Below are positions 1-64,000 of a stretch of DNA of 64,000 nt, piece after piece. Each line of letters opens with the position of its first letter. The first letter of the stretch is position 1. Under the pieces are notes generated by a model, which was not told the DNA's origin, made no database searches, and saw only the letters and a program-made list of their open reading frames with translations. This DNA is from Symbiodinium natans (Eukaryota; Sar; Dinophyceae; Suessiales; Symbiodiniaceae): positions 246,001 to 310,000 of the forward strand of contig CAJNDS010000446.1 in assembly GCA_905221605.1 (NCBI GenBank). Direction: 5' to 3'. A program made the translations under genes and the position numbers.

Positions 1-56
1 TAAAAACCCCTAAGCCCTAAACCCTAAACCCTAAACCCACCCTCCTCAAACGCCAG

Positions 57-1013
57 GGCGCCCTGGCCAAGCTCCTCGTCACCCTGCCGGGCTTCAAGCC
101 CGAACCGGGGCCAGCGCAGGCGCGATTTAAGGGTTTAGGGGTTTAGGGTTGAGGGGTTGGGGTTTGGGGGTTGGTTTAGGGGTTTAGGGTTCGGGGGTGT
201 AGGGGTTCAGGGGTTTAGGGGTTTAGGTGTATGATCTTGCTGCGATCCTGACTTGCCTTAGGGGGTAAGCCCTAAACCATGAACCCTAAACCCTAAACCC
301 TAAACCCCAAACCCCAAACCCCAAACCCCAAACCCTAAACCCTAAACCCTAAACCCCAAGACCCAAGACCCTAGACCCTGAACCCTCTTGGTTTTTTTTT
401 CAAGGCATATGTCATACAGAAGTTCGGTGTCCAAGCCAACCCCAGACCCCTGGGTCTAGATTTAGGGCATAAGGTTTTCCCATTCTCAAACATCAACCTT
501 GAGAAGGGTTTGGGGTTGAATTCGCGCTTTGGGTACTCCCAGCAGCCCTGAACTGGGTGGCGAAGGTGGAGGGTGTAGGAATTATGGCTTAGAGGTTCAG
601 CCCAAAACCCCTGAACCCTAAGCTCGATATCCCTTAAGGGCGCTCAAAGGTTCATCTTTCCCTTCACAGATATCTCAGCCGCTAAGACTGACTTTTCGGA
701 GCCGGAACATCCTAACCCTGAGCAGTTTAGCGTTCAGGGTTTATAAACCGTAGCACATAGGGTTTACTTAGGGCTCTAAAAGCCCACCCTAAAGCCTAAA
801 GCCTAAACCCTAAACCCTAAACCCTAACCCCTAAACCCTAGCCCTAAACCCTAAACCCTAAACCCTAAACTCTAAACCCTAAACCCTAAACCCTAAACCC
901 TAAATCCTAAACCCTAAACCCTAAACCCTAAACCCTACGCCTTGCAGGCCCCGAACTTCATGATGGGGATGATGGCCGGCTCGGCCCTCATGGGTTGGAA
1001 GCTCCTGCCTTGA
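57..1013 (+). CDS. Two exon islands, possible 3' end of a gene (57-119 and 948-1013)
   Basis: Island 57-119 follows a CAG and reads 21 codons (starts GALAKLLVTL), ending CAG before a GC donor. Island 948-1013 follows CTTGCAG and reads 21 codons (starts APNFMMGMMAG) to TGA at 1011-1013. Both are phase 0, so they can be joined. The candidate intron 120-947 opens with TTTAGGG-type sequence and closes with a CCCTAAA array. I do not recognise the product. The second island is hydrophobic and Met-rich, perhaps a C-terminal membrane segment. Another exon could lie between them. Confidence 0.42.
803..936 (+). repeat. CCCTAAA array
   Basis: About 19 near-perfect CCCTAAA units with a few changed bases. 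The array ends 11 bp before the acceptor of the 948-1013 island. Confidence 0.95.
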
Positions 1014-1624
1014 GGCACAAGGTTTAGGGTTTAGGGTTTAGGGTTTAGGATTCTGGATTTCAGTGTCTTAGGATTTTTAGGCTTTAGGGCTTGGGTGCCT
1101 TAACTTTTCATCCTCCATATAACAACCCGAAGTTCGAACTTGCATCCTGGCGCGCTGTACTCTGATGTCGGTAGTGTGGCTGGTTCCTATGGTTTTGATC
1201 GTGCGTTTGGGAAGTAGATGAAACAGGTGCCTTACTCTCATGCTCCCGTTACGCTAAACCCTAAACCCGAAACCCTAAACCCTAAACCCTAGACCCTAAA
1301 CCCTAAACCCTTAACCCTAAACCCTAAACCCTAAACCCGAAACCTTCGTATAAGTCTTCCATGCTGGGGTCCAAGGTGCCTCGGGACAGCAGCCTGGCAT
1401 GGGATGGAGGCCAAGCCTTACACCCTCGGAGTTTCGGGTTTGGGGTTTAGGGTTGAGGGTTTGGGGTTTAGGGTTTGGGGTTTAGGGGTTTAGGGTTTAG
1501 GGTTTAGGGTTTGGGGTAGGGTTGAGGGTTGAACCGAAGCGCAAGGATTTCGGGTTCAGCAGGGTGTCGGGTGAACCCTACCAGAGGTCTAGGAAACCCT
1601 AAGCCCGAATCCCTAAACCCTAAA

Positions 1625-1726
1625 CTGAGTAGCTGAGTGAGTACACTTGACACTTTTGGGATACTACAGTCCCCTATAGAACTGAAAGTGTACACTTTTT
1701 TGGGGCTTATGAACTCAGCAACTGAG
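1625..1726 (+). mobile_element. Introner-like element family A, copy 1
   Basis: A 102-bp element with terminal inverted repeats CTGAGTAGCTGAGT and ACTCAGCAACTGAG. A 4-bp direct repeat TAAA flanks it (1621-1624 and 1727-1730). The interior matches the copy at 33916-34018 closely, sharing GAGTACACTT and a near-identical stretch around TACACTTTTTTGGGGC. Here it sits in telomere-type sequence, so I cannot show that this copy acts as an intron. Confidence 0.85.
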
Positions 1727-1869
1727 TAAAGGCTTACATTGTTCGGGGGGGCTTCTGTCCAGCCTCCTCATCTGAATCCATCCTAAGGCCGCAAGCCCCA
1801 ACACCCGGAGTCCCTCATCCGCATCTCCCAGATTTCTCCAAACCCTGCGGTTTAGGCTTTGGGGCTTAG

Positions 1870-2007
1870 GGTTAGGGTTTAGGGTTTAGGGTTTAGGGTT
1901 TAGGGTTTAGGGTTTAGGGTTTAGGGTTTAGGGTTTAGGGTTCAGGGTTTAGGGTTTTAGGGTTTAGGGTTTAGGGTTTAGGGTTTAGGGTTTAGGGTTT
2001 AGGGTTA
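1870..2007 (+). repeat. TTTAGGG array
   Basis: About 19 TTTAGGG units with one TTCAGGG and one TTTTAGGG variant. The array ends 28 bp before the exon island at 2036. Confidence 0.95.
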
Positions 2008-2035
2008 GCCGGAAGCTCCCAAGCGGAGGCTGCAG

Positions 2036-2095
2036 ACTGAGAGCCTGCTCGGCTTGATGCTGGCCCCGACCTGCATCGACTCTGCGCTGTACAAG
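2036..2095 (+). CDS. Internal exon island, 20 codons
   Basis: Follows GGCTGCAG and reads 20 codons starting TESLLGLMLAP with mostly G/C third positions, ending AAG before GATGGG. That would be a GA donor, a class reported for dinoflagellate introns. Phase is 0 at both ends. It is flanked on both sides by TTTAGGG arrays. Product unknown. A chance open frame of this length cannot be excluded. Confidence 0.38.
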
Positions 2096-2611
2096 GATGG
2101 GTTTAGTTCAGGGTTTAGGGTTTAGGGTTTTTGGGTTTAGGGTTTAGGGTTTAGGGTTTAGGGTTTAGGGTTTAGGGCAAAGGGGGTAGTCGCGTGGTCC
2201 CACATTACGGACCCCTGATTTGGGGGAAACAGACTTATATGCCCCTTTCCAGATTCTACTCCAATCCCAGCGAAATCCAAGCCCGGAAACGGCTAAGCCC
2301 AGGTCCAGACACCCTAGGGGGGCCCTAAGTCCATGGTAAGAGGCCTTAAGTAGATCATGAAACCTGCTGAGGGGTTTGGGTTTAGGGATTTGGGTTTAAG
2401 GTTTAGGGTTTAGGGTCTAGGGTCTAGGGTTTAGGGTTTAGGGTTGAGGGTTTAGGGTTTAGGGTTCTCAAAACCTTCAGGCACAGAGGCCTTCTGAGTG
2501 GCAGAGCACTTTCGGAATATGCTGCCATGATTGTTGTTTCTTGGTTGTACTTTGAGGCGATGATGTGTGTTAGCTTTCCTTCTTTGTAGGGCATTCGAGG
2601 CATTCCTTCGT

Positions 2612-2714
2612 AGCTGAGTGGTACCCTTTTGACTTTTTGATTTCTGGATTCCCCTGTAAAAGTAAGTAACCCCAAGAAGGGCACCCTCAGTATGTGTCCT
2701 GGGCTACCAAGACT
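2612..2714 (+). mobile_element. Inverted-repeat element family D, degenerate copy
   Basis: Begins GCTGAGTGGTACCC and ends CTGGGCTACCAAG, with AAGTAAGTAACC near the centre. Related copies are at about 7503, 23727, 26990, 57893 and 59840. The ends are imperfect inverted repeats of the core AGCCCAGTGGTACC. Confidence 0.55.
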
Positions 2715-3483
2715 AAACGATGTCAGAAGGTTTCAGGCACAGCTCAGTTTCGGCAAGCTCCCCCAAACCCCAAACCCTGGATTTACTATGCTTAGGGTTT
2801 AGGGTTCTAGGGCTTAGGGTTTAGGGTTACGGTTTAGGGTTTAGGGTTTAGGGTTTCGGCCCTTCAAACCATATCCCCCCACGACTCCTGAAAGCCCTGC
2901 TGCGCGAGTCCGTAAGACCTGAAATAGCTCGCGGTGCCCAGCGCAGGAGCAGAGCGCTCGCCAGGCTCGGCTCTCTAAGCAGTCTGAGGCTTTTGAGGTT
3001 GAGGCGTTTATAGAAAGTTGGAACATCCTTCTCCCCATACCCCAACAGGTATGCTAAAGTGAATCCCAGCTCTAATCATCCTTAAATCATGTTCCAACTT
3101 CCGGTAGTTTACTTTAAGGGGGTTCGGGTTTAATTCGGGCTCTCTGCGCTTGAGGCTCGATGCTTATGTTCAAGAGTCATGGTTCCCTGAATATACTCCG
3201 AATGTGGCCCTTATATTTCCTTAGACGATCTTTAAAAAGGGTCCCCAAAACCCAGGGCTACAACCTTAAGTGTCCAAGGTACAACCCCTAGAATTGTGAT
3301 GGCCTCTTACCCACACGAAAAGGCTTTCGTGGGTTTATTCAAAAAACAGAATAAAGTTCAAACAAAAATCAAAAAATGCTCGCCCCAAAAATCAACTCAG
3401 GACCTGCCAAATCCCAGAGACTCAGAAAAGAATCAAATAAAAACCAAGAACAAAAACGCAGCCTGGGGCCGGGATGTGGCTGA

Positions 3484-3700
3484 TTGTATTTTGATTGTTT
3501 GTTGATTGTTTTCTGAATATGTTTGTTTTTTTTTGGGATTTTTCGGGCGTTGGTTACTTTCTGATCATTTTTGATTGTTTTTTGATTGTTTTTTGATTAT
3601 TTCTTGATTATTTTCTGATTGTTTTTTTTTGATATTTCGGGATTTTCGGAGGTTGATTATTTTCTGATTGTTTTTTGACTTTTATTTGATTAATTGTTGA
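3484..3700 (+). repeat. T-rich degenerate repeat, unit about TTTTTTGATTG
   Basis: Around 17 imperfect copies of TGATTGTTTT or TGATTATTTT follow one another on the + strand. It is unlike the telomere arrays around it and shows no open coding frame. It lies upstream of the acceptor of the 3805 exon and may be intronic. Confidence 0.85.
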
Positions 3701-3804
3701 TTTGGCTTCGTTTTTCCTCTGAGTCTGTGTTTCTGCTTTGTTTTTTGGGTTGATTTTCCGGTAATTTGTTGGTGATTCTTTTTTGCTTTTCGAATATTGG
3801 ACAG

Positions 3805-4076
3805 GAATCCCTTTTCGTGTGGGTAGAGGCCATCACAAGCCTAGAAGAACCCAGCTATCAAGGACATGCTGTTATTGGACAAGTTGGAATTATGGTAGCT
3901 ACTTGTATAACCTGGTTCAGGGTACTTCTGCCCCTAAAAAGGGTTTGTAGGGCTATGCCTAGACCCATGTTGGGCTTGGGCCAGATTCCGGGTTTGAGTT
4001 TTTTGCCGGCCAGGTGTTCATGTTTAACACCAAAGGGAGAAGCACAACTTGCCTGGGGTTTGACGTCGACTCATAA
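3805..4076 (+). CDS. 3' part of a gene, two exons in phase
   Basis: Exon 3805-3894 follows TATTGGACAG and reads 30 codons (starts ESLFVWVEAITSLEEPS), ending ATG before GTAGCT. Exon 4014-4076 follows TTTTGCCGGCCAG and reads 20 codons (starts VFMFNTKGRSTT) to TAA at 4074-4076. Both boundaries are phase 0, giving a 119-bp GT-AG intron with a pyrimidine tract before the acceptor. The joined C-terminus has balanced composition, unlike the repeat-derived frames nearby. I do not recognise a family, and upstream exons are not identified. Confidence 0.62.
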
Positions 4077-4309
4077 TGTGGGTTTAGGGTTTAGGGTACA
4101 GGGTTTAGGGTTTAGGGTTTAGGGTTTAGGAGACTTGGGGAGAGACTGCTTGAAGTTGCAACGCTGAGCTCCAGACCCTAGATCTCAGTCCCAAATCTGG
4201 AAAATCAGCAAGTGTGAGTGTTTAGGGTTTATAGGGTTCAGAGTTTTAGGGTTGCCGGGGTTTAGGATAGCGAGATTGCGGCTACGAGGAATTAGACTAT
4301 GGCGGATTC

Positions 4310-4414
4310 TTTTCTTTGGGTACGCGCCAAGAAGCCACGACAAGTTATTCGACCGGCGTGTGCTCGCAAGCGACGGTCACCAGCAGGTCGCGCGACGATG
4401 GACCCCCGTAAAGG
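4310..4414 (+). CDS. Possible exon island, basic peptide
   Basis: One frame through this segment encodes about 34 codons containing SHDKLFDRRVLASDGHQQVA with mostly G/C third positions, and it is followed by GTAAAG. A second frame starting at an ATG near 4299 is also open, so the frame is not decided. The acceptor is unclear; a TTCTTTTCTTT tract lies just upstream. Confidence 0.3.
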
Positions 4415-4714
4415 TCAAAGGTGCCGCACGGTCAAGGGTTTAGGGTTTAGAGTTTGAGGTTTAGGGTTTAGGGCACGAAAATTCAGACATCCTCCTCATA
4501 AAGCAGTGCCTAAATCTCCCACATACAACTATGTTCCCTTTGCTATTCTCTTATGGTGCTTCATAAACCTTATCACCCCTGCACCCTAAACCCTAAACCA
4601 TCCTAAACCTTAAACCGTCCTAAACCCTAAACCATCCTAAGCCCTAAGCCCCAAACCCCACACCCCAAACCCTAAGCGCAACTGAGGATTCTCAAGCGAA
4701 GGTCACCCTACTAG

Positions 4715-4744
4715 CAAGCCTCGAGCCTAAAGGTGCACTTCTCC

Positions 4745-4776
<32 letters not shown>

Positions 4777-4911
4777 ACCCTAAACCCTAAACCCTAAACC
4801 CTAAACCCTAAACCCTAAACCCTACAATCATCAAGCCCAAAGGTGCACTTCTCCCGGGGCCTGGCGGGACGGTCGAAAGCCTCTGTGGAGTCAGCCCTTT
4901 GGGCCCGCAAG
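4715..4911 (+). CDS. Exon split by a telomere-repeat intron flanked by a direct repeat
   Basis: Exon 4715-4732 (CAA to AAG) and exon 4843-4911 (23 codons, starts VHFSRGLAGRSKASVES, ends AAG before GTCGAA) are separated by 4733-4842. The 17-bp segment AAAGGTGCACTTCTCCC occurs at both junctions and contains AG|GT, so cutting at that point in each copy gives a 110-bp GT-AG intron and a continuous phase-0 frame. The intron interior is CCCTCAA and CCCTAAA repeats. Product unknown. Confidence 0.5.
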
Positions 4912-4928
4912 GTCGAAGGTGGATTGAG

Positions 4929-5070
4929 GTTTAGGGTTTAGGGTTTAGGGTTTAGGGTTTAGGGTTTAGGGTTTAGGGTTTAGGGTTTAGGGTTTAGGGT
5001 TTAGGGTTTAGGGTTTAGGGTTTAGGGTTTAGGGTTTAGGGTTTAGGGTTTAGGGTTTAGGGTTTAGGGT
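4929..5070 (+). repeat. TTTAGGG array, about 20 units
   Basis: Nearly perfect TTTAGGG units directly downstream of the 4843-4911 exon island, followed by about 200 bp of degenerate derivatives. Confidence 0.97.
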
Positions 5071-5445
5071 CTACAGTATAGGGTTAACGGTATAAAAGGT
5101 CTAGGGTTTAGGGTTTAGGGTTAAAAGGTTTAGGGTATGTAAGGTTTAGGGTTTAGCATTTAGGGTTTATCGGGCCTGGGGTTTAGGGTTGATAAGGTTT
5201 AGGGTTTAGGGTTTGCCAGGCATTGGGTTTAAGGTTAAGGGGTTAGGGTTTAAGCAGTGTTTAGGACAAGGCTTAGGAATTAGGGCTTCTACGGCTTAGG
5301 GTCTAGGGTTCAGGTTTCGGGGTTCGGGGTTCAGGGTTGAGGGGTTGTTCCCAAAGCCCGGCAGCCTACTTTTGTGTATAAGATACAGCTCAGGGTTTCT
5401 TAATCAAGTGGGGGATTTTATCAAGAGGCTTTCAGTGACTTGGGC

Positions 5446-5470
5446 CGGGGGGGGGGGGGGGGGGGGGTTG
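5446..5470 (+). repeat. Poly-G tract
   Basis: About 20 consecutive G with flanking G-rich sequence repeating GGGGGTTGCAGGA-type units. Similar homopolymer runs recur in the window and are prone to assembly error. Confidence 0.9.
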
Positions 5471-5871
5471 GGGGGTTGCAGGATGTTGGGGGGTTGCAGG
5501 AGGTTGGGTGGGGGTTCTAGGTGTTCAGTTGAGAGATGTACGGATTTCAGAAAGTTTGGGCCTTTGGGGTTTCCTGTGTGTGTGCGCATGAGTTGCTGTG
5601 TGGGTGGAAACCCTAACCTTTAAATCCTGGGGATGGGTCGGTGCTTGTGCTTGGGCGTTTGTCCTTGTGCGCGCGCGTGTGTTTTCCAGGTGTCTTGTGT
5701 GCATTGAAGTCTGCACTGGTGCGGCGACACCAACATCTCATGGGAGCCCTAGACCCCAAACCCTAGACTCTAAACCCTAACCCCTAAACCCGAAACCCTA
5801 AACCCTATAGGGGGGGGGGGGGCAGGGGGGGTCCAAGTACCCTGGGGCGGAGAGCGATGTCGTGCTTTCAG

Positions 5872-5949
5872 GGTTTACGGTGCAGGCTTTTTCGCGTTGC
5901 CTGTCGGCTGCGCGGGGTTGCTTAAGAACTTCCGATGGCCGGCTTCCAG
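5872..5949 (+). CDS. Exon island with GC donor
   Basis: After CTTTCAG the frame reads FTVQAFSRCLSAARGCLRTS and a few more codons to CCAG before GCATGC, a candidate GC donor. It enters with two bases and leaves with one. Downstream sequence is CCCTATAAA-like repeat. Product unknown. Confidence 0.35.
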
Positions 5950-6167
5950 GCATGCTTAGGCGCCCTATAAGCCCTAGAAACCCTGTAAACCCTATGAGCC
6001 CTTTAAACCCTATTAACCCTATAAGCCCTGTAAGCGCTAAGCCTATAAGCCCTATAAGCCCTACAAAGCCCTATAAAGCCCTATAAACCCTATAGACCCT
6101 AAACGCTACAAACCCTTTAACCCTGAAAAGCCCTAGAAACCCGAAGCCTGGCTCTTGGCGACCTTTC

Positions 6168-6269
6168 CTAGTAGTAGAGTAGGTAACCTTTAGCCTTTTT
6201 GGGGTAATAGAATCCCCTTAGAATCCTAAAGGTTAACCTTTGGTTCCCCCAGGTTACTGGCCAACTAAG
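6168..6269 (+). mobile_element. Inverted-repeat element family G, copy 1
   Basis: Begins CTAGTAGTAGAGTAGGTAAC and ends GGTTACTGGCCAACTAAG; the ends are imperfect inverted repeats. Interior AATCCCCTTAGAATCC and AAAGGTTAACCTTT match copies at 12742-12818 and 52368-52467. A possible direct repeat CTTT flanks it. It lies just upstream of the acceptor of the exon at 6287. Confidence 0.75.
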
Positions 6270-6286
6270 CTTTTTTGTGCACCCAG

Positions 6287-6506
6287 ATCCAAAGACTTCT
6301 CCGGGACAGCGTGCAGGAGGCGAGGGCGAGGGCGGATCCTTGGGGACGGCATGAACCCTAGAAGGGGCTTATGGTTCATATTACCTTAATAGGAATTGCA
6401 GTAGTATAGGGTTCATACACCTTAATAGGAATTGCAGTAGTATAGGGTATAGGCCCCCCAATTTTAGAGTTAACATTTGGTCCCCGAGGATCTCAGGCTT
6501 CCCTAA
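6287..6506 (+). CDS. Gene 3' end with a GA-AG introner intron
   Basis: Exon 6287-6334 follows a pyrimidine-rich tract and CCCAG and reads 16 codons (starts IQRLLRDSVQEARA, helical and charged). Exon 6489-6506 reads GAT CTC AGG CTT CCC TAA. The 154 bp between begin GATCCTTGG and end CCCCGAG. A direct repeat GGAT flanks the family C element, and removal with a GA donor and AG acceptor restores the frame exactly (ARADLRLP, stop). The fit of element, repeat and frame supports a real intron despite the GA donor. Confidence 0.55.
6338..6489 (+). mobile_element. Introner-like element family C, copy 1
   Basis: Ends CCTTGGGGAC and GTCCCCGAGG form terminal inverted repeats. The interior contains a direct duplication of ACCTTAATAGGAATTGCAGT. 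Copies at 40237-40404 and 62567-62680 share ends and interior. Flanked by GGAT; it makes up the intron of the 6287-6506 gene. Confidence 0.85.
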
Positions 6507-7224
6507 TCCTCCGCTCCCCAGAATCAAATAGATCGTTTGCAGACCGTCACGTAGTTGACGTGCCTTGTACAGGACCAGGAAGTTCCTGCGAGAGGAGTTA
6601 GGCTTTTGCGGTTGATAGGGTTCGGCTTGCCAGGGCTTTCAAGCGTTAGCAAACCCTTTGACCTGAACCTTCCCCGGGGAGACGCGCCACGCCCCATGTC
6701 AGAACTTATCCCAGCATCCCTTAAACCAGAACCCGATCCCTCATACACCAAAAACCACAGGGCAAACCACATTGGCAGGATACCAAGTAGGCACATAGAG
6801 GGGGCCCCTGCCAGTTACATGACCTGGGCCCTGCATCCCTAAATGAAGCTTAGAAATCTCAGGGATCTCGAAGTAATTGGATTACACGTAATCTAACTTA
6901 TGTCATGAGTCCCATCGTGAGCAGCAGTAGTGATCAGTATAGCAACTGGGCACCCGTCGTAAAGATACCCTGAACCCGGGTTGTCTTAAGTACTCCAGCG
7001 CTGTGGCCTAACAGATCCTAAGCTCTGCAGCCGGCGACCCCACATGGAAATGTCTGAGACCTAGAGACCCTAAACCCTCAACCCCAAACCAAACGAACCC
7101 TGAACCCTAAACCCAACGAAGCCTAAACCCTAAACCACAAACCACAAAACCTAATCCCTAAGCTCGAAGATCCTGAACCCCAACTAGACACCCTTGAAAC
7201 TGCTCAAAGCCCCCGCCATGGCAG

Positions 7225-7309
7225 GTCCTCCGCCAGGTCAGCCAAGTGGTTGCACCCTTACTCCGCACGGGCGAGGCGGGTTTCGGATCTCCGGGGAAGC
7301 CGCGGTTAG
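7225..7309 (+). CDS. Exon island, 28 codons
   Basis: Follows CATGGCAG and reads VLRQVSQVVAPLLRTGEAG and further codons to TTAG before GTGGGTT. Phase 0 in, one base over at the end. GC-rich third positions; product unknown. The flanks are CCCTAAA-like upstream and TTTAGGG-like downstream. Confidence 0.42.
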
Positions 7310-7502
7310 GTGGGTTCGGGTTCATTTCTAGGGTCTAGGGTTTACGGCTAGGGTATAGGAATTTGGGTTTAGGGTTTGGGGTTCAGGGTCTAGGGGTTAG
7401 GGTTTAGGGCAATTGGAGTGTTGGGGTGGTAGAGTGTGTGGACGACTGCAGAGGCCCTGGCTTGATAGCAGGGGGGCAGGTTTGTTCTAAACCCTTCATA
7501 GC

Positions 7503-7601
7503 CCAGTGGTACTCTTTCCCTTTTTTCGGGGGCTTTTACGTGCCCTTATAAAGTAACCAATCCCCGAAAAGGGCGCCGTTATTCTACTATGGTTACTCCC
7601 T
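7503..7601 (+). mobile_element. Inverted-repeat element family D, copy 2
   Basis: Starts TAGCCCAGTGGTAC and has the family-typical AAAGTAACCAA core. The 3' end is diverged (ACTATGGTTACTCC). Confidence 0.5.
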
Positions 7602-8203
7602 AAACCGCTATTTCGGGAGAGAGTCGTAGTGGGACAGAATACTCCCAAGCGTAGTCCGCCTGGATCCTCAGTTGATTTTTTCTTTGGGTGAGGTCCTACC
7701 CATTGTGTCCGATTTTCTTAGACTTGGCTTTCCTTTTTGAAGTTGAGCAGATGTTTGCGTTGCGTTAGGAACAGGACTGTATTTAGAGGGTTCCAAGGGC
7801 CAGCCTAGTAAGTTCCTTGCAAGCAGGGTTACTAGGTATGGTAACCAGAGTTGTATCTTTTGTTAGGGTACGTAGTAAAACCCCTACTTAAACAAGCACG
7901 GTAACTCCAGTTATATTATGTCCTTCGCTAGTACGTAGGACCCTACGTACAGCTACTAAATGAACCTCCAGGTCAAGTACGCCCTAAGCTCCAAACCCTG
8001 AGGCACATTCTGAGGGTAGTTTCATGGGTCCTGAATACGGTCCCTTGCCTTCCCTTGGGTTCTATAGGGTATACGACAAGGGGTCCCGTTTTAAGGGACG
8101 GTTGTAAGGGACCATGTAACTATCCCAAGACCAAAGGGTCCCTAAACCCTAAACCCTAAACCCTAAACCCTAAACCCTAAACCCTAAACCCTAAGACACA
8201 CAG

Positions 8204-8793
8204 GCCACAAGGGGCCGCGTCCTTGCCTGGTTTGCAGCCCTGGTCACTGGCTCCCAAGCCAAGCAACGGGCTCAACTGTTCAGGGTTTGGGGATTAGGGT
8301 ACCCTAAACCCTAAACCCTAAACCCTAAACCCTAAACCCTAAACCCTAAGCCCTAAGCCCTAAACCCTAAACCCTAGAAGAGCACCTCAGCATTCGTAGA
8401 ACAAGGGGGGTAAGTTCTATCACTTAGGTCATGGGGCTGATCAAGGTTGCGTGGCCTTCCTTGGTACCTCCGCAGTCTAGGGCTAAGGGCTTGGGAATGC
8501 ACAATAACGGAGGCCACGAAACCCTAAACCCTAAACCCTCAACGATGATTTTAAATTTCCCTGAGGGTTGAGGGTTTAGGATTCAGGGCTTGGGCTTCAG
8601 GGTTTAGGGTTGAGGGGTTCAGTGTTTTTTTGGTTTAGGATTCAGGGTTTGGCCCTAACCCTAAACCCTAAACCCTAAACCCTAAACCCTAAACCCTAAA
8701 CCCTAAACCCTAAACCCACAGACATTTCCAAGCCGCCTTGCGCCGAGGGCGAAGAGCGCCAATCTCATGGATCAGGCTCCTGTGGCTTGCAGG
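8204..8793 (+). CDS. Two exon islands in phase (8204-8284, 8722-8793)
   Basis: Exon 8204-8284 follows ACACACAG and reads 27 codons (starts ATRGRVLAWFAALVTGSQAK), ending AGG before GTTTGGG. Exon 8722-8793 follows CCCACAG and in the compatible phase 0 reads 24 codons (starts TFPSRLAPRAKSANLMDQ), ending AGG before GTTCAG. The 437-bp intron has CCCTAAA arrays before its acceptor. A different frame is also open in the second island, but only this one joins the first. Product unknown. Confidence 0.48.
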
Positions 8794-8831
8794 GTTCAGG
8801 GTTAGGGTTCAGGGTTTAGGGTTTAGGGTTT

Positions 8832-9029
8832 AGGGTTTTAGGGTTTTAGGGTTTTAGGGTTTTGGGGTTTTAGGGTTTTAGGGTTTTAGGGTTTAGGGTT
8901 TTAGGGTTTTAGGGTTTTAGGGTTTTAGGGTTTTAGGGTTTTAGGTTTTTAGGGTTTTTAGGGTTTTTAGGGTTTTAGGGTTTTAGGGTTTTAGCTTTTT
9001 AGGGTTTTAGGGTTTTAGGGTTTAGGGTT
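8832..9029 (+). repeat. TTTTAGGG octamer array
   Basis: About 22 units, mostly the 8-mer TTTTAGGG with some 7-mers and 9-mers. The 8-mer is the telomere unit known from Chlamydomonas. Here it grades into 7-mer units at both edges, so it is probably a slippage derivative. A second such array is at 42217-42345. Confidence 0.92.
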
Positions 9030-9976
9030 CAGTGCTTGTTTCGAGGTCAGTGCTTCGGTTCATGTTCGGCTTGCACGCTTCGTTGTAATTTCTGTGCTTG
9101 GGCAGATGGAGGGGTCATTGAGGGTTTGGGGTCTGAGGTTGTGTGCTGGATTTCCCTAGCCGAGGGCCCCCTGTACCCTGCACCCAAAACATTGAGCCCA
9201 AAACAGACCTCATGACCCCTAAACCCTAAGCCCTGAAACCCTAGACCCTATAAAACTACAAGCTCCTTAGGCCAGATAGAACTATAGAAACCTTGTAGGC
9301 CTTCTATTTAAATACCTTGCAGAAACTAGAAGCCCTGCAAACCTCGAAGCCCCTAAACCCGAAACCCCAAACCCCAAACCCCAAACCCTAAACCCTAAAC
9401 CCTAAACCCTGCAAGCCCCGGAGAAGCTTTCCACCCTAAGCCCCTGAAGCCGCCGCAGCCCTACTGCTTGCAACCTTTCAGTCGCTGGCTCTACTTATGA
9501 ACCCCTTTGAATGAGCTTAGGGGTTTAGGGTTTAGGGTTTAGGGTTTAGGGTTTAGGGTTTAGGGTTTAGAAGGTTTTATCAGTACTTACTCATAAGTAG
9601 GGTGACAACGAGCCCTTGAAGGTTTTGCCAGGACTGTTGAGTAGGTTAGAAGAGCCCTGCAGAAGGTGATGCCAATAGTTACATACGCAAAACCTAATTT
9701 CCCTAAACCCTCGACCGTAAACCCTAAACCCTAACCCTAAACCCTAAACCCTAAACTCTACACCCTAAATAAGTTCGCATGAACCTCCAGAGGGGCAGAC
9801 AGAGCCAAAGGAGCCGCCAAACATTTTCGTGGCTTGCGTGCGGGTTAACTCTAAGCCCTAAACCCTTGCAACCGGGTTCCGGGTTTAGGGTTTAGGGTTT
9901 AGGGTTTAGGGTTTAGGATCTTGAACCCTGAAGCCTTCCTGAACCCTCCAAGAAACCAGCCCCAGCTTCTGCCCAG

Positions 9977-10044
9977 GGTCATGGACCGCAGGGGTTTCTA
10001 TCCATGCTCGAGGGCTCGCCAGCAGCCCAGTGAAGCACTTGGGG
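9977..10044 (+). CDS. Possible exon island
   Basis: After GCCCAG the frame reads VMDRRGFYPCSRARQQPSEA and a few more residues, ending near a GC dinucleotide at 10045. Surroundings are telomere-like. Product unknown and boundary weak. Confidence 0.3.
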
Positions 10045-10195
10045 GCAGGGTTAAGGGTTTAGGGTTTCGGGTTTAGGGTTTAGGGTTTAGGGTTTGGAGG
10101 ATGCGGGCCTTAGGGTTTGGGTTTTGTTTTTGCAGGCTATGTTCTGCGTTTTTGAGGCACCTCGCACCACAAGGTTTAGGGTACATTGTCTGTAG

Positions 10196-10344
10196 CTGGG
10201 ATGCGCACATGGCCTTGTGGGCACCTTTCCTGATGTTGTCTTGGATTTTCCGGCCTTCTCCTGTATCAACAGCTTGCCCACCGGAAGTTTGCAAAACACT
10301 GAGTTTTCTTGGCAGTGCAGAGACAGTTTCGAGCTGGCCCCGCC
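10196..10344 (+). CDS. Exon island, about 49 codons
   Basis: Follows TTGTCTGTAG and reads LGCAHGLVGTFPDVVLDFPA, continuing through FSCINSLPTGSLQ to a poly-C tract. The composition is protein-like. A competing frame is open over the same stretch, but it is less balanced. The 3' boundary is lost in the C-run; a GC donor just before the run is possible. Confidence 0.42.
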
Positions 10345-10395
10345 CCCCCCCCCCCCCCCTTCCCCAATCCTAGACACTTGGCCCCGAACCCTGGG

Positions 10396-10514
10396 TTCTG
10401 GAGTAATGAAAACTTTGATGCTTTTTTGGGTTCTGGGTTCCGATTAGTCAGAGCTACTTATACCTAAGAAGTATATATACTGTTTTTTTTCCAGGGTCTA
10501 CGGGTCTACTCCAA
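10396..10514 (+). mobile_element. Inverted-repeat element family E, copy 1
   Basis: Starts GTTCTGGAGTAATGAAAACT and ends GGGTCTACTCCAAG. Shares GGGTTCTGGGTTCC, a CCTA(A/G)AAAGTATA-type segment and GGTCTACTCCAA with the copy at 55247-55344. It is followed by a short open segment starting VGNQKPGGPSIR, so it may be an intron. Confidence 0.7.
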
Positions 10515-10861
10515 GGTAGGGAACCAGAAGCCAGGCGGCCCCTCAATCCGCAAGTGTTCAACCCTAAACCAAGCCCCAAACACGTAACGAACCCCAAGCC
10601 CGAAACCCCTGTTTAGGGATTGGCATATTTGGGGTGCCCCTATGTTGGGAAACCTCATTTTGGTTCGAGGTGTGTTTAAGGGCCCTTGAGCTGCAAGCAG
10701 CACATTCCAGCGCTGCGGCAGCCCCCTGAAAGACTCCAAAACAAATTAGGGTTTGGGGTTTGGGGTTTAGGGTGTAGGGCTTGGGGTTTAGGAATTAGGG
10801 TTTAGGATTAAGGGTTCAGGGTTCAGGGTTTAGGGTTTGGGCTTCAGGGTTCAGGGTCTAG

Positions 10862-11088
10862 GGCCCGAACGAAACCGGTTCTGGCAGCTCGCAATAGCAG
10901 GGGTGAGTTGCTTCGACTGGAGCATTGTGGGCAACCAGTTCATGTGGCTTGGAGACACTGCCCTGCCATTCCTGATGTGGACTCGGGAGCGTGAAGAGGG
11001 GATAATCTTGGTGGAGTGCGCAGAACTGTTTGATGATGATTTCATTGCTGAGCTGCTTCCAGGCATCACTACAGCTCTCCGCAGCCAA
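10862..11088 (+). CDS. Exon island, about 70 codons
   Basis: One frame runs uninterrupted through ERNRFWQLAIAGVSCFDWS and then NQFMWLGDTALPFL and DDDFIAELLPGITTAL, with a typical soluble-protein composition. An acceptor CTGGCAG at 10886-10888 would start it at CTC. The 3' boundary is not settled. Antisense frames are also open but lower in quality. No family recognised. Confidence 0.5.
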
Positions 11089-11116
11089 ACCCTGAACCCT
11101 GAACGTGCTTGTTCAG

Positions 11117-11224
11117 GCCGCACTCGTGCGCAGCGTCCGTGACTTAGAGCGGCGCGACGGCGTTGCTGTGATCGCCGCGGATTGCGGCCGGATGAGCCTC
11201 GGCCCCAAAGAACAATGTAATTGA
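11117..11224 (+). CDS. Terminal exon island
   Basis: Follows GTTCAG and reads 35 codons (starts AALVRSVRDLERRDGVAV) to TGA at 11222-11224. It does not join the preceding island in phase by any obvious donor, so an exon may be missing or one frame is wrong. Confidence 0.4.
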   Translation, partial: AALVRSVRDLERRDGVAVIAADCGRMSLGPKEQCN

Positions 11225-11578
11225 GGATCCCTCGGCTGGGGCTAGGCACGCCTCCTTCACATCGTGGCTGAGGAACGAGAACCCTCCGTTTTTTCAACCC
11301 TAGATACCGAAACCTTTGGGCTTCGGGTTTATGGTTTCGGGTTTAGGGTCTATAGGGCCTAAAACTCTAAACCCCAAAACCTGAGCCTAAACCCGACAAC
11401 CCGTTTCTCTAGACCCTTAAGCGCCAGACCCCCTCAATCCCACAAGCCCGAAACGTAATCCACATCCCACAAGCGTAATGCCCGCATTTGCGTTTCGTTG
11501 AACCCCTAAATCCCAAACCCTAAACCCTAAACCTTAATCCCTGAGCCCTAAACCCTAACCCTAAACCCTAAGCCCAAG

Positions 11579-11665
11579 GCAATACCCAATGCAAGTCCCA
11601 GGCCCATGCCCTTCGAGATGCAGATGCAGATGCAAGTGATGAAGGCACCGAGTCCGAAACCCTAA
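11579..11665 (+). CDS. Possible terminal exon, Met/Gln-rich
   Basis: After CCCAAG the frame reads AIPNASPRPMPFEMQMQMQ and ends at a TAA contributed by a CCCTAA unit (11663-11665). Low-complexity composition; could be chance. Confidence 0.3.
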   Translation, partial: AIPNASPRPMPFEMQMQMQVMKAPSPKP

Positions 11666-11887
11666 GCCCTAAACCCTAAACCCTAAACCCTAAACCCTAA
11701 ACCCTAAACCCTAAGCCCTAAGCCCTAAGCCCTAAGCCCTAAACCCTAAACCTTAAACCCTAGCCCTAAACCCTAAACCTCTGCCGGGCGCAAGGGAGGG
11801 AACGAGGGACTCAGGCATCTTGTGAACACGCGTCAGGAGATCTTCATGAAATCAGATGCCCGAAATCTAAAGTAAATGCCGGTAGAT

Positions 11888-11972
11888 CCTAAACCCTGAA
11901 CCCTAAACCCTAAACCCTAAACCCTAAACCCTAAACCCTAAACCCTAAACCCTAAACCCTAAACCCTAAACC
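11888..11972 (+). repeat. CCCTAAA array
   Basis: About 12 units, the first with a CCCTGAA variant. Another array of the same orientation precedes it at 11669-11775. Confidence 0.95.
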
Positions 11973-12033
11973 GCCCCAACCCCCAAACCCGACTGTTGAG
12001 GGCATAGGGTGCAACACCTTGAGCTCCTCCCAG

Positions 12034-12071
12034 CCAGAGCCAAGCGCTCCAACATCTCTGAAGAGCTGTGA
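12034..12071 (+). CDS. Possible short terminal exon
   Basis: Follows CTCCTCCCAG and reads RAKRSNISEEL then TGA. Too short for confidence on its own. Confidence 0.25.
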
Positions 12072-12440
12072 GCCACAACCCTTTGCCTAAGGGTCCATGT
12101 TCCCATGTAGGGTTTAGGGTGTAGGGTGTAGGGTTTAGGGTTTAGGGTTTAGGGTTTAGGGTTTAGGGATATATACTTTGGCCCAAAAGCTGTAATATGG
12201 GGACCCCTTTAAGGCCCAGGTATATACTGTGCAGGTACATGGACCCTTTGGGTTTGCAAGCTCAGTAGGGTTTGATGTGTTTAGCGGCAAGGTTGTTAAG
12301 ATCTGCGGGCCCTTTGGTGAAGCAACCCTGAAACCTTGGAACCTCTACCCTAAACCCTAGCCCTAAACCCGAAACCCGAAACCCTAAACCCTAAACCCTA
12401 AACCCTAATCAGAAAAAAGGCGCCCTAGACTGAGGCCCAG

Positions 12441-12499
12441 AGCCTCGGCTACGCCACTTCGGGCACTTGCGCCCGGAGCCTCTGAAGGGCTGGTGGCGG
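12441..12499 (+). CDS. Exon island
   Basis: After GGCCCAG one frame reads ASATPLRALAPGASEGLVA to a GG before GTCCTAGG. Upstream is a CCCTAAA array and downstream TTTAGGG, the usual polarity. A second frame reaches a TGA sooner. Product unknown. Confidence 0.33.
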
Positions 12500-12522
12500 G
12501 TCCTAGGGTTGAGGGATTTGGA

Positions 12523-12624
12523 TTTAGGGTTTAGGGTTCAGGGTTCAGGGTTCAGGGTTCAGGGCTTAGGGTTTAGGGTTTAGGGTTTAGGGTTTAGGGT
12601 TTAGGGTTTAGGGTTTAGGGTTAA
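12523..12624 (+). repeat. TTTAGGG array with a TTCAGGG block
   Basis: Several TTCAGGG units at the left end, then about 9 perfect TTTAGGG units. This shows local homogenisation of a variant. Confidence 0.92.
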
Positions 12625-12741
12625 TTAGGGTTAGGGGTTTATCGCTGAGGCTTTAGGGTTGCGTGGTAGTCTGTGGTGGGCCGGTTCGGGGGGGACTTGA
12701 GGGGGGGGCGGGGGTAGGTTCGACTCAGGATTTAACTTTCC

Positions 12742-12818
12742 CTTAGTTGTAGAGTAGGTGTAATCCCCTTACAATCCCAAAGGTTAACCTTTAGTTCCCC
12801 TACGTACTGGACAACTAG
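12742..12818 (+). mobile_element. Inverted-repeat element family G, copy 2 (shortened)
   Basis: Starts CTTAGTTGTAGAGTAGG and ends GTACTGGACAACTAG. The stretch GTAATCCCCTTACAATCCCA and AAAGGTTAACCTTTAGTTCC match family G. About 20 bp of the 5' interior is missing relative to the other copies. Confidence 0.75.
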
Positions 12819-13096
12819 ATTCCACAAAGCTTGAGGACAGCTTGTACGGCCGAAGGTACACATGGCTGTTTAGACGCCCGAAGCCCGAAGCCCGAAACCT
12901 TGAGCAGCAAGATGCCCAAGCACAACAAACCCTTGAAACCCTAGGAACCCTGTAAACCCTTTTAGTTTCTACAAACCCTAACCCTAAACCCTAAACCTAA
13001 ACCCTAAAAAACCCTATAAACCCTATAAACCCTAGAAGCCTTATAAGCCCTATAAACCCAAAAGCCCTCACCCCCCCCCCCCCCCCCCCCGCGCAG

Positions 13097-13150
13097 CTCA
13101 ATGCCTTCTGGGCCCTGCTCGAGCTTGTGAAGCCCATCAAGCTCTCGCAG
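13097..13150 (+). CDS. Exon island with GC donor
   Basis: Follows a C-rich tract and GCGCAG and reads LNAFWALLELVKPIKLSQ (18 codons, all but two with C or G third), ending CAG before GCTGGT. Clean phase 0 at both ends. The strong third-base bias and GC donor make this one of the better single islands. Confidence 0.48.
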
Positions 13151-14177
13151 GCTGGTTTTGGGGGAGTTAAGGGTTTAGAGTTTAGGGTTTAGGGTTTAGG
13201 GTTTAGGGACACCTTTTGAGGTTTAGGGCCTACACTTTAAAGAAATACTAGAGACATCTCACTAGGGAAAGTAGACTACTCATCTTTAAGCTGGAAGATT
13301 TTTTGAGATATTTGCAAAGCTCCGGGGATCTTAGATGGATTTCTCAAGGCATCCGAAAATGTTCAGGAATAAAATTGAAGGTTGAGTTCTATATTCTTCG
13401 GAATTAGGAACCTTTGGTTTGATTCAGATTTTTTCAAATATTTTCAGGATCTCAGAACTTTGAAAATCTAAAGATGTTTGAAGATGTGAGCATCGTAGTA
13501 AATAAATTCGGGAAGAAGCAATACGAAGAGCTAAATTTATACTAAGAGGAATGAATATGCCCTCCACCCTCTGATGATTGACGGAACTTTTATGAGGATC
13601 CTTCTTGGACGTTCCTAGAAAGAAGGTCATGCTACTTTGGGAGTTCCTAGAATATAGATGCCGTAAACCCTAAACCCATTTTATTTGGGGGGCGCATTCT
13701 GGGCACTTTGGCCCCGGAGACAAGCTTTTAAAGCCTTTGGGATGTTTTTGGGGTTTAGGGTACAGGACTTGGAATATCATACCACTTGTCGTAGCGTTGC
13801 ATCGGATGTCTGCAGCATTCCCTAAGCTTCTCGCCTTTTTCTTGCTGGGTCCGACAGGATGTAATTGAGGAATACTTCGACAGGGTTTCAAGTCCGCCAA
13901 GCCCTTGAACTATAAGCCCGAAACCAGATTTAGGGTACAGGGTCCAGGGTTTGGGTTTAGGACAGTTTTAGGACCTTACAAAAACCGATAAAAAGCCCTA
14001 TAAACCCTTATAATTAAAACCCTATAAACTCTTATAAACCCCTATAAAACCCCATAAACCTCTATAAAACCCTTATAAAGCCCTATAAACCCTTTAGAGC
14101 CCTACAAACCCGAAAGAGCCGGCCCGGCGACTCCCGTAGGAGGTTGAGGGTTGAGGGCTGAGGGCTGAGGGGTATGG

Positions 14178-14307
14178 GTTTAGGGTTTAGGGTTTAGGGT
14201 TTAGGGGTTAGGGTTTAGGGTTTAGGGTTTAGGGTTTAGTGTTTAGGGTTTAGGGTTTAGGGTTTAGGGTTTAGGGTTTAGGGTTTAGGGTTTAGGGTTT
14301 AGGGTTT
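14178..14307 (+). repeat. TTTAGGG array, about 18 units
   Basis: Near-perfect units with single-base variants; preceded by CCCTATAAA-type degenerate repeat from about 13980 to 14110. Confidence 0.95.
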
Positions 14308-14338
14308 AAGACCCTACAAAAACCCGATAAACCCCTAT

Positions 14339-14850
14339 ATGCGCCAGCGTAGGCGCACCCCCCCCCCCCCATGGTATTTCCCCCTCCCCCCTGTGGTTCA
14401 TGGTGGGTTTTGGGGTCCCCTCCCCCCCCCCCCTGTGGTTCATGGTCCGTGGTTCATGGGTTTGTGGTTTAGGGGTTTAGGGTTAGGCTGTAGAGTTCAG
14501 GATTTTCACTCTGGTCCATTGGTTCATTGTGGGTTTAGAGTTTAATCAGGGTTCAAGGTTTGGGGTAATGGTAGGTTTACGGTTTCCCCTCTCCCCCCTG
14601 TGGTTCGTGCTGAGTTTACGCTTCAGGGTTCAGGGTTAAAGCGGCTAAGGTTTCGGGTTTACCCTTCTCCCTCCTGTCGTTCATTGGTGGGTTTAGGTTT
14701 TAGGGCTTAGGGTTCAGGGTGTGGGGTTTAGGCTGAGGTTTCTCTGTCCTCCCCCGTGGTCCGTGGTGTTTTTAGGGTTAACAGGCAGGGTTTGGGGGGG
14801 GATGCCGTGGGGGGGGGGGGGGGGGATACCATGGGGGGGGGGGGGTCGAT
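14339..14850 (+). other. Gap with C-runs, G-runs and degenerate telomere-like sequence
   Basis: Tracts such as TCCCCCCTGTGGTTCATGG recur at about 14385, 14420, 14590 and 14665, suggesting a diverged tandem unit containing TGTGGTTCATGG. There are long G-runs at 14808-14845. I see no supportable gene. Confidence 0.7.
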
Positions 14851-15250
14851 TACGCGCAACGCGGGCGCATATAAACCCTCATAAAAATCCGACCATAAAC
14901 CCCTATCAAACCCTAGAAAACCCTATAGAACCCTTTAGAGTGCCTCCTGCAGGAGGTTGAGGGCTGAGGGGCTGAGGGCTGAGGGGCTCAGGCGCCACCC
15001 TTCCTAAGACCGGAGTAGGCCCCCATTCCGTCTTCTTAGGGTCGGGGTTCCCGTATCATCCCCTGAAAGCCACAAAGGGCACCCTGCGTATTCCCATAGG
15101 TTAATACTGGGTCACCTTAAACCCTAAACCCTAAACCCTAAACCCTATACCCTATAAACCCGAAACCCTAAACCCTATAAACCCTATAAACCCTATAACC
15201 CCTAAACCCGAAACCCTAAACCCTAACCCCTAGGCTGGCTTCAAGTGCAG

Positions 15251-15325
15251 GTCCCCACCCTGGAGGCCTTCTACTTGCTTAGAGAGGGCGAGCTCGACAA
15301 AGAGGCCCACCGTTCTCCAAGCTGA
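15251..15325 (+). CDS. Terminal exon island
   Basis: Follows CAAGTGCAG and reads 24 codons (starts VPTLEAFYLLREGELDKEAH) to TGA at 15323-15325. Upstream CCCTAAA, downstream TTTAGGG. Product unknown; chance frame possible. Confidence 0.42.
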   Translation, partial: VPTLEAFYLLREGELDKEAHRSPS

Positions 15326-16432
15326 GACCCCAACCCCGCCCCCCTAAAGCCCTAAAACCCAAACCGGGAACCAAATGTAGGGTTTAGGGTTTAGGGTTTT
15401 TAGGGTTTAGAGTTTAGGGTTCAGGGTTTAGGGTTTAGGGTTTAGGGCTTTCGGCCTCTGACGACCCCCCCGCACTGCGGAGGGCATCCGTCACCTCCCA
15501 CTCGATGCGTCTCGCCCAAATGCAAGAAGATGCTGTAGGGGTTTAGGGTTTTACGGGTTTAGGGATTTACTAAGGGGTTTTGGGGTTTCGGGGCTTAGGG
15601 GTTTAGGGTTTTAGAGGTTCAGAGGTTCAGGGATTAGGGGTTTACGGCCAGCGCGCCAACGGCTGGGGCACGCCACCTGACTCAAGTGCAGCAGCTGCCA
15701 TGAGACAGCTCCAGCATGACAGCCAGAAACCCCTTGCGCACAGGACGTGTGGTCAGACGTGGTCGGTGGCCGAAAACCAAATGGAGCTGGGGATGCTGGA
15801 GATACCCTAAATAAGCCTGAAGCCCTGCCGGTTTCAACCCCGCCTCTTGTTGGGGTTGATTTCTCCGACTTGGGCGATCCCATGTGGTGCTTTCAGGCTT
15901 TTGGGCTTAGCGGGTTTGACGATGTGATCCAAGCCCTAAACCCCAAACCCCAAACCCCAAACTTTATCCCTGGCCGCCCCAGCTGCCCTAGCCTTCTTAT
16001 GCTGAACTCAAGGCATCGGCAGAAGATCCCTGGGTCACTGCTAGATACACAAGCTTGCGGTCCCGGCTTTTTTGGGGTTTGCGGGTACTAGGGTGTTCGG
16101 GTATCGGGTATTCGGGTATTTTCTGTATGGGGGCAATATAGGCTATTTGGGTACACAATATATGGAGCGTTAGTAAGTGTACACTTTGCTAAGGTTCCTT
16201 GGGTTCTGGTAACTTGCTTAGCAGCCCCGGAGGCTCGAGCACCGAAGAAATCGTAGTGAGCCTCCTACACCTTGAACCAACCCTCAACCCTAAACCCTAA
16301 ACCCTCAACCCCAAACCCTAAACCCTAAACCCCCTAAACCCTGTAAAGCTTTAACCCTTCACCCTAAACTCTCAACCCTAAACCCTCAACCCCCTAAACC
16401 CTGTAAAGCCTAAACCCTATAAAGACCAGCAG

Positions 16433-17003
16433 GTGATCGGAGGCTTCCTGGAGGAAGCGCGGTTTGGTGACTCAGAGGAGGCCCACCAGAGGGCCAGCGT
16501 CTCCTTGGCTTCGGGAAGCAAGGTTTAGGGTTTAGGGTTTAGGGTTTAGGGTTTAGGGTTTAGGACTTAGGGTTACGGGTGTGCGGTATGCAGTATGCGG
16601 TATTCGGCATGTTATGTTCTATCCCCCCCTAACCCCCCCCCCGACACCGTCCAAAAGGGCCGGGGCTGCATGTCGCCTTATTCGGAGGTCTACAGGTTTC
16701 CCGAAAATCCCCAACGCCAAGCCCTAAAAGCCCTAAACCCCCAAACCCCTAAACCTAAACCTCTAAACCCTATAAACCCTAAACTCCAAACAAGCCCTAT
16801 ACCCTAAACCCTAAACCCCTAAACCCTATAAACCCTATAAACCCTATAAACCCTATAAACCCTATAAACCCTATAAACCCTATAAACCCTATAAACCCCA
16901 AACCCCCTAATCCCTAAACACCGCAGGTGGAGGCGGCCAAGTCTTTCGTGGCCTCAGAGGCCCTCCTGAAGGACGCTGCAAAGCAAAGAGCTCAGGCTGT
17001 CAA
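16433..17003 (+). CDS. Two exons in phase, Ala/Glu/Lys-rich helical protein
   Basis: Exon 16433-16522 follows CAGCAG and reads 30 codons (starts VIGGFLEEARFGDSEEAHQR), ending AAG at a donor that is itself the first telomere unit, GTTTAGGG. Exon 16927-17003 follows CACCGCAG and reads VEAAKSFVASEALLKDAAKQ and five more codons to AA before GTTTTTG. Phase 0 joins them. The 404-bp intron opens with six TTTAGGG units and closes with CCCTAAA and CCCTATAAA arrays. The joined peptide looks helical or coiled-coil; no family recognised. Confidence 0.6.
16821..16896 (+). repeat. CCCTATAAA nonamer array
   Basis: Eight 9-mer units CCCTATAAA, a variant of CCCTAAA with an inserted AT, flanked by ordinary units. 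The same 9-mer is scattered at 5960-6090, 13010-13060, 13980-14110, 15140-15200 and 50920-51000. Confidence 0.93.
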
Positions 17004-17225
17004 GTTTTTGTTTGGCTTTGGGGTTCTAGGGTTTCGAGTATTTAGGGTTGAGAGTTTAGGGTTTAGGGTTTGGGGCTTAGGGTTTATAGGGTTTAGGGTT
17101 GAGGGTTGAGGGTTTGGGTTAGATTTGAAAAGTTTATAGAATTTAGGCTTTAAGGGTTCGGGGTTTTACGGTTCAGGGGTTTAGGGTTTGAGGGGATTAG
17201 GGGGCTAGGCTTTTTGGGGTTTAAC

Positions 17226-17292
17226 AGTCCTTAGTAGGGATTCTCGTACCCCCTAGTAGAATCCTTGTTCAGGGGTAACATCCCAAGGGGTC
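17226..17292 (+). mobile_element. Degenerate family B element remnant
   Basis: Contains AACAGTCCTTAGTAGGGATT, then CCCCCTAGTAGAATCC, and ends GGTAACATCCCAAGG, matching the middle and 3' end of family B. The 5' terminal repeat is missing. Confidence 0.55.
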
Positions 17293-18008
17293 CTCATCAT
17301 GAGGCGGCCCCTCTTATATAGGGTACACAAAAGACGGACCCTAAACCCTAAGCCATTTAGAGAACTGACCATGTTTGTGCTCCCAGTTAGGGGTTCATCT
17401 GGAGATTCATGTGGAGTGTCAAATACCATCAGTAAGGTGGGAACGAAATTTGCCTTACTTCCACCTACTTTTTTGTACCCATGGACCTCCCTGTGGGCTT
17501 ACGCTTGTTGAGGTTCCCAACCCAGATCTTCTGGCTCACTTTGCGCGCCGCTTGCCAGCAATTAGAGGTGGTTTCGGGTTCAGCAGCACTCCTCATAGCA
17601 GCCTTGCGCAAGAGGAACCCTAAACCCTAAACCCTTTGGCCTTGTGGAGCTGAGGGGGTTGGTCCTCGGTGTCAAATGTTTTTTCAGGCCCATGGTGGCG
17701 AAACAGGGTTTTAGGGTGTACTTGGGGTTTGAGGTTCTGAGTTGTCGTTAGAGGGTTAGGCTGTTGGGATATAGGAGTTTTTGGGGTTTAGGTTTTGGGG
17801 CTTCAGGGTTATAGGGTATAGAGCTTTCAGGCTTTAGGGCTCAGAGCTTGACGGTTTTGCGGTTCGACTTGTGTGGTGTAGGGCGGTTTGGGGTTTAGGG
17901 TTTAGGGTTTCAGGTTTTGGTGTGCATAGTCGATGGCTTGGGGCTTTAGGATGCCGGGTGAGGGGATCTTTTTTTGGTGGGTGTCGGCTGGCTGAGAGTC
18001 TGCGATTG

Positions 18009-18045
18009 AGAGAGAGCGAGAGAGAGAGGGAGAGAGAGAGAGAGA
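18009..18045 (+). repeat. GA microsatellite
   Basis: GAGAGAGA run just before a short CCCTAAA array. Similar GA runs are at 42403-42430 and 51257-51290. Confidence 0.9.
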
Positions 18046-18079
18046 CCCTAAACCCTAAACCCTACCCCAACATTCTAAG

Positions 18080-18884
18080 CCGAAGGCCTTCCACGTGCTG
18101 CTGGTGCCGGTCTTCAAGGAGATCCTAAAAGCCTCAACCCTAAACCCTAAACCCTAGCCCCTGCTGGCATTGAGGGTTGGGGTTTATGGTTTGGGCTTCA
18201 GGGCTCGCTTGGGGACCTCCAAAGGTGCATGTTTATGGGTCAAGGTTTAGGGTTTAGGGTTTGGGGTGTCGTGTCTAGGGTAGGCTTCACCCAACATGAA
18301 ACACAAGGGGCTCGGTGTCGAATTTCTCGGTCACGAGGGAAGCGAGTAAGACCCAGGGCTTGTAACCGCCGAGCAGGAAAAGCCCAGCCCTAGCGCCGAG
18401 TTCTTGTAAGGCCTGGGTAATACTAAGGTTTAGGTTTAAGGGTTTAGGGTTTAGGGTTTAGGGCTTAGGGCTTAGGGTTTTAAGAATATAGGGGCTTGTG
18501 CGCACACCATAACCCCAATCTCTAGCTCCTGTTCATGGTTGATCTGGGTCTGAGTCTTCATGTCTTGAGAGTTACTAACCGTTTGAGAGATCAGTCCAAC
18601 CGCAGCACCCATCACACCGTGAGACCCAACTTCTGTTTCCAAGCCACCAAGCCCTTGTCAGACGGAATCCTTCCCACCTGTCAGTCTGGCCCATGTTCGC
18701 TCTCCCAAATGCCCTTACAATTTATACTTTGAATGGGGGTTTAGGGTTTAGGGTTTAGGGTTTAGGGAGTTAGTCCTACTCTGGTGGGGATTGCAAGGAG
18801 CACCTGTGCATGCTTTGCGCAGCCAGCTACTTCCATGGAAAGAGCATGGCCACCATGGAGGCCCTGGAAGTTAAAAACACATAG
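18080..18884 (+). CDS. Three candidate exons (18080-18118, 18284-18345, 18774-18884)
   Basis: Island 1 reads PKAFHVLLVPVFK, ending AAG before GAGATC (GA donor). Island 2 follows CTAGGGTAG and reads ASPNMKHKGLGVEFLGHEGS, ending before GTAAGA, a standard donor. Both meet in phase 0. Island 3 follows GAGTTAG; its best-biased frame reads SYSGGDCKEHLCMLCAASYF and continues to TAG at 18882, with a CxxxxCxxC cysteine cluster, but the phase-compatible frame is a different one, also open. Products unknown; the third link is uncertain. Confidence 0.4.
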
Positions 18885-18886
18885 GG

Positions 18887-18950
18887 TTTAGGGTTTAGGG
18901 TTTAGGGTTTAGGGTTTAGGGTTTAGGGTTTAGGGTTTAGGGTTCAGGGC
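18887..18950 (+). repeat. TTTAGGG array
   Basis: About nine units immediately after the 18774-18884 island. Confidence 0.93.
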
Positions 18951-19095
18951 AAACCCTAAACCCTAAACACACCCCTCCATCACTAAATCGCTGTGGCAAG
19001 AAGTTCAGGCGTAGTGTTTTCCAGAGCTTCGTTGACTTGGGTGCTGGGTTGAAGTCAAGCTTGAGCCCTAATAACCCCAAACCCTAAACCGGTTT

Positions 19096-19370
19096 ATGCT
19101 TAGGCTTTACGCCCGTGTCATGAACCCCATCCAGTCGAACCTCATCCCGGGAGGTGCATCGTACTTACTTCTAAGAAGGGTAGGGTTTGGGGTTAGGGGA
19201 ACTATGCTTATGACCCTAAGATATAGGGTTCTTCTAACCCTACTTGTAAATACCCAAGAACCTCCAAGTAGACCAAGTACAAGGACGCTGGGTCGGACTT
19301 GGCGGAGGACACTAGGACACCAAACAGCGGCTGCCAGAAGCCACTGCACGCCGATACTTCAAGCTTAGAG
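19096..19370 (+). CDS. Possible first exon plus second exon around a family F element
   Basis: An ATG at 19096 opens MLRLYARVMNPIQSNLIP up to about 19149. Beyond the element, a frame beginning near 19268 reads TKYKDAGSDLAEDTRTPNSG and on to SSLE before TTTAGG, with strong third-base bias. The element between supplies plausible splice sites, but the phases do not meet with any canonical pair I found, so the junction is unresolved. Confidence 0.38.
19150..19270 (+). mobile_element. Introner-like element family F, 5'-truncated copy
   Basis: The 5' end GGAGGTGCATCGTACTTAC and 3' end TACCCAAGAACCTCCAAGTA resemble the family F termini TACTTGGAGGTTCATGGGTA and its complement. Interior CTTATGACCCTAAGATATAG matches the 50020 copy. 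Confidence 0.6.
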
Positions 19371-19395
19371 TTTAGGTTTAGGGTTCAGGGTTTAG

Positions 19396-19538
19396 GGAGC
19401 ACCTGGCCCAAGCGCGCGTCCCGAAAGCGGAAACGTGCGCATTACTTGTGCAATTGCACTGGCGTCCTGTGTGCGCAAACCCTGCCAATTCCTTGACACC
19501 TACACCAAAACATTCCAAGACATGAAAACCCACATAAG
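19396..19538 (+). CDS. Exon island, about 47 codons
   Basis: A TTTAG from a telomere unit is the candidate acceptor. The frame reads GAPGPSARPESGNVRITCAI, then VRKPCQFLDTYTKTFQ, ending AAG before GATCC (GA donor). An alternative frame reaches a TGA at about 19494. Product unknown. Confidence 0.4.
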
Positions 19539-19640
19539 GATCCTAAACCCTAAACCCTAAACCCGATTGGTGGGTTCTCGAAGCCTTACAGGCAGGGGAC
19601 CCCAATCGCATGACATGGCGATCTCGCCATATAATATACT

Positions 19641-19710
19641 TTATACATGTATGTATGTGTATATATATATATACACATACATGTATATGCATATACGTAT
19701 ATGAATAGTA
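19641..19710 (+). repeat. TA/TG-rich microsatellite
   Basis: ATGTATGTGTATATATATAT followed by TACACATACATGTATATG. Comparable blocks occur at 21797-21850, 27720-27850, 28330-28366, 31078-31140, 31800-31860, 32120-32195 and 40905-40965. Confidence 0.9.
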
Positions 19711-19974
19711 ACCTAGTTATTTTCATATGCTTATTATTAACTATGCCCCTGAATATTTATAATTACATAGATTCTATGCGTCTTTTTGCGCATGGAGACC
19801 CACTAGTACCTCCCGCGACCATTCTCACGCTGACCTTATCAGACCTGGATGCATGGCACTACGCACGCTGTCTCCCCATGCACGAAGCACCCTAAACCCT
19901 GAACCCTAAACCCTAAACCCCTAAACCCTAAACGCGGTGTGTGCTGTAAATGCCATGCCCTTGTCTGTCTTCAG

Positions 19975-20058
19975 TCGGCCATGGGCGAGCACTTCGTGTA
20001 CGACGCCATCCTCGGGAGCAGCGGTTTCCTAGGACCCGGTGGTTCCTTGGGGGTCTAG
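19975..20058 (+). CDS. Terminal exon island
   Basis: Follows CTGTCTTCAG and reads SAMGEHFVYDAILGSSGFLG and further to TAG at 20056-20058. It could instead be internal with a donor at GTGGTT. Third positions are strongly C/G. Product unknown. Confidence 0.45.
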   Translation, partial: SAMGEHFVYDAILGSSGFLGPGGSLGV

Positions 20059-20394
20059 GGTTTATGGGGTTTAGTGTTTTGGGGTTTTAGGCTTTCCCTT
20101 CTAATGTCCTACCTCGTAGCTGTTCGAAAGGGCATGGAAAAGGACGTCAGGCTTGCAGGATCTGTGGGGTAGTGTCAAACGCACGTGTAGTTCGTTTGGT
20201 TGTCGTGTGCGGTGTAGGGTTTAGGGTTTAGAAATTCTGTGCTTTGAGAGTTTTTGCTTTTCCCCAGTTGCGGTGTGTTTAGGGTTTAGGGTTGAGGGTT
20301 TCGGATCTAGGGCAGACCGAACTGGTATCTTGGGGAGCGGATGTCTCCCAGCTCTTATGGCCCTCTCGTCCTTTCTTGGGGGAAGTTTGATGAG

Positions 20395-20441
20395 GCTTTT
20401 TTTCCTTTTTTTTTTGGTGGGGGAGGGGGGGAGGGGGGCAT
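20395..20441 (+). other. Poly-T followed by G-rich tract in a gap
   Basis: TTTTTTTCC and GGTGGGGGAGGGGGG-type sequence. The surrounding interval 20060-20920 has only weak overlapping open frames plus a 21-base G-run at 20688-20714; I support no gene there. Confidence 0.6.
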
Positions 20442-20922
20442 TTGTCCCATTGATTTCCCTAAGCTCGTAGAACATGTGGTGCTACCGTCCTTGCAGCTGT
20501 GGAAAGGGTTAATTCTTTTCATAAATCCCTATACTATACAGCATGCCCAAGGCATGCTCTCAGATTTGGGCCTAGAGCTTAGGGCTTCGAGCCCGTTGCC
20601 CCAAAACCTTGCAAGCCCTAAACCCGCAGCCCCCAGCCGTACGCGCCAGCCAAACATTAAAGGGGCCTCAACGGAGAGGGGGGGGTCATTGGGGGGGGGG
20701 GGGGGGGGGGGGGGTTAGGGTACCTAGGGAACCTTACGGAAGCTTAGGGAGCCGTGGGGAGGAGGAGGGAGGATCATGCAACCCCTTGGGTTACAGAATA
20801 TAATTAGTGGGTCGACTAACAGTATTCGCTTCTAGGGTCCCTTTAACCCTCAACTCCCTATTCTAATTATCAAGGGCCCTTACATGAGGGAACCTTGACT
20901 TGAACCCCCCCCTTAAGAACCC

Positions 20923-21044
20923 TACTTGGAGATTCAGGATGCTTTGTAACCCAGTTATATCTGTACTTAGCGTACTTAAGGGGCTTCTAAGTGGGCTGTA
21001 AATACAGTCATAATTGGTTTATATGTACCCTGAACCTCCAAGTA
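20923..21044 (+). mobile_element. Introner-like element family F, copy 2
   Basis: Ends TACTTGGAGATTCAGG and TACCCTGAACCTCCAAGTA are inverted repeats with few mismatches. The interior contains TACTTAGCGTACTTAAGG. Flanked by CCCT and CCCC; no exons are recognisable beside it. Confidence 0.8.
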
Positions 21045-21204
21045 CCCCCCCTTGAACCCCCCCTCCCTTAAGCGCCCTAAACCCTTAAGCGCCCTAAACC
21101 CTTAAGCACCCTAAACCCTAAACCCTAAACCCTAAACCCTAAACCCTAAACCCTAAACCCTATCAGCCCTAAACAAACCCTACAATGAACCCCCCTCTCT
21201 CAAG

Positions 21205-21669
21205 AGCCCTATACAAGTTGAAGGAGACACCCTAAACCCTAAACCCTAAACCCTAAACCCTATCAGCCCTATAAAAGTTGAAGGAGACCTGGGGGTGTTC
21301 CTCAACTTAGCGGCCGCCTCAAAGGGCTTTGACCTTTTCAGGGCCCACACCTGGAGCTTTAGGGTTTAGGGTTTAGGGTTGTAGGTTGTAGGGTTTAGGG
21401 TTTAGGGTTTAGGGTCTCGGGATTACGGATTTTGGGACTTGCGGTTGGGAAGCTTTGGGGGCATCTGGTGCATGCGGGGGACTCAACGATTAAGGTCTCA
21501 TTCTCGCCAACGATCAATTAGGGTTTAGGGTTTGTGGTTTAGGGTTTAGGGTTTAGGTTTCGGGATTCCTGAATTCCCGAGGTCATGGCGTTCTGCCTGA
21601 GCGCGGCGTTTCCGGACAAGGCACACGCGCTGCGGGTCGGTTGGCCGCCGATGGCTTTGCTGCTCGCAG
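21205..21669 (+). CDS. Three exons in phase, one intron made of telomere repeats
   Basis: Exon 21205-21223 (AGC to GAAG), exon 21284-21363 and exon 21582-21669 read SPIQVEG, then DLGVFLNLAAASKGFDLFRA to WSFR, then VMAFCLSAAFPDKAHALRVG and on to a donor at GTCTTG. All phases match. Intron 1 (60 bp, GA-AG) is CCCTAAA repeats between two copies of CCCTATA(C/A)AAGTTGAAGGAGAC-type sequence, a direct repeat of about 23 bp. Intron 2 (21364-21581) starts at GTTTAGGG. Product unknown. Confidence 0.52.
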
Positions 21670-21792
21670 GTCTTGGGCTGGTTTTACTCTAGGGTCCTGT
21701 TGAGTTCCGGGTTTAAGTTGAAATTTTGATCGGGTATGTGGGTTTAGTTCGAAGTAAAACAAGTTAGTACTGGGCTCAGATTCGGATGATTC

Positions 21793-21796
<4 letters not shown>

Positions 21797-21832
<36 letters not shown>

Positions 21833-21850
21833 TTATTTATTTATATATTC
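21797..21850 (+). repeat. TA microsatellite
   Basis: ATATATAT run followed by TATTTATTTATTTATATA. Confidence 0.93.
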
Positions 21851-22453
21851 AGGATCCCGTGCTAGAGAGCGGTGCGGATTTTGGGGGGCTGAGGGATGGG
21901 TTTCAGCTTACGTCTTGGCGGAGTTCGGGACCTGGATGGCTTTCATGGAGCAGTTTGGAGGAATAGGGTTTAAGTAAAGTTTAAGGGTTTAGGGTTTAGG
22001 GTTTAGGGTTAAGACTTGAGGCGGTTAAGGGTTTAAAGTCCAAGTTTAGGGTCTACTGCTCCCCTCTTGTACATGCAACTCGAATTGCGGGCTCCCCTAA
22101 ACCCTTAACGGGTGCCGGCTTGAATTGTGTGTGAGCGTCTAAGTGTCCCACGCCCTATGAACCCAAACCCTGCGTACCGTGAAGCTCTGAGCCCCAAACT
22201 TTAACCCCCTAAACCCTGTAAGCCAGAACCAACCTTATATACACCCCTTGAGCCTCATACACCCTGCGCCCCATAAACCCCAGGCCCGCAAAAAGAAAAC
22301 ATAAGCCCCATAAGCCCCACCAGCCCTCACCTCGATAAAGCCCACCAATGTCCTGAACTTCTTGCCGATCGATCATGAGGTCACAAGACCGCCAGCGCCC
22401 CTAAAGCATACCCATAAACGCTGCAAGTCCTAAACCCTAGGGTTCTTGCAAAG

Positions 22454-22656
22454 TGCAAGAAATGCATTCCATCGGAATCCTCAAAAGAAAGGACGCGGCA
22501 CCATGTGAAACAAGGTTCGTACTACTGTTATTGGTGAGTGAAAACGAGGTTCCTTTTTTAATTTTAACGCTACGCGACCCGCCTCGGCCCGGCCCAGCGC
22601 ATCCGCGTCAGCATCGTGATTCCGCAGCGCCCAAGTCGCTGGACCCCAAGCAATAA
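22454..22656 (+). CDS. 3' end of a gene, two exons
   Basis: Exon 22454-22514 follows TTGCAAAG and reads 20 codons with a CxxC, CKKCIPSESSKERTRHHVKQ, ending in G before GTTCGT. Exon 22598-22656 follows GGCCCAG and in matching phase reads AHPRQHRDSAAPKSLDPKQ to TAA at 22654-22656. The intron is 83 bp, GT-AG. The CxxC start and basic residues suggest a small metal-binding or RNA-binding tail, but no family is identified. A second open frame in exon 2 would not match in phase. Confidence 0.58.
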
Positions 22657-22820
22657 GGGTTGGGTTGAGGGTTGAGGGTTGAGGGTTCCGGGTTTATGGT
22701 TTATGGTTTGGGGTTTGGGGTTGAGGGTTAGTTTAGGAAGGTTCACGCTTTGGGGTTGAGGGTTTTTTTGGGTTTAGGGTTTGGCTTGGAGTGATCGTAG
22801 GGTTGAGCCAGGCCCCTTAA

Positions 22821-22821
22821 A

Positions 22822-22853
<32 letters not shown>
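22821..22853 (+). repeat. Poly-G tract, 33 bases
   Basis: The longest G homopolymer in the window; followed by GTGGGTGGGGG. Length is likely unreliable in any assembly. Confidence 0.9.
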
Positions 22854-22854
<1 letters not shown>

Positions 22855-22892
22855 GGGTGGGGGTGAAAAAGGGGGGGGGCCCTGCTGGGAAG

Positions 22893-23411
22893 GGCTGCAA
22901 CTGCCTCTGGTCCTGGCGAACCATCCGCTTGCGGACCCTGCTCACCTCGGGGGGGTACCCATTTGAGGCAAAAAAAGGGGTCCGAAAAAGGGCCTGGGGC
23001 TGGAGGGAGGATTTGGAGGGGGGTGCCTGTTCTGACTACCTATACACCTTCGGCCCGAGGCCTCGGCGGATATTGGTGAGTGTATATACTTGGTGTCCTT
23101 TCTGGAGATATAAGAAATATGAACCCTCCTTCACCATGACCCTAAACCCTAAACCCTAAACCCTAAACCCTAAACCCTAAACCCTAAACCCTTAAACCTA
23201 AACCCTAAACCCTAAACCCTAAACCCTAAACCCTAAACCCTAAACCCTAAACCCTAAACCCTAAACCCTAAACCCTAAACCCTAAACCCTAAACCCTAAA
23301 CCCTAAACCCTAAACCCTAAACCCTAAACCCTAACCCTAAACCCTAAACCCTAAACCCTAAACAGTGTGTTCCACCCCGTACCGGAGGCAGCCGACTTTG
23401 CTGGAGGAACG
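22893..23411 (+). CDS. Two candidate exons (22893-23075, 23366-23411)
   Basis: Exon 1 follows GGGAAG and reads 61 codons (starts GCNCLWSWRTIRLRTLLTSG), ending TTG before GTGAGT, an exact consensus donor. The candidate exon 2 follows AAACAG and ends before GTAAAG. In the compatible phase it reads CVPPRTGGSRLCWRN. The 290-bp intron contains the longest CCCTAAA array of the window. Another frame of exon 2 (VFHPVPEAADFAGGT) is equally open, so the join is tentative. Confidence 0.45.
23140..23362 (+). repeat. CCCTAAA array, about 32 units (longest)
   Basis: Almost perfect over 223 bp with only a few single-base slips. It ends directly at the acceptor AAACAG of the 23366 island, so it occupies the 3' part of a candidate intron. 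Confidence 0.98.
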
Positions 23412-23706
23412 GTAAAGGGGAGCATCCTTATAGATGAGGCACCTCAGGGTTTAGGGTTGAGGGTTTTGTTGGGTCTAGGGTTTAGGGTTTGGCGCCTGAA
23501 TCCTAAACCCCGGACCCTAGAATCCTGTCCCGAGGTTCGCTGGTAGTCAGGAAGCTATCAGCTATCACGGCTTTCAATTTCTGAGCCCCTTGAACCCGAA
23601 GGCCTCCCAAACCACCTAAACCTCCAACTCGAGAAGGGCCCACAAATTCTCCTTAAATCTCAAATACCCCCCCACGGCACCTGGGTTTCTGTGTTCCTGC
23701 TGACAG

Positions 23707-23930
23707 GTTTGGCGGTTACTGCAGCCCAGTGGTACCCTTTACCCGCTTCCCTTTTAAAGTAGCCAACCAAAAAAAGTACCCGCATTAAAATCTGGCTACT
23801 GGGCTACCAAGATTATGATCCAGCCAGGGAGTCATGTGAGCAAATACAACACACTCCTCAGTCAATACAGGGTGCTTACAACATTAGTAGTAGCATTCCC
23901 TTAAAGGTCCCTATATCAGTATACCATTAA
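23707..23930 (+). CDS. Possible terminal exons around a family D element
   Basis: Exon 23707-23731 (VWRLLQPS) ends before GTACCC; exon 23812-23930 follows GGCTACCAAG and reads YDPARESCEQIQHTPQ and on to TAA at 23928-23930, in matching phase. The 80-bp intron corresponds to a family D element. The second exon partly resembles sequence near 29405 (GGAGTCA.GTGAG..AATACAA), so part of it may be repeat-derived. Confidence 0.38.
23727..23811 (+). mobile_element. Introner-like element family D, copy 3
   Basis: AGCCCAGTGGTACC at the left and TACTGGGCTACCAAG at the right form the inverted repeats. The interior has AAAGTAGCCAACC as in the other copies. Confidence 0.65.
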
Positions 23931-24490
23931 GCCTCCCCGAAACCCCATTCTAACGATTTAGGTAGTAGCCCTAAACCCTAAACCCTAGACCCAAACCCGT
24001 GAACCCTAGACCCTAAACCCTAAACCCTATTCTAGTTATCCAGGCCCCCATACCCCAACCCCAACCAAAGATTCGCCCCAAGCTGGGAACCTCCAGCGAG
24101 GAACGCTTGCACGCGACTGATGGAATCACTGGGGTTTCGGGATTTGGGCTTTGGGCTTGGGGTTAGGGTCTGGGGTTTGAGAAAAGTAGAGTGTAGCCGA
24201 AGTATTCCCGAGTTGAGTTGTTTTTGACGGTAAGTCTAGGGCTGCACAAGGGTTCAGGGTTTAGGGATTAGGGTTTAGGGCTACGGTTTGTAAGCATCCC
24301 CGCGCCAAGGCTTGAAGCAGTTTCAGCTTGTCTGAAAGCTTTAGTCAAAAGCTTCGTGTACTATAGGCATCGGAATCCTATGGTCCCTAGCTGCTTATGC
24401 TATAGCATGACCCCCAAAACCCTTTTCCAATGATTAAGGCCCCAAAAGTATGGGGCTCAGGGTTTAGTTAGTTGCCAGGTCACTCCCCAG

Positions 24491-24568
24491 TGGGCAGTGC
24501 TTCCCTCTTGCATCTTCGAAGACATCATTGAGGCCGAACTCAGGGCGCTTGGGCTTCAGTGCGTTTAG
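24491..24568 (+). CDS. Terminal or internal exon island
   Basis: Follows CACTCCCCAG and reads WAVLPSCIFEDIIEAELRAL, then GLQC, meeting TAG of the first telomere unit at 24566-24568. Alternatively the same unit gives a GTTTAG donor after TGC. Well-biased third positions; product unknown. Confidence 0.45.
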   Translation, partial: WAVLPSCIFEDIIEAELRALGLQCV

Positions 24569-25265
24569 GGTTTAGGGTTTAGGGTTTAGGGTTTAGGGTT
24601 TAGGAGCCCTGAACACGCAACTGTTGAGTGTTTCGGGTTTGGCGTGGGTGAGTGAACCTTTCAACCCAAAATCTTGAGAACCCAAGTCGCTGGAGCCTCC
24701 CATCCGCCCGTGATAGTAGGAGCACTGGGGTTGAAGAGCTTTCCGCTTGTTTTCAGGGTTTAGGGGGGAGTTTAGAGGCACAAGGACCAAGGTCGTACCC
24801 GATGAATTCCTCAACTTTACACACCAATTCCCGAACAGCTCCAAAACGATCAACAAGCAAAGGAAACGTTCTATACCCTATACCCTAAACCCTAAACCGG
24901 TCCTACCCGCCCTGTAAACCCCGCGTGTCTCAGCCCACAACCCTTCCTGCCTCTTTGGGGCTGTGAGAACTTGACGCTCACAAATCCAAATCCACAAAGA
25001 ACCCTATCCCCTTTAAACCCTGAGCCCTCAACCCTTAACCTCCCCTCAGCCCGTTGCACTCAACCGTAAACTGTCTCCAACCTTGAACCCTGAACCAACC
25101 CTCGGGTATACGGCGAAGCCCTAAAGCCAAAGCCCCATAAAGTCCGAAGCCGTAGCCCTACACCCTAAACCCTAAACCCTAAACCCCAAACCCTAAACCC
25201 TTACCCCTAAACCCTTAACCCTAAACCCTTAACCCCCTGGCCCAGAAGCCCCAGAAAGCTCAAAG

Positions 25266-25357
25266 CCCCGCGACTCTCAGATTCTGGAGATTGTCATCCA
25301 GTCCAACCCGCAGCAAAAGCCCTCCTCTGAGGCGTCTTTTGGGACTGAGTCACTAGG
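25266..25357 (+). CDS. Exon island, 30 codons
   Basis: Follows GCTCAAAG and reads PRDSQILEIVIQSNPQQKPS, continuing to ESL before GGTTTAG. The donor is again provided by a telomere unit. Product unknown. Confidence 0.45.
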
Positions 25358-25994
25358 GTTTAGGGTTTAGGGTTTAGCGTTTGGAGGTTTTAGGCCTAGG
25401 CTGAGGGTTTGCAGGTTTTTGGGCTCTAGGACTCTAGGGTTAAGGGTCTGGGGTCTTGGGGTGTTATTCGGCTTTAGGTGTGAAGGTTTAGGGTTTAAGG
25501 CCCTTCATTATAGGGTCCATGCATAGCGCTTCGAATGTGAAGGAGCACTTAATTCCCAAAAGCCCAATTGAGAACTGCGAGCCCAACTTTCACGTTCTCA
25601 GCACAGAAAGCTGAAAACCCGAAACCGCTCGGGGCTGTCTCCAGCTGGGTTTAGGGTTTGGGGTTTGGGGTTTGGGGTTTGAGGGTTAATTAGGGTTTGG
25701 TTTGGGGTTTCAACCCTGTAGTGCACATGGGTTGGAGGGCTTTGTGGGTGCGAGTTGGTTTGGGGCTGTCCGCTTCTGGCCAGCTCTTTCTGCACCTGGA
25801 CCCGGCCCTCTTGCTCTACCTTGCTGATGGCTGAGATGGGGATTTGGGGGGATGCATAATATATGGGTCGGAATAAATACATTATACCTAAATAACCCCC
25901 AAAACCCTGTTCTAATCATCAAGGCCCTTAAAGTATACCCCTTCACCCCCAACTGCCAACGACAACGGCCTCCAGCCTCAACCCTATCTTGTGG

Positions 25995-26118
25995 AGCCCC
26001 CAAGCCCTATCACGATTCGTCCTTCATGCCTCCGAAACAGGAAAAGACCGCCTGCCTTGGGCATATATTTCCTTTTCTTGAGATACCAGATCACTGTAGA
26101 GTAGCCCAAAGCAATTAA
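25995..26118 (+). CDS. Possible terminal exon island
   Basis: A frame through this segment reads GAPKPYHDSSFMPPKQEKTA and further to TAA at 26116-26118. Upstream there is AACCCTGTTCTAATCATCAAGG-type sequence that recurs at 20850, 24030 and 37400, so the intron or gap before it is repeat-derived. Acceptor uncertain. Confidence 0.35.
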
Positions 26119-26186
26119 AGCCCGTCACGTGGGCTGTTCTCTGAACATCCTGGTTGCCATTTTGCCCTACAAACCCTAAACCCCAG

Positions 26187-26355
26187 GATCCCCTGTGGCT
26201 TCAGGAGCTTCTCAAATGTTTTGGGGGTTGTCAGGCTTCAACAAGGCTCTTCTCCTCGCCACCCCCCCCCCCCCCAGAGAGTCAGAGCCCAGCCAAGAGA
26301 ATGCAGAGAATCCGTGGATTGCCCACCCTCCAGAAAATCTTTACAGAGCAACCCT
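26187..26355 (+). CDS. Two exons in phase with a poly-C intron
   Basis: Exon 26187-26234 reads SPVASGASQMFWGLS, ending CAG before GC. Exon 26278-26355 follows a 15-base C-run and CAG and in matching phase reads ESQSPAKRMQRIRGLPTLQK, then IFTEQP, ending before GTACCC. The 43-bp intron would be GC-AG with the C-run as pyrimidine tract. Product unknown, basic. Confidence 0.45.
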
Positions 26356-26663
26356 GTACCCTAAACCCTAAACCCTAAACCCTAAACTCTAAACCCTAAA
26401 CCCTAAACCCTAAACCCTAAACCCTAAACCCCACCACCACCAAGAATCCTGCAGAGACTCCCAGGGCATGCCCAGTCCAAGACGATCCCTTCAGTGCCCC
26501 CAGGTTTGCTGAGTCATAGGGTTTGGGGTTCAGGGTTTAGGGTTTAGGGTTTAGGGTTTAGGGTTTAGGGTTTAGGGTTTAGGGTTTAGGGTAATTTAGG
26601 GTTTGGGTTGAAGTGCGGCTTCGGCATTGAGTCTGAGAGTTAGTCTAAGGCGCATCCCCAAAG

Positions 26664-26745
26664 CATGACTGAGGTTACCTTCATGCTGGGCAACGGGCAG
26701 CATGTGAAGAATCCGAACCTGCGCGGGAAGGAAAGGAGGGAGTGG
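26664..26745 (+). CDS. Exon island, 27 codons
   Basis: Follows CCCCAAAG and reads MTEVTFMLGNGQHVKNPNLR, then GKERREW before GTAGGG. It could be a first exon starting at the ATG (26665). High third-base bias; product unknown. Confidence 0.48.
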
Positions 26746-26989
26746 GTAGGGGTTTAGGGTTCAGGGTTCAGGGTTCAGGGTTTAGGGTTTAGGGTTTAGG
26801 GTTTAGGGTTTATGGGGTCCAAGCTCCAGTGAAGTTCTTCCACGTGACTGTGAGGAGAAGGCTGGCTCATGATACCAGGCCCACCATAAACTTATACCCG
26901 TATCACTGTCAGGAGGCAGATCATAATGAGTAAGGGTGCGTTCTTGGGGGGGGGGGGGTGGATACTTTAGAAAGGAACCTTGACTTAAA

Positions 26990-27027
26990 GATCAAAGACC
27001 TCAAAAGGGCACCACTGGGCTACCAAG
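26990..27027 (+). mobile_element. Family D element, 3' fragment
   Basis: AAAGGGCACCACTGGGCTACCAAG matches the family D 3' end; it immediately precedes the terminal exon at 27028. Confidence 0.55.
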
Positions 27028-27092
27028 TAGATGAAGAAAGGATCATGAAGCCGCGAATCAATTCCTTCGAATGCTTGCAAGCCCGCCCCTAA
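27028..27092 (+). CDS. Terminal exon island
   Basis: Starts after the family D end CTACCAAG and reads DEERIMKPRINSFECLQARP to a TAA at 27090-27092 supplied by the first CCCTAAA unit. The acceptor lies at the element boundary, as in other introner-type introns here. Confidence 0.42.
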
Positions 27093-27232
27093 ACCCTAAA
27101 CCCTAAACCCTAAACCCTAAACCCTAAACCCTAAACCCTCGAACTTGGTCAACTTCAGGCCTTGGGAACCGTAAAGTAAACCCCCAAGGCCACACTTCCA
27201 TGTCAGAAATCCCTGAGACCTGAAAACAACAT

Positions 27233-27339
27233 AACCCTAAACCCTAAACCCTAAACCCTAAACCCTAAACCCTAAACCCTAAACCCTAAACCCTAACCCT
27301 AAACCCTAAACCCTAAACCCTAAACCCTAAACCCTAAGC
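27233..27339 (+). repeat. CCCTAAA array, about 15 units
   Basis: Perfect units with one 6-base slip; a shorter array precedes at 27087-27140. Confidence 0.96.
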
Positions 27340-27615
27340 CCTAGGCATACTTCTGGGAGCCCTTCGTGTCGTAAGCTGTTCGCCCTGGGGTTCGGGCTCG
27401 CAAAGAAGAGTGTAGGGTTTAGGGTTTAAGGTTTAGGGTTTAGGGTTTAGGTTCCAAAGCCTAAAGCGCAGAAAAACCCCGAAGCCGCCTGAAACAGCCT
27501 GAAACCGAAAACCTGAATTGCAGTTCTCAACCCTGAAGCCCTTAACCCCTATAATTATACACCCTAAACCCTACACCCTACACCCGAGACCCTTTACCCG
27601 ACACCCTCAACCCTG

Positions 27616-27704
27616 ATGTCGGGAGCCCTTTCGTGTGAGGCGGCGACTATCCTGAAGGGACTCATTGGGTCGGCCCTTGCCGCGTTTGCATCGGACGGAG
27701 GGCG
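27616..27704 (+). CDS. Possible first exon
   Basis: An ATG at 27616 opens MSGALSCEAATILKGLIGSA, then LAAFASDGGR, before the frame runs into TA microsatellite. A donor GTTCAG at about 27703 is plausible. The middle is hydrophobic, perhaps a membrane or signal segment. Confidence 0.42.
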
Positions 27705-27719
27705 TTCAGTTCTTGGCTT

Positions 27720-27850
27720 CTGTATATACATATATATATATATATACACTCATATAATTCTTCCATCCATACGTTTTCACGCAGATATATATATATATAC
27801 ATACATACATACATATATATATATATATATGCACGGTATAAACATATAGT
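27720..27850 (+). repeat. TA microsatellite block
   Basis: Three runs of ATATATATAT and CATACATACATACA within 130 bp. Confidence 0.92.
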
Positions 27851-28644
27851 TATATATACACAGACATACGAAGGTGCATGAATACTCGTTCATGGTTGCT
27901 TCCTTGTTCTCTCTGGAATACTGTGGAACCGAAGCCGCTGTCAATATAGCCCAGCAACCTGAACCCGAAACTCCCAAACATCGTAGGACGCAATGAGTGA
28001 GGGTTTAGGGTTTAGGGCTCAGGGTTTAGGGTTTAGGGTTTAGGGTTTAGGGGGAAGGTGAGGAATCCTGATACTCAGAAGCTGTCCTGGCGTGTTCGGT
28101 GTGTTGAAACGCTTATAGCACTAAATCCAGACATTCAAACGATTTGGACAAGTGGGCTGTTGGGCTTCATCTCCGCACTGTAGTCTGCAAGAGGTCATGT
28201 GGTCATAGTGCTTCCGAAATTTCCGGTCTCTCTCTCTCTATCTCTACGTCCATATCTATCTATATTCGGAGAGATATTATGTCCGTGCAGCTTTATATGG
28301 ACACCCACATGCATAAATAGTTAAATCTCTATATCTATCTATATATATATATATATATATATATAGCCAGAGAGACAGAAGAGGCTTGTTTATGGATGGA
28401 CCCAAGTGATCCACGTCCATACATGTATCCGCGTGCGCGCGCGCACACTCAACCCCTGCACCCCCACGGAACCCCAACCATCAGGAAGCCGAAAACTTTG
28501 ATCTCGGCAGACCCCAAACCCCGAGACCCTGAACCCTAAACCCTAAACCCTAAACCCTAAACCCTAAACCCTAGCCCTAAACCCTAAACCCTGAACCCTG
28601 AACCCTAAACCCTAAACCCCAAACCCCTCAACCCTAGACCGCAG

Positions 28645-28752
28645 CTCTTGAGCGCTTGGGCCAGGAATCCCAGCTACTGCCACCTCGTGGAGAACTCGCC
28701 GGTGCTCGTCTCCGGAATCATCCCGGGGCCCGGCGCGCAGCGCTGGGTTTAG
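28645..28752 (+). CDS. Exon island, 34 codons
   Basis: Follows AGACCGCAG and reads LLSAWARNPSYCHLVENSPV, then LVSGIIPGPGAQRW, at which a telomere unit gives either a GTTTAG donor at 28747 or a TAG stop at 28750-28752. CCCTAAA array upstream, TTTAGGG downstream. Strong third-base bias; no family recognised. Confidence 0.5.
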   Translation, partial: LLSAWARNPSYCHLVENSPVLVSGIIPGPGAQRWV

Positions 28753-29104
28753 GGTTTAGGGTTTAGGGTTTGTAGGGTTTGTAGGGTTTAGGGTTCAGCC
28801 CCCCCCCCCCCCCCCAAACCCCTAGAAGCCGAAACGCCCAAAACCCTGGAGGGTTTGAGGGTTGAGGCAGACCCAGAGCTGCCACTAACTGGCCATTCGG
28901 GGAGGTATGAAAGGGAGTATGTGTGTGGGGGGGGTTGAGGGTTTGGGGGTTTGGGGTTCCGGCTTTAGGGTTTAGGGTTCAGGGTTCACTTGGGGTTTAG
29001 GGGGCGAATGAGTGAACAAGTGAGCGAATAGGCGACATTAATGCGTGCACCAAAAGCGCGTACAAAATACATTGCATTTACAAGCGCAGTATAATTTGGC
29101 TTTT

Positions 29105-29140
29105 GCGAGGGCGCTTTTAGTATTATTATTTCGCCCTCGC
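29105..29140. other. Hairpin, 9-bp perfect stem
   Basis: GCGAGGGCG and CGCCCTCGC separated by 18 bp of T/A-rich loop. Not followed by a T-run; function unknown. Confidence 0.8.
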
Positions 29141-29302
29141 TTACACAACATTTTTGTTTACTAATTTCTTTCTATTCAGTACAGGCATGCACAATAAGAT
29201 TTCTTTTCGCACGCCATTACATTCATTTCTGTCACCCGGGGTTTTATGATGCTAATACAGCACAAAGGCTCGGACATATTAATATTCTTAATAAGTTTTT
29301 TT

Positions 29303-29340
29303 GAGGGGGCAAAATATGAGGTCCTTTAGTATGCCCCCTC
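29303..29340. other. Hairpin, 9-bp perfect stem
   Basis: GAGGGGGCA and TGCCCCCTC separated by 20 bp. It lies in the AT-rich segment, about 190 bp after the first hairpin. Confidence 0.8.
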
Positions 29341-29679
29341 TATACTGTATTGACGGTCCAAAATGTATTCTGGTAAGGCCCGTAACCTATAATATACTAA
29401 TAATCATGGAGTCAAGTGAGTGAATACAAGAACGAACTGTACGGGCTTTTTATCGAATGAGCTGTTCATAAAAAATCCCGCATATTATAATGAGAACAAG
29501 GTGAACGCGTGAATTTTGAATATTTCGGGCGAAGCAAAGTTTCGGGGTGCACATGGGAGTTGTGTTAGGACCTTTCTGGGATTCTTTTAGTTGGTTACAC
29601 ACAGCCTGCTGTACAAGGTTTCGATGGCGATGGGGCCCTAATTCACGTGTAGTGCTTCTCAGCATAGCCTTCTACCGCC

Positions 29680-30000
29680 CTAAACCCTACACCCCAAACC
29701 CCAAAACCATAAAAAGCCAAACGCCCAAAACCCAAAACCTCTAAAGCCCTAAAGCCCCTAAAGACCTGAAGCCCGAGAGCCCTAGAGCCCTTCAACGCCC
29801 CAAAACCCCGAAAGCTCCTAAAACCTCCAAAGCCTAAACCATAAAGCCCTTCAAAGCTTTTCAACGCGCTAAATCCCTAAAGCACCTAAAGCCCCTAAAG
29901 GCCTAAAACCCTAAAACCCCTCAACGCCTGAAACCCTAAAGCCCAAACCCCAAACCCCAAACCCTAAACCCTAAACCCCAAACCCCAAACCCTACATCCA
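29680..30000. repeat. Highly degenerate CCCTAAA-derived sequence
   Basis: Units such as CCCTAAAGCCCCTAAAG and AACCCCAAAAC fill the segment; no coding island seen. Confidence 0.85.
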
Positions 30001-30895
30001 GGTGCATTCGTGTCTTTACTGCTGTGGAGAAGACGAAGCAGTCGCCGGCACCTCAGGGTGTGGCGGGTTCAGGGTTTAGGGTTTAGGGCTCAGAGTGTTT
30101 GCGTTTACGATTTCAATCCAGAGTCTGAGAAGGTTTAGGGGTTCAGGGTTGAAGACTTCAGGGTTTAGAAGTTTAGGGTTAGGGGGTATAGGGTTTTATT
30201 TTCGGGCTTATGAGGTAGGGTTCACGGCTCGGGGCATTGGTTTGATCTTAGCTGGTTGCCAGGTTTCTGGGTTTAGCAGTTTAGCCTGTAGGGTGGCTTA
30301 ACCCTTGACCCTTAACCCGTAACCCTTAACCCTTGACCCTAAGACCCCGAAGGCTGCATGACACTGATTTCGCCGAGATCTTGTGGTCCACCAAGGGCTT
30401 TGGGTTTAGGGTTCGGGTCTATATTCGGGTAAGTTTATGGGAGTGTTCCATCCAGAGTACTCCTAAACCCTAAACCCTAAACCCAAAACCCTAAGCCCTA
30501 AGCCCTAAGCCCTAAACCCTAACCCTAAGCAAGCCTGGAGCCCTCAAACCCTACAACAGTAAGCCCTTTACACCCCAAAGTCCTATCCCTAAACCTGATT
30601 CTGATGATTCCATCCGTCTTAAACCCCTCCACCTCACAGCCCTGAACACCAAGCCCCGAACTATACACATTGAACCCTGAAACCATGAGGGTGTAGGAGT
30701 TTTTGGGCTTCGCCACTTAATTTGACCGTGCTTCCTGGAGACACCCCAGACTTGTGTCAACCACCCCGGCTCTGGTGCTTCACGATCTGCTTTTCCCTCT
30801 TTAGTGTTTAGGGTTTAGGGTTTAGGGCTTTAGGGTTTAGGGTTTAGGGTTTAGGCTTCAGAGGGTTTATGGTTTAGGGCTTCGTTGGCTTGCAG

Positions 30896-30978
30896 CCCCA
30901 CACCCGCAAAGGTACTACGACATCCGCATGCAGCTCAAGTACCAGCTGCGGATTCCCATCATGGACCCGCGTAACTAG
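30896..30978 (+). CDS. Terminal exon island
   Basis: Follows GGCTTGCAG and reads PHPQRYYDIRMQLKYQLRIP, then IMDPRN, to TAG at 30976-30978. The sequence has clear amphipathic, protein-like composition. Upstream TTTAGGG. Product unknown. Confidence 0.5.
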
Positions 30979-31379
30979 GGTCGGTTGCGGCGTGTTTTGA
31001 GGCTCAGGGTCAAACATGGATTTCAGACGTTAAAAACGATCCCCGAAAAGGAGCCCTAGTTTAGAGAACTACCCATATGTGTATATATATATATATATAC
31101 ATGTGTGCGTATATTTTCTATATATACGCATATATATATAGGCTGCTTGCTGCCTATCCCCGCCCCCCCTACTCTGTCAGTGTCTTGATACAGTAGCCTG
31201 ATAGAGTACAACTTTGTCTATAAACACAGCCACTGTTCAAAAACACCGCCCCTGTTTATCAACACTGTCACAGCCAACATCTGAAAACCCTACCACCCGC
31301 AAACGCCCAAAGCCAAGTTGGCTGAATGAGGATGTACAACCTGTAGGCTAATGGACCCTGAATTTAAAGCAGATTTAGA

Positions 31380-31695
31380 TAGAATAATTGCATTCGCTAC
31401 AACAGTTGCGCTCTCAAACCCGGTTTTCAGACTTCAATAGTCTAATTAGTCTAAGTAAATTACCTTTAATTGAAAGCCAATGCAACTATGAAAAATCTAA
31501 GGTCAGAACCTATAACTAGTTAAGTTCTTTTGACAGTTCTTCATCTAGCTTTAATTGCTTGAATGAGCCAAACTAATTGCGTTCTCAAAAGCCGGCTTTG
31601 AGAATTCAATAGTCCAAGTAGTTCAAGTAACTTAACCTCAGTTGAAAGTCAGTTACATTATCGATAATCTAGTGTCAGGACCTAGACTTACATGA
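31380..31695 (+). repeat. Diverged tandem duplication, unit about 185 bp
   Basis: Segment starting about 31388 (ATTGC.TTC...GCGCTCTCAAA..CGGTTTT.AGA.TTCAATAGTC) recurs from about 31573 with the same order of blocks: TCTCAAA, CGG(T/C)TTT, TTCAATAGTC, AAGTAA, TTGAAAG, AATCTA, GTCAG(A/G)ACCTA. Identity looks near 70 percent by eye. The telomere motif is absent. Confidence 0.75.
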
Positions 31696-32119
31696 AATGC
31701 AGGAAAGGTGCGGGGGGGGGGGGGGGGAGGGGGTTGGGGGCAAGACGTGTACCCATACAAATAAACAACATACATATACATATAAATATAAATACACATA
31801 TTAAAAGTATAAATATAAATACATCTGTATATATATATATAGTCATATACATATATTTTGTTTAGGGTTCAGGGGTTTAGCATGAGGTGTTGGAGTGTAG
31901 TACGCCGCACGCCCCCTAAGCCGCAAAACGCTCCGGACCCCAAACCCCAAGCCCCAAACCCTAAACCCTAAACCCCAAACCCCAAACCCTAAATTCCAAA
32001 CCCCAAACCCCAAACCCCAAACCCCAAACCGCGCAGCGAGGAGCTCTTCGAGCGAACTCTTCCCCTGGAGGTCGACTGGGAACTGGGTTCTCGAGGTCTC
32101 GAAGTCCATTCTATAGGTA

Positions 32120-32195
32120 TTGCGTATATATATATATATGTATAGATAGCATATATACATATGTGTATATGTCTATACATATATATATATATGTA
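32120..32195 (+). repeat. TA microsatellite
   Basis: Runs of TATATATATATATG and CATATATATATATG flanking a short spacer. Confidence 0.9.
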
Positions 32196-32485
32196 TGTGC
32201 ACGTAGACAATCACAAACACACAGTACAGGAAGACACATATTTCGCAAAATTGCAAATAAACACAACTCAGCTGCTCCAAAGCAACATTATCGGGGACTC
32301 GGTAAGTTTCCAAGTCTTTGCCGCGGCGAGGTCAGTGGCCCGAGAGGTCGCCTAGTGGACTGTAATAACCTGCAGCACACAGTTCAAGTCGCAAGAGGGG
32401 CTTTGCAGATCTTTCGGGCATCTCTTTCTTTGTTAGTCTTGGGTTTTTGGGGTTGAGGGGTTCCCTCCTTGAGCCCTTGCGCACC

Positions 32486-32776
32486 ATGGCAACAGCGGAG
32501 TCCGGAGACCGAGAGACGCAGGCGCACGAGCACTCCACACTTCCGGGACAAGTGTCGGAGGCCGGCCCATCCGCAGATTCAGAAACGTTCAAGGAATGCC
32601 ACGAGCTACGAGTGGTCGTGGCGCCTTCACATCTTCCGGACGGAGACGACGAAGGGCGCGGGCAAGGAGGCGAAGGCTCGAAAGCAGTTCAGGCGGAGCT
32701 TCGAGGCACCGCAGACACCCGGGACATCGACTGCGCTGGAAGCAAGCAAGCTACCGACCCGTGGGCTCTACAGTAG
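32486..32776 (+). CDS. Possible N-terminal exon upstream of the membrane protein gene
   Basis: An ATG in a strong context (GCACCATGGC) opens 96 codons: MATAESGDRETQAHEHSTLP, then hydrophilic acidic and Gly-rich sequence, to TAG at 32774-32776. Frame GC3 is high. A second frame (starting near 32469) is open throughout and cannot be excluded. It could be the cytoplasmic N-terminus of the 33048-34806 protein, with the exons between not resolved, or a separate small protein. Confidence 0.4.
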   Translation: MATAESGDRETQAHEHSTLPGQVSEAGPSADSETFKECHELRVVVAPSHLPDGDDEGRGQGGEGSKAVQAELRGTADTRDIDCAGSKQATDPWALQ

Positions 32777-33047
32777 GAATTCGGGAGTTCGCATCCATTG
32801 TCAAAGTATCCCCTATGTAGCTATGTAGGAGATACAAGGTGCCGAGTTTCAGAACTCCCCTTTTGAAAGAGCAAGTATAAGGATCAGGAGGACACGGCAC
32901 CAGCCATGTGCGCTGATGTTCCGCCCGCTCCGGAGCCCATCGCAGAAGTCAAGGGCTCCTCTCTTTCTGGCACCATCGGGAGATGCTCGGCGGGTGCTGG
33001 AGATATTCGAGATTTGCCCGTAGAGCGTGTAAGAGTATCTTACATGC

Positions 33048-34806
33048 ATGACACATTACGGTGGTAACCCAGGATACAAGCCACACGCCAAAGCCACGGC
33101 GATGACGCTCTTCTCCACCTTCTGCTCTCTCACCTTCATCGTTACGATCACGAATATCGACCCCGACAGCTACCAGCCTTGCAACGACCCCTCTGCGGCC
33201 GGCTGTGTGTACCTCCGGATTTTTTCTGCAAGAAATCTGTCCAAAACGGATGGTTTCTTTGCAAGCGTGCTGAATGGAGATCCCGACCTGGTGGGCTTGG
33301 CTTTCCCTCACATGAAAAAACGTCGTGCATGGCACGGGGAGATGGAATCCTGGTGGTCTTTTCACACTGGCATGCGGGCAATTTTTTCAGCTGTCGTTGC
33401 TCATTGGGACGACCCTACAGATCAGCCTCCTGCTCTCTGCCCAAACCTCCCCAACATGAACATGACAGCTGACACCATGCGGGCGTTCTGTAACAGTGTC
33501 GAGATGAAGGAAGGAGTCGAGAATCATCTCCTTGGCCCTGGACGACAAGTCTTCGTACTGCTTACCCTCTTCTGGTGCCTCTGCCGGGTTGTTCATGACT
33601 TGCTCGTGCTTGAGAAGAGGAGGCAACTGGCTACGTTGACGGCCTATGCAGCACTACTCTCCCGAGTTGCTGCAGCTTCGATGGCTGCGTACTGGGCCTT
33701 CGGCAGTACATCCGTGTTCATTTCGCCCCATAAGGTTCCCCGTCGTCCCTTAGGAATTCCTTTGTGTTTTTGTTTTGGCACCAACATCACGAAATGTTGA
33801 GATACAAGTTTACCCATGTTGTCCGTAAGGTTAAAGACTGTGCTTGCTTCTACCAGATGCCAGCCGTCCAAGCCCTGCTCACGTTGGTGAGCCCCATGAT
33901 GTTGCTGTACGGTAGCTTAGTAGCTGAGTGAGTACACTTTGCACTTCTTGGGATACTATAATCGCCTTCAGGGCTGAAAGGGTACACTTTTTTGGGGCTT
34001 CTGAACTCAGCAACTAAGGTAGTTATGAAGAGCTGTTGGGTTGGCTGCGTGGGGTCATTTACGGGGAGTACCTTCACTTCCAGCCCCACCGGATCCCTCA
34101 TCATGTCGAGCAGTCCAGCCCATCGTGGACGTCAGGTCATCTGATGGTATGGAAACAGTCCATTGCGCCTCAAACCCGCATGCATCCGCAGTTTTACAAG
34201 CACGTGAGTTTTGCATGCCTCTTGCTCATTGGCGGGTGGGAGCTAGCAAGCTTCGTCCTCATCGCTCCACTTGCTCCGAGCATATGTGTCCGAGCGGAGG
34301 AGGTCATCACGAAGTTCTTGAAGTCCACTGACAATCAGGCCATTGGCTGGCTGTACACCATGCTGAACTGGGTGATCTACCTCACACCCTGGAGCTCCCT
34401 GGTTTTCGTAGCTGGGGCATGTTACATCATCTATTTGGGATATACGTCGTACCGAACGTGGACAAGCTCACATCCAACAGATCCATCGAAAAGGAAGCAA
34501 CAGCAAGAGGCCAAAACGGCTGTGTTCGAGGCTGTGTTCTTTTTCGTCTCCGGTGCTGTTCTTTTCGTTGGCTCCTGCTCTGTCATCGTCATCTCATCGA
34601 GACCACCCCCAAGCGATTTGCCACCTCGTGAGACCGCTGTGTTGAGGGCTGAATTGCGCGCAGTTGGGCAATATGTGGGTGCTTTATCCCTTTCGATCGC
34701 TGTTTTTGCCGCCGCGGTTCTCAAAACCAACAGCGTCGTGGATGCCTTGAGCGGAAACAGCGTTCTCAAGACGCCTGTGAACTTCCTGACGTTTTGTGGT
34801 GGCTAG
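33048..34806 (+). CDS. Multi-pass membrane protein gene, three exons
   Basis: Exons are 33048-33734, 33857-33911 and 34019-34806. Intron 1 (122 bp) is AAG|GTTCCC to CTACCAG. Intron 2 (107 bp) is G|GTAGCT to AACTAAG and consists of a family A introner plus its direct repeat. The joined frame is about 510 codons to TAG at 34804-34806. Hydrophobic segments, by eye: MTLFSTFCSLTFIVTI near the start, a long polar loop with Asn and Cys, then about seven more including VFVLLTLFWCLC, QALLTLVSPMMLLYG, FACLLLIGGWELASFVLI, WVIYLTPWSSLVFVAGA, AVFFFVSGAVLFVGSCSV and LSLSIAVFAAAVL. I do not recognise the family. The ATG at 33048 may be internal, since a splice from upstream is possible. The region lacks telomere arrays. 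Confidence 0.85.
33916..34018 (+). mobile_element. Introner family A, copy 2, exactly an intron
   Basis: Terminal repeats CTTAGTAGCTGAGT and ACTCAGCAACTAAG, flanked by the 4-bp direct repeat GTAG (33912-33915 and 34019-34022). The first GTAG supplies the GT donor and the last bases of the element the AG acceptor, so splicing restores TAC GGT AGT TAT without change. The copy at 1625-1726 is the same family. Confidence 0.92.
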
Positions 34807-34984
34807 GACCCAGACTGGGCCCTTGTTGCCTTTGTTTTTATATACGGTTCCGTATAACACTCTAAAAACCCTAAACCCTTGACCCTTAATGATGTTGCTG
34901 CTTAGGGTGGCCCCCCCTCAAGAAATGGATCCCTCTGTTTCTGTTTAGTGGGGGGGGGGGAGGCGGAGGCAATTTGGTTTGGGG

Positions 34985-34997
34985 GGGGGGGGGGGGG
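34985..34997 (+). repeat. Poly-G tracts downstream of the membrane protein gene
   Basis: Two G-runs at 34950-34960 and 34980-34997 in the 3' flank. Confidence 0.85.
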
Positions 34998-35009
34998 TCT
35001 GCCTTTATA

Positions 35010-35210
35010 ATAAATATGATTTAAATGGGATGAGCCTCTGAAAGGGATCCGTACGATTTAAAGGGATGAATTTATATGAACTTCAAAAGGAACCATCTGA
35101 TTTCAAGAGGGATGAACTTAAAAAGGGGTTCATATGATTTTAACAGGGATCCACATGATTGTAAAAGGGATGATGACATGAATTTAAAGGGGAGCCATCC
35201 ATCCGAACCA
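35010..35210 (+). repeat. Degenerate minisatellite, unit about 28 bp
   Basis: Six or so imperfect units of the type GATTT(A/C)AA(A/G)GGGATGAACTT. Start points are near 35020, 35053, 35098, 35134, 35155 and 35185. Followed by poly-A and a TA run. Confidence 0.75.
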
Positions 35211-35254
35211 AGCCAGCCCGCAAAAAAAAAAAAAAAAAACATATATATATATAT

Positions 35255-35640
35255 ATATATCATTCCGGGGGAGCAAACGTTTTATGTTATACGGCATTCG
35301 GGCAGCTGCTGGACTACCCCCTTTGAAATTTGATTGCCTGGCCTCGGTACAAAGCATTTTATAAGGAAATCTTAGCTTTGGGGCTGGCCTGGAGACTTAA
35401 GATTTCAGGGCCCGACAACCTCAGGCCTCAAGGTTTCAGGCTTTAAACCTTTGCTCGGTCTCAGATCTTGGTCTCTCAGGCTCAGTTCAGAAGCGATTTC
35501 TAGACAACAACTCCATTTCACAGCCTCGCCGAAATTTTGCATCGCCCGATTGTTTTCTCACACTTCCGGGGGACCTCCTCAAATATACCCCGCTGAATAA
35601 TTTTCGGATTTGTTTTTCACAATTCCGGGGGAGCACACTA
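35255..35640. other. Gap with three copies of TTCCGGGGGA
   Basis: CATTCCGGGGGAGCAAACG (about 35262), CACTTCCGGGGGACCTCC (about 35563) and CAATTCCGGGGGAGCACAC (about 35620) share a core. The interval otherwise shows no coding bias. Confidence 0.55.
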
Positions 35641-35773
35641 ATCAGGATACAACATTAACCAAAAAAGAGGGTACCCCTTTACCCTAAACCCTAAACCCTA
35701 ATTAAACCCTAAACCCTAAACCCTAAACCCCAAACCCTAAACCCTAAACCCTAAACCCTATACTGGGACCCAG

Positions 35774-35857
35774 GTGAGCATCCTGATGTCGTTGACTCAT
35801 TTCCCGACTTCAAAAAGCTACAGGAGGTGGCTGGAGGGCTCCTCGGCCCAAAATGGG
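35774..35857 (+). CDS. Exon island, 27 codons
   Basis: Follows GGGACCCAG and reads EHPDVVDSFPDFKKLQEVAG, then GLLGPKW, ending before a GTTTAG donor supplied by a telomere unit. CCCTAAA array upstream. The island at 44087 is vaguely similar (PNFKQPEV...LLG), so the two could be paralogous exons. Confidence 0.48.
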
Positions 35858-36112
35858 GTTTAGGGTTTCGGGTTTCGGGTTTCGGGTTTCGGGTTTAGGA
35901 TACTCGACCTGAAGTGTATCATCGTGCAATCCCCCATAATCTTCGCTTAGGGTACCAGCCAAAAGGGCCCACCGCTTTGGATCAAGCCCAAAGTAGACTG
36001 GGCAGCGGACAGTACACTTTGGCTTTAGGGTTTGGGGGGATGTTTGTTTAGGGTTTAGCGCTTAGGGTTTAGGATGCGTAGATGTTTGTTTTTCTAGTTT
36101 TTTTCTTCGGAG

Positions 36113-36944
36113 GACCTGTAGGGCCAACCTGGATGCTGGGATTGCAGGGTCAGGGTGGAACCACGCCACAAGGTTGCTCTCCTCAGCGAGCCGGGAGGTG
36201 GACCAAGAGGGGGACGAGGAGGAGAGGGCCAAAAGAGCGAAGCAACACTGGGAGAAGGTGGTCATGGAGTGGAATAGCAAGGTGGAGGAGATCTGGAATG
36301 GCAGGAACGCCGAGTGAGTGAACGGAAGTTGCGCGACGAGCGTCGAGTTTGCGGTTTCGGCCTTTGGGTTTAAGGTTCACGGCCCAGGGTGACGACACGC
36401 TGTTTGATTGCCTGCTTGATGCTGGTACCCTCAGCACTTGCTTTCATTTTCCGCGTTTCTAAGAAGAGAGAAATGCGGGGGAGCGTGAGCATGCGGAGTT
36501 GTCTGCTCAGGGATGCAGGTCGACTTGCAATCGCTCGAAGCAGCTCTTCAAGCCAGGGCACCCTGTGGAGCCCTGACGAGCTTTAGTTCACTGCGAAGCA
36601 TGAAGGTGGTATGCCTTAGGCATACCATCACCATGTCCACCCCAAAACCCAACACCCGAAACCCTAAACCCCAATCACCCTGTCCACCTGGCTGCTTGAT
36701 GTTGCAATTTGGCACGCATTGGAGAAGACTGCGTTCGTGTTCCAATATTTGCTGCTAGCCTGCGAATTTAGGGTGCATGCCCGCCGCCCCGCCCAGGTAA
36801 CGGTTGGGCTGATGGTTTGGTGTGCGTTCTGATTACTCTTAGGCGAAGCAAGGATTTGGCAAAATGCCGAGGACCACGACGAACCACTTGCCTATCCTGC
36901 TCAGCTGTTTGCTGGTTGCCAAAAGCTTTGCTCGCATGCTGCAG
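36113..36944 (+). CDS. Gene fragment, four or five exons in phase
   Basis: Exon a (36113-36311) follows TTTTTTTCTTCGGAG and reads 66 codons, including a charged helix EEERAKRAKQHWEKVVMEW. Exon b (36388-36424) reads GDDTLFDCLLDA. Exon c starts at 36511 with MQVDLQSLEAALQARAPCGA and continues to 36641. After a 47-bp insert the frame resumes at 36689 (WLLDVAIWHALEKTAFVFQY) and ends CAG before GTAACG at 36796. Exon d (36843-36944) reads AKQGFGKMPRTTTNHLPILL and on to CAG before GTCTGG. Junction a/b needs a GA donor; the others are GT-AG. Exons c/d carry hydrophobic stretches. Family not recognised. Confidence 0.6.
36608..36626. other. Perfect 8-bp inverted repeat inside exon c
   Basis: GGTATGCC and GGCATACC separated by TTA. 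It lies just before the 47-bp insert with direct repeats and might mark a break or insertion hotspot. Confidence 0.75.
36642..36688 (+). other. 47-bp telomere-like insertion between direct repeats
   Basis: ATCACCATGTCCACC before and ATCACCCTGTCCACC at the right edge differ at one base. The insert is CCAAAACCC...CCCTAAACCCC-type sequence. Removing 47 bp restores an open frame across the site; keeping it shifts the frame. No GT-AG, GC-AG or GA-AG pair fits the repeat. Confidence 0.65.
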
Positions 36945-37115
36945 GTCTGGCCGTCTGACTAACGGCCTGGGCTTCCCATACCAAGCAAGCACCTTCAAGA
37001 CACTCTGAACGCGTTACTCTGCATTGTTGTGCTGTACTATAGGGGTCGGAATAGTTGCTACTAGTATTCCCTTATGATCCATATATATTTAGACGATAAT
37101 TGTAAACGCCTTGCG

Positions 37116-37358
37116 CGCGGCCGCCTCGGCAGCCGGGCCGGCCCAATGCGGGGGGAAGCTCCCAGAGAGCGGACAGCAGTGCAGGTAGAGTTCCAGTCCC
37201 GTATAGGGGGGATGTCAGGAACGTACCAGAAGGGCGAAGGGTATGAGAACTCCCAACGGTTCGGGCAGTGTCACAGGGGAGGGTGGCGTGGGGGGGTGGA
37301 CCGCAATTTTGGGCTGGAAGGGTTGGGAAAGGGGAAAGGAGACCAGATCTTGGTTTGA
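37116..37358 (+). CDS. Gly/Arg-rich open segment, uncertain
   Basis: One frame reads RLARGRLGSRAGPMRGEAPR, then VQVEFQSRIGGMSGTYQKGE, and on to TGA at 37356-37358. An acceptor GTGCAG at about 37185 fits a start at VEFQS. A GTTTGA donor before the stop is possible. The antisense strand is also open for 180 codons, so the coding strand is not certain. Confidence 0.35.
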   Translation, partial: RGRLGSRAGPMRGEAPRERTAVQVEFQSRIGGMSGTYQKGEGYENSQRFGQCHRGGWRGGVDRNFGLEGLGKGKGDQILV

Positions 37359-37598
37359 CTGTTCCAGGCGCATGTCGCCCGGAAGCCGCGGTGAATAACC
37401 CCCAAAACCTTATTCTAATTACGAAGACCCCCTGTATGACACACAGCGCGTGTTCCTTGCGTTGGAAAAACCTGGCAAAGCTGGCTGTAGGGTGTAGGTT
37501 TCTGCACATGAGCAAGTGCAAGCACATGAATGCACCACTCACACCCGGAAACCTGAGAAGTCTAAATCCCGGGAATCCACTAGACTCTGCACGTGCAG

Positions 37599-38464
37599 GC
37601 CCACAAGAAGGCACTGAAGAGCTTCGCCACGGAGAATCCGGATGAGTTTCTCAAGTTCCTCAACAATCTGTGGCCTCCACCCAGCATGCCTGGGGGATCA
37701 TGGATTGTAATAGGTCTGTCATGAGTAGGGTTGAAAGAACCCCAAGTGCTATGATATAGTTGCCATACTTTTTAACCTGGTTATAATTACGTGTGAACCT
37801 ACAAGGGACTACTGTGGGGGGCTACTGCAGGGGGAGTCGGGTCATGGTGTAGGGCAGAGCTTGGGGTCCAGGATGAGAGTTTGGGTTCAGGGGTTTGCTT
37901 GTAAAGTGTGCTTTGTAGAGCCTGGCATGGCAAGTAAGACGATCACAAGTCGGTTTTCGGAGTCCTTTGCTGCAAGATCTCTACGACAACCGCACCCCAA
38001 ACCACAGGCCCTGACTCCAGCGTAAGCCCCATAATCTTGTGGAGAACCACAAGGTAGGTCCTGGACGCATCCTGTCATGAGCATCCCTGCGGCCAGCCCT
38101 AAGCCCTGTTTTAACCCTATTAAAGCCCTTGAGCCTGGAAAAAGCAGATTAGTCTTTACAAATACGTCGGCATCCACTCTCGATCCCAAGCCATATACTC
38201 GAAGCAAGACAAACTTGCAGGCAGGTTGAAGGATCTTGCGGCAGGGTTTCGGATGAGAGCCGTATAGGTTTATATTTTTATAGGGTCGGAACCCCTAAAC
38301 CTAAACCTTAAACCCGAATAAGACAACTCGATATATAAGCCCTGCGATCTGCCACGCTGCAGAGATTGGCTCAAAGAAACAGGAATAACGGCCGCTGACC
38401 CAAAGAAGCATTTGTCTCGGCGCGGGGCTTATCGTGGAGAACTTGGAGGGCAGGACTGTTTGGG
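37599..38464 (+). CDS. Gene fragment, three exons in phase
   Basis: Exon 37599-37706 follows GCACGTGCAG and reads 36 codons (AHKKALKSFATENPDEFLKF, then LNNLWPPPSMPGGSWI), ending before GTAATAGG. Exon 37831-38021 follows CTACTGCAG and reads 63 codons, ending before GTAAGC. Exon 38363-38464 follows ACGCTGCAG and reads DWLKETGITAADPKKHLSRR and on to GTTTAG. Phases 0, 2+1 and onward all agree, and the donors are consensus-like. Soluble, basic; no family recognised. Confidence 0.6.
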
Positions 38465-38886
38465 GTTTAGGGTTGGGTTTCGGGTGATTCCTAAACCCCT
38501 AAATCCCCAAAAGCCCAAGACCAGGACTCTAAATATCCAAAGCCCTAAACCCCTGAACCCCAAACAACAAACGCCCTAAGTCCCTAAACCCGCAACTAAG
38601 GAAGGGGCTCAACTTGGGGGGGGGGTTTAGCAGTATTTAAGAGTCTCATGATCATCTCCCAAAAAGGCTCTCCAAACCCCGAAAGCCCCTAAGCCCCAAC
38701 CCCTAAAAGCCCAAACCGAAGCCCTGACCCCTAACACGCCCCAAACCCCAACCCTGAAACTGTTGATGCCCTAGACGCTACTGTAAGCCCTGAACCCTCA
38801 ACCCTAAGCCCTAAACCCTAAACCCTGCCTGAACCTTAAACCCTACACCCTAAAGCCTGAACCGCCCCCCCCCCCCTCCCCCCCAG

Positions 38887-38955
38887 GGCACAAATGCCGT
38901 CGTCAGCTGGGCTTTGCGAGCGAGGACCCGGCGCAGGGGGGCCTGGCTGACTGCG
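38887..38955 (+). CDS. Exon island, frame uncertain
   Basis: Follows C-rich sequence and CCCCCAG. In phase 0 it reads GTNAVVSWALRARTRRRGAW to a GTTTTG donor. In the phase that would continue from 38464 it reads AQMPSSAGLCERGPGAGG and ends at a TGA near 38950. Both are open. Confidence 0.38.
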
Positions 38956-39199
38956 GTTTTGCGTTGACAAGGTTTTGGGGTTTGGGGTTGAGGGTTGCTT
39001 GGTTTTGTTTAGGGTTCTGGGGTTGTGTAACTTTGCCCCAGGTTTAGGGTTTCGGGTTGTTTTCTCTTGTCTTGTTTTTGGCTCAGGCTTGTTTAGGGCC
39101 TTGGGGCATATTGGGGGCCTATAAAGGGTCTAGAGACTCTGGCAACTGTTTCGGGGTTCCGGGTTTTGAGGTTTGGATTGAGGGTTTGCGTTTATTATA

Positions 39200-39352
39200 G
39201 GGTCCTTTGAGGGAGGGGGTTCGGGGGGGAGGGGGGGTAGGCCTACAACACCTTAGGGAAGCTTCGGGAGCCTTATGGAGTAGGGGGGAGTGTTCGGGAA
39301 CAAACCTTGGGCTACAAACCCCCTTGAACCCCCGTCCCTTAAGAATCGTATA
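39200..39352 (+). mobile_element. Inverted-repeat element family J, copy 1 (diverged)
   Basis: GGTCCTTTGAGGGAGGGGG at the left and CCCCCGTCCCTTAAGAATC at the right. Interior TTGGGCTACAAACCCCCTTG matches the copy at 41135 and a partial copy near 20720-20920. Confidence 0.55.
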
Positions 39353-39723
39353 AACCCAGCGGCGCAACACAGAACGGAAGCAAAACCATGACTAGGGAGC
39401 CCAAAAAAGGTTGTGCATATTCTTCTCAACCCTAAATCCTCAACCCTAAACCCTAACTTGTTAGCGCTGAACCCTAATCTACCCTCAACCCTAAACCCTA
39501 AACCCTAAACCCTAAATTCTGGCTTAAGGCCTTAAGGACCCTGCAAGTTAGGATGTGCGGGCCTTAGAGGGGGTTTAGACATCACATAGCTCGCAACTTG
39601 GTTTCTTGCGGGCTTCAGCCTTTGGGTTTAGGGTTTAGGGTTTAGGGTTGAGGGTTTAGGGTTGAGGGTTGAGGGTTGAGGGTTTAGGGTTTAGGGTTTT
39701 AGCGTGCTGGGCTTGTACGGCAG

Positions 39724-39777
39724 CCCATAAGCAAACACACCGAGTTCGCGCTGCCTCTCGAAGACCCTGAGCTGTAA
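39724..39777 (+). CDS. Terminal exon island
   Basis: Follows GTACGGCAG and reads PISKHTEFALPLEDPEL to TAA at 39775-39777. Strong C/G third positions. Product unknown. Confidence 0.42.
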   Translation, partial: PISKHTEFALPLEDPEL

Positions 39778-39990
39778 TCCCTCGCTTCACATGGAGTTCA
39801 CAAATACTTAGTTCTAGGGTTACAAGGGTTTAGGGTTTAGGGTTTAGAGTTTAGAGCATGGTATCTGGTGACTGTAGTTATAGCCTGCGCTTAGGGCACC
39901 TCCCTAAACCCTAAACCCTAAACCCTAAACCCTAAACCCTGAACCCTGAACCCTAAACCCTAAACCCTAAACCCTATGCATTTTTCCAAG

Positions 39991-40071
39991 ACAGCCGAGG
40001 CAGTGGCCTTGTGGCAGTGCTGCGCGAGGGCCCCAGTTGGAACAATGGTTGTGCCAGTACCAATTGCTTAA
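39991..40071 (+). CDS. Terminal exon island
   Basis: Follows a pyrimidine tract TTTTTCCAAG and reads TAEAVALWQCCARAPVGTMV, then VPVPIA, to TAA at 40069-40071. A CCCTAAA array precedes it. A second frame is open nearly as far. Confidence 0.42.
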   Translation, partial: TAEAVALWQCCARAPVGTMVVPVPIA

Positions 40072-40236
40072 GACCCCCCCCCCCAAAAAAAAAATAACAA
40101 AATAAAAATGTTCTCTTTTATAAGGGTAATTGAGGGAGTATTAGTAGTATTGTTGTATTTTTATAAGGGTAATTTAGGGATTATTAGTATTATTGTTGTA
40201 TTCTCATTTTTTGGTGGTTCTTAAGCATATAGTGGA

Positions 40237-40404
40237 CCTTGGGGACGACATGACCCTTAAAAGGGTTTATGATTCACATACCTTCATAGGAATTCTGGTA
40301 TAAATGAAACCCTAAAAGGGGTTCATGGTGCATATACCTTCATAGGAATTGTAGTAGTATAGGGTATAGGACCCAATTTTAGAGGGTTCATTTGGTCCCC
40401 AAGG
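40237..40404 (+). mobile_element. Introner-like element family C, copy 2
   Basis: Perfect terminal repeats CCTTGGGGAC and GTCCCCAAGG, flanked by GTGG on both sides (with one extra base each). The interior carries two tandem copies of an ACCTTCATAGGAATT-containing unit, as in copy 1 at 6338. No flanking exons recognised. Confidence 0.88.
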
Positions 40405-40564
40405 TTGTGGTTTTCGTGTTTAGGGTTGTGGCGTTCAACACCCATGACTGGAGAAGAGAAGCCCAAAGAAAGAACAGGGCTCTAAACCCTAAACCCTAAA
40501 CCCCTAAACCCTAAACCCTAAACCCTGCTTGCCAAGCTGTGAATCCAACACCATACAGCCCTTC

Positions 40565-40658
40565 TTGGGATGCTCCCCCTATACTGCCAGTCCTTAACAG
40601 AATTATCATACCCCCTATTATACTTTAAGGGCTCTGAGTATAAAGGGGAACATCCCAA
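40565..40658 (+). mobile_element. Introner-like element family B, copy 1
   Basis: Terminal repeats TTGGGATGCTCCCC and GGGGAACATCCCAA. Flanks AGCCCTTC and AGCCCTAT match at six of eight bases, a possible target repeat. Removing the element leaves two open frames across the junction, so its intron status is open. Confidence 0.82.
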
Positions 40659-40904
40659 AGCCCTATGCTTTCCATGAACCTTCAAAGCACGATCACCAGA
40701 ACTCAGGCTTGCGGGCGTGAATGGCGAGCAGAAAGTTTTGCAGGCGCTCGTGCCCTCCCCTCTCGTCTTTCTGTCTGTCTTTCTTTTTGTTATTCATGTA
40801 TTTTCTGTCTTTCATTGTTTCCTTCTTTCTTTCTCTCACTATTGTTCGTTCTCTCTCCCTCTCTCTCTCTCTTTCTATATGCACATAATATACTGTAGTA
40901 TCAA

Positions 40905-40965
40905 ATAATAATATATATATATATATATATATATGTGTATGTGTGTATATATATATATATTGCAT
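40905..40965 (+). repeat. TA/TG microsatellite
   Basis: ATAATATATATATATATATA followed by TGTGTATGTGTGTATATATA; preceded by a TCTCTCTC run at 40851-40875. Confidence 0.92.
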
Positions 40966-41134
40966 ATATACATATTACAAAATCGAACACAAATACTCGC
41001 CCAAAGTATACGAAGACCGCAAAAGGTTACCCATTTTTTAACCCCCCCCCCCCCCCATATTGCCACAGGGCAACCCACGCCTAAACCCCAAGCCCTAAAC
41101 CATGACTCGGCTCCTACCCGAGAAGCTTGTCGGG

Positions 41135-41228
41135 TTCTTAAGGGAGCGGGGTTAGGGAACAGTGGGGGGGGCTTATTTGGGAACCTTGGGTTAGATACCC
41201 CCCCTTGAACACCCCTCTCCCTTAAGAA
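41135..41228 (+). mobile_element. Inverted-repeat element family J, copy 2
   Basis: TTCTTAAGGGAG and CTCCCTTAAGAA are perfect 12-bp inverted repeats. The interior includes GGGAACCTTGGGTTAGATAC and CCCCCCTTGAACACC. 94 bp in total; flanks show no clear target repeat. Confidence 0.82.
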
Positions 41229-41956
41229 GGCCCTATAAGATGCTCACGCACTACTGATTCCTACAAAGAGATCATGGGGCGAGATTGTGGTTCGATGTGC
41301 ACATCTACCTCCAGCCCCCAAAACCCCATATTCTGCAGGTTAGTATGAACACACCTTCTCAAACTTCTCAGGTAGCCTAATTAAAGCAAAGAGACCAGTT
41401 CTTCTTCATCTTCCGATCTATAGAAGCTACTCTTACCCACGCTCCCAATCGCGGCTCTTGTTGGTATTGAATGTTAAAATTTCTCCTATGTGAACCAAGG
41501 AACCTCAAACCCTAGACCCAAACAAGAGCAGCCAAACTCGGGAGTCTTTTGGCAGATGTGGCAGGCAACGGGAGGTGAGCAAAACCCAGGATCTCTCAAC
41601 CCGAAACCCTAAACACTACACCCTAACCTCAGATCTAACCCCTAAACCCTAAGCCCTAAACCCTAAATCCTAAACCCTAAGCACCATCCCTTCCCAGCCT
41701 CAGCACCCTAGACCCCCTTCTCTTGAGCCAGGAGATGACACAGAATGCTGCCCTTTTGCTCCCAAGGTGCGGGCACCCTCAGGGCCCCCCCTAACCCCTC
41801 ACCCCGAGTCCGACAAGCTGGGTGAAGGGCTTAGGGTTTAGGGTTTAGGGTTGAGGGTTTAGGGTTTAGGGTTCAGGGTTTAGGGTTTCGGGTTGAGGGT
41901 TTCGAGTTTAGGGTTTAGGGTTTATGCCGGAAGAGTGCGTGAAACGGCGGATTGAG

Positions 41957-42216
41957 AATCTCGACGTCACAAGGCCTTGCAACAACGGGACCGCTCTGAG
42001 CTCCAGGAGCTGAATCCCGCCCTGGCATTCAAGAAGGGTTTGAGATTTAGGGTTTAGGGTTTAGGGTTTGGGTTTAGCGCCAGCTTGCTCTGCTTCGCGG
42101 AGCATGTACGGGGAGTTGTCGAAACAGGAGAAGCCCCGGACATGCTGGAGGAGGAGATTTGCAGCGGGCCTTCAGACTGCAGAGTATCAGAGGGGCAGCC
42201 TTTCACGCGCGCGAGG
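41957..42216 (+). CDS. Two exon islands (41957-42037, 42084-42216)
   Basis: Island 1 follows ATTGAG and reads SRRHKALQQRDRSELQELNP, then ALAFKK, before GTTTGAG. Island 2 follows CGCCAG and has two open frames of about 44 codons. The phase-compatible one contains MYGELSKQEKPRTCWRRRFA. The other begins LLCFAEHVRGVVETGEAPDM and also has good bias. It ends at a GTTTTAG donor from the octamer array. The 46-bp intron is very short. Confidence 0.42.
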
Positions 42217-42345
42217 GTTTTAGGGTTTTGGGGTTTTAGGGTTTTAGGGTTTTAGGGTTTTAGGGTTTGAGGGTTTGAGGGTTTTAGGGTTTTAGGGTTT
42301 AGGGTTTAGGGTTTTAGGGTTTTTAGGGTTTTTGGGGTTTTTAGG
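42217..42345 (+). repeat. TTTTAGGG octamer array
   Basis: About 14 units, mostly TTTTAGGG, with TTTGAGGG and 9-mer variants. Directly follows the island at 42084-42216. Confidence 0.92.
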
Positions 42346-42805
42346 GTTTAGTGTTTAGAGTCTAGGGTTTAGGGTTTAGGGTTTGGCGAAAAGGAGGGAG
42401 GGGGAGAGAGAGAGAGAGAGAGGGAGAGACATGAGGGAGGCTGGCGACAAGCAGTCTGGAAGCAAAGGGTTCACGATTGTTTTGGGCTTAACCAGGAATG
42501 TTTATCATAAGGAGCGAATGGGACCATAGATCATGCCCCTGCATGATTCTTTATGTGCTTCACATAACCTCTAACCGCTAAGCTCTAACCTCCCACCTCT
42601 GCCAGCGGTTTGAAGGTCCGGCCGTCAGGGGGGGGGGGGGGGAGGGGGGTCAGCAAGAGGGTATTTAAAGCTAAGGGACTATAGACCTGAAACCTTATAA
42701 CCTTAAGCCTTCCAACCCCATGGACCCCAAACACCAAACCCTAAACCCGAAAACCCCAAACCCTAAACCCTAAACCCCAAACCCTAAACCCCAAAGCCTT
42801 AGAAG

Positions 42806-42867
42806 CGAGACACCGTGCCCCAAGAGATTGGAAGCCGCTAGAGATGCAAAGGGTCAACGGGCCTCAG
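42806..42867 (+). CDS. Exon island
   Basis: After CCTTAGAAG the frame reads ETPCPKRLEAARDAKGQRAS, ending before a GC (GCTAGGG). Upstream CCCTAAA, downstream TTTAGGG. Other frames are open too. Confidence 0.35.
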
Positions 42868-43072
42868 GCTAGGGTTTAGGGTTTAGGGTTTATTGTTTAT
42901 TGTTTAGGGTCTAGGGTTTAGGGTCTATTGTTTAGGGTCTAGGGTTTAGGGTTTAGGGCTTCGGGTTTAGGGCAAAGGGCGGGTCATGGCTTGACCCTAA
43001 GCCCCCTAAAGCCCCTAAACCCCCCTAACCCTAAACACTAAGCCCTAAACCCTGAACCCCTTCACCAAAGCC

Positions 43073-43526
43073 ATGGTGGAGGTTTTGGCCTTCGGCGCGA
43101 AAGCCGCCTGGGCGCCGCCCGCGGCGGTGGCTGCGCCGCTGTCCGACGACGAGGAGCCCTGGCTTCGGATGGGTTTAGGGTTTAAGAGTTATAGGGTTTA
43201 GGGTTTAGGGTTTAGGGTTTAGGGTTTAAGAGTTACAGGGTTTAGGGTTTAGGGTTTAGGGTTTGCTGCAATATATAGGGCGTAGATGCTGTGAAGGTTA
43301 GGATGCAGCAAAGGCCCGAAAGCCTCGTCGGGTGCGAAGAGCAGCCCGATCGTGTGGGGTTTAGGGTTTTAGGGTTTAGGGTTGCTTTCTGTGATTTGTT
43401 TTGTAAGCTTTATGCCCTTTACATGGCAGTTCAGGGTCAGGATGTTCAACCCAAACCCCACCGCCGACAGGACGACATCGTGGAACAAGAGCAGCTGAAA
43501 AAGGCCTGGGGACCCCGGTCCCTGGA
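43073..43526 (+). CDS. 5' part of a gene, three exons in phase
   Basis: Exon 1 (43073-43172) starts ATG in a strong context (AAAGCCATGG), reading MVEVLAFGAKAAWAPPAAVA, then APLSDDEEPWLRM, ending at a GTTTAGGG donor. Exon 2 (43286-43353) follows GGGCGTAG and reads AVKVRMQQRPESLVGCEEQP to CGT before GTGGGG. Exon 3 (43471-43526) follows CCGACAG and reads DDIVEQEQLKKAWGPRSL, ending before GTTTAGG. All phases agree (1+2, 0, then 2). Introns are 113 and 117 bp, and two donors are telomere units. Family not recognised. Confidence 0.65.
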
Positions 43527-43528
43527 GT

Positions 43529-43610
43529 TTAGGGTTTAGGGTTTAGGGTTTAGGGTTTAGGGTTTAGGGTTTAGGGTTTAGGGTTTAGGGTCTAGGGTTT
43601 AGGGTTCAGG
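43529..43610 (+). repeat. TTTAGGG array after exon 3
   Basis: About 11 units, starting in the last exon's donor. Confidence 0.94.
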
Positions 43611-44086
43611 GTGACTGCCGGGTTTAGAGATTTCGGTTTATGGGGGCTTGGGGTTCCTTGGGATTTAGCGCTGGGGGGTTTCGTCTCAAAGCCCTAAACC
43701 CTAACCCTCATTTCTTTCATTATCCCCTCCGCTTCCTAGGAATTTCAGGGCCTCTGATTTCGACACCTCACAATTTAGGGTATAGGGTTTAGGGTTTAGG
43801 CTAACCCTAACCCCCCCCCCCCCGCCCCCTCCCACACACACAGCTTCACGGTTCCTGGCTTTGCAATTGCTTTGAGCAATTCTGCCACATCATCCCAAGC
43901 CTCAACTGCGGGGGTCTCCAACGCGTCCCAAAGCCATTCAACCCCCCAAATAAACCCTTACTGTTGGGAGGGCACCCGAAACCCTAAACCCTAAACCCTA
44001 AGCCCTAAATCCTAAACCCTGAACCCTAAACCCTAAACCCTAAACCCTAAACAAAAACACCCTGAACCCAAAACCCCATGACTTAG

Positions 44087-44151
44087 ATATCCCAAACTTC
44101 AAGCAGCCGGAGGTCTCGGATTCTGCTTCGAAGCTGCTGGGCCTGAACAAT
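44087..44151 (+). CDS. Exon island, 21 codons
   Basis: Follows ATGACTTAG and in the best-biased frame reads IPNFKQPEVSDSASKLLGLN, ending AAT before GTAGGG. A second frame (YPKLQAAGG...) would be in phase with the gene ending at 43526, so this may be its fourth exon. Frame undecided. Confidence 0.42.
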
Positions 44152-44810
44152 GTAGGGTTGCAGGGTATCCCTAAACCCTAAACCCTAAACCCTAAACCCT
44201 TTATAGGGAAGTTTAGAGCGCCTACCCCACAGCCTCCAGTAAGTCCGAATCCAGGGCTCAGAGATTTTTGGGCTTTGGGGTTTCACGGGTTTAGGGTTTA
44301 GGGTTTAGGGTTTAGGGATTAGGGTTGACAGCCCTTTTCGGGTCGTTATGTTCAGCAGGGTTTTGCTGTCATTAGTATTATGACCTTTTTGTCCTCAACT
44401 GTGGATCCTCTTTTCGGGGTTTCATGACGTTCGTGTTTCATGATACTAGACACTATCCAGGCATGGAACCAAGACAGTGGAGGGGGTTCAGGTCCTATAA
44501 ACCTAAACCCTAAGCCCTAAACCCTAAACCCTAAGCCCCACATCGCCTAAACGCACGAAGCAAGATACGTGAGTGAAGTCTCCCAGGGCTCAGGGCTCGA
44601 GAGGGTTTAGGGCTGAGACGGGCTGCGGGTCCCTATGTGCTCAGGCTTTCCACAACCCCCGGCTCTAGAAGTTCGATTGGCCAGGGGCCCGGAAAGGGCT
44701 TGGGTTTAGGGCTTAGGGTTTAGGTTTTAGGGTTTACAATTTAGGGGTTAGGGATGATAAAACTTGAAAAGGTTTATTGGGTTTTTTAGGGTTTAGCGTT
44801 TAGGGTTTAG

Positions 44811-44985
44811 ACTACCGTGCTTGGGGGAATGATTCGTAACCTCGCCCAAGGTGAATATGGGTGGGGGGTGAGGGTGTGGGGTGAGGACAGTTTTGGGTGC
44901 TATTGTGGGTTCTATTTCGCTATCATGCTCTTGATACATGATTGCAGACGAGCCCATACAAGACGTGTCCTACTTGACACCTTAG
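44811..44985 (+). CDS. 3' end of a gene, two exons
   Basis: Exon 44811-44850 follows GGGTTTAG, an acceptor made by a telomere unit, and reads TTVLGGMIRNLAQ, ending in G before GTGAAT. Exon 44948-44985 follows CATGATTGCAG and reads EPIQDVSYLTP to TAG at 44983-44985, in matching phase. A longer alternative frame in exon 2 (ARRVLLDTLDEAGSS-type) is open for 50 codons but does not match in phase. Confidence 0.48.
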
Positions 44986-45168
44986 ATGAGGCAGGCTCCT
45001 CTGCTCAAATTGCTTGCTTTGCAAGGATCTGCCGCTCTTGGAAACCTGGAGCTTCATATCCTGAGCCCCTGTATCACGGTTCAGGGTTTAGGGTTTAGGA
45101 TTTAGGGTTTAGGATTTAGGGTTTAGGGTTTATCGTTTAGGGTTTAGGAGTTAGGGTTGAGGGTTTAG

Positions 45169-45632
45169 GGTTCTTGGCTCTGGAGGCATGAAAAGGCGCT
45201 AGAGTTGCAGGCGCGTCCACTGCTACCAGAAGCATCCTCACAAGCGCTTGGGATGTTCCCCCTTATACTAGCAGTCCTCAACAGGGATTATAATTGGCGG
45301 CACTAGAACCCCTATAATAGGGAGCAGAATATTGAATAGGGGAAGGCTGTTAGTGTAAGGGGGAACCTCCAACCCAAACACCTTCGAAGCCCTCTACCCC
45401 AGGCTCTCGAAGCCCTGAATCCCAACCTCCTAATGCGAATCCCTGACGAACCCTAAACCCTGGACCCTGGACCCTGAACCCTAAACCCTAAACCCTAAAC
45501 CCTAAACCCTAAACCCTAAACCCTAAACCCTAAACCCTAAACCCTAAACCCTAAACCCTAAACCCCAGCCCAGATGAGCTCCACTACCGGAGCCCAGGCT
45601 TCGTTTGCTTCGGGGGGGAGGGCTTAATATAG
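45169..45632 (+). CDS. Two candidate exons around a family B element
   Basis: Island 45169-45243 follows a TTTAG and reads GSWLWRHEKALELQARPLLP, then EASSQ, to a GC donor at the element edge. Island 45574-45632 follows AGCCCAG. In phase 0 it reads MSSTTGAQASFASGGRA to a TAA near 45625, and in another frame ELHYRSPGFVCFGGEGLI to TAG at 45630. The join is uncertain. Confidence 0.36.
45248..45372 (+). mobile_element. Introner-like element family B, copy 2
   Basis: Starts TTGGGATGTTCCCCCTTATA with TAGCAGTCC, ends CTGTTAGTGTAAGGGGGAACCTCCAA. The inner inverted repeat (AGCAGTCC and GGCTGTTAGT) matches the other copies; the outer 3' end is diverged. Confidence 0.8.
45475..45566 (+). repeat. CCCTAAA array, about 13 units
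   Basis: Near perfect, ending a few bases before the acceptor of 45574. Confidence 0.95.
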
Positions 45633-45978
45633 GGTGTAGGGTTTAGGGTTTAAGGTTTAGAGTTTAGGGTTTAGGGTTTAGGGTTTAGGGTTACTCATGG
45701 TATTCCCGCATGGTTCCCAACACCCTATTCGGAGCCCTAGAGTATGCTTTCTTAGGTCTTCGCAGGGCTCAGGATTTCAGGGTTTAATTGGGGCTTAGGG
45801 TTTAGGGTTTCGGGTTTAGGGTTTAGGGTTTGGGGTTTAGGGTTTAGGGTTTAGGGCTTGCGTCATACGTTCCACGCCCTCCCTCCCACTTCAATGGCCT
45901 TGCCTTGTGCTGTCGGACTGCCCTTTTTGTCGTAAAAGATACCCAAGACTCCAAATGTGAGGAGCTCGGTCGGCGCCT

Positions 45979-46063
45979 CAACCCTAAACCCTAAACCCTA
46001 AACCCTAAACCCTAAACCCTAAACCCTAAACCCTAAACCCTAAACCCTAAACCCTAAACCCTA
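45979..46063 (+). repeat. CCCTAAA array, about 12 units
   Basis: Perfect units between degenerate flanks. Confidence 0.95.
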
Positions 46064-46132
46064 CATGGATTCATGCCTTGCTCGGTCGCGTAGATAAAGC
46101 ACACTCGATTCTACGAGGCATCTGGCGGTTAG

Positions 46133-46213
46133 CAGGCATCGTGGTATCTGCAAGGGCACGGCAACCACGGCACCATGTGCATTTCATGCGTTTCCTACTA
46201 CCGCCCTCTATAG
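46133..46213 (+). CDS. Terminal exon island with a CxxC
   Basis: Follows GGCGGTTAG and reads QASWYLQGHGNHGTMCISCV, then SYYRPL, to TAG at 46211-46213. The GNHGTMCISC segment suggests a metal site but is too short to assign. Confidence 0.42.
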   Translation, partial: QASWYLQGHGNHGTMCISCVSYYRPL

Positions 46214-46858
46214 GGTTGAGCGTTTAGGGTTTAGGGCTACCTCCCCTGGCCCCCCCCCTAAAACAACCTTAATTTCTGCTTAATGATCCCTAAATACCCA
46301 GAATTATGTGGGAACCTTGGGGGTAGAGAGGGGGGGGGTAGTAGGGGAACCTATGAGCATGGCACAATACATCATAGTCAATAGTAGATCGACCAGACCT
46401 CTGACCTGGGCCTCCTGACAAGTTGTGTTTTCAAGCCCGAAGTGAGTGAGAGGCGCGAGCATTAGAATATCAGAAGCTCAAACCCAATGAATGTCCCATC
46501 CCCTTATATTCGTCCTGCGAAGATCCAGGAACCATGTATAAGTCGCAAGGAACCCTAAAGCTGAAAACTTGAAATCACCCCCCCCCCCCCCAACCGTAAA
46601 ACCCTAAGCAGCGAGACACACAAGGCACCCGAAACCGTCGCACCCCGCCCCCGCATGACGGTTTCCTTCTTTACCTGATTACTTGCTGCATCAGAATGGT
46701 CATAAACATGTTAGGCAGAAAATGCCTATGCCCTAAACCGCGAAGACCTTTCCAAGAGGGCACACACCTTCAACACCAAGCCCGAAACAAAAACAACCAG
46801 CATCTTATCAAACCTAAACGCCCTTAAGCAAAAGTTTGTAAACAACCTTCTCAAGAGC

Positions 46859-46922
46859 CTAAACCCTAAACCCTAAACCCTAAACCCTAAACCCTAAACC
46901 CTAAACCCTAAACCCTAAACCC
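46859..46922 (+). repeat. CCCTAAA array, about 9 units
   Basis: Precedes the island at 46968. Confidence 0.95.
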
Positions 46923-46967
46923 TCACAAAATCTGTTTGGTCCACCTTGGGATTTCGTGGTCCGCCAG

Positions 46968-47015
46968 GGGGCGAAGACGTTTGTAGGGGCGCTGACTTGG
47001 AGGCCACGGGCTTCG
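46968..47015 (+). CDS. Short exon island
   Basis: After GTCCGCCAG it reads GEDVCRGADLEATGF, ending in G before GTCTCTC. Short; weak on its own. Confidence 0.33.
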
Positions 47016-47110
47016 GTCTCTCATATTTTTAGGGTTTAGGGTTTAGGGTTTAGGGCTCAGGGTTTAGGGTTTAGGGTTTAGGGTTCAGGGCACCCACTTC
47101 GGTCTTTTGT

Positions 47111-47497
47111 TTGTTGGTGGCTGGGGGGTGGGCGTGGCATTACCTTTTGGGGTTTGTTAAATGGTTGTGCAGTTTATTGTGGGGCTTGTGGGCTTGTGTG
47201 GGGTTTTTAGCAGGGGGTTCGGGGGTCACGGTCAGGTTTGGGTGCGGACTTCACGTCGAGGGCTTAGGTTTAAATAATTTGCCAGGGATTTCGAGCAGTT
47301 CTCTTCATTTCGTTGTATACTTGGCATTTTTATGGTTCTTGGTTTCTGGCCAAATCACGGTCCCTGTCCTGCTGATGTCTTTGGCCTGTTATCCTTCGCA
47401 TTCACCCACCGATAGGCAACACCTGGCATTACGTATTCAATATTCATATGCTATCGCAGAAACAGCTGCACTAAGATCGACACTAACTAGGATGTAG
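47111..47497 (+). CDS. Long hydrophobic open frame, coding status doubtful
   Basis: About 128 codons are open from 47111 to TAG at 47495-47497, including GFVKWLCSLLWGLWACVGFL and HFVVYLAFLWFLVSGQITVP. The hydrophobicity follows largely from the G/T-rich composition of the strand. Third positions are not clearly biased and the start would be non-ATG. I keep it as a low-confidence candidate. Confidence 0.22.
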   Translation: MLVAGGWAWHYLLGFVKWLCSLLWGLWACVGFLAGGSGVTVRFGCGLHVEGLGLNNLPGISSSSLHFVVYLAFLWFLVSGQITVPVLLMSLACYPSHSPTDRQHLALRIQYSYAIAETAALRSTLTRM

Positions 47498-47761
47498 GTT
47501 CATATGACAGTGAGAGACGTGCACATTCGAGCCTTTATTGTGCCACCCACATCATGCAAAACGTACACGACAAAATGGCACAACATACATGTGTTCTAGT
47601 GCTTTATGGGTAAATGAACCTCGCAAGAAATTACCCGCAACGAAACCCCTGAACCTAGCTAGAACCCGATGAGCCCAAACTTCAACCGCCTAAAGCCCTG
47701 AACCCGAAACCCTAAACCCTAAACCCTAAACCCCGAACCCGAAGCTCTCAACTGCGGCCAG

Positions 47762-47821
47762 TCTTTTGCGTCTGCATTTGCGGCTGTCCATGGACTTACA
47801 GATGTCAAGGACTGCTGCTGA
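47762..47821 (+). CDS. Terminal exon island
   Basis: Follows TGCGGCCAG and reads SFASAFAAVHGLTDVKDCC to TGA at 47819-47821. CCCTAAA upstream, TTTAGGG downstream. Product unknown. Confidence 0.38.
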   Translation, partial: SFASAFAAVHGLTDVKDCC

Positions 47822-47995
47822 CGCTCAAAAAAGTTTAGGGTTTAGGGTTTGGGGTTTGGGGTTTGGGGTTTGGGGTTTGGGGGTTAGGTTTGTTTTTAGG
47901 GTTTAGGGTTCAGGGTTTAGGGTTTAGAGTTTAGAGTTTGGGTTTCTAGTTTTGTGGCAATCGGGTTTTCTAGGGGTTCTGCGCTGCGGCTTTAG

Positions 47996-48190
47996 CTTGA
48001 GAGCAGCAACATTCGTAATAACGAGCATTGTTGGGTGCTCTTCAAGAATCGTAGCTTGGGATGTTCCCCCTTATACGAACAGTCCTTAATGATGATGACA
48101 ATAGGGGGTACTAGAATCCCTACTACGGACTCTGAGTACAAGGGGGAACATCCCAAATCATAGCCTCTGATCTTCCCGGAGTCTTTCTTC
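47996..48190 (+). CDS. Gene fragment with a family B introner intron
   Basis: Exon 47996-48050 follows GCGGCTTTAG and reads 18 codons, LESSNIRNNEHCWVLFKN. Exon 2 starts at 48164 and reads SDLPGVFLR before a long G-rich tract. The intron 48051-48163 is GT-AG and is a family B element with an 8-bp flanking repeat (ATCGTAGC and ATCATAGC). The GT and AG lie inside the two repeat copies. Splicing gives N-P-S-D in frame. Confidence 0.58.
48056..48156 (+). mobile_element. Introner family B, copy 3, an intron
   Basis: TTGGGATGTTCCCCC and GGGGGAACATCCCAA are perfect 15-bp terminal inverted repeats. Inner segments ACAGTCCTTAA and GGACTCTGAGTACAAG also pair partly. Flanked by an 8-bp repeat with one mismatch. 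Confidence 0.92.
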
Positions 48191-48275
48191 GGGGGGGGGG
48201 AGGGGGGGAGGGGGGGGGGGGAAGGGGGGGGGGGAAGGGGGGAGGAGGGAGGGGAGGGGGGGGAGGGGGGGGGGG
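48191..48275 (+). repeat. G-rich low-complexity tract
   Basis: Runs of 5 to 14 G interrupted by single or double A over 85 bp. Confidence 0.95.
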
Positions 48276-48308
48276 ATTCGGCATGAGGGTTTAAGGTTTA
48301 GGGTTTAG

Positions 48309-48697
48309 GGTATGGTGAGCTGTGCGGAGAGATTCAACCTGGAGCACCCGGTAAGAGAAAAGGTTGCCTAATCCTTGAAAACTAAACCCTTACCTCCCCA
48401 AACCCCCAAAAAACCCAAACCCAGTTTCTACTGGTTACCATAGAATTTCAATCCTACTGAAAAATGACCCGCGAACCAACAAAGAAGCCCAGAGGTCTGA
48501 AACAAGGCCTCTACGGACCCAGACCTGAGCCCGTGACCCTAAACCCTAAACCCTAAACCCGAAACCCTAGACCCTAAACCCTAAACCCTAAGATCACCAC
48601 CAGGACAGCTTTGCTCTTCGAAAGGACTCCGGCCTGCGATCAAGCGCCCGGGCTCAGAAAAGCGGCGATTCGGAATCTTCGGGATTTCGGGCTTGGG
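48309..48697 (+). CDS. Two exons in phase, possible gene start
   Basis: Exon 48309-48350 follows a TTTAG and reads MVSCAERFNLEHP after one Gly codon, ending CCG before GTAAGAG. Exon 48593-48697 follows CCCTAAG and reads 35 codons (ITTRTALLFERTPACDQAPG, then LRKAAIRNLRDF), ending before GTTGGG. Phase 0 throughout. The intron is 242 bp and ends in CCCTAAA repeats. Confidence 0.5.
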
Positions 48698-48896
48698 GTT
48701 GGGGTTGAGGGTTTAGGGTTTAGGCTTCAGGGTTCAGGGTTCAGGGTTTAGGGTTTAGGGTGATTTCTGGGTGCAACCACTTGCCATCAGACGTCTTCAG
48801 CTTTGCTGCTGTTGCTATAATCGCTTCGTCCTTCCAAGTGCCAAGCGTCCCTCCGCGCCAACCCTCGTCCTAAATTCTTGCAGTATGCTTGCAAAA

Positions 48897-49060
48897 CATG
48901 TCTATATAGATATAGATGTACATACATATATAGTGGGTATTGTGTGTATATCTTTTTTTACTTTTGTATTTACTTGTAAATTTGTTTATTTTTCATTACT
49001 TTTACATCTATATTTATATGTATTTATGTACTCTCGTTTTCCACATGCACACATAGACAA
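48897..49060 (+). other. AT-rich gap with GAC-rich minisatellite after it
   Basis: TA- and T-rich sequence to about 49045, then ACGCGGACACGG-type 12-mer repeats at 49089-49130 followed by GCGCGCACACGCACACGC. An open frame through both is low-complexity and I do not call it. Confidence 0.7.
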
Positions 49061-49318
49061 ACAAAGACAGAGACGTGGACAGCCACGGATGCGGACGCGG
49101 ACACGGACGCGGACACGGACGCGGACACGCGCGCACGCACGGCGAGCGCGCGCACACGCACACGCTGAAGAAACGCCGTGGCGTACATCTGCGTCTTTAC
49201 GGTGACTGATCTTGGGGGCTACTTATGGTTGTGCGATTTTGTACCGCGCCTTCTCAAGAAAGCGAAATATGTTTATACAAATATCCTCAAGAAGCCACAT
49301 GCTTTTGAGATGTTGAGG

Positions 49319-49419
49319 TTGAGATGTTCCACCCTTAGACTAGCAGTCCTTAAGATGGATTATAGTAGGGGGTGCACAAATCCCGATTAAGGACTGTTAG
49401 TATAAGGGGGAACATCCCC
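49319..49419 (+). mobile_element. Introner-like element family B, copy 4
   Basis: TTGAGATGTTCCACCCTTAG with TAGCAGTCCTTAAGA at the left and AAGGACTGTTAGTATAAGGG with GGAACATCCCC at the right. Inverted repeats extend about 30 bp with few mismatches. It abuts a CCCTAAA array. Confidence 0.88.
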
Positions 49420-49918
49420 CTAAACCCTAAAGCCTAAATCCTAAACCTAAACCCGAAACCCTAAACCCTAAACCCTAAACCGTAAACCCTAAACCCTAAA
49501 CCCTAAACCCTAAACCCAATGTTGAGGTGCTTGTACGCCTTTTTGTCCCAGCCCAGGTCGCGAGGTCTGCGCTGTAACTCACAGCACCTCGTCGCATGCT
49601 GGCCCCTAAGCCTTCGACCCTACTCCGGGTTTAGGGTCAAGGGTTTCAGGTTTAGGGTTCAGGTTTAGGGTTTGGGGTTTAGGATTGAAGGTTGAGGGTT
49701 CAGGGTTTAGGGTTTAGGGCCAATCAGATAATCACAAGGCCGCTAGATTGAACCCCTAAACCCTGGTTGAATGTAAGACCAGTCAGAGGAAAGTGATAAG
49801 TAGGATTCTCACCTCGATGAAGTTAGAAGGTCCCATGCATCTTCGAGTATAAAGCTCAAACCAGGAGCAAATCGCTGCCCTAAACCCCAAACCCTAAACC
49901 CTAAACCCTTTGGAGCAG

Positions 49919-50218
49919 TCGAGCGGTCACGGCTGTTCGTATGAGCTCGGCGGTAAGCTCTGCACCCTGAAACCCTCCAACCCTCAACCCCAAGCCAGTC
50001 AGGGGACCAAGGCTAGCAAGTACTTGAAGGTTCAGGTGTAGTTAGAGGTAGGGTTGGGTATACAGATGTGGTAACTATACTTAGAACCCTATTTAGGGTA
50101 CTTATGACCCTACTTCTAAGTACCCATGAACCTCCAAGTAGGGTATGCGTTTCAGGATGTTCCTCTCGTGGCTCTGAAGGCTTTGGAGTTTGGTCAAGGT
50201 CTGGAGTGTGTGTGGGGG
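49919..50218 (+). CDS. Exons around a family F introner
   Basis: Island 49919-49952 (SSGHGCSYELG) ends before GTAAGC. A segment ending AGCAA at 50019 is followed by the 122-bp GT-AG intron 50020-50141, a family F element. Exon 2 from 50142 is open in two frames: GVWSRSGVCVGG-type, which is phase-consistent with 49919, and YAFQDVPLVALKALEFGQGL, which has better composition and joins LAR upstream. One of these is likely right; I cannot choose. Confidence 0.45.
50020..50141 (+). mobile_element. Introner family F, copy 3, candidate intron
   Basis: GTACTTGAAGGTTCAGGTGTA and TACCCATGAACCTCCAAGTAG are terminal inverted repeats that begin with GT and end with AG on the + strand. Interior ATACTTAGAACCCTATTTAG and CTTATGACCCTACTTCTAAG. 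Confidence 0.85.
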
Positions 50219-50275
50219 GTTTTGGGAAGCTGGGCCCTAAACCCCCACACCCTATATCCTAAACCCCTGACCTTG

Positions 50276-50416
50276 GGGCTGGAAGCGCTGCGACCCGAGG
50301 ACTGGACATGTTATGAGAGCGACTTAGTTCTTCTTTCTTCCTGGAGTGAGACACCATTTGATTCCCGTAGAGTCTCACAACCGCACAGCAGAGATGGGCG
50401 TCCCTCGATCCCTTGA
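50276..50416 (+). CDS. Possible terminal exon, 46 codons
   Basis: A frame reads LEALRPEDWTCYESDLVLLS, then SWSETPFDSRRVSQ, to TGA at 50414-50416. Another frame from about 50393 (MGVPRSLETERQYRSKALSY) ends before GTCTTC and is also plausible after CGCACAG. Frame undecided. Confidence 0.38.
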   Translation, partial: GLEALRPEDWTCYESDLVLLSSWSETPFDSRRVSQPHSRDGRPSIP

Positions 50417-50561
50417 GACTGAACGACAGTACAGAAGCAAAGCTCTCAGCTACCAAAGCCCCCTCCGAAGGTCTTCAGGATTTTCTGAGGTTAGGGATGT
50501 CGGAATTTGTCCAGGTGGTCTAGGGTTTAGGGTTTAGGTTTTAGGTTACCATGAGAGGTGC

Positions 50562-50655
50562 GGTGTAGGGTTTAGGGTTTAGGGTTTAGGGTTTAGGGTT
50601 TAGGGTTTAGGGTTTAGGGTTTAGGGTTTAGGGTTTAGGGTTTAGGGTTTAGGGA
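50562..50655 (+). repeat. TTTAGGG array, about 13 units
   Basis: Perfect units, followed by an 18-base C-run at 50664-50682. Confidence 0.96.
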
Positions 50656-50708
50656 CCCACAGCCCCCCCCCCCCCCCCCCCCAAAGGGCTCAAGCCGAAC
50701 ATTTGAAG

Positions 50709-50829
50709 CCCCAATGCGGTCAACACCCAGAGTCTCTTTATCGAAGTCACCCCCTGGACGCTCTCAGATGCCTTCTTACAGAATGAGGTTGCTTTCCTTC
50801 AACAATATCACAAGCGCCTAAACCCCTAA
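50709..50829 (+). CDS. Terminal exon island, 39 codons
   Basis: Follows AACATTTGAAG and reads PNAVNTQSLFIEVTPWTLSD, then AFLQNEVAFLQQYHKRLNP, to TAA at 50827-50829 within a CCCTAAA-type unit. Long for an island and of convincing composition. Product unknown. Confidence 0.52.
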
Positions 50830-51019
50830 ACCCTCTAAACCCTCTGCACCCTCTAACCCCTACAGGCCTCTCAACCCTATAAACCTCAATATACCCTGCG
50901 GTAAACCCTAAACACCCAAGAAGCCCTATAAACCCTCCCTAAACACCCTATAAACCCTATAAACCCTCCCTAAACACCCTATAAACCCCATAAACCCTAT
51001 ACACCCCTAAGCCTCAAAG

Positions 51020-51081
51020 GTTTGGGGACTCCCTTCTCTGCCGTGAATCACTCCACCATAGCCCACATCACGGCATGGTAG
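51020..51081 (+). CDS. Terminal exon island
   Basis: Follows GCCTCAAAG and reads LGTPFSAVNHSTIAHITAW to TAG at 51079-51081. Preceded by CCCTATAAA-type repeats. Product unknown. Confidence 0.4.
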
Positions 51082-51254
51082 GCGGCTCTGTGTCCTTAGC
51101 CTCAAGTCCCAAGGGGGCCTTCTGGGTCTTGTGTAGGGCTGCAGGGGTTTAGGGCTATCGCGCTTCAGGGTTTAGTAGCCTCCTAGCCCCAGACCCTAAA
51201 CCCTGAACAGGTTTGCCGAGGGTTTAGCGCCCGATGAATTTTCGGGCCCAAGGA

Positions 51255-51256
<2 letters not shown>

Positions 51257-51290
<34 letters not shown>
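51257..51290 (+). repeat. GA microsatellite
   Basis: AGAGAGAG over about 34 bp. Confidence 0.93.
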
Positions 51291-51295
<5 letters not shown>

Positions 51296-52017
51296 ATTGC
51301 GAAGATTGCGAAGCCCTAAGCCTAAGACCAGGAAGCCAAAATCAGGCCGAACGAGGGCGACCCCGCAATCCCTCAAGCATCTCTCCAACCCCCCCACCCC
51401 CCGCCTTTCTCTCCCCCCACCCTAAATCCGAACCCCGCAAGCCCCCCTCACCCCCCCCCCCCACCTCCGCCAACAAAAATAAATGAAGGAGAGGACCAAA
51501 AGCGATTTTGGAAACTGCAGCCAGAAGCCCTAGACACGGCGATTAACTCGCGCTTGATGACTTGATGATCGGAGCCGCCACGCAGTGCCGTCATCGGTTT
51601 AGCCTCTCCCCGACCAGTGATGGCTGCACATGAAACTATATCCCTCTTGGGAACTATTGTTTTCATTTTTGTTTACATAAAAACCCAAGAGGATATTTAA
51701 AGACATATTGTTATTCAGGTTCTAAAGGGAGTATGTATAGGTAAGGGGCCATGCAAACCAGAAGCGCCTCCCCACAACCCTAATTCCTACACCCTAAAAG
51801 CGAAAGCAGGGCTTGCCCGCGTGAACCTTACCCTCTTTGTTTTCCCCAACTCTGCAAGGTTTTGACTGGCATGTAGGGGCACGATGGTCATGATGCATGG
51901 CCTACCATGTGTTTAGAAGGAAGAAATCACCATTGCCTCCTGAGTAAACGCCTTGCAGTCGCCAGCCTATGGGCATCCTATGGCCTAAACCCTGGACCCT
52001 AAACCCTAACCTCTCAC

Positions 52018-52112
52018 CCCTAAACCCTAAACCCTAAACCCTAAACCCTAAACCCTAAACCCTAAACCCTAAACCCTAAACCCTAAACCCTAAACCCTAA
52101 ACCCTAAACCCT
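52018..52112 (+). repeat. CCCTAAA array, about 13 units
   Basis: Perfect units ending 12 bp before the acceptor of 52125. Confidence 0.96.
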
Positions 52113-52124
52113 GTCGGGCGGCAG

Positions 52125-52178
52125 TCTTCCTTGGAGCGGTGGATTTGGTCAGGGCATGACGGCGAAAAGCCGCCTTAG
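52125..52178 (+). CDS. Terminal exon island
   Basis: Follows GGGCGGCAG and reads SSLERWIWSGHDGEKPP to TAG at 52176-52178. Product unknown. Confidence 0.4.
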   Translation, partial: SSLERWIWSGHDGEKPP

Positions 52179-52367
52179 GGCCTGACGGGCGACTCCTGTT
52201 CTTACTGATAGGGAGTTAGGGCTTAGGGTTTAGGGTTTAGGCAATTCGGGTTCCCATGTCTAGCTCCCTTCCAAGGGTTCTACAACGGGATATGGCCTAG
52301 CGAGTTGATTTCTCGTAAGATGTCCTAGCTGATGCCTGAGTCACATCGTCGCTTCGTCTTCCGCTAC

Positions 52368-52467
52368 CTAGTAGAGTAGGCAACCTTTAACCTTCTTGGG
52401 GTAGTACAATCCCCTTATAATCCCAAAGGTTAGCCTTTAGTTCCCCCCAGGTTACTGGACAACTAAG
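52368..52467 (+). mobile_element. Inverted-repeat element family G, copy 3
   Basis: CTAGTAGAGTAGGCAACCTT at the left and AGGTTACTGGACAACTAAG at the right; interior AATCCCCTTATAATCCCA and AAAGGTTAGCCTTTAG. It could be a GT-AG intron (GTAGAG to CTAAG), but the downstream exon is not convincing. Confidence 0.8.
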
Positions 52468-52512
52468 ACTCGAACCCTAAACCCTAAACCCTAAACTAAG
52501 GCTACACAGCAG

Positions 52513-52586
52513 GCCGGCTGTTCAGAATGGGCCTTTTAAGAAAAGGATGGCCCCACAGGCGATCCTGGGGAGAGACGAGCACTGGG
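52513..52586 (+). CDS. Exon island, 24 codons
   Basis: Follows ACACAGCAG and reads PAVQNGPFKKRMAPQAILGR, then DEHW, ending before a GTTTAGG donor. CCCTAAA upstream, TTTAGGG downstream. Product unknown. Confidence 0.45.
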
Positions 52587-52850
52587 GTTTAGGGTTTAGG
52601 GCTTAGGGCTTGGGGTTTAGGGTTTAGGGTTTAGGGCGCCCCAGACCATTCATTGTCCGATTGTGGTTAGGTCTCCCGTGGTGGCTGGTTCTGAGTATTC
52701 GAACCTGAAAAGCAATGCCAGCCCTATCCCTAAACCCTGAATTCCGAAACCCTAAACCCTATACTCCAAACCCTAAGCCCTAAAGCCTAAACCCGAAACC
52801 CGGATTGAAAACCCTAAACCCTAAACCCTAAACCCTAAACTTTTGCACAG

Positions 52851-52991
52851 AGGCCTGAGTAGTAGCTTTGGAGTCCCCGCTTTGTGGATCGGTAGTGGCG
52901 CCCTTTGGATGCCCCCCTGGAACGCAATCCTCCAGTCGCCTCCAGAGTGTCATGGCGAGAATGGCAGATCTGGAGCGAGACCTCAGCTAGG
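52851..52991 (+). CDS. Exon island, 46 codons
   Basis: Follows TTTTGCACAG and reads GLSSSFGVPALWIGSGALWM, then PPWNAILQSPPECHGENG, ending before GTTTAG. A CCCTAAA array precedes and TTTAGGG follows. Product unknown. Confidence 0.48.
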
Positions 52992-53886
52992 GTTTAGGGT
53001 TTAGGGTTTAGGGTTTGGGGTTTGGGGTTTGGGGTTTAGGGTTTGGGGCTTGGGATATGGTGAACTGCCAAACCTCAACCTTGAATTACACGACCCTCCA
53101 GTCTCCAACCCTGACCCCTTGCCGAGTGCAGGGCAGGTCCTCACGGTAGAGTTTAGGGTTAGGGTGTTAGGGTTCCAGGGTTTAGGGCTTGGGGATGTTT
53201 AGGGTTTAGGGTTTTAGGGTTTAGGGTTTAGGGTTTTAGGGTTTAGGGTTTAGGGTTTAGGGTTTAGTCCGAGACCCGAGCCTAAGCCTTTGTATGCCTT
53301 AGGCGCCCCGGTATTTCCCCAAACCCGAACCCCTTAACCCAATGCCCTTGCTTGACTGAAGTGAAGAGGAGCTCATGTAGGAAGAATTGTTCCCAGGCTT
53401 TTGAAGGGCCAACCTCGTAAAAGTACCTGAGCCAGTAAATTTGTCAACGCGGCCCGGGGCGCCGAGGCTGTTAGGGTTTAGGGTGTACTGAGGGTTTAAG
53501 GTGTTTTTGTATGGTTTAGAGTTTAGGGTTTAGGTTTTAGGGTTTAGTTAGGGTTTAGGGTCCATTCAGGCAAGTTGGTATTTTGGGCGTCCCATCGGGA
53601 AATCTCTGCAGCCACACGGCCTAGGGCCGCTCATTCTGATCCCAAATTCTAAGCCCCAAACCCTACTGGAGGATTTGATTCAGTGTTCACGGGTAGTTGT
53701 AGAACAGGATCTCGTGCAAGTAGTGCAACTATCTAGGCGTAACTTGTTTTTTTCGGTGAGGGCGGTAACGTATAGCCCTTGCCGCTTTAAAGCTACCCAT
53801 GTATGGTTTATATATCTTTGGGGGATTGAGGGTTGAGTGTTTAGGGTTTATGGTTTACAGTATAGGGTGTAGGATTATGGAATTAG

Positions 53887-54561
53887 GATCCATTTTGCAA
53901 CTTCACTCTTCGCACCTTGCGCGACAGCCTGCAGATCAGCATCTCAGATGTCATCGCCCACGAGCTGTTACGACAGAGCTCCACACAACAAGTCCCACAC
54001 CTGGGACCTGACGAAGTTGACACCCCCAAAGACCAAACCTTGAAGGTATACAAAGGTTTTTGCCAGACAAGGGTGAGATAGTGTGGATTTCAGGGTGTCT
54101 CTGTGCCTGGCTCCAAAATCGGGCCATCTACGTGTGGTTATATGTGAGGGGCTCCTTCTAACCCTAAACCTGGAAGGCTGTATCAGCTTGAGGGGAGTAG
54201 GGTGGCACACGGGTCCAGGTTGGTGTGTTCGTGTCCTGGGCTTAGGGTTGAGGAGGAGGGCTTTGCGAGGTTCAGGGATTGAGGGTCTTTGGGTCTGAAT
54301 ATGTCGCGTAAGGGTGAAGGGGGGGGGGGGCGGCGGCGAGGGGCGCAGAGGGTGGGAGGGGGCCCTCAGGGTTTAGGTGGAAAAGGTGTTTGTTTGGCCT
54401 ACAGCGACAGCTTAGGGCTTGCATAGAGTTTAGGGTGTAAACTCAACACCCAAAACCCTTTCAGATTTAAGGCAAACCGCGCGTTTGATTCTCCAAAGGA
54501 GCTTTCTCGTTGCGAGCATGGCAGCTCGCCTAATCCCATTCGGCAGAGTGCAGCGGCTTGA
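53887..54561 (+). CDS. 3' end of a gene, three exons in phase
   Basis: Exon 53887-54045 follows GGAATTAG and reads 53 codons (DPFCNFTLRTLRDSLQISIS, then DVIAHELLRQSSTQQ), ending AAG before GTATAC. Exon 54094-54131 follows GGATTTCAG and reads GVSVPGSKIGPS. Exon 54465-54561 follows CCCTTTCAG and reads FKANRAFDSPKELSRCEHGS and on to TGA at 54559-54561. All phases match (0, then 2+1). Introns are 48 and 333 bp. The start resembles a C2-type beta segment only loosely; no assignment. Confidence 0.65.
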
Positions 54562-54890
54562 GCGCGGAGGATCCCAACCACCCTGCCAAACCCTGAACTC
54601 TTAAACTTTAAATCCTGGGGGTTTAGGGTGTACAATTAGGGTCTAGGGACCCGAAGCCCTAAGCTCCTGGAACTGGTTTTGAAATTGTCAAACATTCAAA
54701 AAAAATTCAATTCACGACATGCGACGTGCCATGGGGTTCAGGAACGTAGATACTTCCTAACCCCTACATGCTAAGCAACCCGAAACCCTAAACCCTAAAC
54801 CCCAAACCCAAACCCCCAGGCCTTGCATGAACAGCCTTCACATTCTAGGATCCTGAAAAGAATGGAAAGCCCTGCCTCGAGCTCTAGCAG

Positions 54891-54939
54891 CCTCTGTGAG
54901 GGCCGTGACCCGGGTCTGCCACAACGCAGGATGCTTGCA
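54891..54939 (+). CDS. Exon island
   Basis: Follows CTCTAGCAG and reads SVRAVTRVCHNAGCL, ending before GTGTGTC. Short; the frame is the best of three. Confidence 0.36.
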
Positions 54940-55246
54940 GTGTGTCTCTTTTTGTTATTGGTTTAGGGTTTAGGGTTTAGGGTTTAGGGTTTGGGTTTAG
55001 GGTTTAGGGTTCAGGGTCTTCAAGCTGGGTGGTTTCTATGGCTTATTCAGAGTTTCGAGCAAGCAACTCGCAAACCCTCCGGCTGTCGGGATCGGGAAAG
55101 TGCATAGACTTCCTTTCAAGCTAAACCCTAAACCCCTAAACCCCTAAGCCCTAGACCCTAAACCCTAGTTGCTACAATGATGCCCAAGCGCAACTTTCCC
55201 TGCAGATGTGTGAACCCAAGCCGGTCTTATACCTCCTAATCTGGGT

Positions 55247-55344
55247 TTTGGAGTACCATACTTCAATACTTTGCGGGTTCTGGGTTCCTTTTTTGCTACT
55301 CATGCCTAGAAAGTATACACTTTTTTTGTGGGGTCTACTCCAAA
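55247..55344 (+). mobile_element. Introner-like element family E, copy 2
   Basis: TTTGGAGTACCATACTTCAA and GTGGGGTCTACTCCAAA form the ends. Interior GGGTTCTGGGTTCC and CCTAGAAAGTATACACT match copy 1 at 10396. Confidence 0.75.
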
Positions 55345-55348
55345 GTAG

Positions 55349-55446
55349 TAAAAGCTCTCAACCTTGTTGCTGTCATGGCGCAGACCCCGCCTTTCCTCAC
55401 AGAGGCTTCGATTTGTGTCAAAGAGCAGTTTTGTGCCACAGCATAA
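55349..55446 (+). CDS. Terminal exon after the family E element
   Basis: After CCAAAGTAG the frame reads KALNLVAVMAQTPPFLTEAS, then ICVKEQFCATA, to TAA at 55444-55446. The upstream exon (ending CTAATCTGG near 55244, reading MCEPKPVLYLLIW) and this one do not meet in phase with a canonical pair, so the junction is unresolved. Confidence 0.42.
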
Positions 55447-55591
55447 GAGTCTTGCCGTCCGAGACTCTGTGGGCGGTCCAAACCTTAAACCCTAGACCCT
55501 AATTAGACCCTAAACCCATAACCCAGAAACCCTAAACCCTAAACCCTAGGTTCTGGGCGGTCCATGATGTAAATCCTCCTGCCTTGCACAG

Positions 55592-55633
55592 GCCCCAGAG
55601 GCAACCACTGCATCGCCATACTTGAAGCCTTAA
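55592..55633 (+). CDS. Short terminal exon island
   Basis: Follows CCTTGCACAG and reads APEATTASPYLKP to TAA at 55631-55633. Short, so weak on its own. Confidence 0.33.
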   Translation, partial: APEATTASPYLKP

Positions 55634-55798
55634 CGCTCTACCCCCCCCCCTTCCCCCTTCAATGAGCATGCCTAAGGCCCCCTAGGCCCATGAGGGTTTG
55701 AGGGTTTAGGGTTTAGGGTTCAGGGTTTAGGGTTTAGGGTTTGGGGTTTAGGGGTGAGCTCGAACCCTGTACGCCTGAATCCACCGCCGCCGCCGCAG

Positions 55799-56282
55799 AG
55801 CCTGACAGTCAAGATCGGTTGCGCTGAAGTGATTCAGAGGTTCAGTTTTTTTTCCACGAGAACAGTTCTCTTGAGCTTCTGCCTGGCACGAGAGACAGGC
55901 AGAGGGTCCAGGGAGGGAAGTGTATGCTTCAAGAAGTGTCTGAGAACCCTGGTTTGCAAACCAGGGAACTCCACAAAGTCGCAAAGAGTGGGGTTTAGGG
56001 TTTAGGGTTTAGGGGTGGGTCTAGAGAATCTAAGGGTTTAGGGTTTAGGGTTTAGGGTAGAGGGTAGAGGGTACAGGATACGGAAGAAGCCCTACTAGTT
56101 TTAGGGCCCTCTGGCCGCAAGTGCCTTGCAGGGCAGATGCTCTCCCCGGTTGGCATAGACCAGGCCAGTTTTGCAGCTCCGCCTATCGGGGCCTCGAGTC
56201 AGCGTTGCACGGACGGCGGTCGCGCCTGCGAATGACTTCTGAGAGAAGAGTCGCAATACTAGTACGAAGTACTAATGTCTAG
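55799..56282 (+). CDS. 3' end of a gene, two exons in phase
   Basis: Exon 55799-55992 follows GCCGCCGCAG and reads SLTVKIGCAEVIQRFSFFST and on to KSQRV (64 codons), ending before GTTTAG. Exon 56132-56282 follows GTGCCTTGCAG and in matching phase reads ADALPGWHRPGQFCSSAYRG, then LESALHGRRSRLRMTSERR, to TAG at 56280-56282. The 139-bp intron starts with a telomere unit. A shorter frame in exon 2 ends at 56235 but does not match in phase. The next gene's ATG is only 40 bp downstream. Confidence 0.58.
55947..55966. other. Perfect 20-bp palindrome inside an exon
   Basis: CCCTGGTTTGCAAACCAGGG reads the same on both strands. It lies in the 55799-55992 exon, where it encodes part of TLVCKPGN. No repeat copy seen elsewhere in the window. 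Confidence 0.85.
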
Positions 56283-56321
56283 TAATTCTTTTAGGTCGTG
56301 GCAAGAATAACAAGACTAACA
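56283..56321 (+). promoter_or_regulatory. 40-bp intergenic spacer with possible spliced-leader acceptor
   Basis: Between the stop at 56282 and the ATG at 56322 lies AATTCTTTTAGGTCG. The TTCTTTTAG|G is a good acceptor with no donor in front of it, as expected if dinoflagellate-style spliced-leader trans-splicing separates tightly packed unidirectional genes. Inference from position only. Confidence 0.4.
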
Positions 56322-56977
56322 ATGGTGAAGCGGAAATCAAGAGAGACACTTGAAATGTCCCTTGGCAGATGGGTCAAGCTCTCGGATCTGTCGGGCATAG
56401 CACGCATTGCCGCAGAAAATAGCAAGGATCCAAACAATCGCAAAACTGGATGGTGAGTTCTCTAAATTAGGGTCCCTTTTTGGGGTACCATAAACAAGAG
56501 GGGCCGCCTTAGAATAAGGACCCCAGAGGTAGCCATGTTTTGGAGAAGTGGCCAAATCAGATTATTAAGAATGAAGCTCTGATCAGACGCCTGAATCTCC
56601 CAGAAAAGGGGAACTCTCAGGGCTCCCTCAAGGCGATGCCTGCTGTCTTGTAGGTGTCCGAAGAGTTCTATAACAGGGCTGAATTTCAGAATCTACCATA
56701 TCCTTTTTTTTTTCTTCTTGAGTCAAAGAGCAGCGATTCGGTTGCCTCGGTGCTTTCTGCCGCAATTCTCGGCACCATCATCAAGCAGTGCCTCCGCCTT
56801 TCAGCGACATCAAAGCAATGCTTGTGCAGACACAAAACGCAGAGGTCTCTTGTGATTCATCGCTTCGTGTTGCCATCGATTCTTGAATGGTTGATGATCG
56901 CATCGTGCTCCTTCTCTGTCGTGACCCATTTGGGGAACAAGAAAGGCAACATGATGCGTCGAAGTCGCGTGTGTTGA
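56322..56977 (+). CDS. Apparently complete three-exon gene, 132 residues
   Basis: Exon 1 (56322-56452) starts ATG in context ACAATGG and reads MVKRKSRETLEMSLGRWVKL, then SDLSGIARIAAENSKDPNN, ending before GTGAGT. Exon 2 (56654-56677) follows GTCTTGTAG and reads CPKSSIT to a GC donor. Exon 3 (56734-56977) follows a ten-base T-run and GAGCAG and reads DSVASVLSAAILGTIIKQCL and on to TGA. All phases match. Exon 3 holds two hydrophobic stretches, the second near FVLPSILEWLMIASCSFSVV. An alternative reading of 56654-56977 as one exon is open too, but out of phase with exon 1. Function unknown. Confidence 0.6.
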
Positions 56978-57191
56978 GGGTCTCATTTGAAGGTCATCCT
57001 CGATGGACATGCCTGAGCGTTCCTTGCGACGCACATGACGTGACACCAACCCTAAACCCTAAACCCGAAACCCGAAACCCTAAACCCTAAACCCTGAACC
57101 CTGAACCCTAAACCCTAAACCCTAAACCCTAAACCCTAAACCCTAGCCCCCAAACCCTAAACATAAAACCCTAAGCCGCAAACCCGGTTAG

Positions 57192-57613
57192 GAAGGGAGG
57201 TTTTGGTGGACAGTTGCCCTTCCACTCCCGAGTTCCCCCTGTTTGGGGATCAGGGCTGTGGTTTAAGTGTGAAGCCTGAATCGGGTTTAGGGTTTAGGGT
57301 TTAGGGTTTAGGGTTTAGGGTTTAGGGTTTAGGGTTTAGGGTTTAGGGTTTAGGGTTTAGGGTTTAGGACCTACACCCCTAAACCCTTTTTGTTTGGGCT
57401 AGTTAGGCCCTGGGGACAGTTTTCGTATAAGAGGATCATATCAGGAACATGTTTTCAGAGGGTTTTTAAGGGCCACCCCAGTAAGGTTTGGGGTTTAGGG
57501 TTTAGGGTTTAGGGTTTAGGGTTCAGGGCTTAAGTACCAGTGAAACCAAGGAACCGACAGGCAGTTCCAACGGACGGCCTGGGCCGGCTGCCATGCGCTA
57601 TCTGACACCCTAA
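57192..57613 (+). CDS. 3' end of a gene, two exons in phase
   Basis: Exon 57192-57266 follows CCCGGTTAG and reads REVLVDSCPSTPEFPLFGDQ, then GCGL, ending in A before GTGTGA. Exon 57561-57613 follows ACCGACAG and reads SSNGRPGPAAMRYLTP to a TAA at 57611-57613 inside the first CCCTAAA unit. Phase matches (1+2). The 294-bp intron holds TTTAGGG arrays. Confidence 0.52.
57284..57368 (+). repeat. TTTAGGG array, about 12 units
   Basis: Perfect units, inside the candidate intron 57267-57560. Confidence 0.96.
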
Positions 57614-57760
57614 ACCCTAAACCCTAAACCCTGAACCCTAACCCCTAAACCCTAAACCCTATACCCTATACCCTATACCCTATAAACCCTAAACCCCTCA
57701 ACCCTAAATCCCTAAGCCTCGAAAGGGTTTCGGGTTTAGGGCTTCGGGTCTAAGACCCAG

Positions 57761-57805
57761 CCGAAAAACGTGAAGGCCGAAAGGCAACACCGCTCAGATC
57801 CCTAA
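57761..57805 (+). CDS. Possible short terminal exon
   Basis: Follows AAGACCCAG and reads PKNVKAERQHRSDP to TAA at 57803-57805. Short. Confidence 0.33.
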   Translation, partial: PKNVKAERQHRSDP

Positions 57806-57825
57806 GAAACCCCTACAACACCGAG

Positions 57826-57897
57826 GGTTTAGGGTTTAGGGTTTAGGGTTTAGGGTTTAGGGTTTAGGGTTTAGGGTTTAGGGTTTAGGGTTTAGGA
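57826..57897 (+). repeat. TTTAGGG array, about 10 units
   Basis: Perfect units; a family D-like element follows. Confidence 0.95.
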
Positions 57898-57992
57898 CCC
57901 AGAGTAGGCCCGTAATCCCTTTTTTAAGGGTGCAGGTTCCCTTCTCAGCCTCTTTAAAACCAAAAAGGGGCACCCTTTTTAGTAGATACCAC
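57893..57992 (+). mobile_element. Family D-like element, diverged
   Basis: ACCCAGAGTAGGCCCGTAAT at the left and GGGGCACCC with AGTAGATACCACT at the right; TTAAAACCAAAAAGG core. Similar diverged copies at 15000-15112 and 59840-59926. Confidence 0.4.
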
Positions 57993-58804
57993 TCCAAACC
58001 CCTGAAGCCCCTAAACCTAAGTATTTCGCTTGTAGGAGTGGGGGGGGGGGGGGGGGGGCGATTGGGGGCTTAGGGTTCTAGGGGGTTTAGGTGTTGAGTT
58101 CGGGGTGCTCTTTGTGTTGGGGTAAGCGCCCTTCCCTAGACGCTTAACCCTAGACCCTAAGCCCCATACCGATACTCGAAGGCTTCGGGGGTGGTACCGC
58201 CAAGATTGAACACACCTGCCCGTCAGCCATCAGAATCCTCGAACAGCCCCAAGCCTTCTTAAGAAACTCATTAAGCGAAACCTTAGTATTTGGGTTTAGG
58301 GTTTAGGGTTCAAGTTTTAGTTTAGGGTTGGGTTTAGGTAGATGTTCTTTAGGGTTTAGGTTCAGTGTTGGTGTTTACCTGACACCTAAAGCCTCAACCC
58401 TGCTGTTACTTGAACCGGCCTTGGCATCGTCACAGCAAGTGAGGCTCGCGTAAGTCAGCTCCAACGTGGCAAAACGGACTTTGGACAGTTAGAGGTGTTG
58501 AGCTGTAGGGTTCAGGGCTTAGGGCTCAGGGTTTAGGGTTTAGGGTTGAGTTTCTTACAATACTGGCACTCTGTGGGAGTTTACGATATTAGGGGTACCT
58601 TGTTGGGGTCCTTTTTGCAGGCGGATCCTTAAATTCGGGGTCCCATGGAGGGACAGTCGCACCCTACTTTTTTTTGTTCCACCCTCAACCTTAAACCCTA
58701 AGCCCTATAATTCCTATAGGGTTGAGGGTTAAGGGTTTAGGGTTCAGGGTTTAGGGTTTAGGGTTTAGGGTTTAGGGCTAAACTGTCAATCCAGATAATC
58801 CCAG

Positions 58805-58886
58805 ACACAAGGCCCCCTGGACCCCCTGACGAATCAATCCACGACCATGTGGAAGCAACCACCTGCCACTTGCTCACTCCATGCAG
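58805..58886 (+). CDS. Exon island, about 26 codons
   Basis: Follows ATAATCCCAG and reads TRPPGPPDESIHDHVEATTC, then HLLTPC, ending AG before GATCC (GA donor) and an 18-base C-run. Product unknown. Confidence 0.4.
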
Positions 58887-59167
58887 GATCCCCCCCCCCC
58901 CCCCCCCCTAAACCCCAAACCCTAAACTCTAAACCCCAAACCCTAAACTCTAAACCCCTAAACCCTAAACCCTAAAAACCCTAAACCCCAAGCCCTAAAC
59001 CCTAAACCCTAAACCCAATGCACGTTGGGGTTTAGCCGGGGTTTAGGGTTCAGGGATGGGAGCTTGGGAAGGTTTAAGTCTTTTGGCCTGGAGCCGAATC
59101 GGGTTCTAAGGTTCGGGTTTCAGGGTTTAGCCTTACATTTGCGGCACAAGCTCCAGAGCCTACATAC

Positions 59168-59285
59168 CCTAAACCCTTTAAACCCTTTAAACCCTTTAAA
59201 CCCTTTAAACCCTTTAAACCCTTTAAACCCTTTAAACCCTTTAAACCCTTTAAACCCTTTAAACCCTTTAAACCCTTTGAACCCC
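59168..59285 (+). repeat. CCCTTTAAA nonamer array, about 13 units
   Basis: Tandem CCCTTTAAA, a 9-mer derivative of CCCTAAA. The 9-mer keeps a reading frame open (repeated Asn-Pro-Leu), which is an artefact of the period and not a gene. Confidence 0.95.
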
Positions 59286-59341
59286 CTAAACCCTAACACA
59301 CACTACAGAGAGTCAGAAAGCTGAAGCAGCGCTCCACGCAG

Positions 59342-60747
59342 GATGAACGATGCCACCATGCAGCTGGAGGAGGTGGGTTTAGGGTTTAGGGTTTAGTGTT
59401 TAGGGTTTAGGGTTTAGGGTTTAGGGTTTAGGGTTTAGGGTGGGGTCTAGAAGCCCTCAACTTACTGGGGTTCAGGGCTTTAGGGTTCAGGGGTTTAGGG
59501 TTTAGGGGTTTGGGGTTTAGGGTTTAGGGTTTAGGGGCGCTAGGGTGGCAGTCTTGGAGCGCTTCGGGGCTTGGTTCTCCCAAGCCCTTTGCTGAGGTTT
59601 AGGGTTTGGGGTTTAGGGTTTAGGGTTTGGGGTTTAGGGTTTAGGGTTTAGGGTCTAGGGTTTAGGGTTTAGGGTTTAGAGTTCTAGGGTTTAGGGTTTA
59701 GGATGATTTGGCTGGCCAAGCCTCACACAAATGAGATGGACTCTATGACTAGCGTGTGACCCTTGTAGGGTTCTTCTGAGGGCTCTGGGGGTCTCGGAAT
59801 GTGATATAGATCCTTAACTAGGATGCCCAGGCAATACCATTATTTCCTTTTTTTGGGGGGTTTTGGTTCTTTAAACCAGAAGGGGCGCTGTTTTACTGCA
59901 GGTTTCTGGGCAACCTAGTTACCCCCAAGCCGCAAAACCCTAACCCCTCAAAATGCCCCTAAGCCCTCAACCCTAAACCCTAAACCCTAAACCCTATTAT
60001 AAACCCTAAACCTCCCTCTTTCCTGGGCCCCACGGCTTCGCTGCGGTAGGGCATGGACACCCTGATCGAGATCCGCCGCCTGAAGCGCGAAGGAAAGGAG
60101 GCCAGCGGCTCTAAGGTCCACAGGGCCAAGACCCTTAGGGTTTAGGGTTTAGGGTTTAGGGTTTAGAGTTTAGGGCTACTTGGAGGTTCATGGGTACGTC
60201 TAAGTAGTGTAAGTTCTAAGTATGGGAACTGAACTTATAGCCCCAGTTAGGGTACTTCTACCCCGACTTATAAGTACCCGTGCGAGGCCTCAAGGCCCTA
60301 AAGTTTCAGACCGCAGATACCTTTGCATTCCGTTAAGGGTTTAGGGTCTGTAGGATTTAGGGTTTAGGGTTTAGGGTGTTCGAGGTTCAGAGACTTATGG
60401 CCTCTAAACCCGAAGCACCCTCAACACCCTGAATACCCTAAATGCAACGGTAGTTACATGATCCCTGCCTTCCTTTACAGGGTATATGAGGGTATATGAG
60501 GGTCCCGTAATTTAGGGCCCATAGGACGCATGAAAGTACCCTAAGACGACACTCCCTAAACCCCAAACCCTAAACCCCAAACCCTAAACCCTAAACCCTA
60601 AACCCTAAACCCCAAACCCTAAACCCCTAACCCTAAATCCTAAACCCGAAGCCCTGATGCTGCCAGGAAGAGCTGCAGCGGCCAGCGGCATCCAGCGTTG
60701 CGCAGGATGAACAGACAACCGAAGGCTCCAGCAGCCTTGCCATTTAG
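59342..60747 (+). CDS. 3' end of a gene, three exons in phase
   Basis: Exon 59342-59372 follows TCCACGCAG and reads MNDATMQLEE before GTGGGT. Exon 60050-60115 follows GCTGCGGTAG and reads 22 codons, GMDTLIEIRRLKREGKEASG then SK, before GTCCAC. Exon 60667-60747 follows GCTGCCAG and reads EELQRPAASSVAQDEQTTEG, then SSSLAI, to a TAG at 60745-60747 supplied by a TTTAGGG unit. Phase 0 at both joins. Introns are 677 and 551 bp; both start with or contain TTTAGGG and have CCCTAAA before the acceptor. The second also holds a family F element. The joined tail is helical then Ser/Gln-rich. Family not recognised. Confidence 0.6.
60177..60295 (+). mobile_element. Introner-like element family F, copy 4, diverged
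   Basis: TACTTGGAGGTTCATGGGTA at the left is a perfect family F end; the right end TACCCGTGCGAGGCCTCAAG is degenerate. It lies within the candidate intron 60116-60666. Confidence 0.8.
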
Positions 60748-60833
60748 GGTTTAGGGTTTAGGGTTTAGGGTTTAGGGTTTAGGGTTTAGGGTTTAGGGTT
60801 TAGGGTTTAGGGTTTAGGGTTTAGGGTTTAGGG
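60743..60833 (+). repeat. TTTAGGG array, about 13 units
   Basis: Its first unit supplies the stop codon of the preceding gene. Confidence 0.96.
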
Positions 60834-60926
60834 CCTTAGGGTTTTTTGGGGTTAAGGGCCGTTGGAGGGTTATAGGGCTTGGCTCCGCTGATGTGGAGAT
60901 TTCCTTAGGCGGGCCTCGGCTTTTGG

Positions 60927-61045
60927 GGTTTAGGGTTTAGGGTTTAGGGTTTAGGGTTTAGGGTTTAGGCTTTAGTATAGGGTTTAGGGTTCAGGGTTCA
61001 GGGTTTAGGGTTTAGGGTTTAGGGTTTAGGGTTTAGGGTTTAGGG
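60927..61045 (+). repeat. TTTAGGG arrays
   Basis: Two arrays of 5 and 8 units separated by a short degenerate piece; then GCTTGGCT-type repeats to about 61120. Confidence 0.94.
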
Positions 61046-61304
61046 ATTTGCTCGGGTTTGGCTTGGCTGCGCGTGGACGCGTTTTTGTCTTAGGTGCGGC
61101 TTGGCTTGGCTCGGGTTGGCTCCCTGTTTAGGGTTTAGGGTTTAGGGTTTAGGGTTTAGGGTTTCCCGTGTTTGCCTTGTGGGTTGCGCAGCGCTCAGAC
61201 CGAGCTACTCGTACTAGTTAGTAGGGTTTTCTGCACGGACACTTTCCTTATGAGCCTTTTTTGTGCTTATATGAACCTCTATACGAATTCCGGGTTGCCC
61301 GCAG

Positions 61305-61374
61305 GTGCTGACCTCTACGCGCGCAGCCGTGCGGACCCAAAGGCAAGCTCTGTGGCTTACAGCCCACATTCAGG
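61305..61374 (+). CDS. Exon island, 22 codons
   Basis: Follows GCCCGCAG and reads ADLYARSRADPKASSVAYSP, then HS, ending before GTTAGG. A second open frame exists. Product unknown. Confidence 0.42.
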
Positions 61375-61449
61375 GTTAGGGTTTAGGGTTTAGGGTTTAG
61401 GGTTTAGGATTTAGGGTTTAGGGTTTCGGGTTTGAGCGCGGCTTTCAAG

Positions 61450-61716
61450 GATCTTTGTTCGCAGCTTCTGCTTCTTGAGGCACCAAGTCAGCTCGAGAAA
61501 CTGATGAGCACCTGCCCAAGCTCCTCAACCTGCCTGCAACATGATCTTGCGTGAACTTTGCTAACAGTCCATAATAGGGACTATAGTAGTTGGTACTAGA
61601 ACCCTTACTAAGGACTGTAGAAGGGGGCATCCCAGAATGAGCTACGTGCCTGCCCACAGCTGCAGCTGCATGACATCCTTGTGAGCGACGCCCCACATTT
61701 GGCCCCCAAATGGTAG
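61450..61716 (+). CDS. 3' end of a gene with a GC-AG introner intron
   Basis: Exon 61450-61548 follows CTTTCAAG and reads 33 codons (DLCSQLLLLEAPSQLEKLMS, then TCPSSSTCLQHDL), ending CTT before GCGTGA. Exon 61636-61716 follows GGCATCCCAG and reads NELRACPQLQLHDILVSDAP, then HLAPKW, to TAG at 61714-61716. Phase 0 joins them. The 87-bp intron is a degraded family B element. Leu-rich helical composition; family not recognised. Confidence 0.6.
61559..61635 (+). mobile_element. Family B element, degenerate, inside an intron
   Basis: GCTAACAGTCCATAATAGGG, then CTAAGGACTGTAGAAGGGGG, ending CATCCCAG. The 5' TTGGGATG end is lost while the 3' CATCCCA end is kept and provides the acceptor. Confidence 0.7.
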
Positions 61717-61802
61717 GATCCTTATCATAAGGACCCCATAAGGTACCCCTAAACCCTACACCCTAAACCCTGATAAAGTACCCCCCCCCCCCCTTCTGAC
61801 AG

Positions 61803-61889
61803 GCGCATTGCAAGCAGTACATGCAGATGGGCCATCGAACCATCAGCACACTATGGAGCATCAGTCGGGAGGCAGAGTTTGTTTCATAA
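61803..61889 (+). CDS. Terminal exon island, 28 codons
   Basis: Follows C-run, CTTCTGACAG, and reads AHCKQYMQMGHRTISTLWSI, then SREAEFVS, to TAA at 61887-61889. Good acceptor and composition. Product unknown. Confidence 0.5.
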   Translation, partial: AHCKQYMQMGHRTISTLWSISREAEFVS

Positions 61890-62112
61890 AGGTCTAGGGT
61901 TTAGGGTTTTGGGTGTCTAAATCCTCCTGAACATGGACACCCGAACAAAACAGTGACCCTAGCGAGTTTAGTAGAACAAGAAAGTCAGGTACTCAAAAAG
62001 GCGGAACGAAGCTACAATTGGGGTTTCTGCACCCCTGATGAGGTCTCAAGATGTAGGGTTTAAGGTTTAGGGTTTAGGGTTTAGGGTTTAGGGTTTAGGG
62101 TTTACAAAGCAG

Positions 62113-62217
62113 CAGGGCACCTTGTTCACGACGGAGCTGTGGCTTTCGATCCTGTGCCAAGCAAGACTGGCCGCTACTAGCCTGTTGTCAGTTCTCATCG
62201 TGTGGGGTGTTGCTTGA
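62113..62217 (+). CDS. Terminal exon island with membrane-like end
   Basis: Follows ACAAAGCAG and reads QGTLFTTELWLSILCQARLA, then ATSLLSVLIVWGVA, to TGA at 62215-62217. The last 20 residues are hydrophobic, perhaps a C-terminal membrane segment. Product unknown. Confidence 0.5.
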   Translation, partial: QGTLFTTELWLSILCQARLAATSLLSVLIVWGVA

Positions 62218-62289
62218 AATGTGGCTCCCATCTCGAGGGGGGTTTAGGGTTCAGGGTTTAAGGGTTTAGGGGGTTTGGGGGGTTTAGGG

Positions 62290-62371
62290 TTTAGGGTTTA
62301 GGGTTTAGGGTTTAGGGTTTAGGGTTTAGGGTTTAGGGTTTAGGGTTTAGGGTTTAGGGTTTAGGGTTTAG
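62290..62371 (+). repeat. TTTAGGG array, about 12 units
   Basis: Perfect units between the islands at 62113 and 62487. Confidence 0.96.
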
Positions 62372-62486
62372 GGGGCAGGAAGGGCGGCTTTATAGGAGCT
62401 CTTTTGAAGTCATCCCTTTAATAAGCCCGCAGCCATTGCTGAGAGCCCAGTGTCGGTAGCAGGTCTTTCGTCGTCTGATCTCAGCC

Positions 62487-62876
62487 ATGCGCCGCAGTCC
62501 GATGAGTCCGATGGGCGGCGAGATGTGCCCGGCCACCAACTTTGCATCATCAGGGTCGCCAACAGCACCTTGGGGACGAAATGAACCCTAAAAGGGTTTG
62601 TGGTTCATATACCTTTAAGAGGACTTATAGTAGTATGGGGTATAGAAGCCCCAGTTTCTTTTTCATTTGGTCCCCAAGGTATCTACAGCCGGTGTGGTGG
62701 CATGCGGCGCCTTCCCCGTGTGCGACATCGCCTTCCAGGCCAATTCATCGTCGCACCTTCCGCCTAGCTACACGAGCGAGTTCGTTCCACCACCGGGCGA
62801 CTTGGCTGGAAGAGACCCCGACCCTGAAGGGCACAGATTGAAACACCATTCAGCACAGCCTCCATACCTCCACTGA
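62487..62876 (+). CDS. Apparently complete two-exon gene with a family C introner, 91 residues
   Basis: ATG at 62487 follows GATCTCAG|CC (a possible leader acceptor) and reads 26 codons, MRRSPMSPMGGEMCPATNFA then SSGSPT. After the intron 62565-62678 (114 bp, GC-AG) exon 2 reads VSTAGVVACGAFPVCDIAFQ and on to TGA at 62874-62876. Phase is 0 on both sides. The element is flanked by ACAGC (62562-62566, 62685-62689); collapsing that repeat also leaves the frame open (SPTAGVV). An upstream in-frame TAG supports the start. Pro/Ser-rich, probably disordered; function unknown. Confidence 0.62.
62567..62680 (+). mobile_element. Introner family C, copy 3, an intron
   Basis: ACCTTGGGGAC and GTCCCCAAGGT are perfect 11-bp terminal inverted repeats. 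Interior ATGAACCCTAAAAGGGTTTG and TAGTAGTATGGGGTATAG match the other two copies. This copy has only one of the internal duplicated units. Confidence 0.92.
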
Positions 62877-62940
62877 ACCCTAAACCCTAAACCCTAAACC
62901 CCTAAGAACCACAACAGTTCTAGGCTTGAAGTTGCCGCAG

Positions 62941-63009
62941 AACCTGGCGAACATTCTTGAGTCCAACTTCGCCAGCTATGGTCATCCCCATTTCTGCAGC
63001 AGGCCCTGT
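62941..63009 (+). CDS. Exon with Cys/His zinc-finger-like motif, part 1
   Basis: Follows AGTTGCCGCAG and reads NLANILESNFASYGHPHFCS, then RPC, before GTACAC. The pattern SxGHPxFCxxPC recalls the first half of Cys/His zinc-finger segments of the type C..PC...GxCxxGxxCxYCHxxH that I associate with alveolate proteins. The second half may be the exon at 63425. The donor choice and the join are not settled. Confidence 0.5.
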
Positions 63010-63105
63010 GTACACGTACTGACGCCTGGCTGGGTTTAGGGTTCAGGGTTCAGGGTTTAGGGTTCAGGGTTCAGGGTTTAGGGTTTAGGGTTTAGGGTTG
63101 AGGAG

Positions 63106-63319
63106 GCTTTGTGTTGAGCCCCTCTTTGGTAGGGCCCCTACTATACGGACAATCTTGCCGGTGCGATTAGGACCCACGACTGTTCGGGTTTGTCTGGAGG
63201 GGTCCCCTATCAAGACAAGCTTTGTGGTTGGTGCTGCTGAGCGACTTTGTACAAAGGGGAAGGGGAACATGGTCTCAAGAGGGTCTTACGTGCATGCAGG
63301 ACCGTGCGCATACATGCAG
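63106..63319 (+). CDS. Exon island, 71 codons, consensus donor
   Basis: After GAGGAG the frame reads LCVEPLFGRAPTIRTILPVR, then LGPTTVRVCLEGSPIKTSFV and KGNMVSRGSYVHAGPCAYMQ, ending CAG before GTAAGTA, the best donor in the window. The end (GSYVHAGPCAYM) resembles the HPHFCSRPC exon, so it may carry a related Cys/His half-motif. A next exon may start at 63382 (MHPDTADTP, stop in a telomere-type unit) or at 63425 in another phase. Confidence 0.55.
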
Positions 63320-63424
63320 GTAAGTATAGTTTTCCGACTGCAGCGGGCACGCACTCAACGCGTAATGTAAGGAGAGTACGAGATGCATCCGGACACCGCC
63401 GACACCCCAAACCCTTAAACCCAG

Positions 63425-63543
63425 TGGGCCATACCTTGCTTCAAGATGAGCTGAGGAAGGGTGGCGTGTGCCCGTCCGGGGCAGCTTGTGGCTATTGTCA
63501 CATGCAACATGAGTCCCATCCAATGAGGCCGGCCTTGGGTTGA
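63425..63543 (+). CDS. Terminal exon with Cys/His zinc-finger-like motif, part 2
   Basis: After AACCCAG (or CTTCAAG at 63445) the frame reads GHTLLQDELRKGGVCPSGAA, then CGYCHMQHESHPMRPALG, to TGA at 63541-63543. The arrangement CxxxxxCxxCHxxH with preceding Gly-Gly fits the second half of a CCCH-type motif. If joined to 62941-63009 it would complete one finger. The splice path is not proven. Likely nucleic-acid binding by analogy only. Confidence 0.52.
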
Positions 63544-63671
63544 GGTTTCGGGCACAGGCCCGAAACCCTGAACCCTAGAACTCTGCCATGCTCTGAATAG
63601 AGGGCGACTTCAGGTAGATAGAGGGTGGTTGGAGAAACAAAACCGCCTATACCTGAAGACGAAACCCTAAA

Positions 63672-63955
63672 CTCTAGGATATAGTTAGTAATATAGTAAT
63701 ATAGTAAGATAGTAATATAGTTATAGAGCAATATAGCAATGTAGTAGTATAGGAATATAGTAGTATAGGAATATAGTAATATACTCATATAGTCATCTAG
63801 TCATCTAGTCATCTAGTCATCAAGTCATATAGCAATATTGTACTATAGCAGTACAGCAATATAGCAATATAGTCATATAGCCATATCGTAATAAAGCAAT
63901 ATAGCAAAACAGCAATATCGTATTCTAATATCGTCATATAGCAATGTAGTAATAA
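63672..63955 (+). repeat. Degenerate ATATAGTA/ATATAGCA microsatellite
   Basis: Units of 8-10 bp such as AATATAGT, AGTCATCT and AGCAATAT fill nearly 300 bp with a clear period. No coding potential on the + strand; the reverse frame is Tyr/Leu/Ile repeats and is not called. Confidence 0.93.
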
Positions 63956-64000
63956 ACCTCGACCAGGGCCGACAAGCTCTTGCGGGTGATCCGAGCACAG

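Follow-up and report, generated by a model that had tools for sequence, protein, structure and literature searches.

Tandem arrays of telomere-type heptamers flank the tiny exons of a dinoflagellate UBE4B gene in a preferred orientation, with C-rich (CCCTAAA)n ahead of the exon and G-rich (TTTAGGG)n behind it, and a short-range excess of the same C-left/G-right order is found on other contigs and genome-wide. Read in the sense of the pre-mRNA, the preferred polarity places (UUUAGGG)n past the donor and (CCCUAAA)n ahead of the acceptor. We infer that the arrays may be exon-definition elements for tiny exons with mostly GC–AG splice sites, a reading whose chances we judge to be about even.

Array order in the window and the exons of UBE4B

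The window (the whole stretch of DNA analysed, 64 kb in length) starts 246 kb from the beginning of a 1,797,874-base contig, and its telomere-type tandem repeats lie away from chromosome ends. Exact G-rich and C-rich heptamer arrays cover 9.7% and 8.2% of it, respectively, and about 205 array blocks contain at least 14 repeat bases. Where neighbouring blocks are 60–160 bp apart, 49 of 100 gaps have the C-rich array on the left and the G-rich array on the right versus 24.9 expected by permutation (0 of 20,000 permutations reached 49), and gaps of at least 300 bp show the opposite order (22 of 40 G-left/C-right, 2 of 40 C-left/G-right). Local variants with other periods also occur (8-mers at 8802–9029; 9-mers at 59170–59294 and 16756–16898). 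A preliminary description had named 16 places at which an island is bounded by CCCTAAA on its left and TTTAGGG on its right; all 16 lie inside C-left/G-right gaps, which confirms that observation. The length of open frames did not separate C/G islands from other islands, and Rfam and tRNA scans found nothing.

That the islands are exons, as had also been proposed, holds for many of them. Exons and junctions were placed by homology together with a junction search, which gave 52 exon pieces separated by 51 introns, a very high intron density. Eleven of the 16 named places match protein relatives (57, 948, 4843, 8722, 16433–17003, 28645, 43073, 45574, 48593, 60050 and 60667; the exons at 948, 8722 and 48593 were placed by eye), and protein searches found no support for the other five (35774, 42806, 52125, 52851 and 57192). 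The gene and the features discussed below are as follows.

57..61874, plus strand: UBE4B (ubiquitin conjugation factor E4) gene, by homology (tblastn and junction search)
57..119, plus strand: exon GALAKLLVTLPGFKPEPGPAQ; C-rich array at 15–38 on the left, G-rich arrays from 130 on the right
4776..4824, plus strand: C-rich (CCCTAAA)n array before exon 4843–4893
4843..4893, plus strand: exon VHFSRGLAGRSKASVES
4928..5070, plus strand: perfect G-rich (TTTAGGG)n array of 143 nt after exon 4843–4893
8749..8775, plus strand: exon piece AKSANLMDQ, placed by eye against predicted protein P0018; C-rich array at 8657–8717 on the left, G-rich at 8811–8838 on the right
16433..16480, plus strand: exon VIGGFLEEARFGDSEE; C-rich array on the left, G-rich at 16522–16564 on the right
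16927..16983, plus strand: exon VEAAKSFVASEALLKDAAK; C-rich array on the left, G-rich on the right
18882..18944, plus strand: G-rich array after exon 18798–18860
23139..23363, plus strand: long C-rich array before exon 23388–23438
28532..28619, plus strand: C-rich arrays before the exon at about 28679–28728
33033..34803, plus strand: two long open frames belonging to an intron-poor gene that lies within a UBE4B intron of 5.5 kb
37670..59341, plus strand: UBE4B intron of 21,672 nt
43079..43153, plus strand: exon EVLAFGAKAAWAPPAAVAAPLSDDE with C-left/G-right bracket, inside the 21.7-kb UBE4B intron
60050..60103, plus strand: exon GMDTLIEIRRLKREGKEA; C-rich array at 59969–60012 on the left, G-rich at 60135–60166 on the right
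60673..60726, plus strand: exon LQRPAASSVAQDEQTTEG; C-rich array on the left, G-rich at 60743–60833 on the right

In a protein search, the concatenated hand-read exons match Symbiodinium Ube4b and a Polarella protein. The window is dinoflagellate DNA with its closest proteins in Symbiodinium, from a unicellular alga related to coral symbionts. Relatives of UBE4B contain Pfam family PF10408, and their proteins continue beyond the matched part at either end. Against Pfam the concatenated exons gave no family, and against the PDB a single chain, at an E value of 1.7; Pfam scans of whole frames with stops read as X found nothing in two plus frames of 15.0–29.9 kb or in three plus frames of L017. 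Downstream of the window, 7,242 of the 8,000 contig positions 310001–318000 are N, and C-terminal exons could therefore not be added. The 27 exons with both junctions resolved measure 26–86 nt, and the donors of the 30 resolved introns are GC (22), GA (4) and GT (4). The 21,672-nt intron contains further plus-strand exon pieces (38391–49594), which predicted protein P0018 combines with the N-terminal part of UBE4B. Around the intron-poor gene at 33033..34803, no telomere array of at least 10 nt lies between 31994 and 34865.

Polarity and spacing at splice sites

Considering the nearest array within 150 nt of each of the 52 exon pieces, the left side carries a C-rich array at 37, a G-rich array at 11 and none at 4 (C versus G, P = 2.2e-4), and the right side carries a G-rich array at 38, a C-rich array at 5 and none at 9 (G versus C, P = 2.5e-7). 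Thirty pieces have the full C-left/G-right bracket and none the reverse. The remainder have G-rich arrays on both sides (8 of 52), C-rich arrays on both sides (4 of 52) or an array missing on one or both sides (10 of 52); exon 18798–18860 is one such exception, with a preceding intron that also ends with a G-rich array (18737–18767). The wrong and missing arrays on either side count against reading the arrays as splicing elements. Nor does length distinguish the exons that have both arrays from the remaining ones (P = 0.82).

Most arrays lie inside introns, 25–100 nt from exon pieces. Coverage forms mirror-image peaks, reaching 0.45 for G-rich arrays at 50–75 nt after exons and 0.46 for C-rich arrays at 50–75 nt before them, versus mid-intron values of 0.069 and 0.052. 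The earlier statement that an intron begins with TTTAGGG and ends with CCCTAAA is thus right in that polarity tracks introns and inexact in that most arrays stand off from the junctions: in 20 of 30 resolved introns a distance of 2–60 nt separates the donor from the start of the first G-rich unit, and in 18 of 30 the last C-rich unit ends 9–51 nt ahead of the acceptor.

Such a pattern could arise passively. Intron ends that are G-skewed at the donor and C-skewed at the acceptor would seed heptamers, slippage would lengthen them, wrongly oriented arrays would be removed on account of the cryptic AG or GT sites that they contain, and the surviving arrays would have no function. We consider this rather unlikely, although several observations speak for it. 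Non-telomere bases are skewed alike in an earlier list of 40 exons (by +0.12 to +0.16 up to 150 nt from donors and by −0.23 to −0.25 up to 100 nt from acceptors), the 8-mer and 9-mer variants point to local slippage, and arrays near exons have the same length, purity and substitution pattern as those elsewhere. The skew of the remaining bases, however, may itself be decayed array. The density of right-orientation arrays near exons is several-fold higher than in mid-intron, so that loss of wrong arrays alone is insufficient and seeding must account for the remainder. In the 30 resolved introns, right-orientation bases number 1098 (G5) and 1319 (C3) versus about 507 in shifted and relabelled shuffles, a more than two-fold excess which indicates that right-orientation arrays are enriched, over and above any loss of wrong ones. 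Wrong-orientation bases near acceptors (420) are not significantly below shuffles (P = 0.28), a point against the exon-definition reading.

Independence of the two intron ends

The G-rich and C-rich arrays are complementary, and the preliminary description had suggested that they could fold donor to acceptor as a structural aid to splicing. Inverted repeats at the ends of Amoebophrya introners are proposed to act likewise in the account cited (PMC7789003). Here we regard a donor–acceptor stem as very improbable. Both complementary arrays do not occur in the same intron beyond chance (25/11/11/4, P = 1, 51 introns), and in folded segments the summed pair probability across exons is 171 + 82 versus 33 across introns. 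Nearly all of the latter comes from one of 14 introns: among the seven folded introns with both arrays, only this one shows appreciable pairing, and another reaches 0.2. Pairing of these arrays might just as well loop exons out.

The lack of coupling also bears on the origin of the introns. Introns may have been gained with telomeric ends, either through break repair with telomere healing and joining or as introner-like elements with telomeric terminal repeats, and the arrays would then be birth marks. The very high intron density counts in favour, as do an AG ahead of the donor (19 of 30 resolved introns) and a G following the acceptor (25 of 30), which resemble short target duplications but were slightly favoured by the junction search itself. 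Introners are known in dinoflagellates, as one account describes (PMC11453091), and another describes telomeric repeats inserted during break repair in mammals (PMC7215372). We nevertheless find such an origin improbable: the arrays of one intron are uncoupled, stretches of differing sequence separate arrays from junctions in most introns, and comparing the array-masked introns all against all yielded 33 local matches that stem from simple or scattered repeats, none common to introns generally. Direct head-to-head junctions are rare, with only 4 of 60 G-to-C transitions shorter than 30 bp. This scarcity, with the absence of coupling, also speaks against the suggestion that small telomere-healed fragments were ligated together, under which arrays should be coupled and (TTTAGGG)n should abut (CCCTAAA)n directly.

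Independent ends fit separate donor and acceptor elements, as the exon-definition reading supposes. G-rich arrays would be intronic enhancers close to the donor, recognised by an RNA protein that binds G-runs or UAGGG, and C-rich arrays would provide a C-rich tract in which CUAAA(C) sites resembling branch points recur, with each intron end acting alone. Arrays would grow locally by slippage, and those in the wrong orientation would be lost near donors. The earlier idea that repeat expansion aids splicing is thus one that we favour in a non-structural sense, as a reading of sequence.

Other contigs and known systems

The order extends beyond the window. When stretches from 15 other contigs are pooled, gaps of 60–160 bp are C/G in 40 of 93 cases versus 23.0 expected (0 of 5,000 permutations). 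Codon scores, with the window as training set, rate the C/G islands of these contigs above the others (median 6.41 versus 3.98–4.65, P = 2.7e-5). Genome-wide, C-then-G pairs outnumber G-then-C pairs at 70–100 nt (46,443 versus 26,016) and are about equal at 400–430 nt (136,865 versus 138,014). Among the 36 sides of 18 kinase loci that have long open frames, 31 lack an array within about 350–415 nt, which indicates that arrays are not needed in every gene; the five arrays present do not follow the polarity (two as predicted, three against). These loci were picked from 133 matches for their partial domains (129 of 900 candidates scored) and serve as a contrast only, because the scored matches are long open frames. 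No C-island-G bracket turned up in scans of viral and prokaryote contigs. Short arrays are present in nine stretches of viral contigs.

Somewhat short of even, in our estimate, is a broader proposal: that the telomere repeat has been co-opted as a genome-wide, strand-polarised splicing code, in which a C-rich array would signal that a tiny exon with weak GC–AG sites is coming and a G-rich array that it has ended, and exon recognition would depend on proteins that read telomere-type RNA. The findings link a chromosome-end repeat to exon–intron architecture across a genome and offer a testable idea of the way in which dinoflagellates may identify tiny exons whose donors are non-canonical. A strand-symmetric signal could aid exon finding in dinoflagellate genomes, which are hard to annotate, and internal telomere repeats in dinoflagellates need not indicate chromosome fusions or ends.

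Interstitial telomeric sequences are likewise telomere-type tandem repeats at internal chromosome sites, and those of primates and rodents are described as insertions at repaired breaks in one account (PMC7215372); in the Karenia work cited, fluorescence in situ hybridization rarely showed internal telomere signals (PMC6395649). The arrays in the window differ in that they peak 25–100 nt from exon pieces and have transcriptional polarity. Introners of dinoflagellates and Amoebophrya share repeats tied to intron ends, an inverted-repeat layout and dinoflagellate non-canonical donors. Those of Amoebophrya are described as having inverted repeats of 8–20 nt and direct repeats of 3–5 nt at their boundaries (PMC7789003), whereas the window introns vary in the bases beside their junctions and their recurring heptamer arrays are set back. 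No element sequence was common to the array-masked window introns, and the differing junction-adjacent bases of the 30 resolved introns provide no inverted repeats at the very termini.

Read as RNA, TTTAGGG contains the UAGGG of the hnRNP A1 site UAGGGA/U. In the human data cited, hnRNP A1 peaks are enriched downstream of donors, and the protein represses exons when bound just downstream of a donor (PMC4932749). As this donor-proximal effect is repression, a simple analogy with hnRNP A1 runs counter to the enhancer reading. The position and strand polarity of the arrays fit the needs of intronic splicing enhancers, such as G-runs after donors, and of polypyrimidine and branch-point tracts before acceptors. 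Near the splice sites of the homology-placed exons the arrays keep a fixed strand beyond chance, as such enhancers would; the candidate elements here differ in being telomere-type arrays, tens to more than 100 nt long.

Placement of exons in the finely split UBE4B gene

The window occupies positions 246001-310000 of contig C446 in an assembly of 759,417,921 bases and 2,543 contigs. Its exons match, in protein searches, Ube4b from Symbiodinium microadriaticum and Symbiodinium sp. CCMP2592 and a protein of Polarella glacialis; P0018, a predicted protein from EukProt, is also a close match. On these matches we assign the DNA to a dinoflagellate that belongs to Symbiodinium or stands near it. Candidate plus-strand exons hand-read between 13.1 and 31 kb, concatenated as a query, retrieved Ube4b-type proteins, two of which covered 99% of the query. 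Exons over the whole window were placed by tblastn with Ube4b-type proteins and with P0018. The final list holds 52 pieces, 48 from tblastn segments (two of them weak, at 17.3 bits) and 4 set by eye (951, 8739, 46960 and 48604). The pieces at 8739, 28679 and 46960 are listed in the wrong frame, and the first of these is listed 10 nt to the left of its true place, 8749-8775; the analysis takes positions alone, and the bracket stays the same.

Splice junctions were resolved for 30 of 35 adjacent exon pairs. Donors were GC in 22 introns, GT in 4 and GA in 4, in a search restricted to these three donors and the acceptor AG, and a G follows the acceptor in 25 of the 30; the search gave small bonuses to AG|G contexts. 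Other features of the window are as follows.

Features of the window
37670-59341: UBE4B intron of 21.7 kb, containing more plus-strand exon pieces (~38.4-49.6 kb)
33919-34018 and 1628-1726: ~100-bp repeat, two copies 87% identical
40565-40658, 45246-45314, 48053-48153 and 49316-49417: intronic, partly palindromic repeat family, roughly 70-100 bp
52369-52467, 6172-6269 and 12762-12817: dispersed repeat, up to ~100 bp, ~88-89% identical
63686-63954: tandem array of degenerate TAGTAATA type, right end of the window

P0018 links the exon pieces of the 21.7-kb intron to the N-terminal part of UBE4B, and the other relatives resume at 59343; a nested gene, an alternative end and an annotation fusion are candidate readings. 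Some of these pieces encode a cysteine-rich, zinc-ribbon-like region (WQCCACGREWRAES...ECCPFAPK). Members of the partly palindromic family are 73-81% alike in longer matches. An intron-poor gene (33-34.8 kb), for which no Pfam family was matched, has two long frames, and the repeat copy at 33919-34018 lies between them.

Array polarity around exons

Exact heptamer arrays make up 9.7% (G-rich, TTTAGGG) and 8.2% (C-rich, CCCTAAA) of the window. Array blocks are 60-160 bp apart in 100 cases, of which 49 have a C-rich array on the left and a G-rich array on the right (C/G) against 24.9 expected from orientation permutation, the others being 16 G/C, 23 G/G and 12 C/C; gaps of at least 300 bp (n = 40) include 22 G/C and 2 C/G. 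The preliminary description called the coding-looking islands in C/G brackets exon-like, and this is borne out for the 28 of 49 C/G gaps that contain an exon piece (9 of 51 other gaps do, and none of the 16 G/C gaps), with the remaining 21 lacking exon support here.

Within 150 nt, the nearest array to the left of the 52 pieces is C-rich in 37, G-rich in 11 and absent in 4, and to the right G-rich in 38, C-rich in 5 and absent in 9. Brackets are C/G in 30, G/G in 8, C/C in 4 and empty on at least one side in 10, and never G/C. The density profiles mirror each other, G-rich arrays peaking at 0.45 at 50-75 nt downstream of exons and C-rich arrays at 0.46 at 50-75 nt upstream, compared with 0.069 and 0.052 in mid-intron, a class that probably includes exons missed by homology placement. 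The exons that begin at 13097 and 61806 are each directly preceded by a long poly-C tract (13070-13096 and 61780-61800), in a place where one would otherwise expect a nearer C-rich array.

Arrays were also shifted, reversed and relabelled within each intron with exact junctions (2,000 shuffles). The first 150 nt of introns hold 1098 G-rich bases and the last 150 nt 1319 C-rich bases, against a shuffled mean of ~507 (1 and 0 of 2,000 shuffles as high, respectively). Wrong-orientation bases near donors (234) fall below the shuffled mean (P = 0.01); near acceptors, depletion in the same shuffles of resolved introns is not clear (420, P = 0.28).

Polarity across the genome

One stretch was sampled from each of 15 other contigs (together 146,990 bases, 5,000 of them N). 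The array content of these stretches ranges from nearly nil to 26%, and is highly uneven: ~9-26% in five, ~5-7% in three (one of them half N) and ~2% or less in seven. Pooled gaps of 60-160 bp are C/G in 40 of 93 cases against 23.0 expected (0 of 5,000 permutations as high). These 40 islands exceed the other 53 in a codon score trained on the window exons and the intron-poor gene (P = 2.7e-5), which supports, independently of homology, a tendency of C/G islands on other contigs to be exons as well. Across the whole assembly, 14-mer pairs 70-100 nt apart number 46,443 C-then-G and 26,016 G-then-C, and at 400-430 nt the orders are equal (136,865 and 138,014), counts that in both orders take in overlapping registers of long arrays.

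No array of at least 10 nt occurs across 31994-34865, around the intron-poor gene. Kinase loci (18, picked for partial domains out of 133 matches) lack an array within the fetched ~350-415 nt on 31 of 36 flanks, and on the other five the array is oriented as predicted in two cases and oppositely in three. In this small sample, arrays accompany the finely split gene and not long-frame genes.

Possible origins and roles

The preliminary description offered two explanations, neither of which is supported here as it stands. A stem from donor to acceptor fails on two counts: the 5' and 3' arrays of an intron are uncoupled, and predicted pairing runs mainly across exons (time-limited folding of 14 introns, each of at most 1,300 nt with both neighbouring introns resolved, in segments of at most 2,000 nt). 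Ligation of telomere-healed fragments fails on the absence of array coupling, the rarity of head-to-head junctions and the stretches that separate junction from array. No common introner sequence was found among the window's introns.

Variant arrays with a period of 8 or 9 instead of 7 (8802-9029, 16756-16898 and 59170-59294) look like products of slippage, not of telomerase, and suggest that arrays grow by slippage. Two readings are left. We give about even chances to the first, that the arrays have a function at each splice site. The second, passive seeding of arrays plus purging, with no function, is more doubtful. Non-telomere bases close to splice sites are skewed in the same direction as the arrays, which is compatible with function and with passive seeding alike.

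We found no report of telomere-type arrays placed by exon polarity in a search of open-licence literature, including passages of PMC11453091, PMC11508785, PMC7789003, PMC6395649, PMC7023079, PMC8045281, PMC9087856 and PMC4932749. GC and GA donors, both present among the introns resolved here, are reported to be common in Symbiodiniaceae (PMC11453091).
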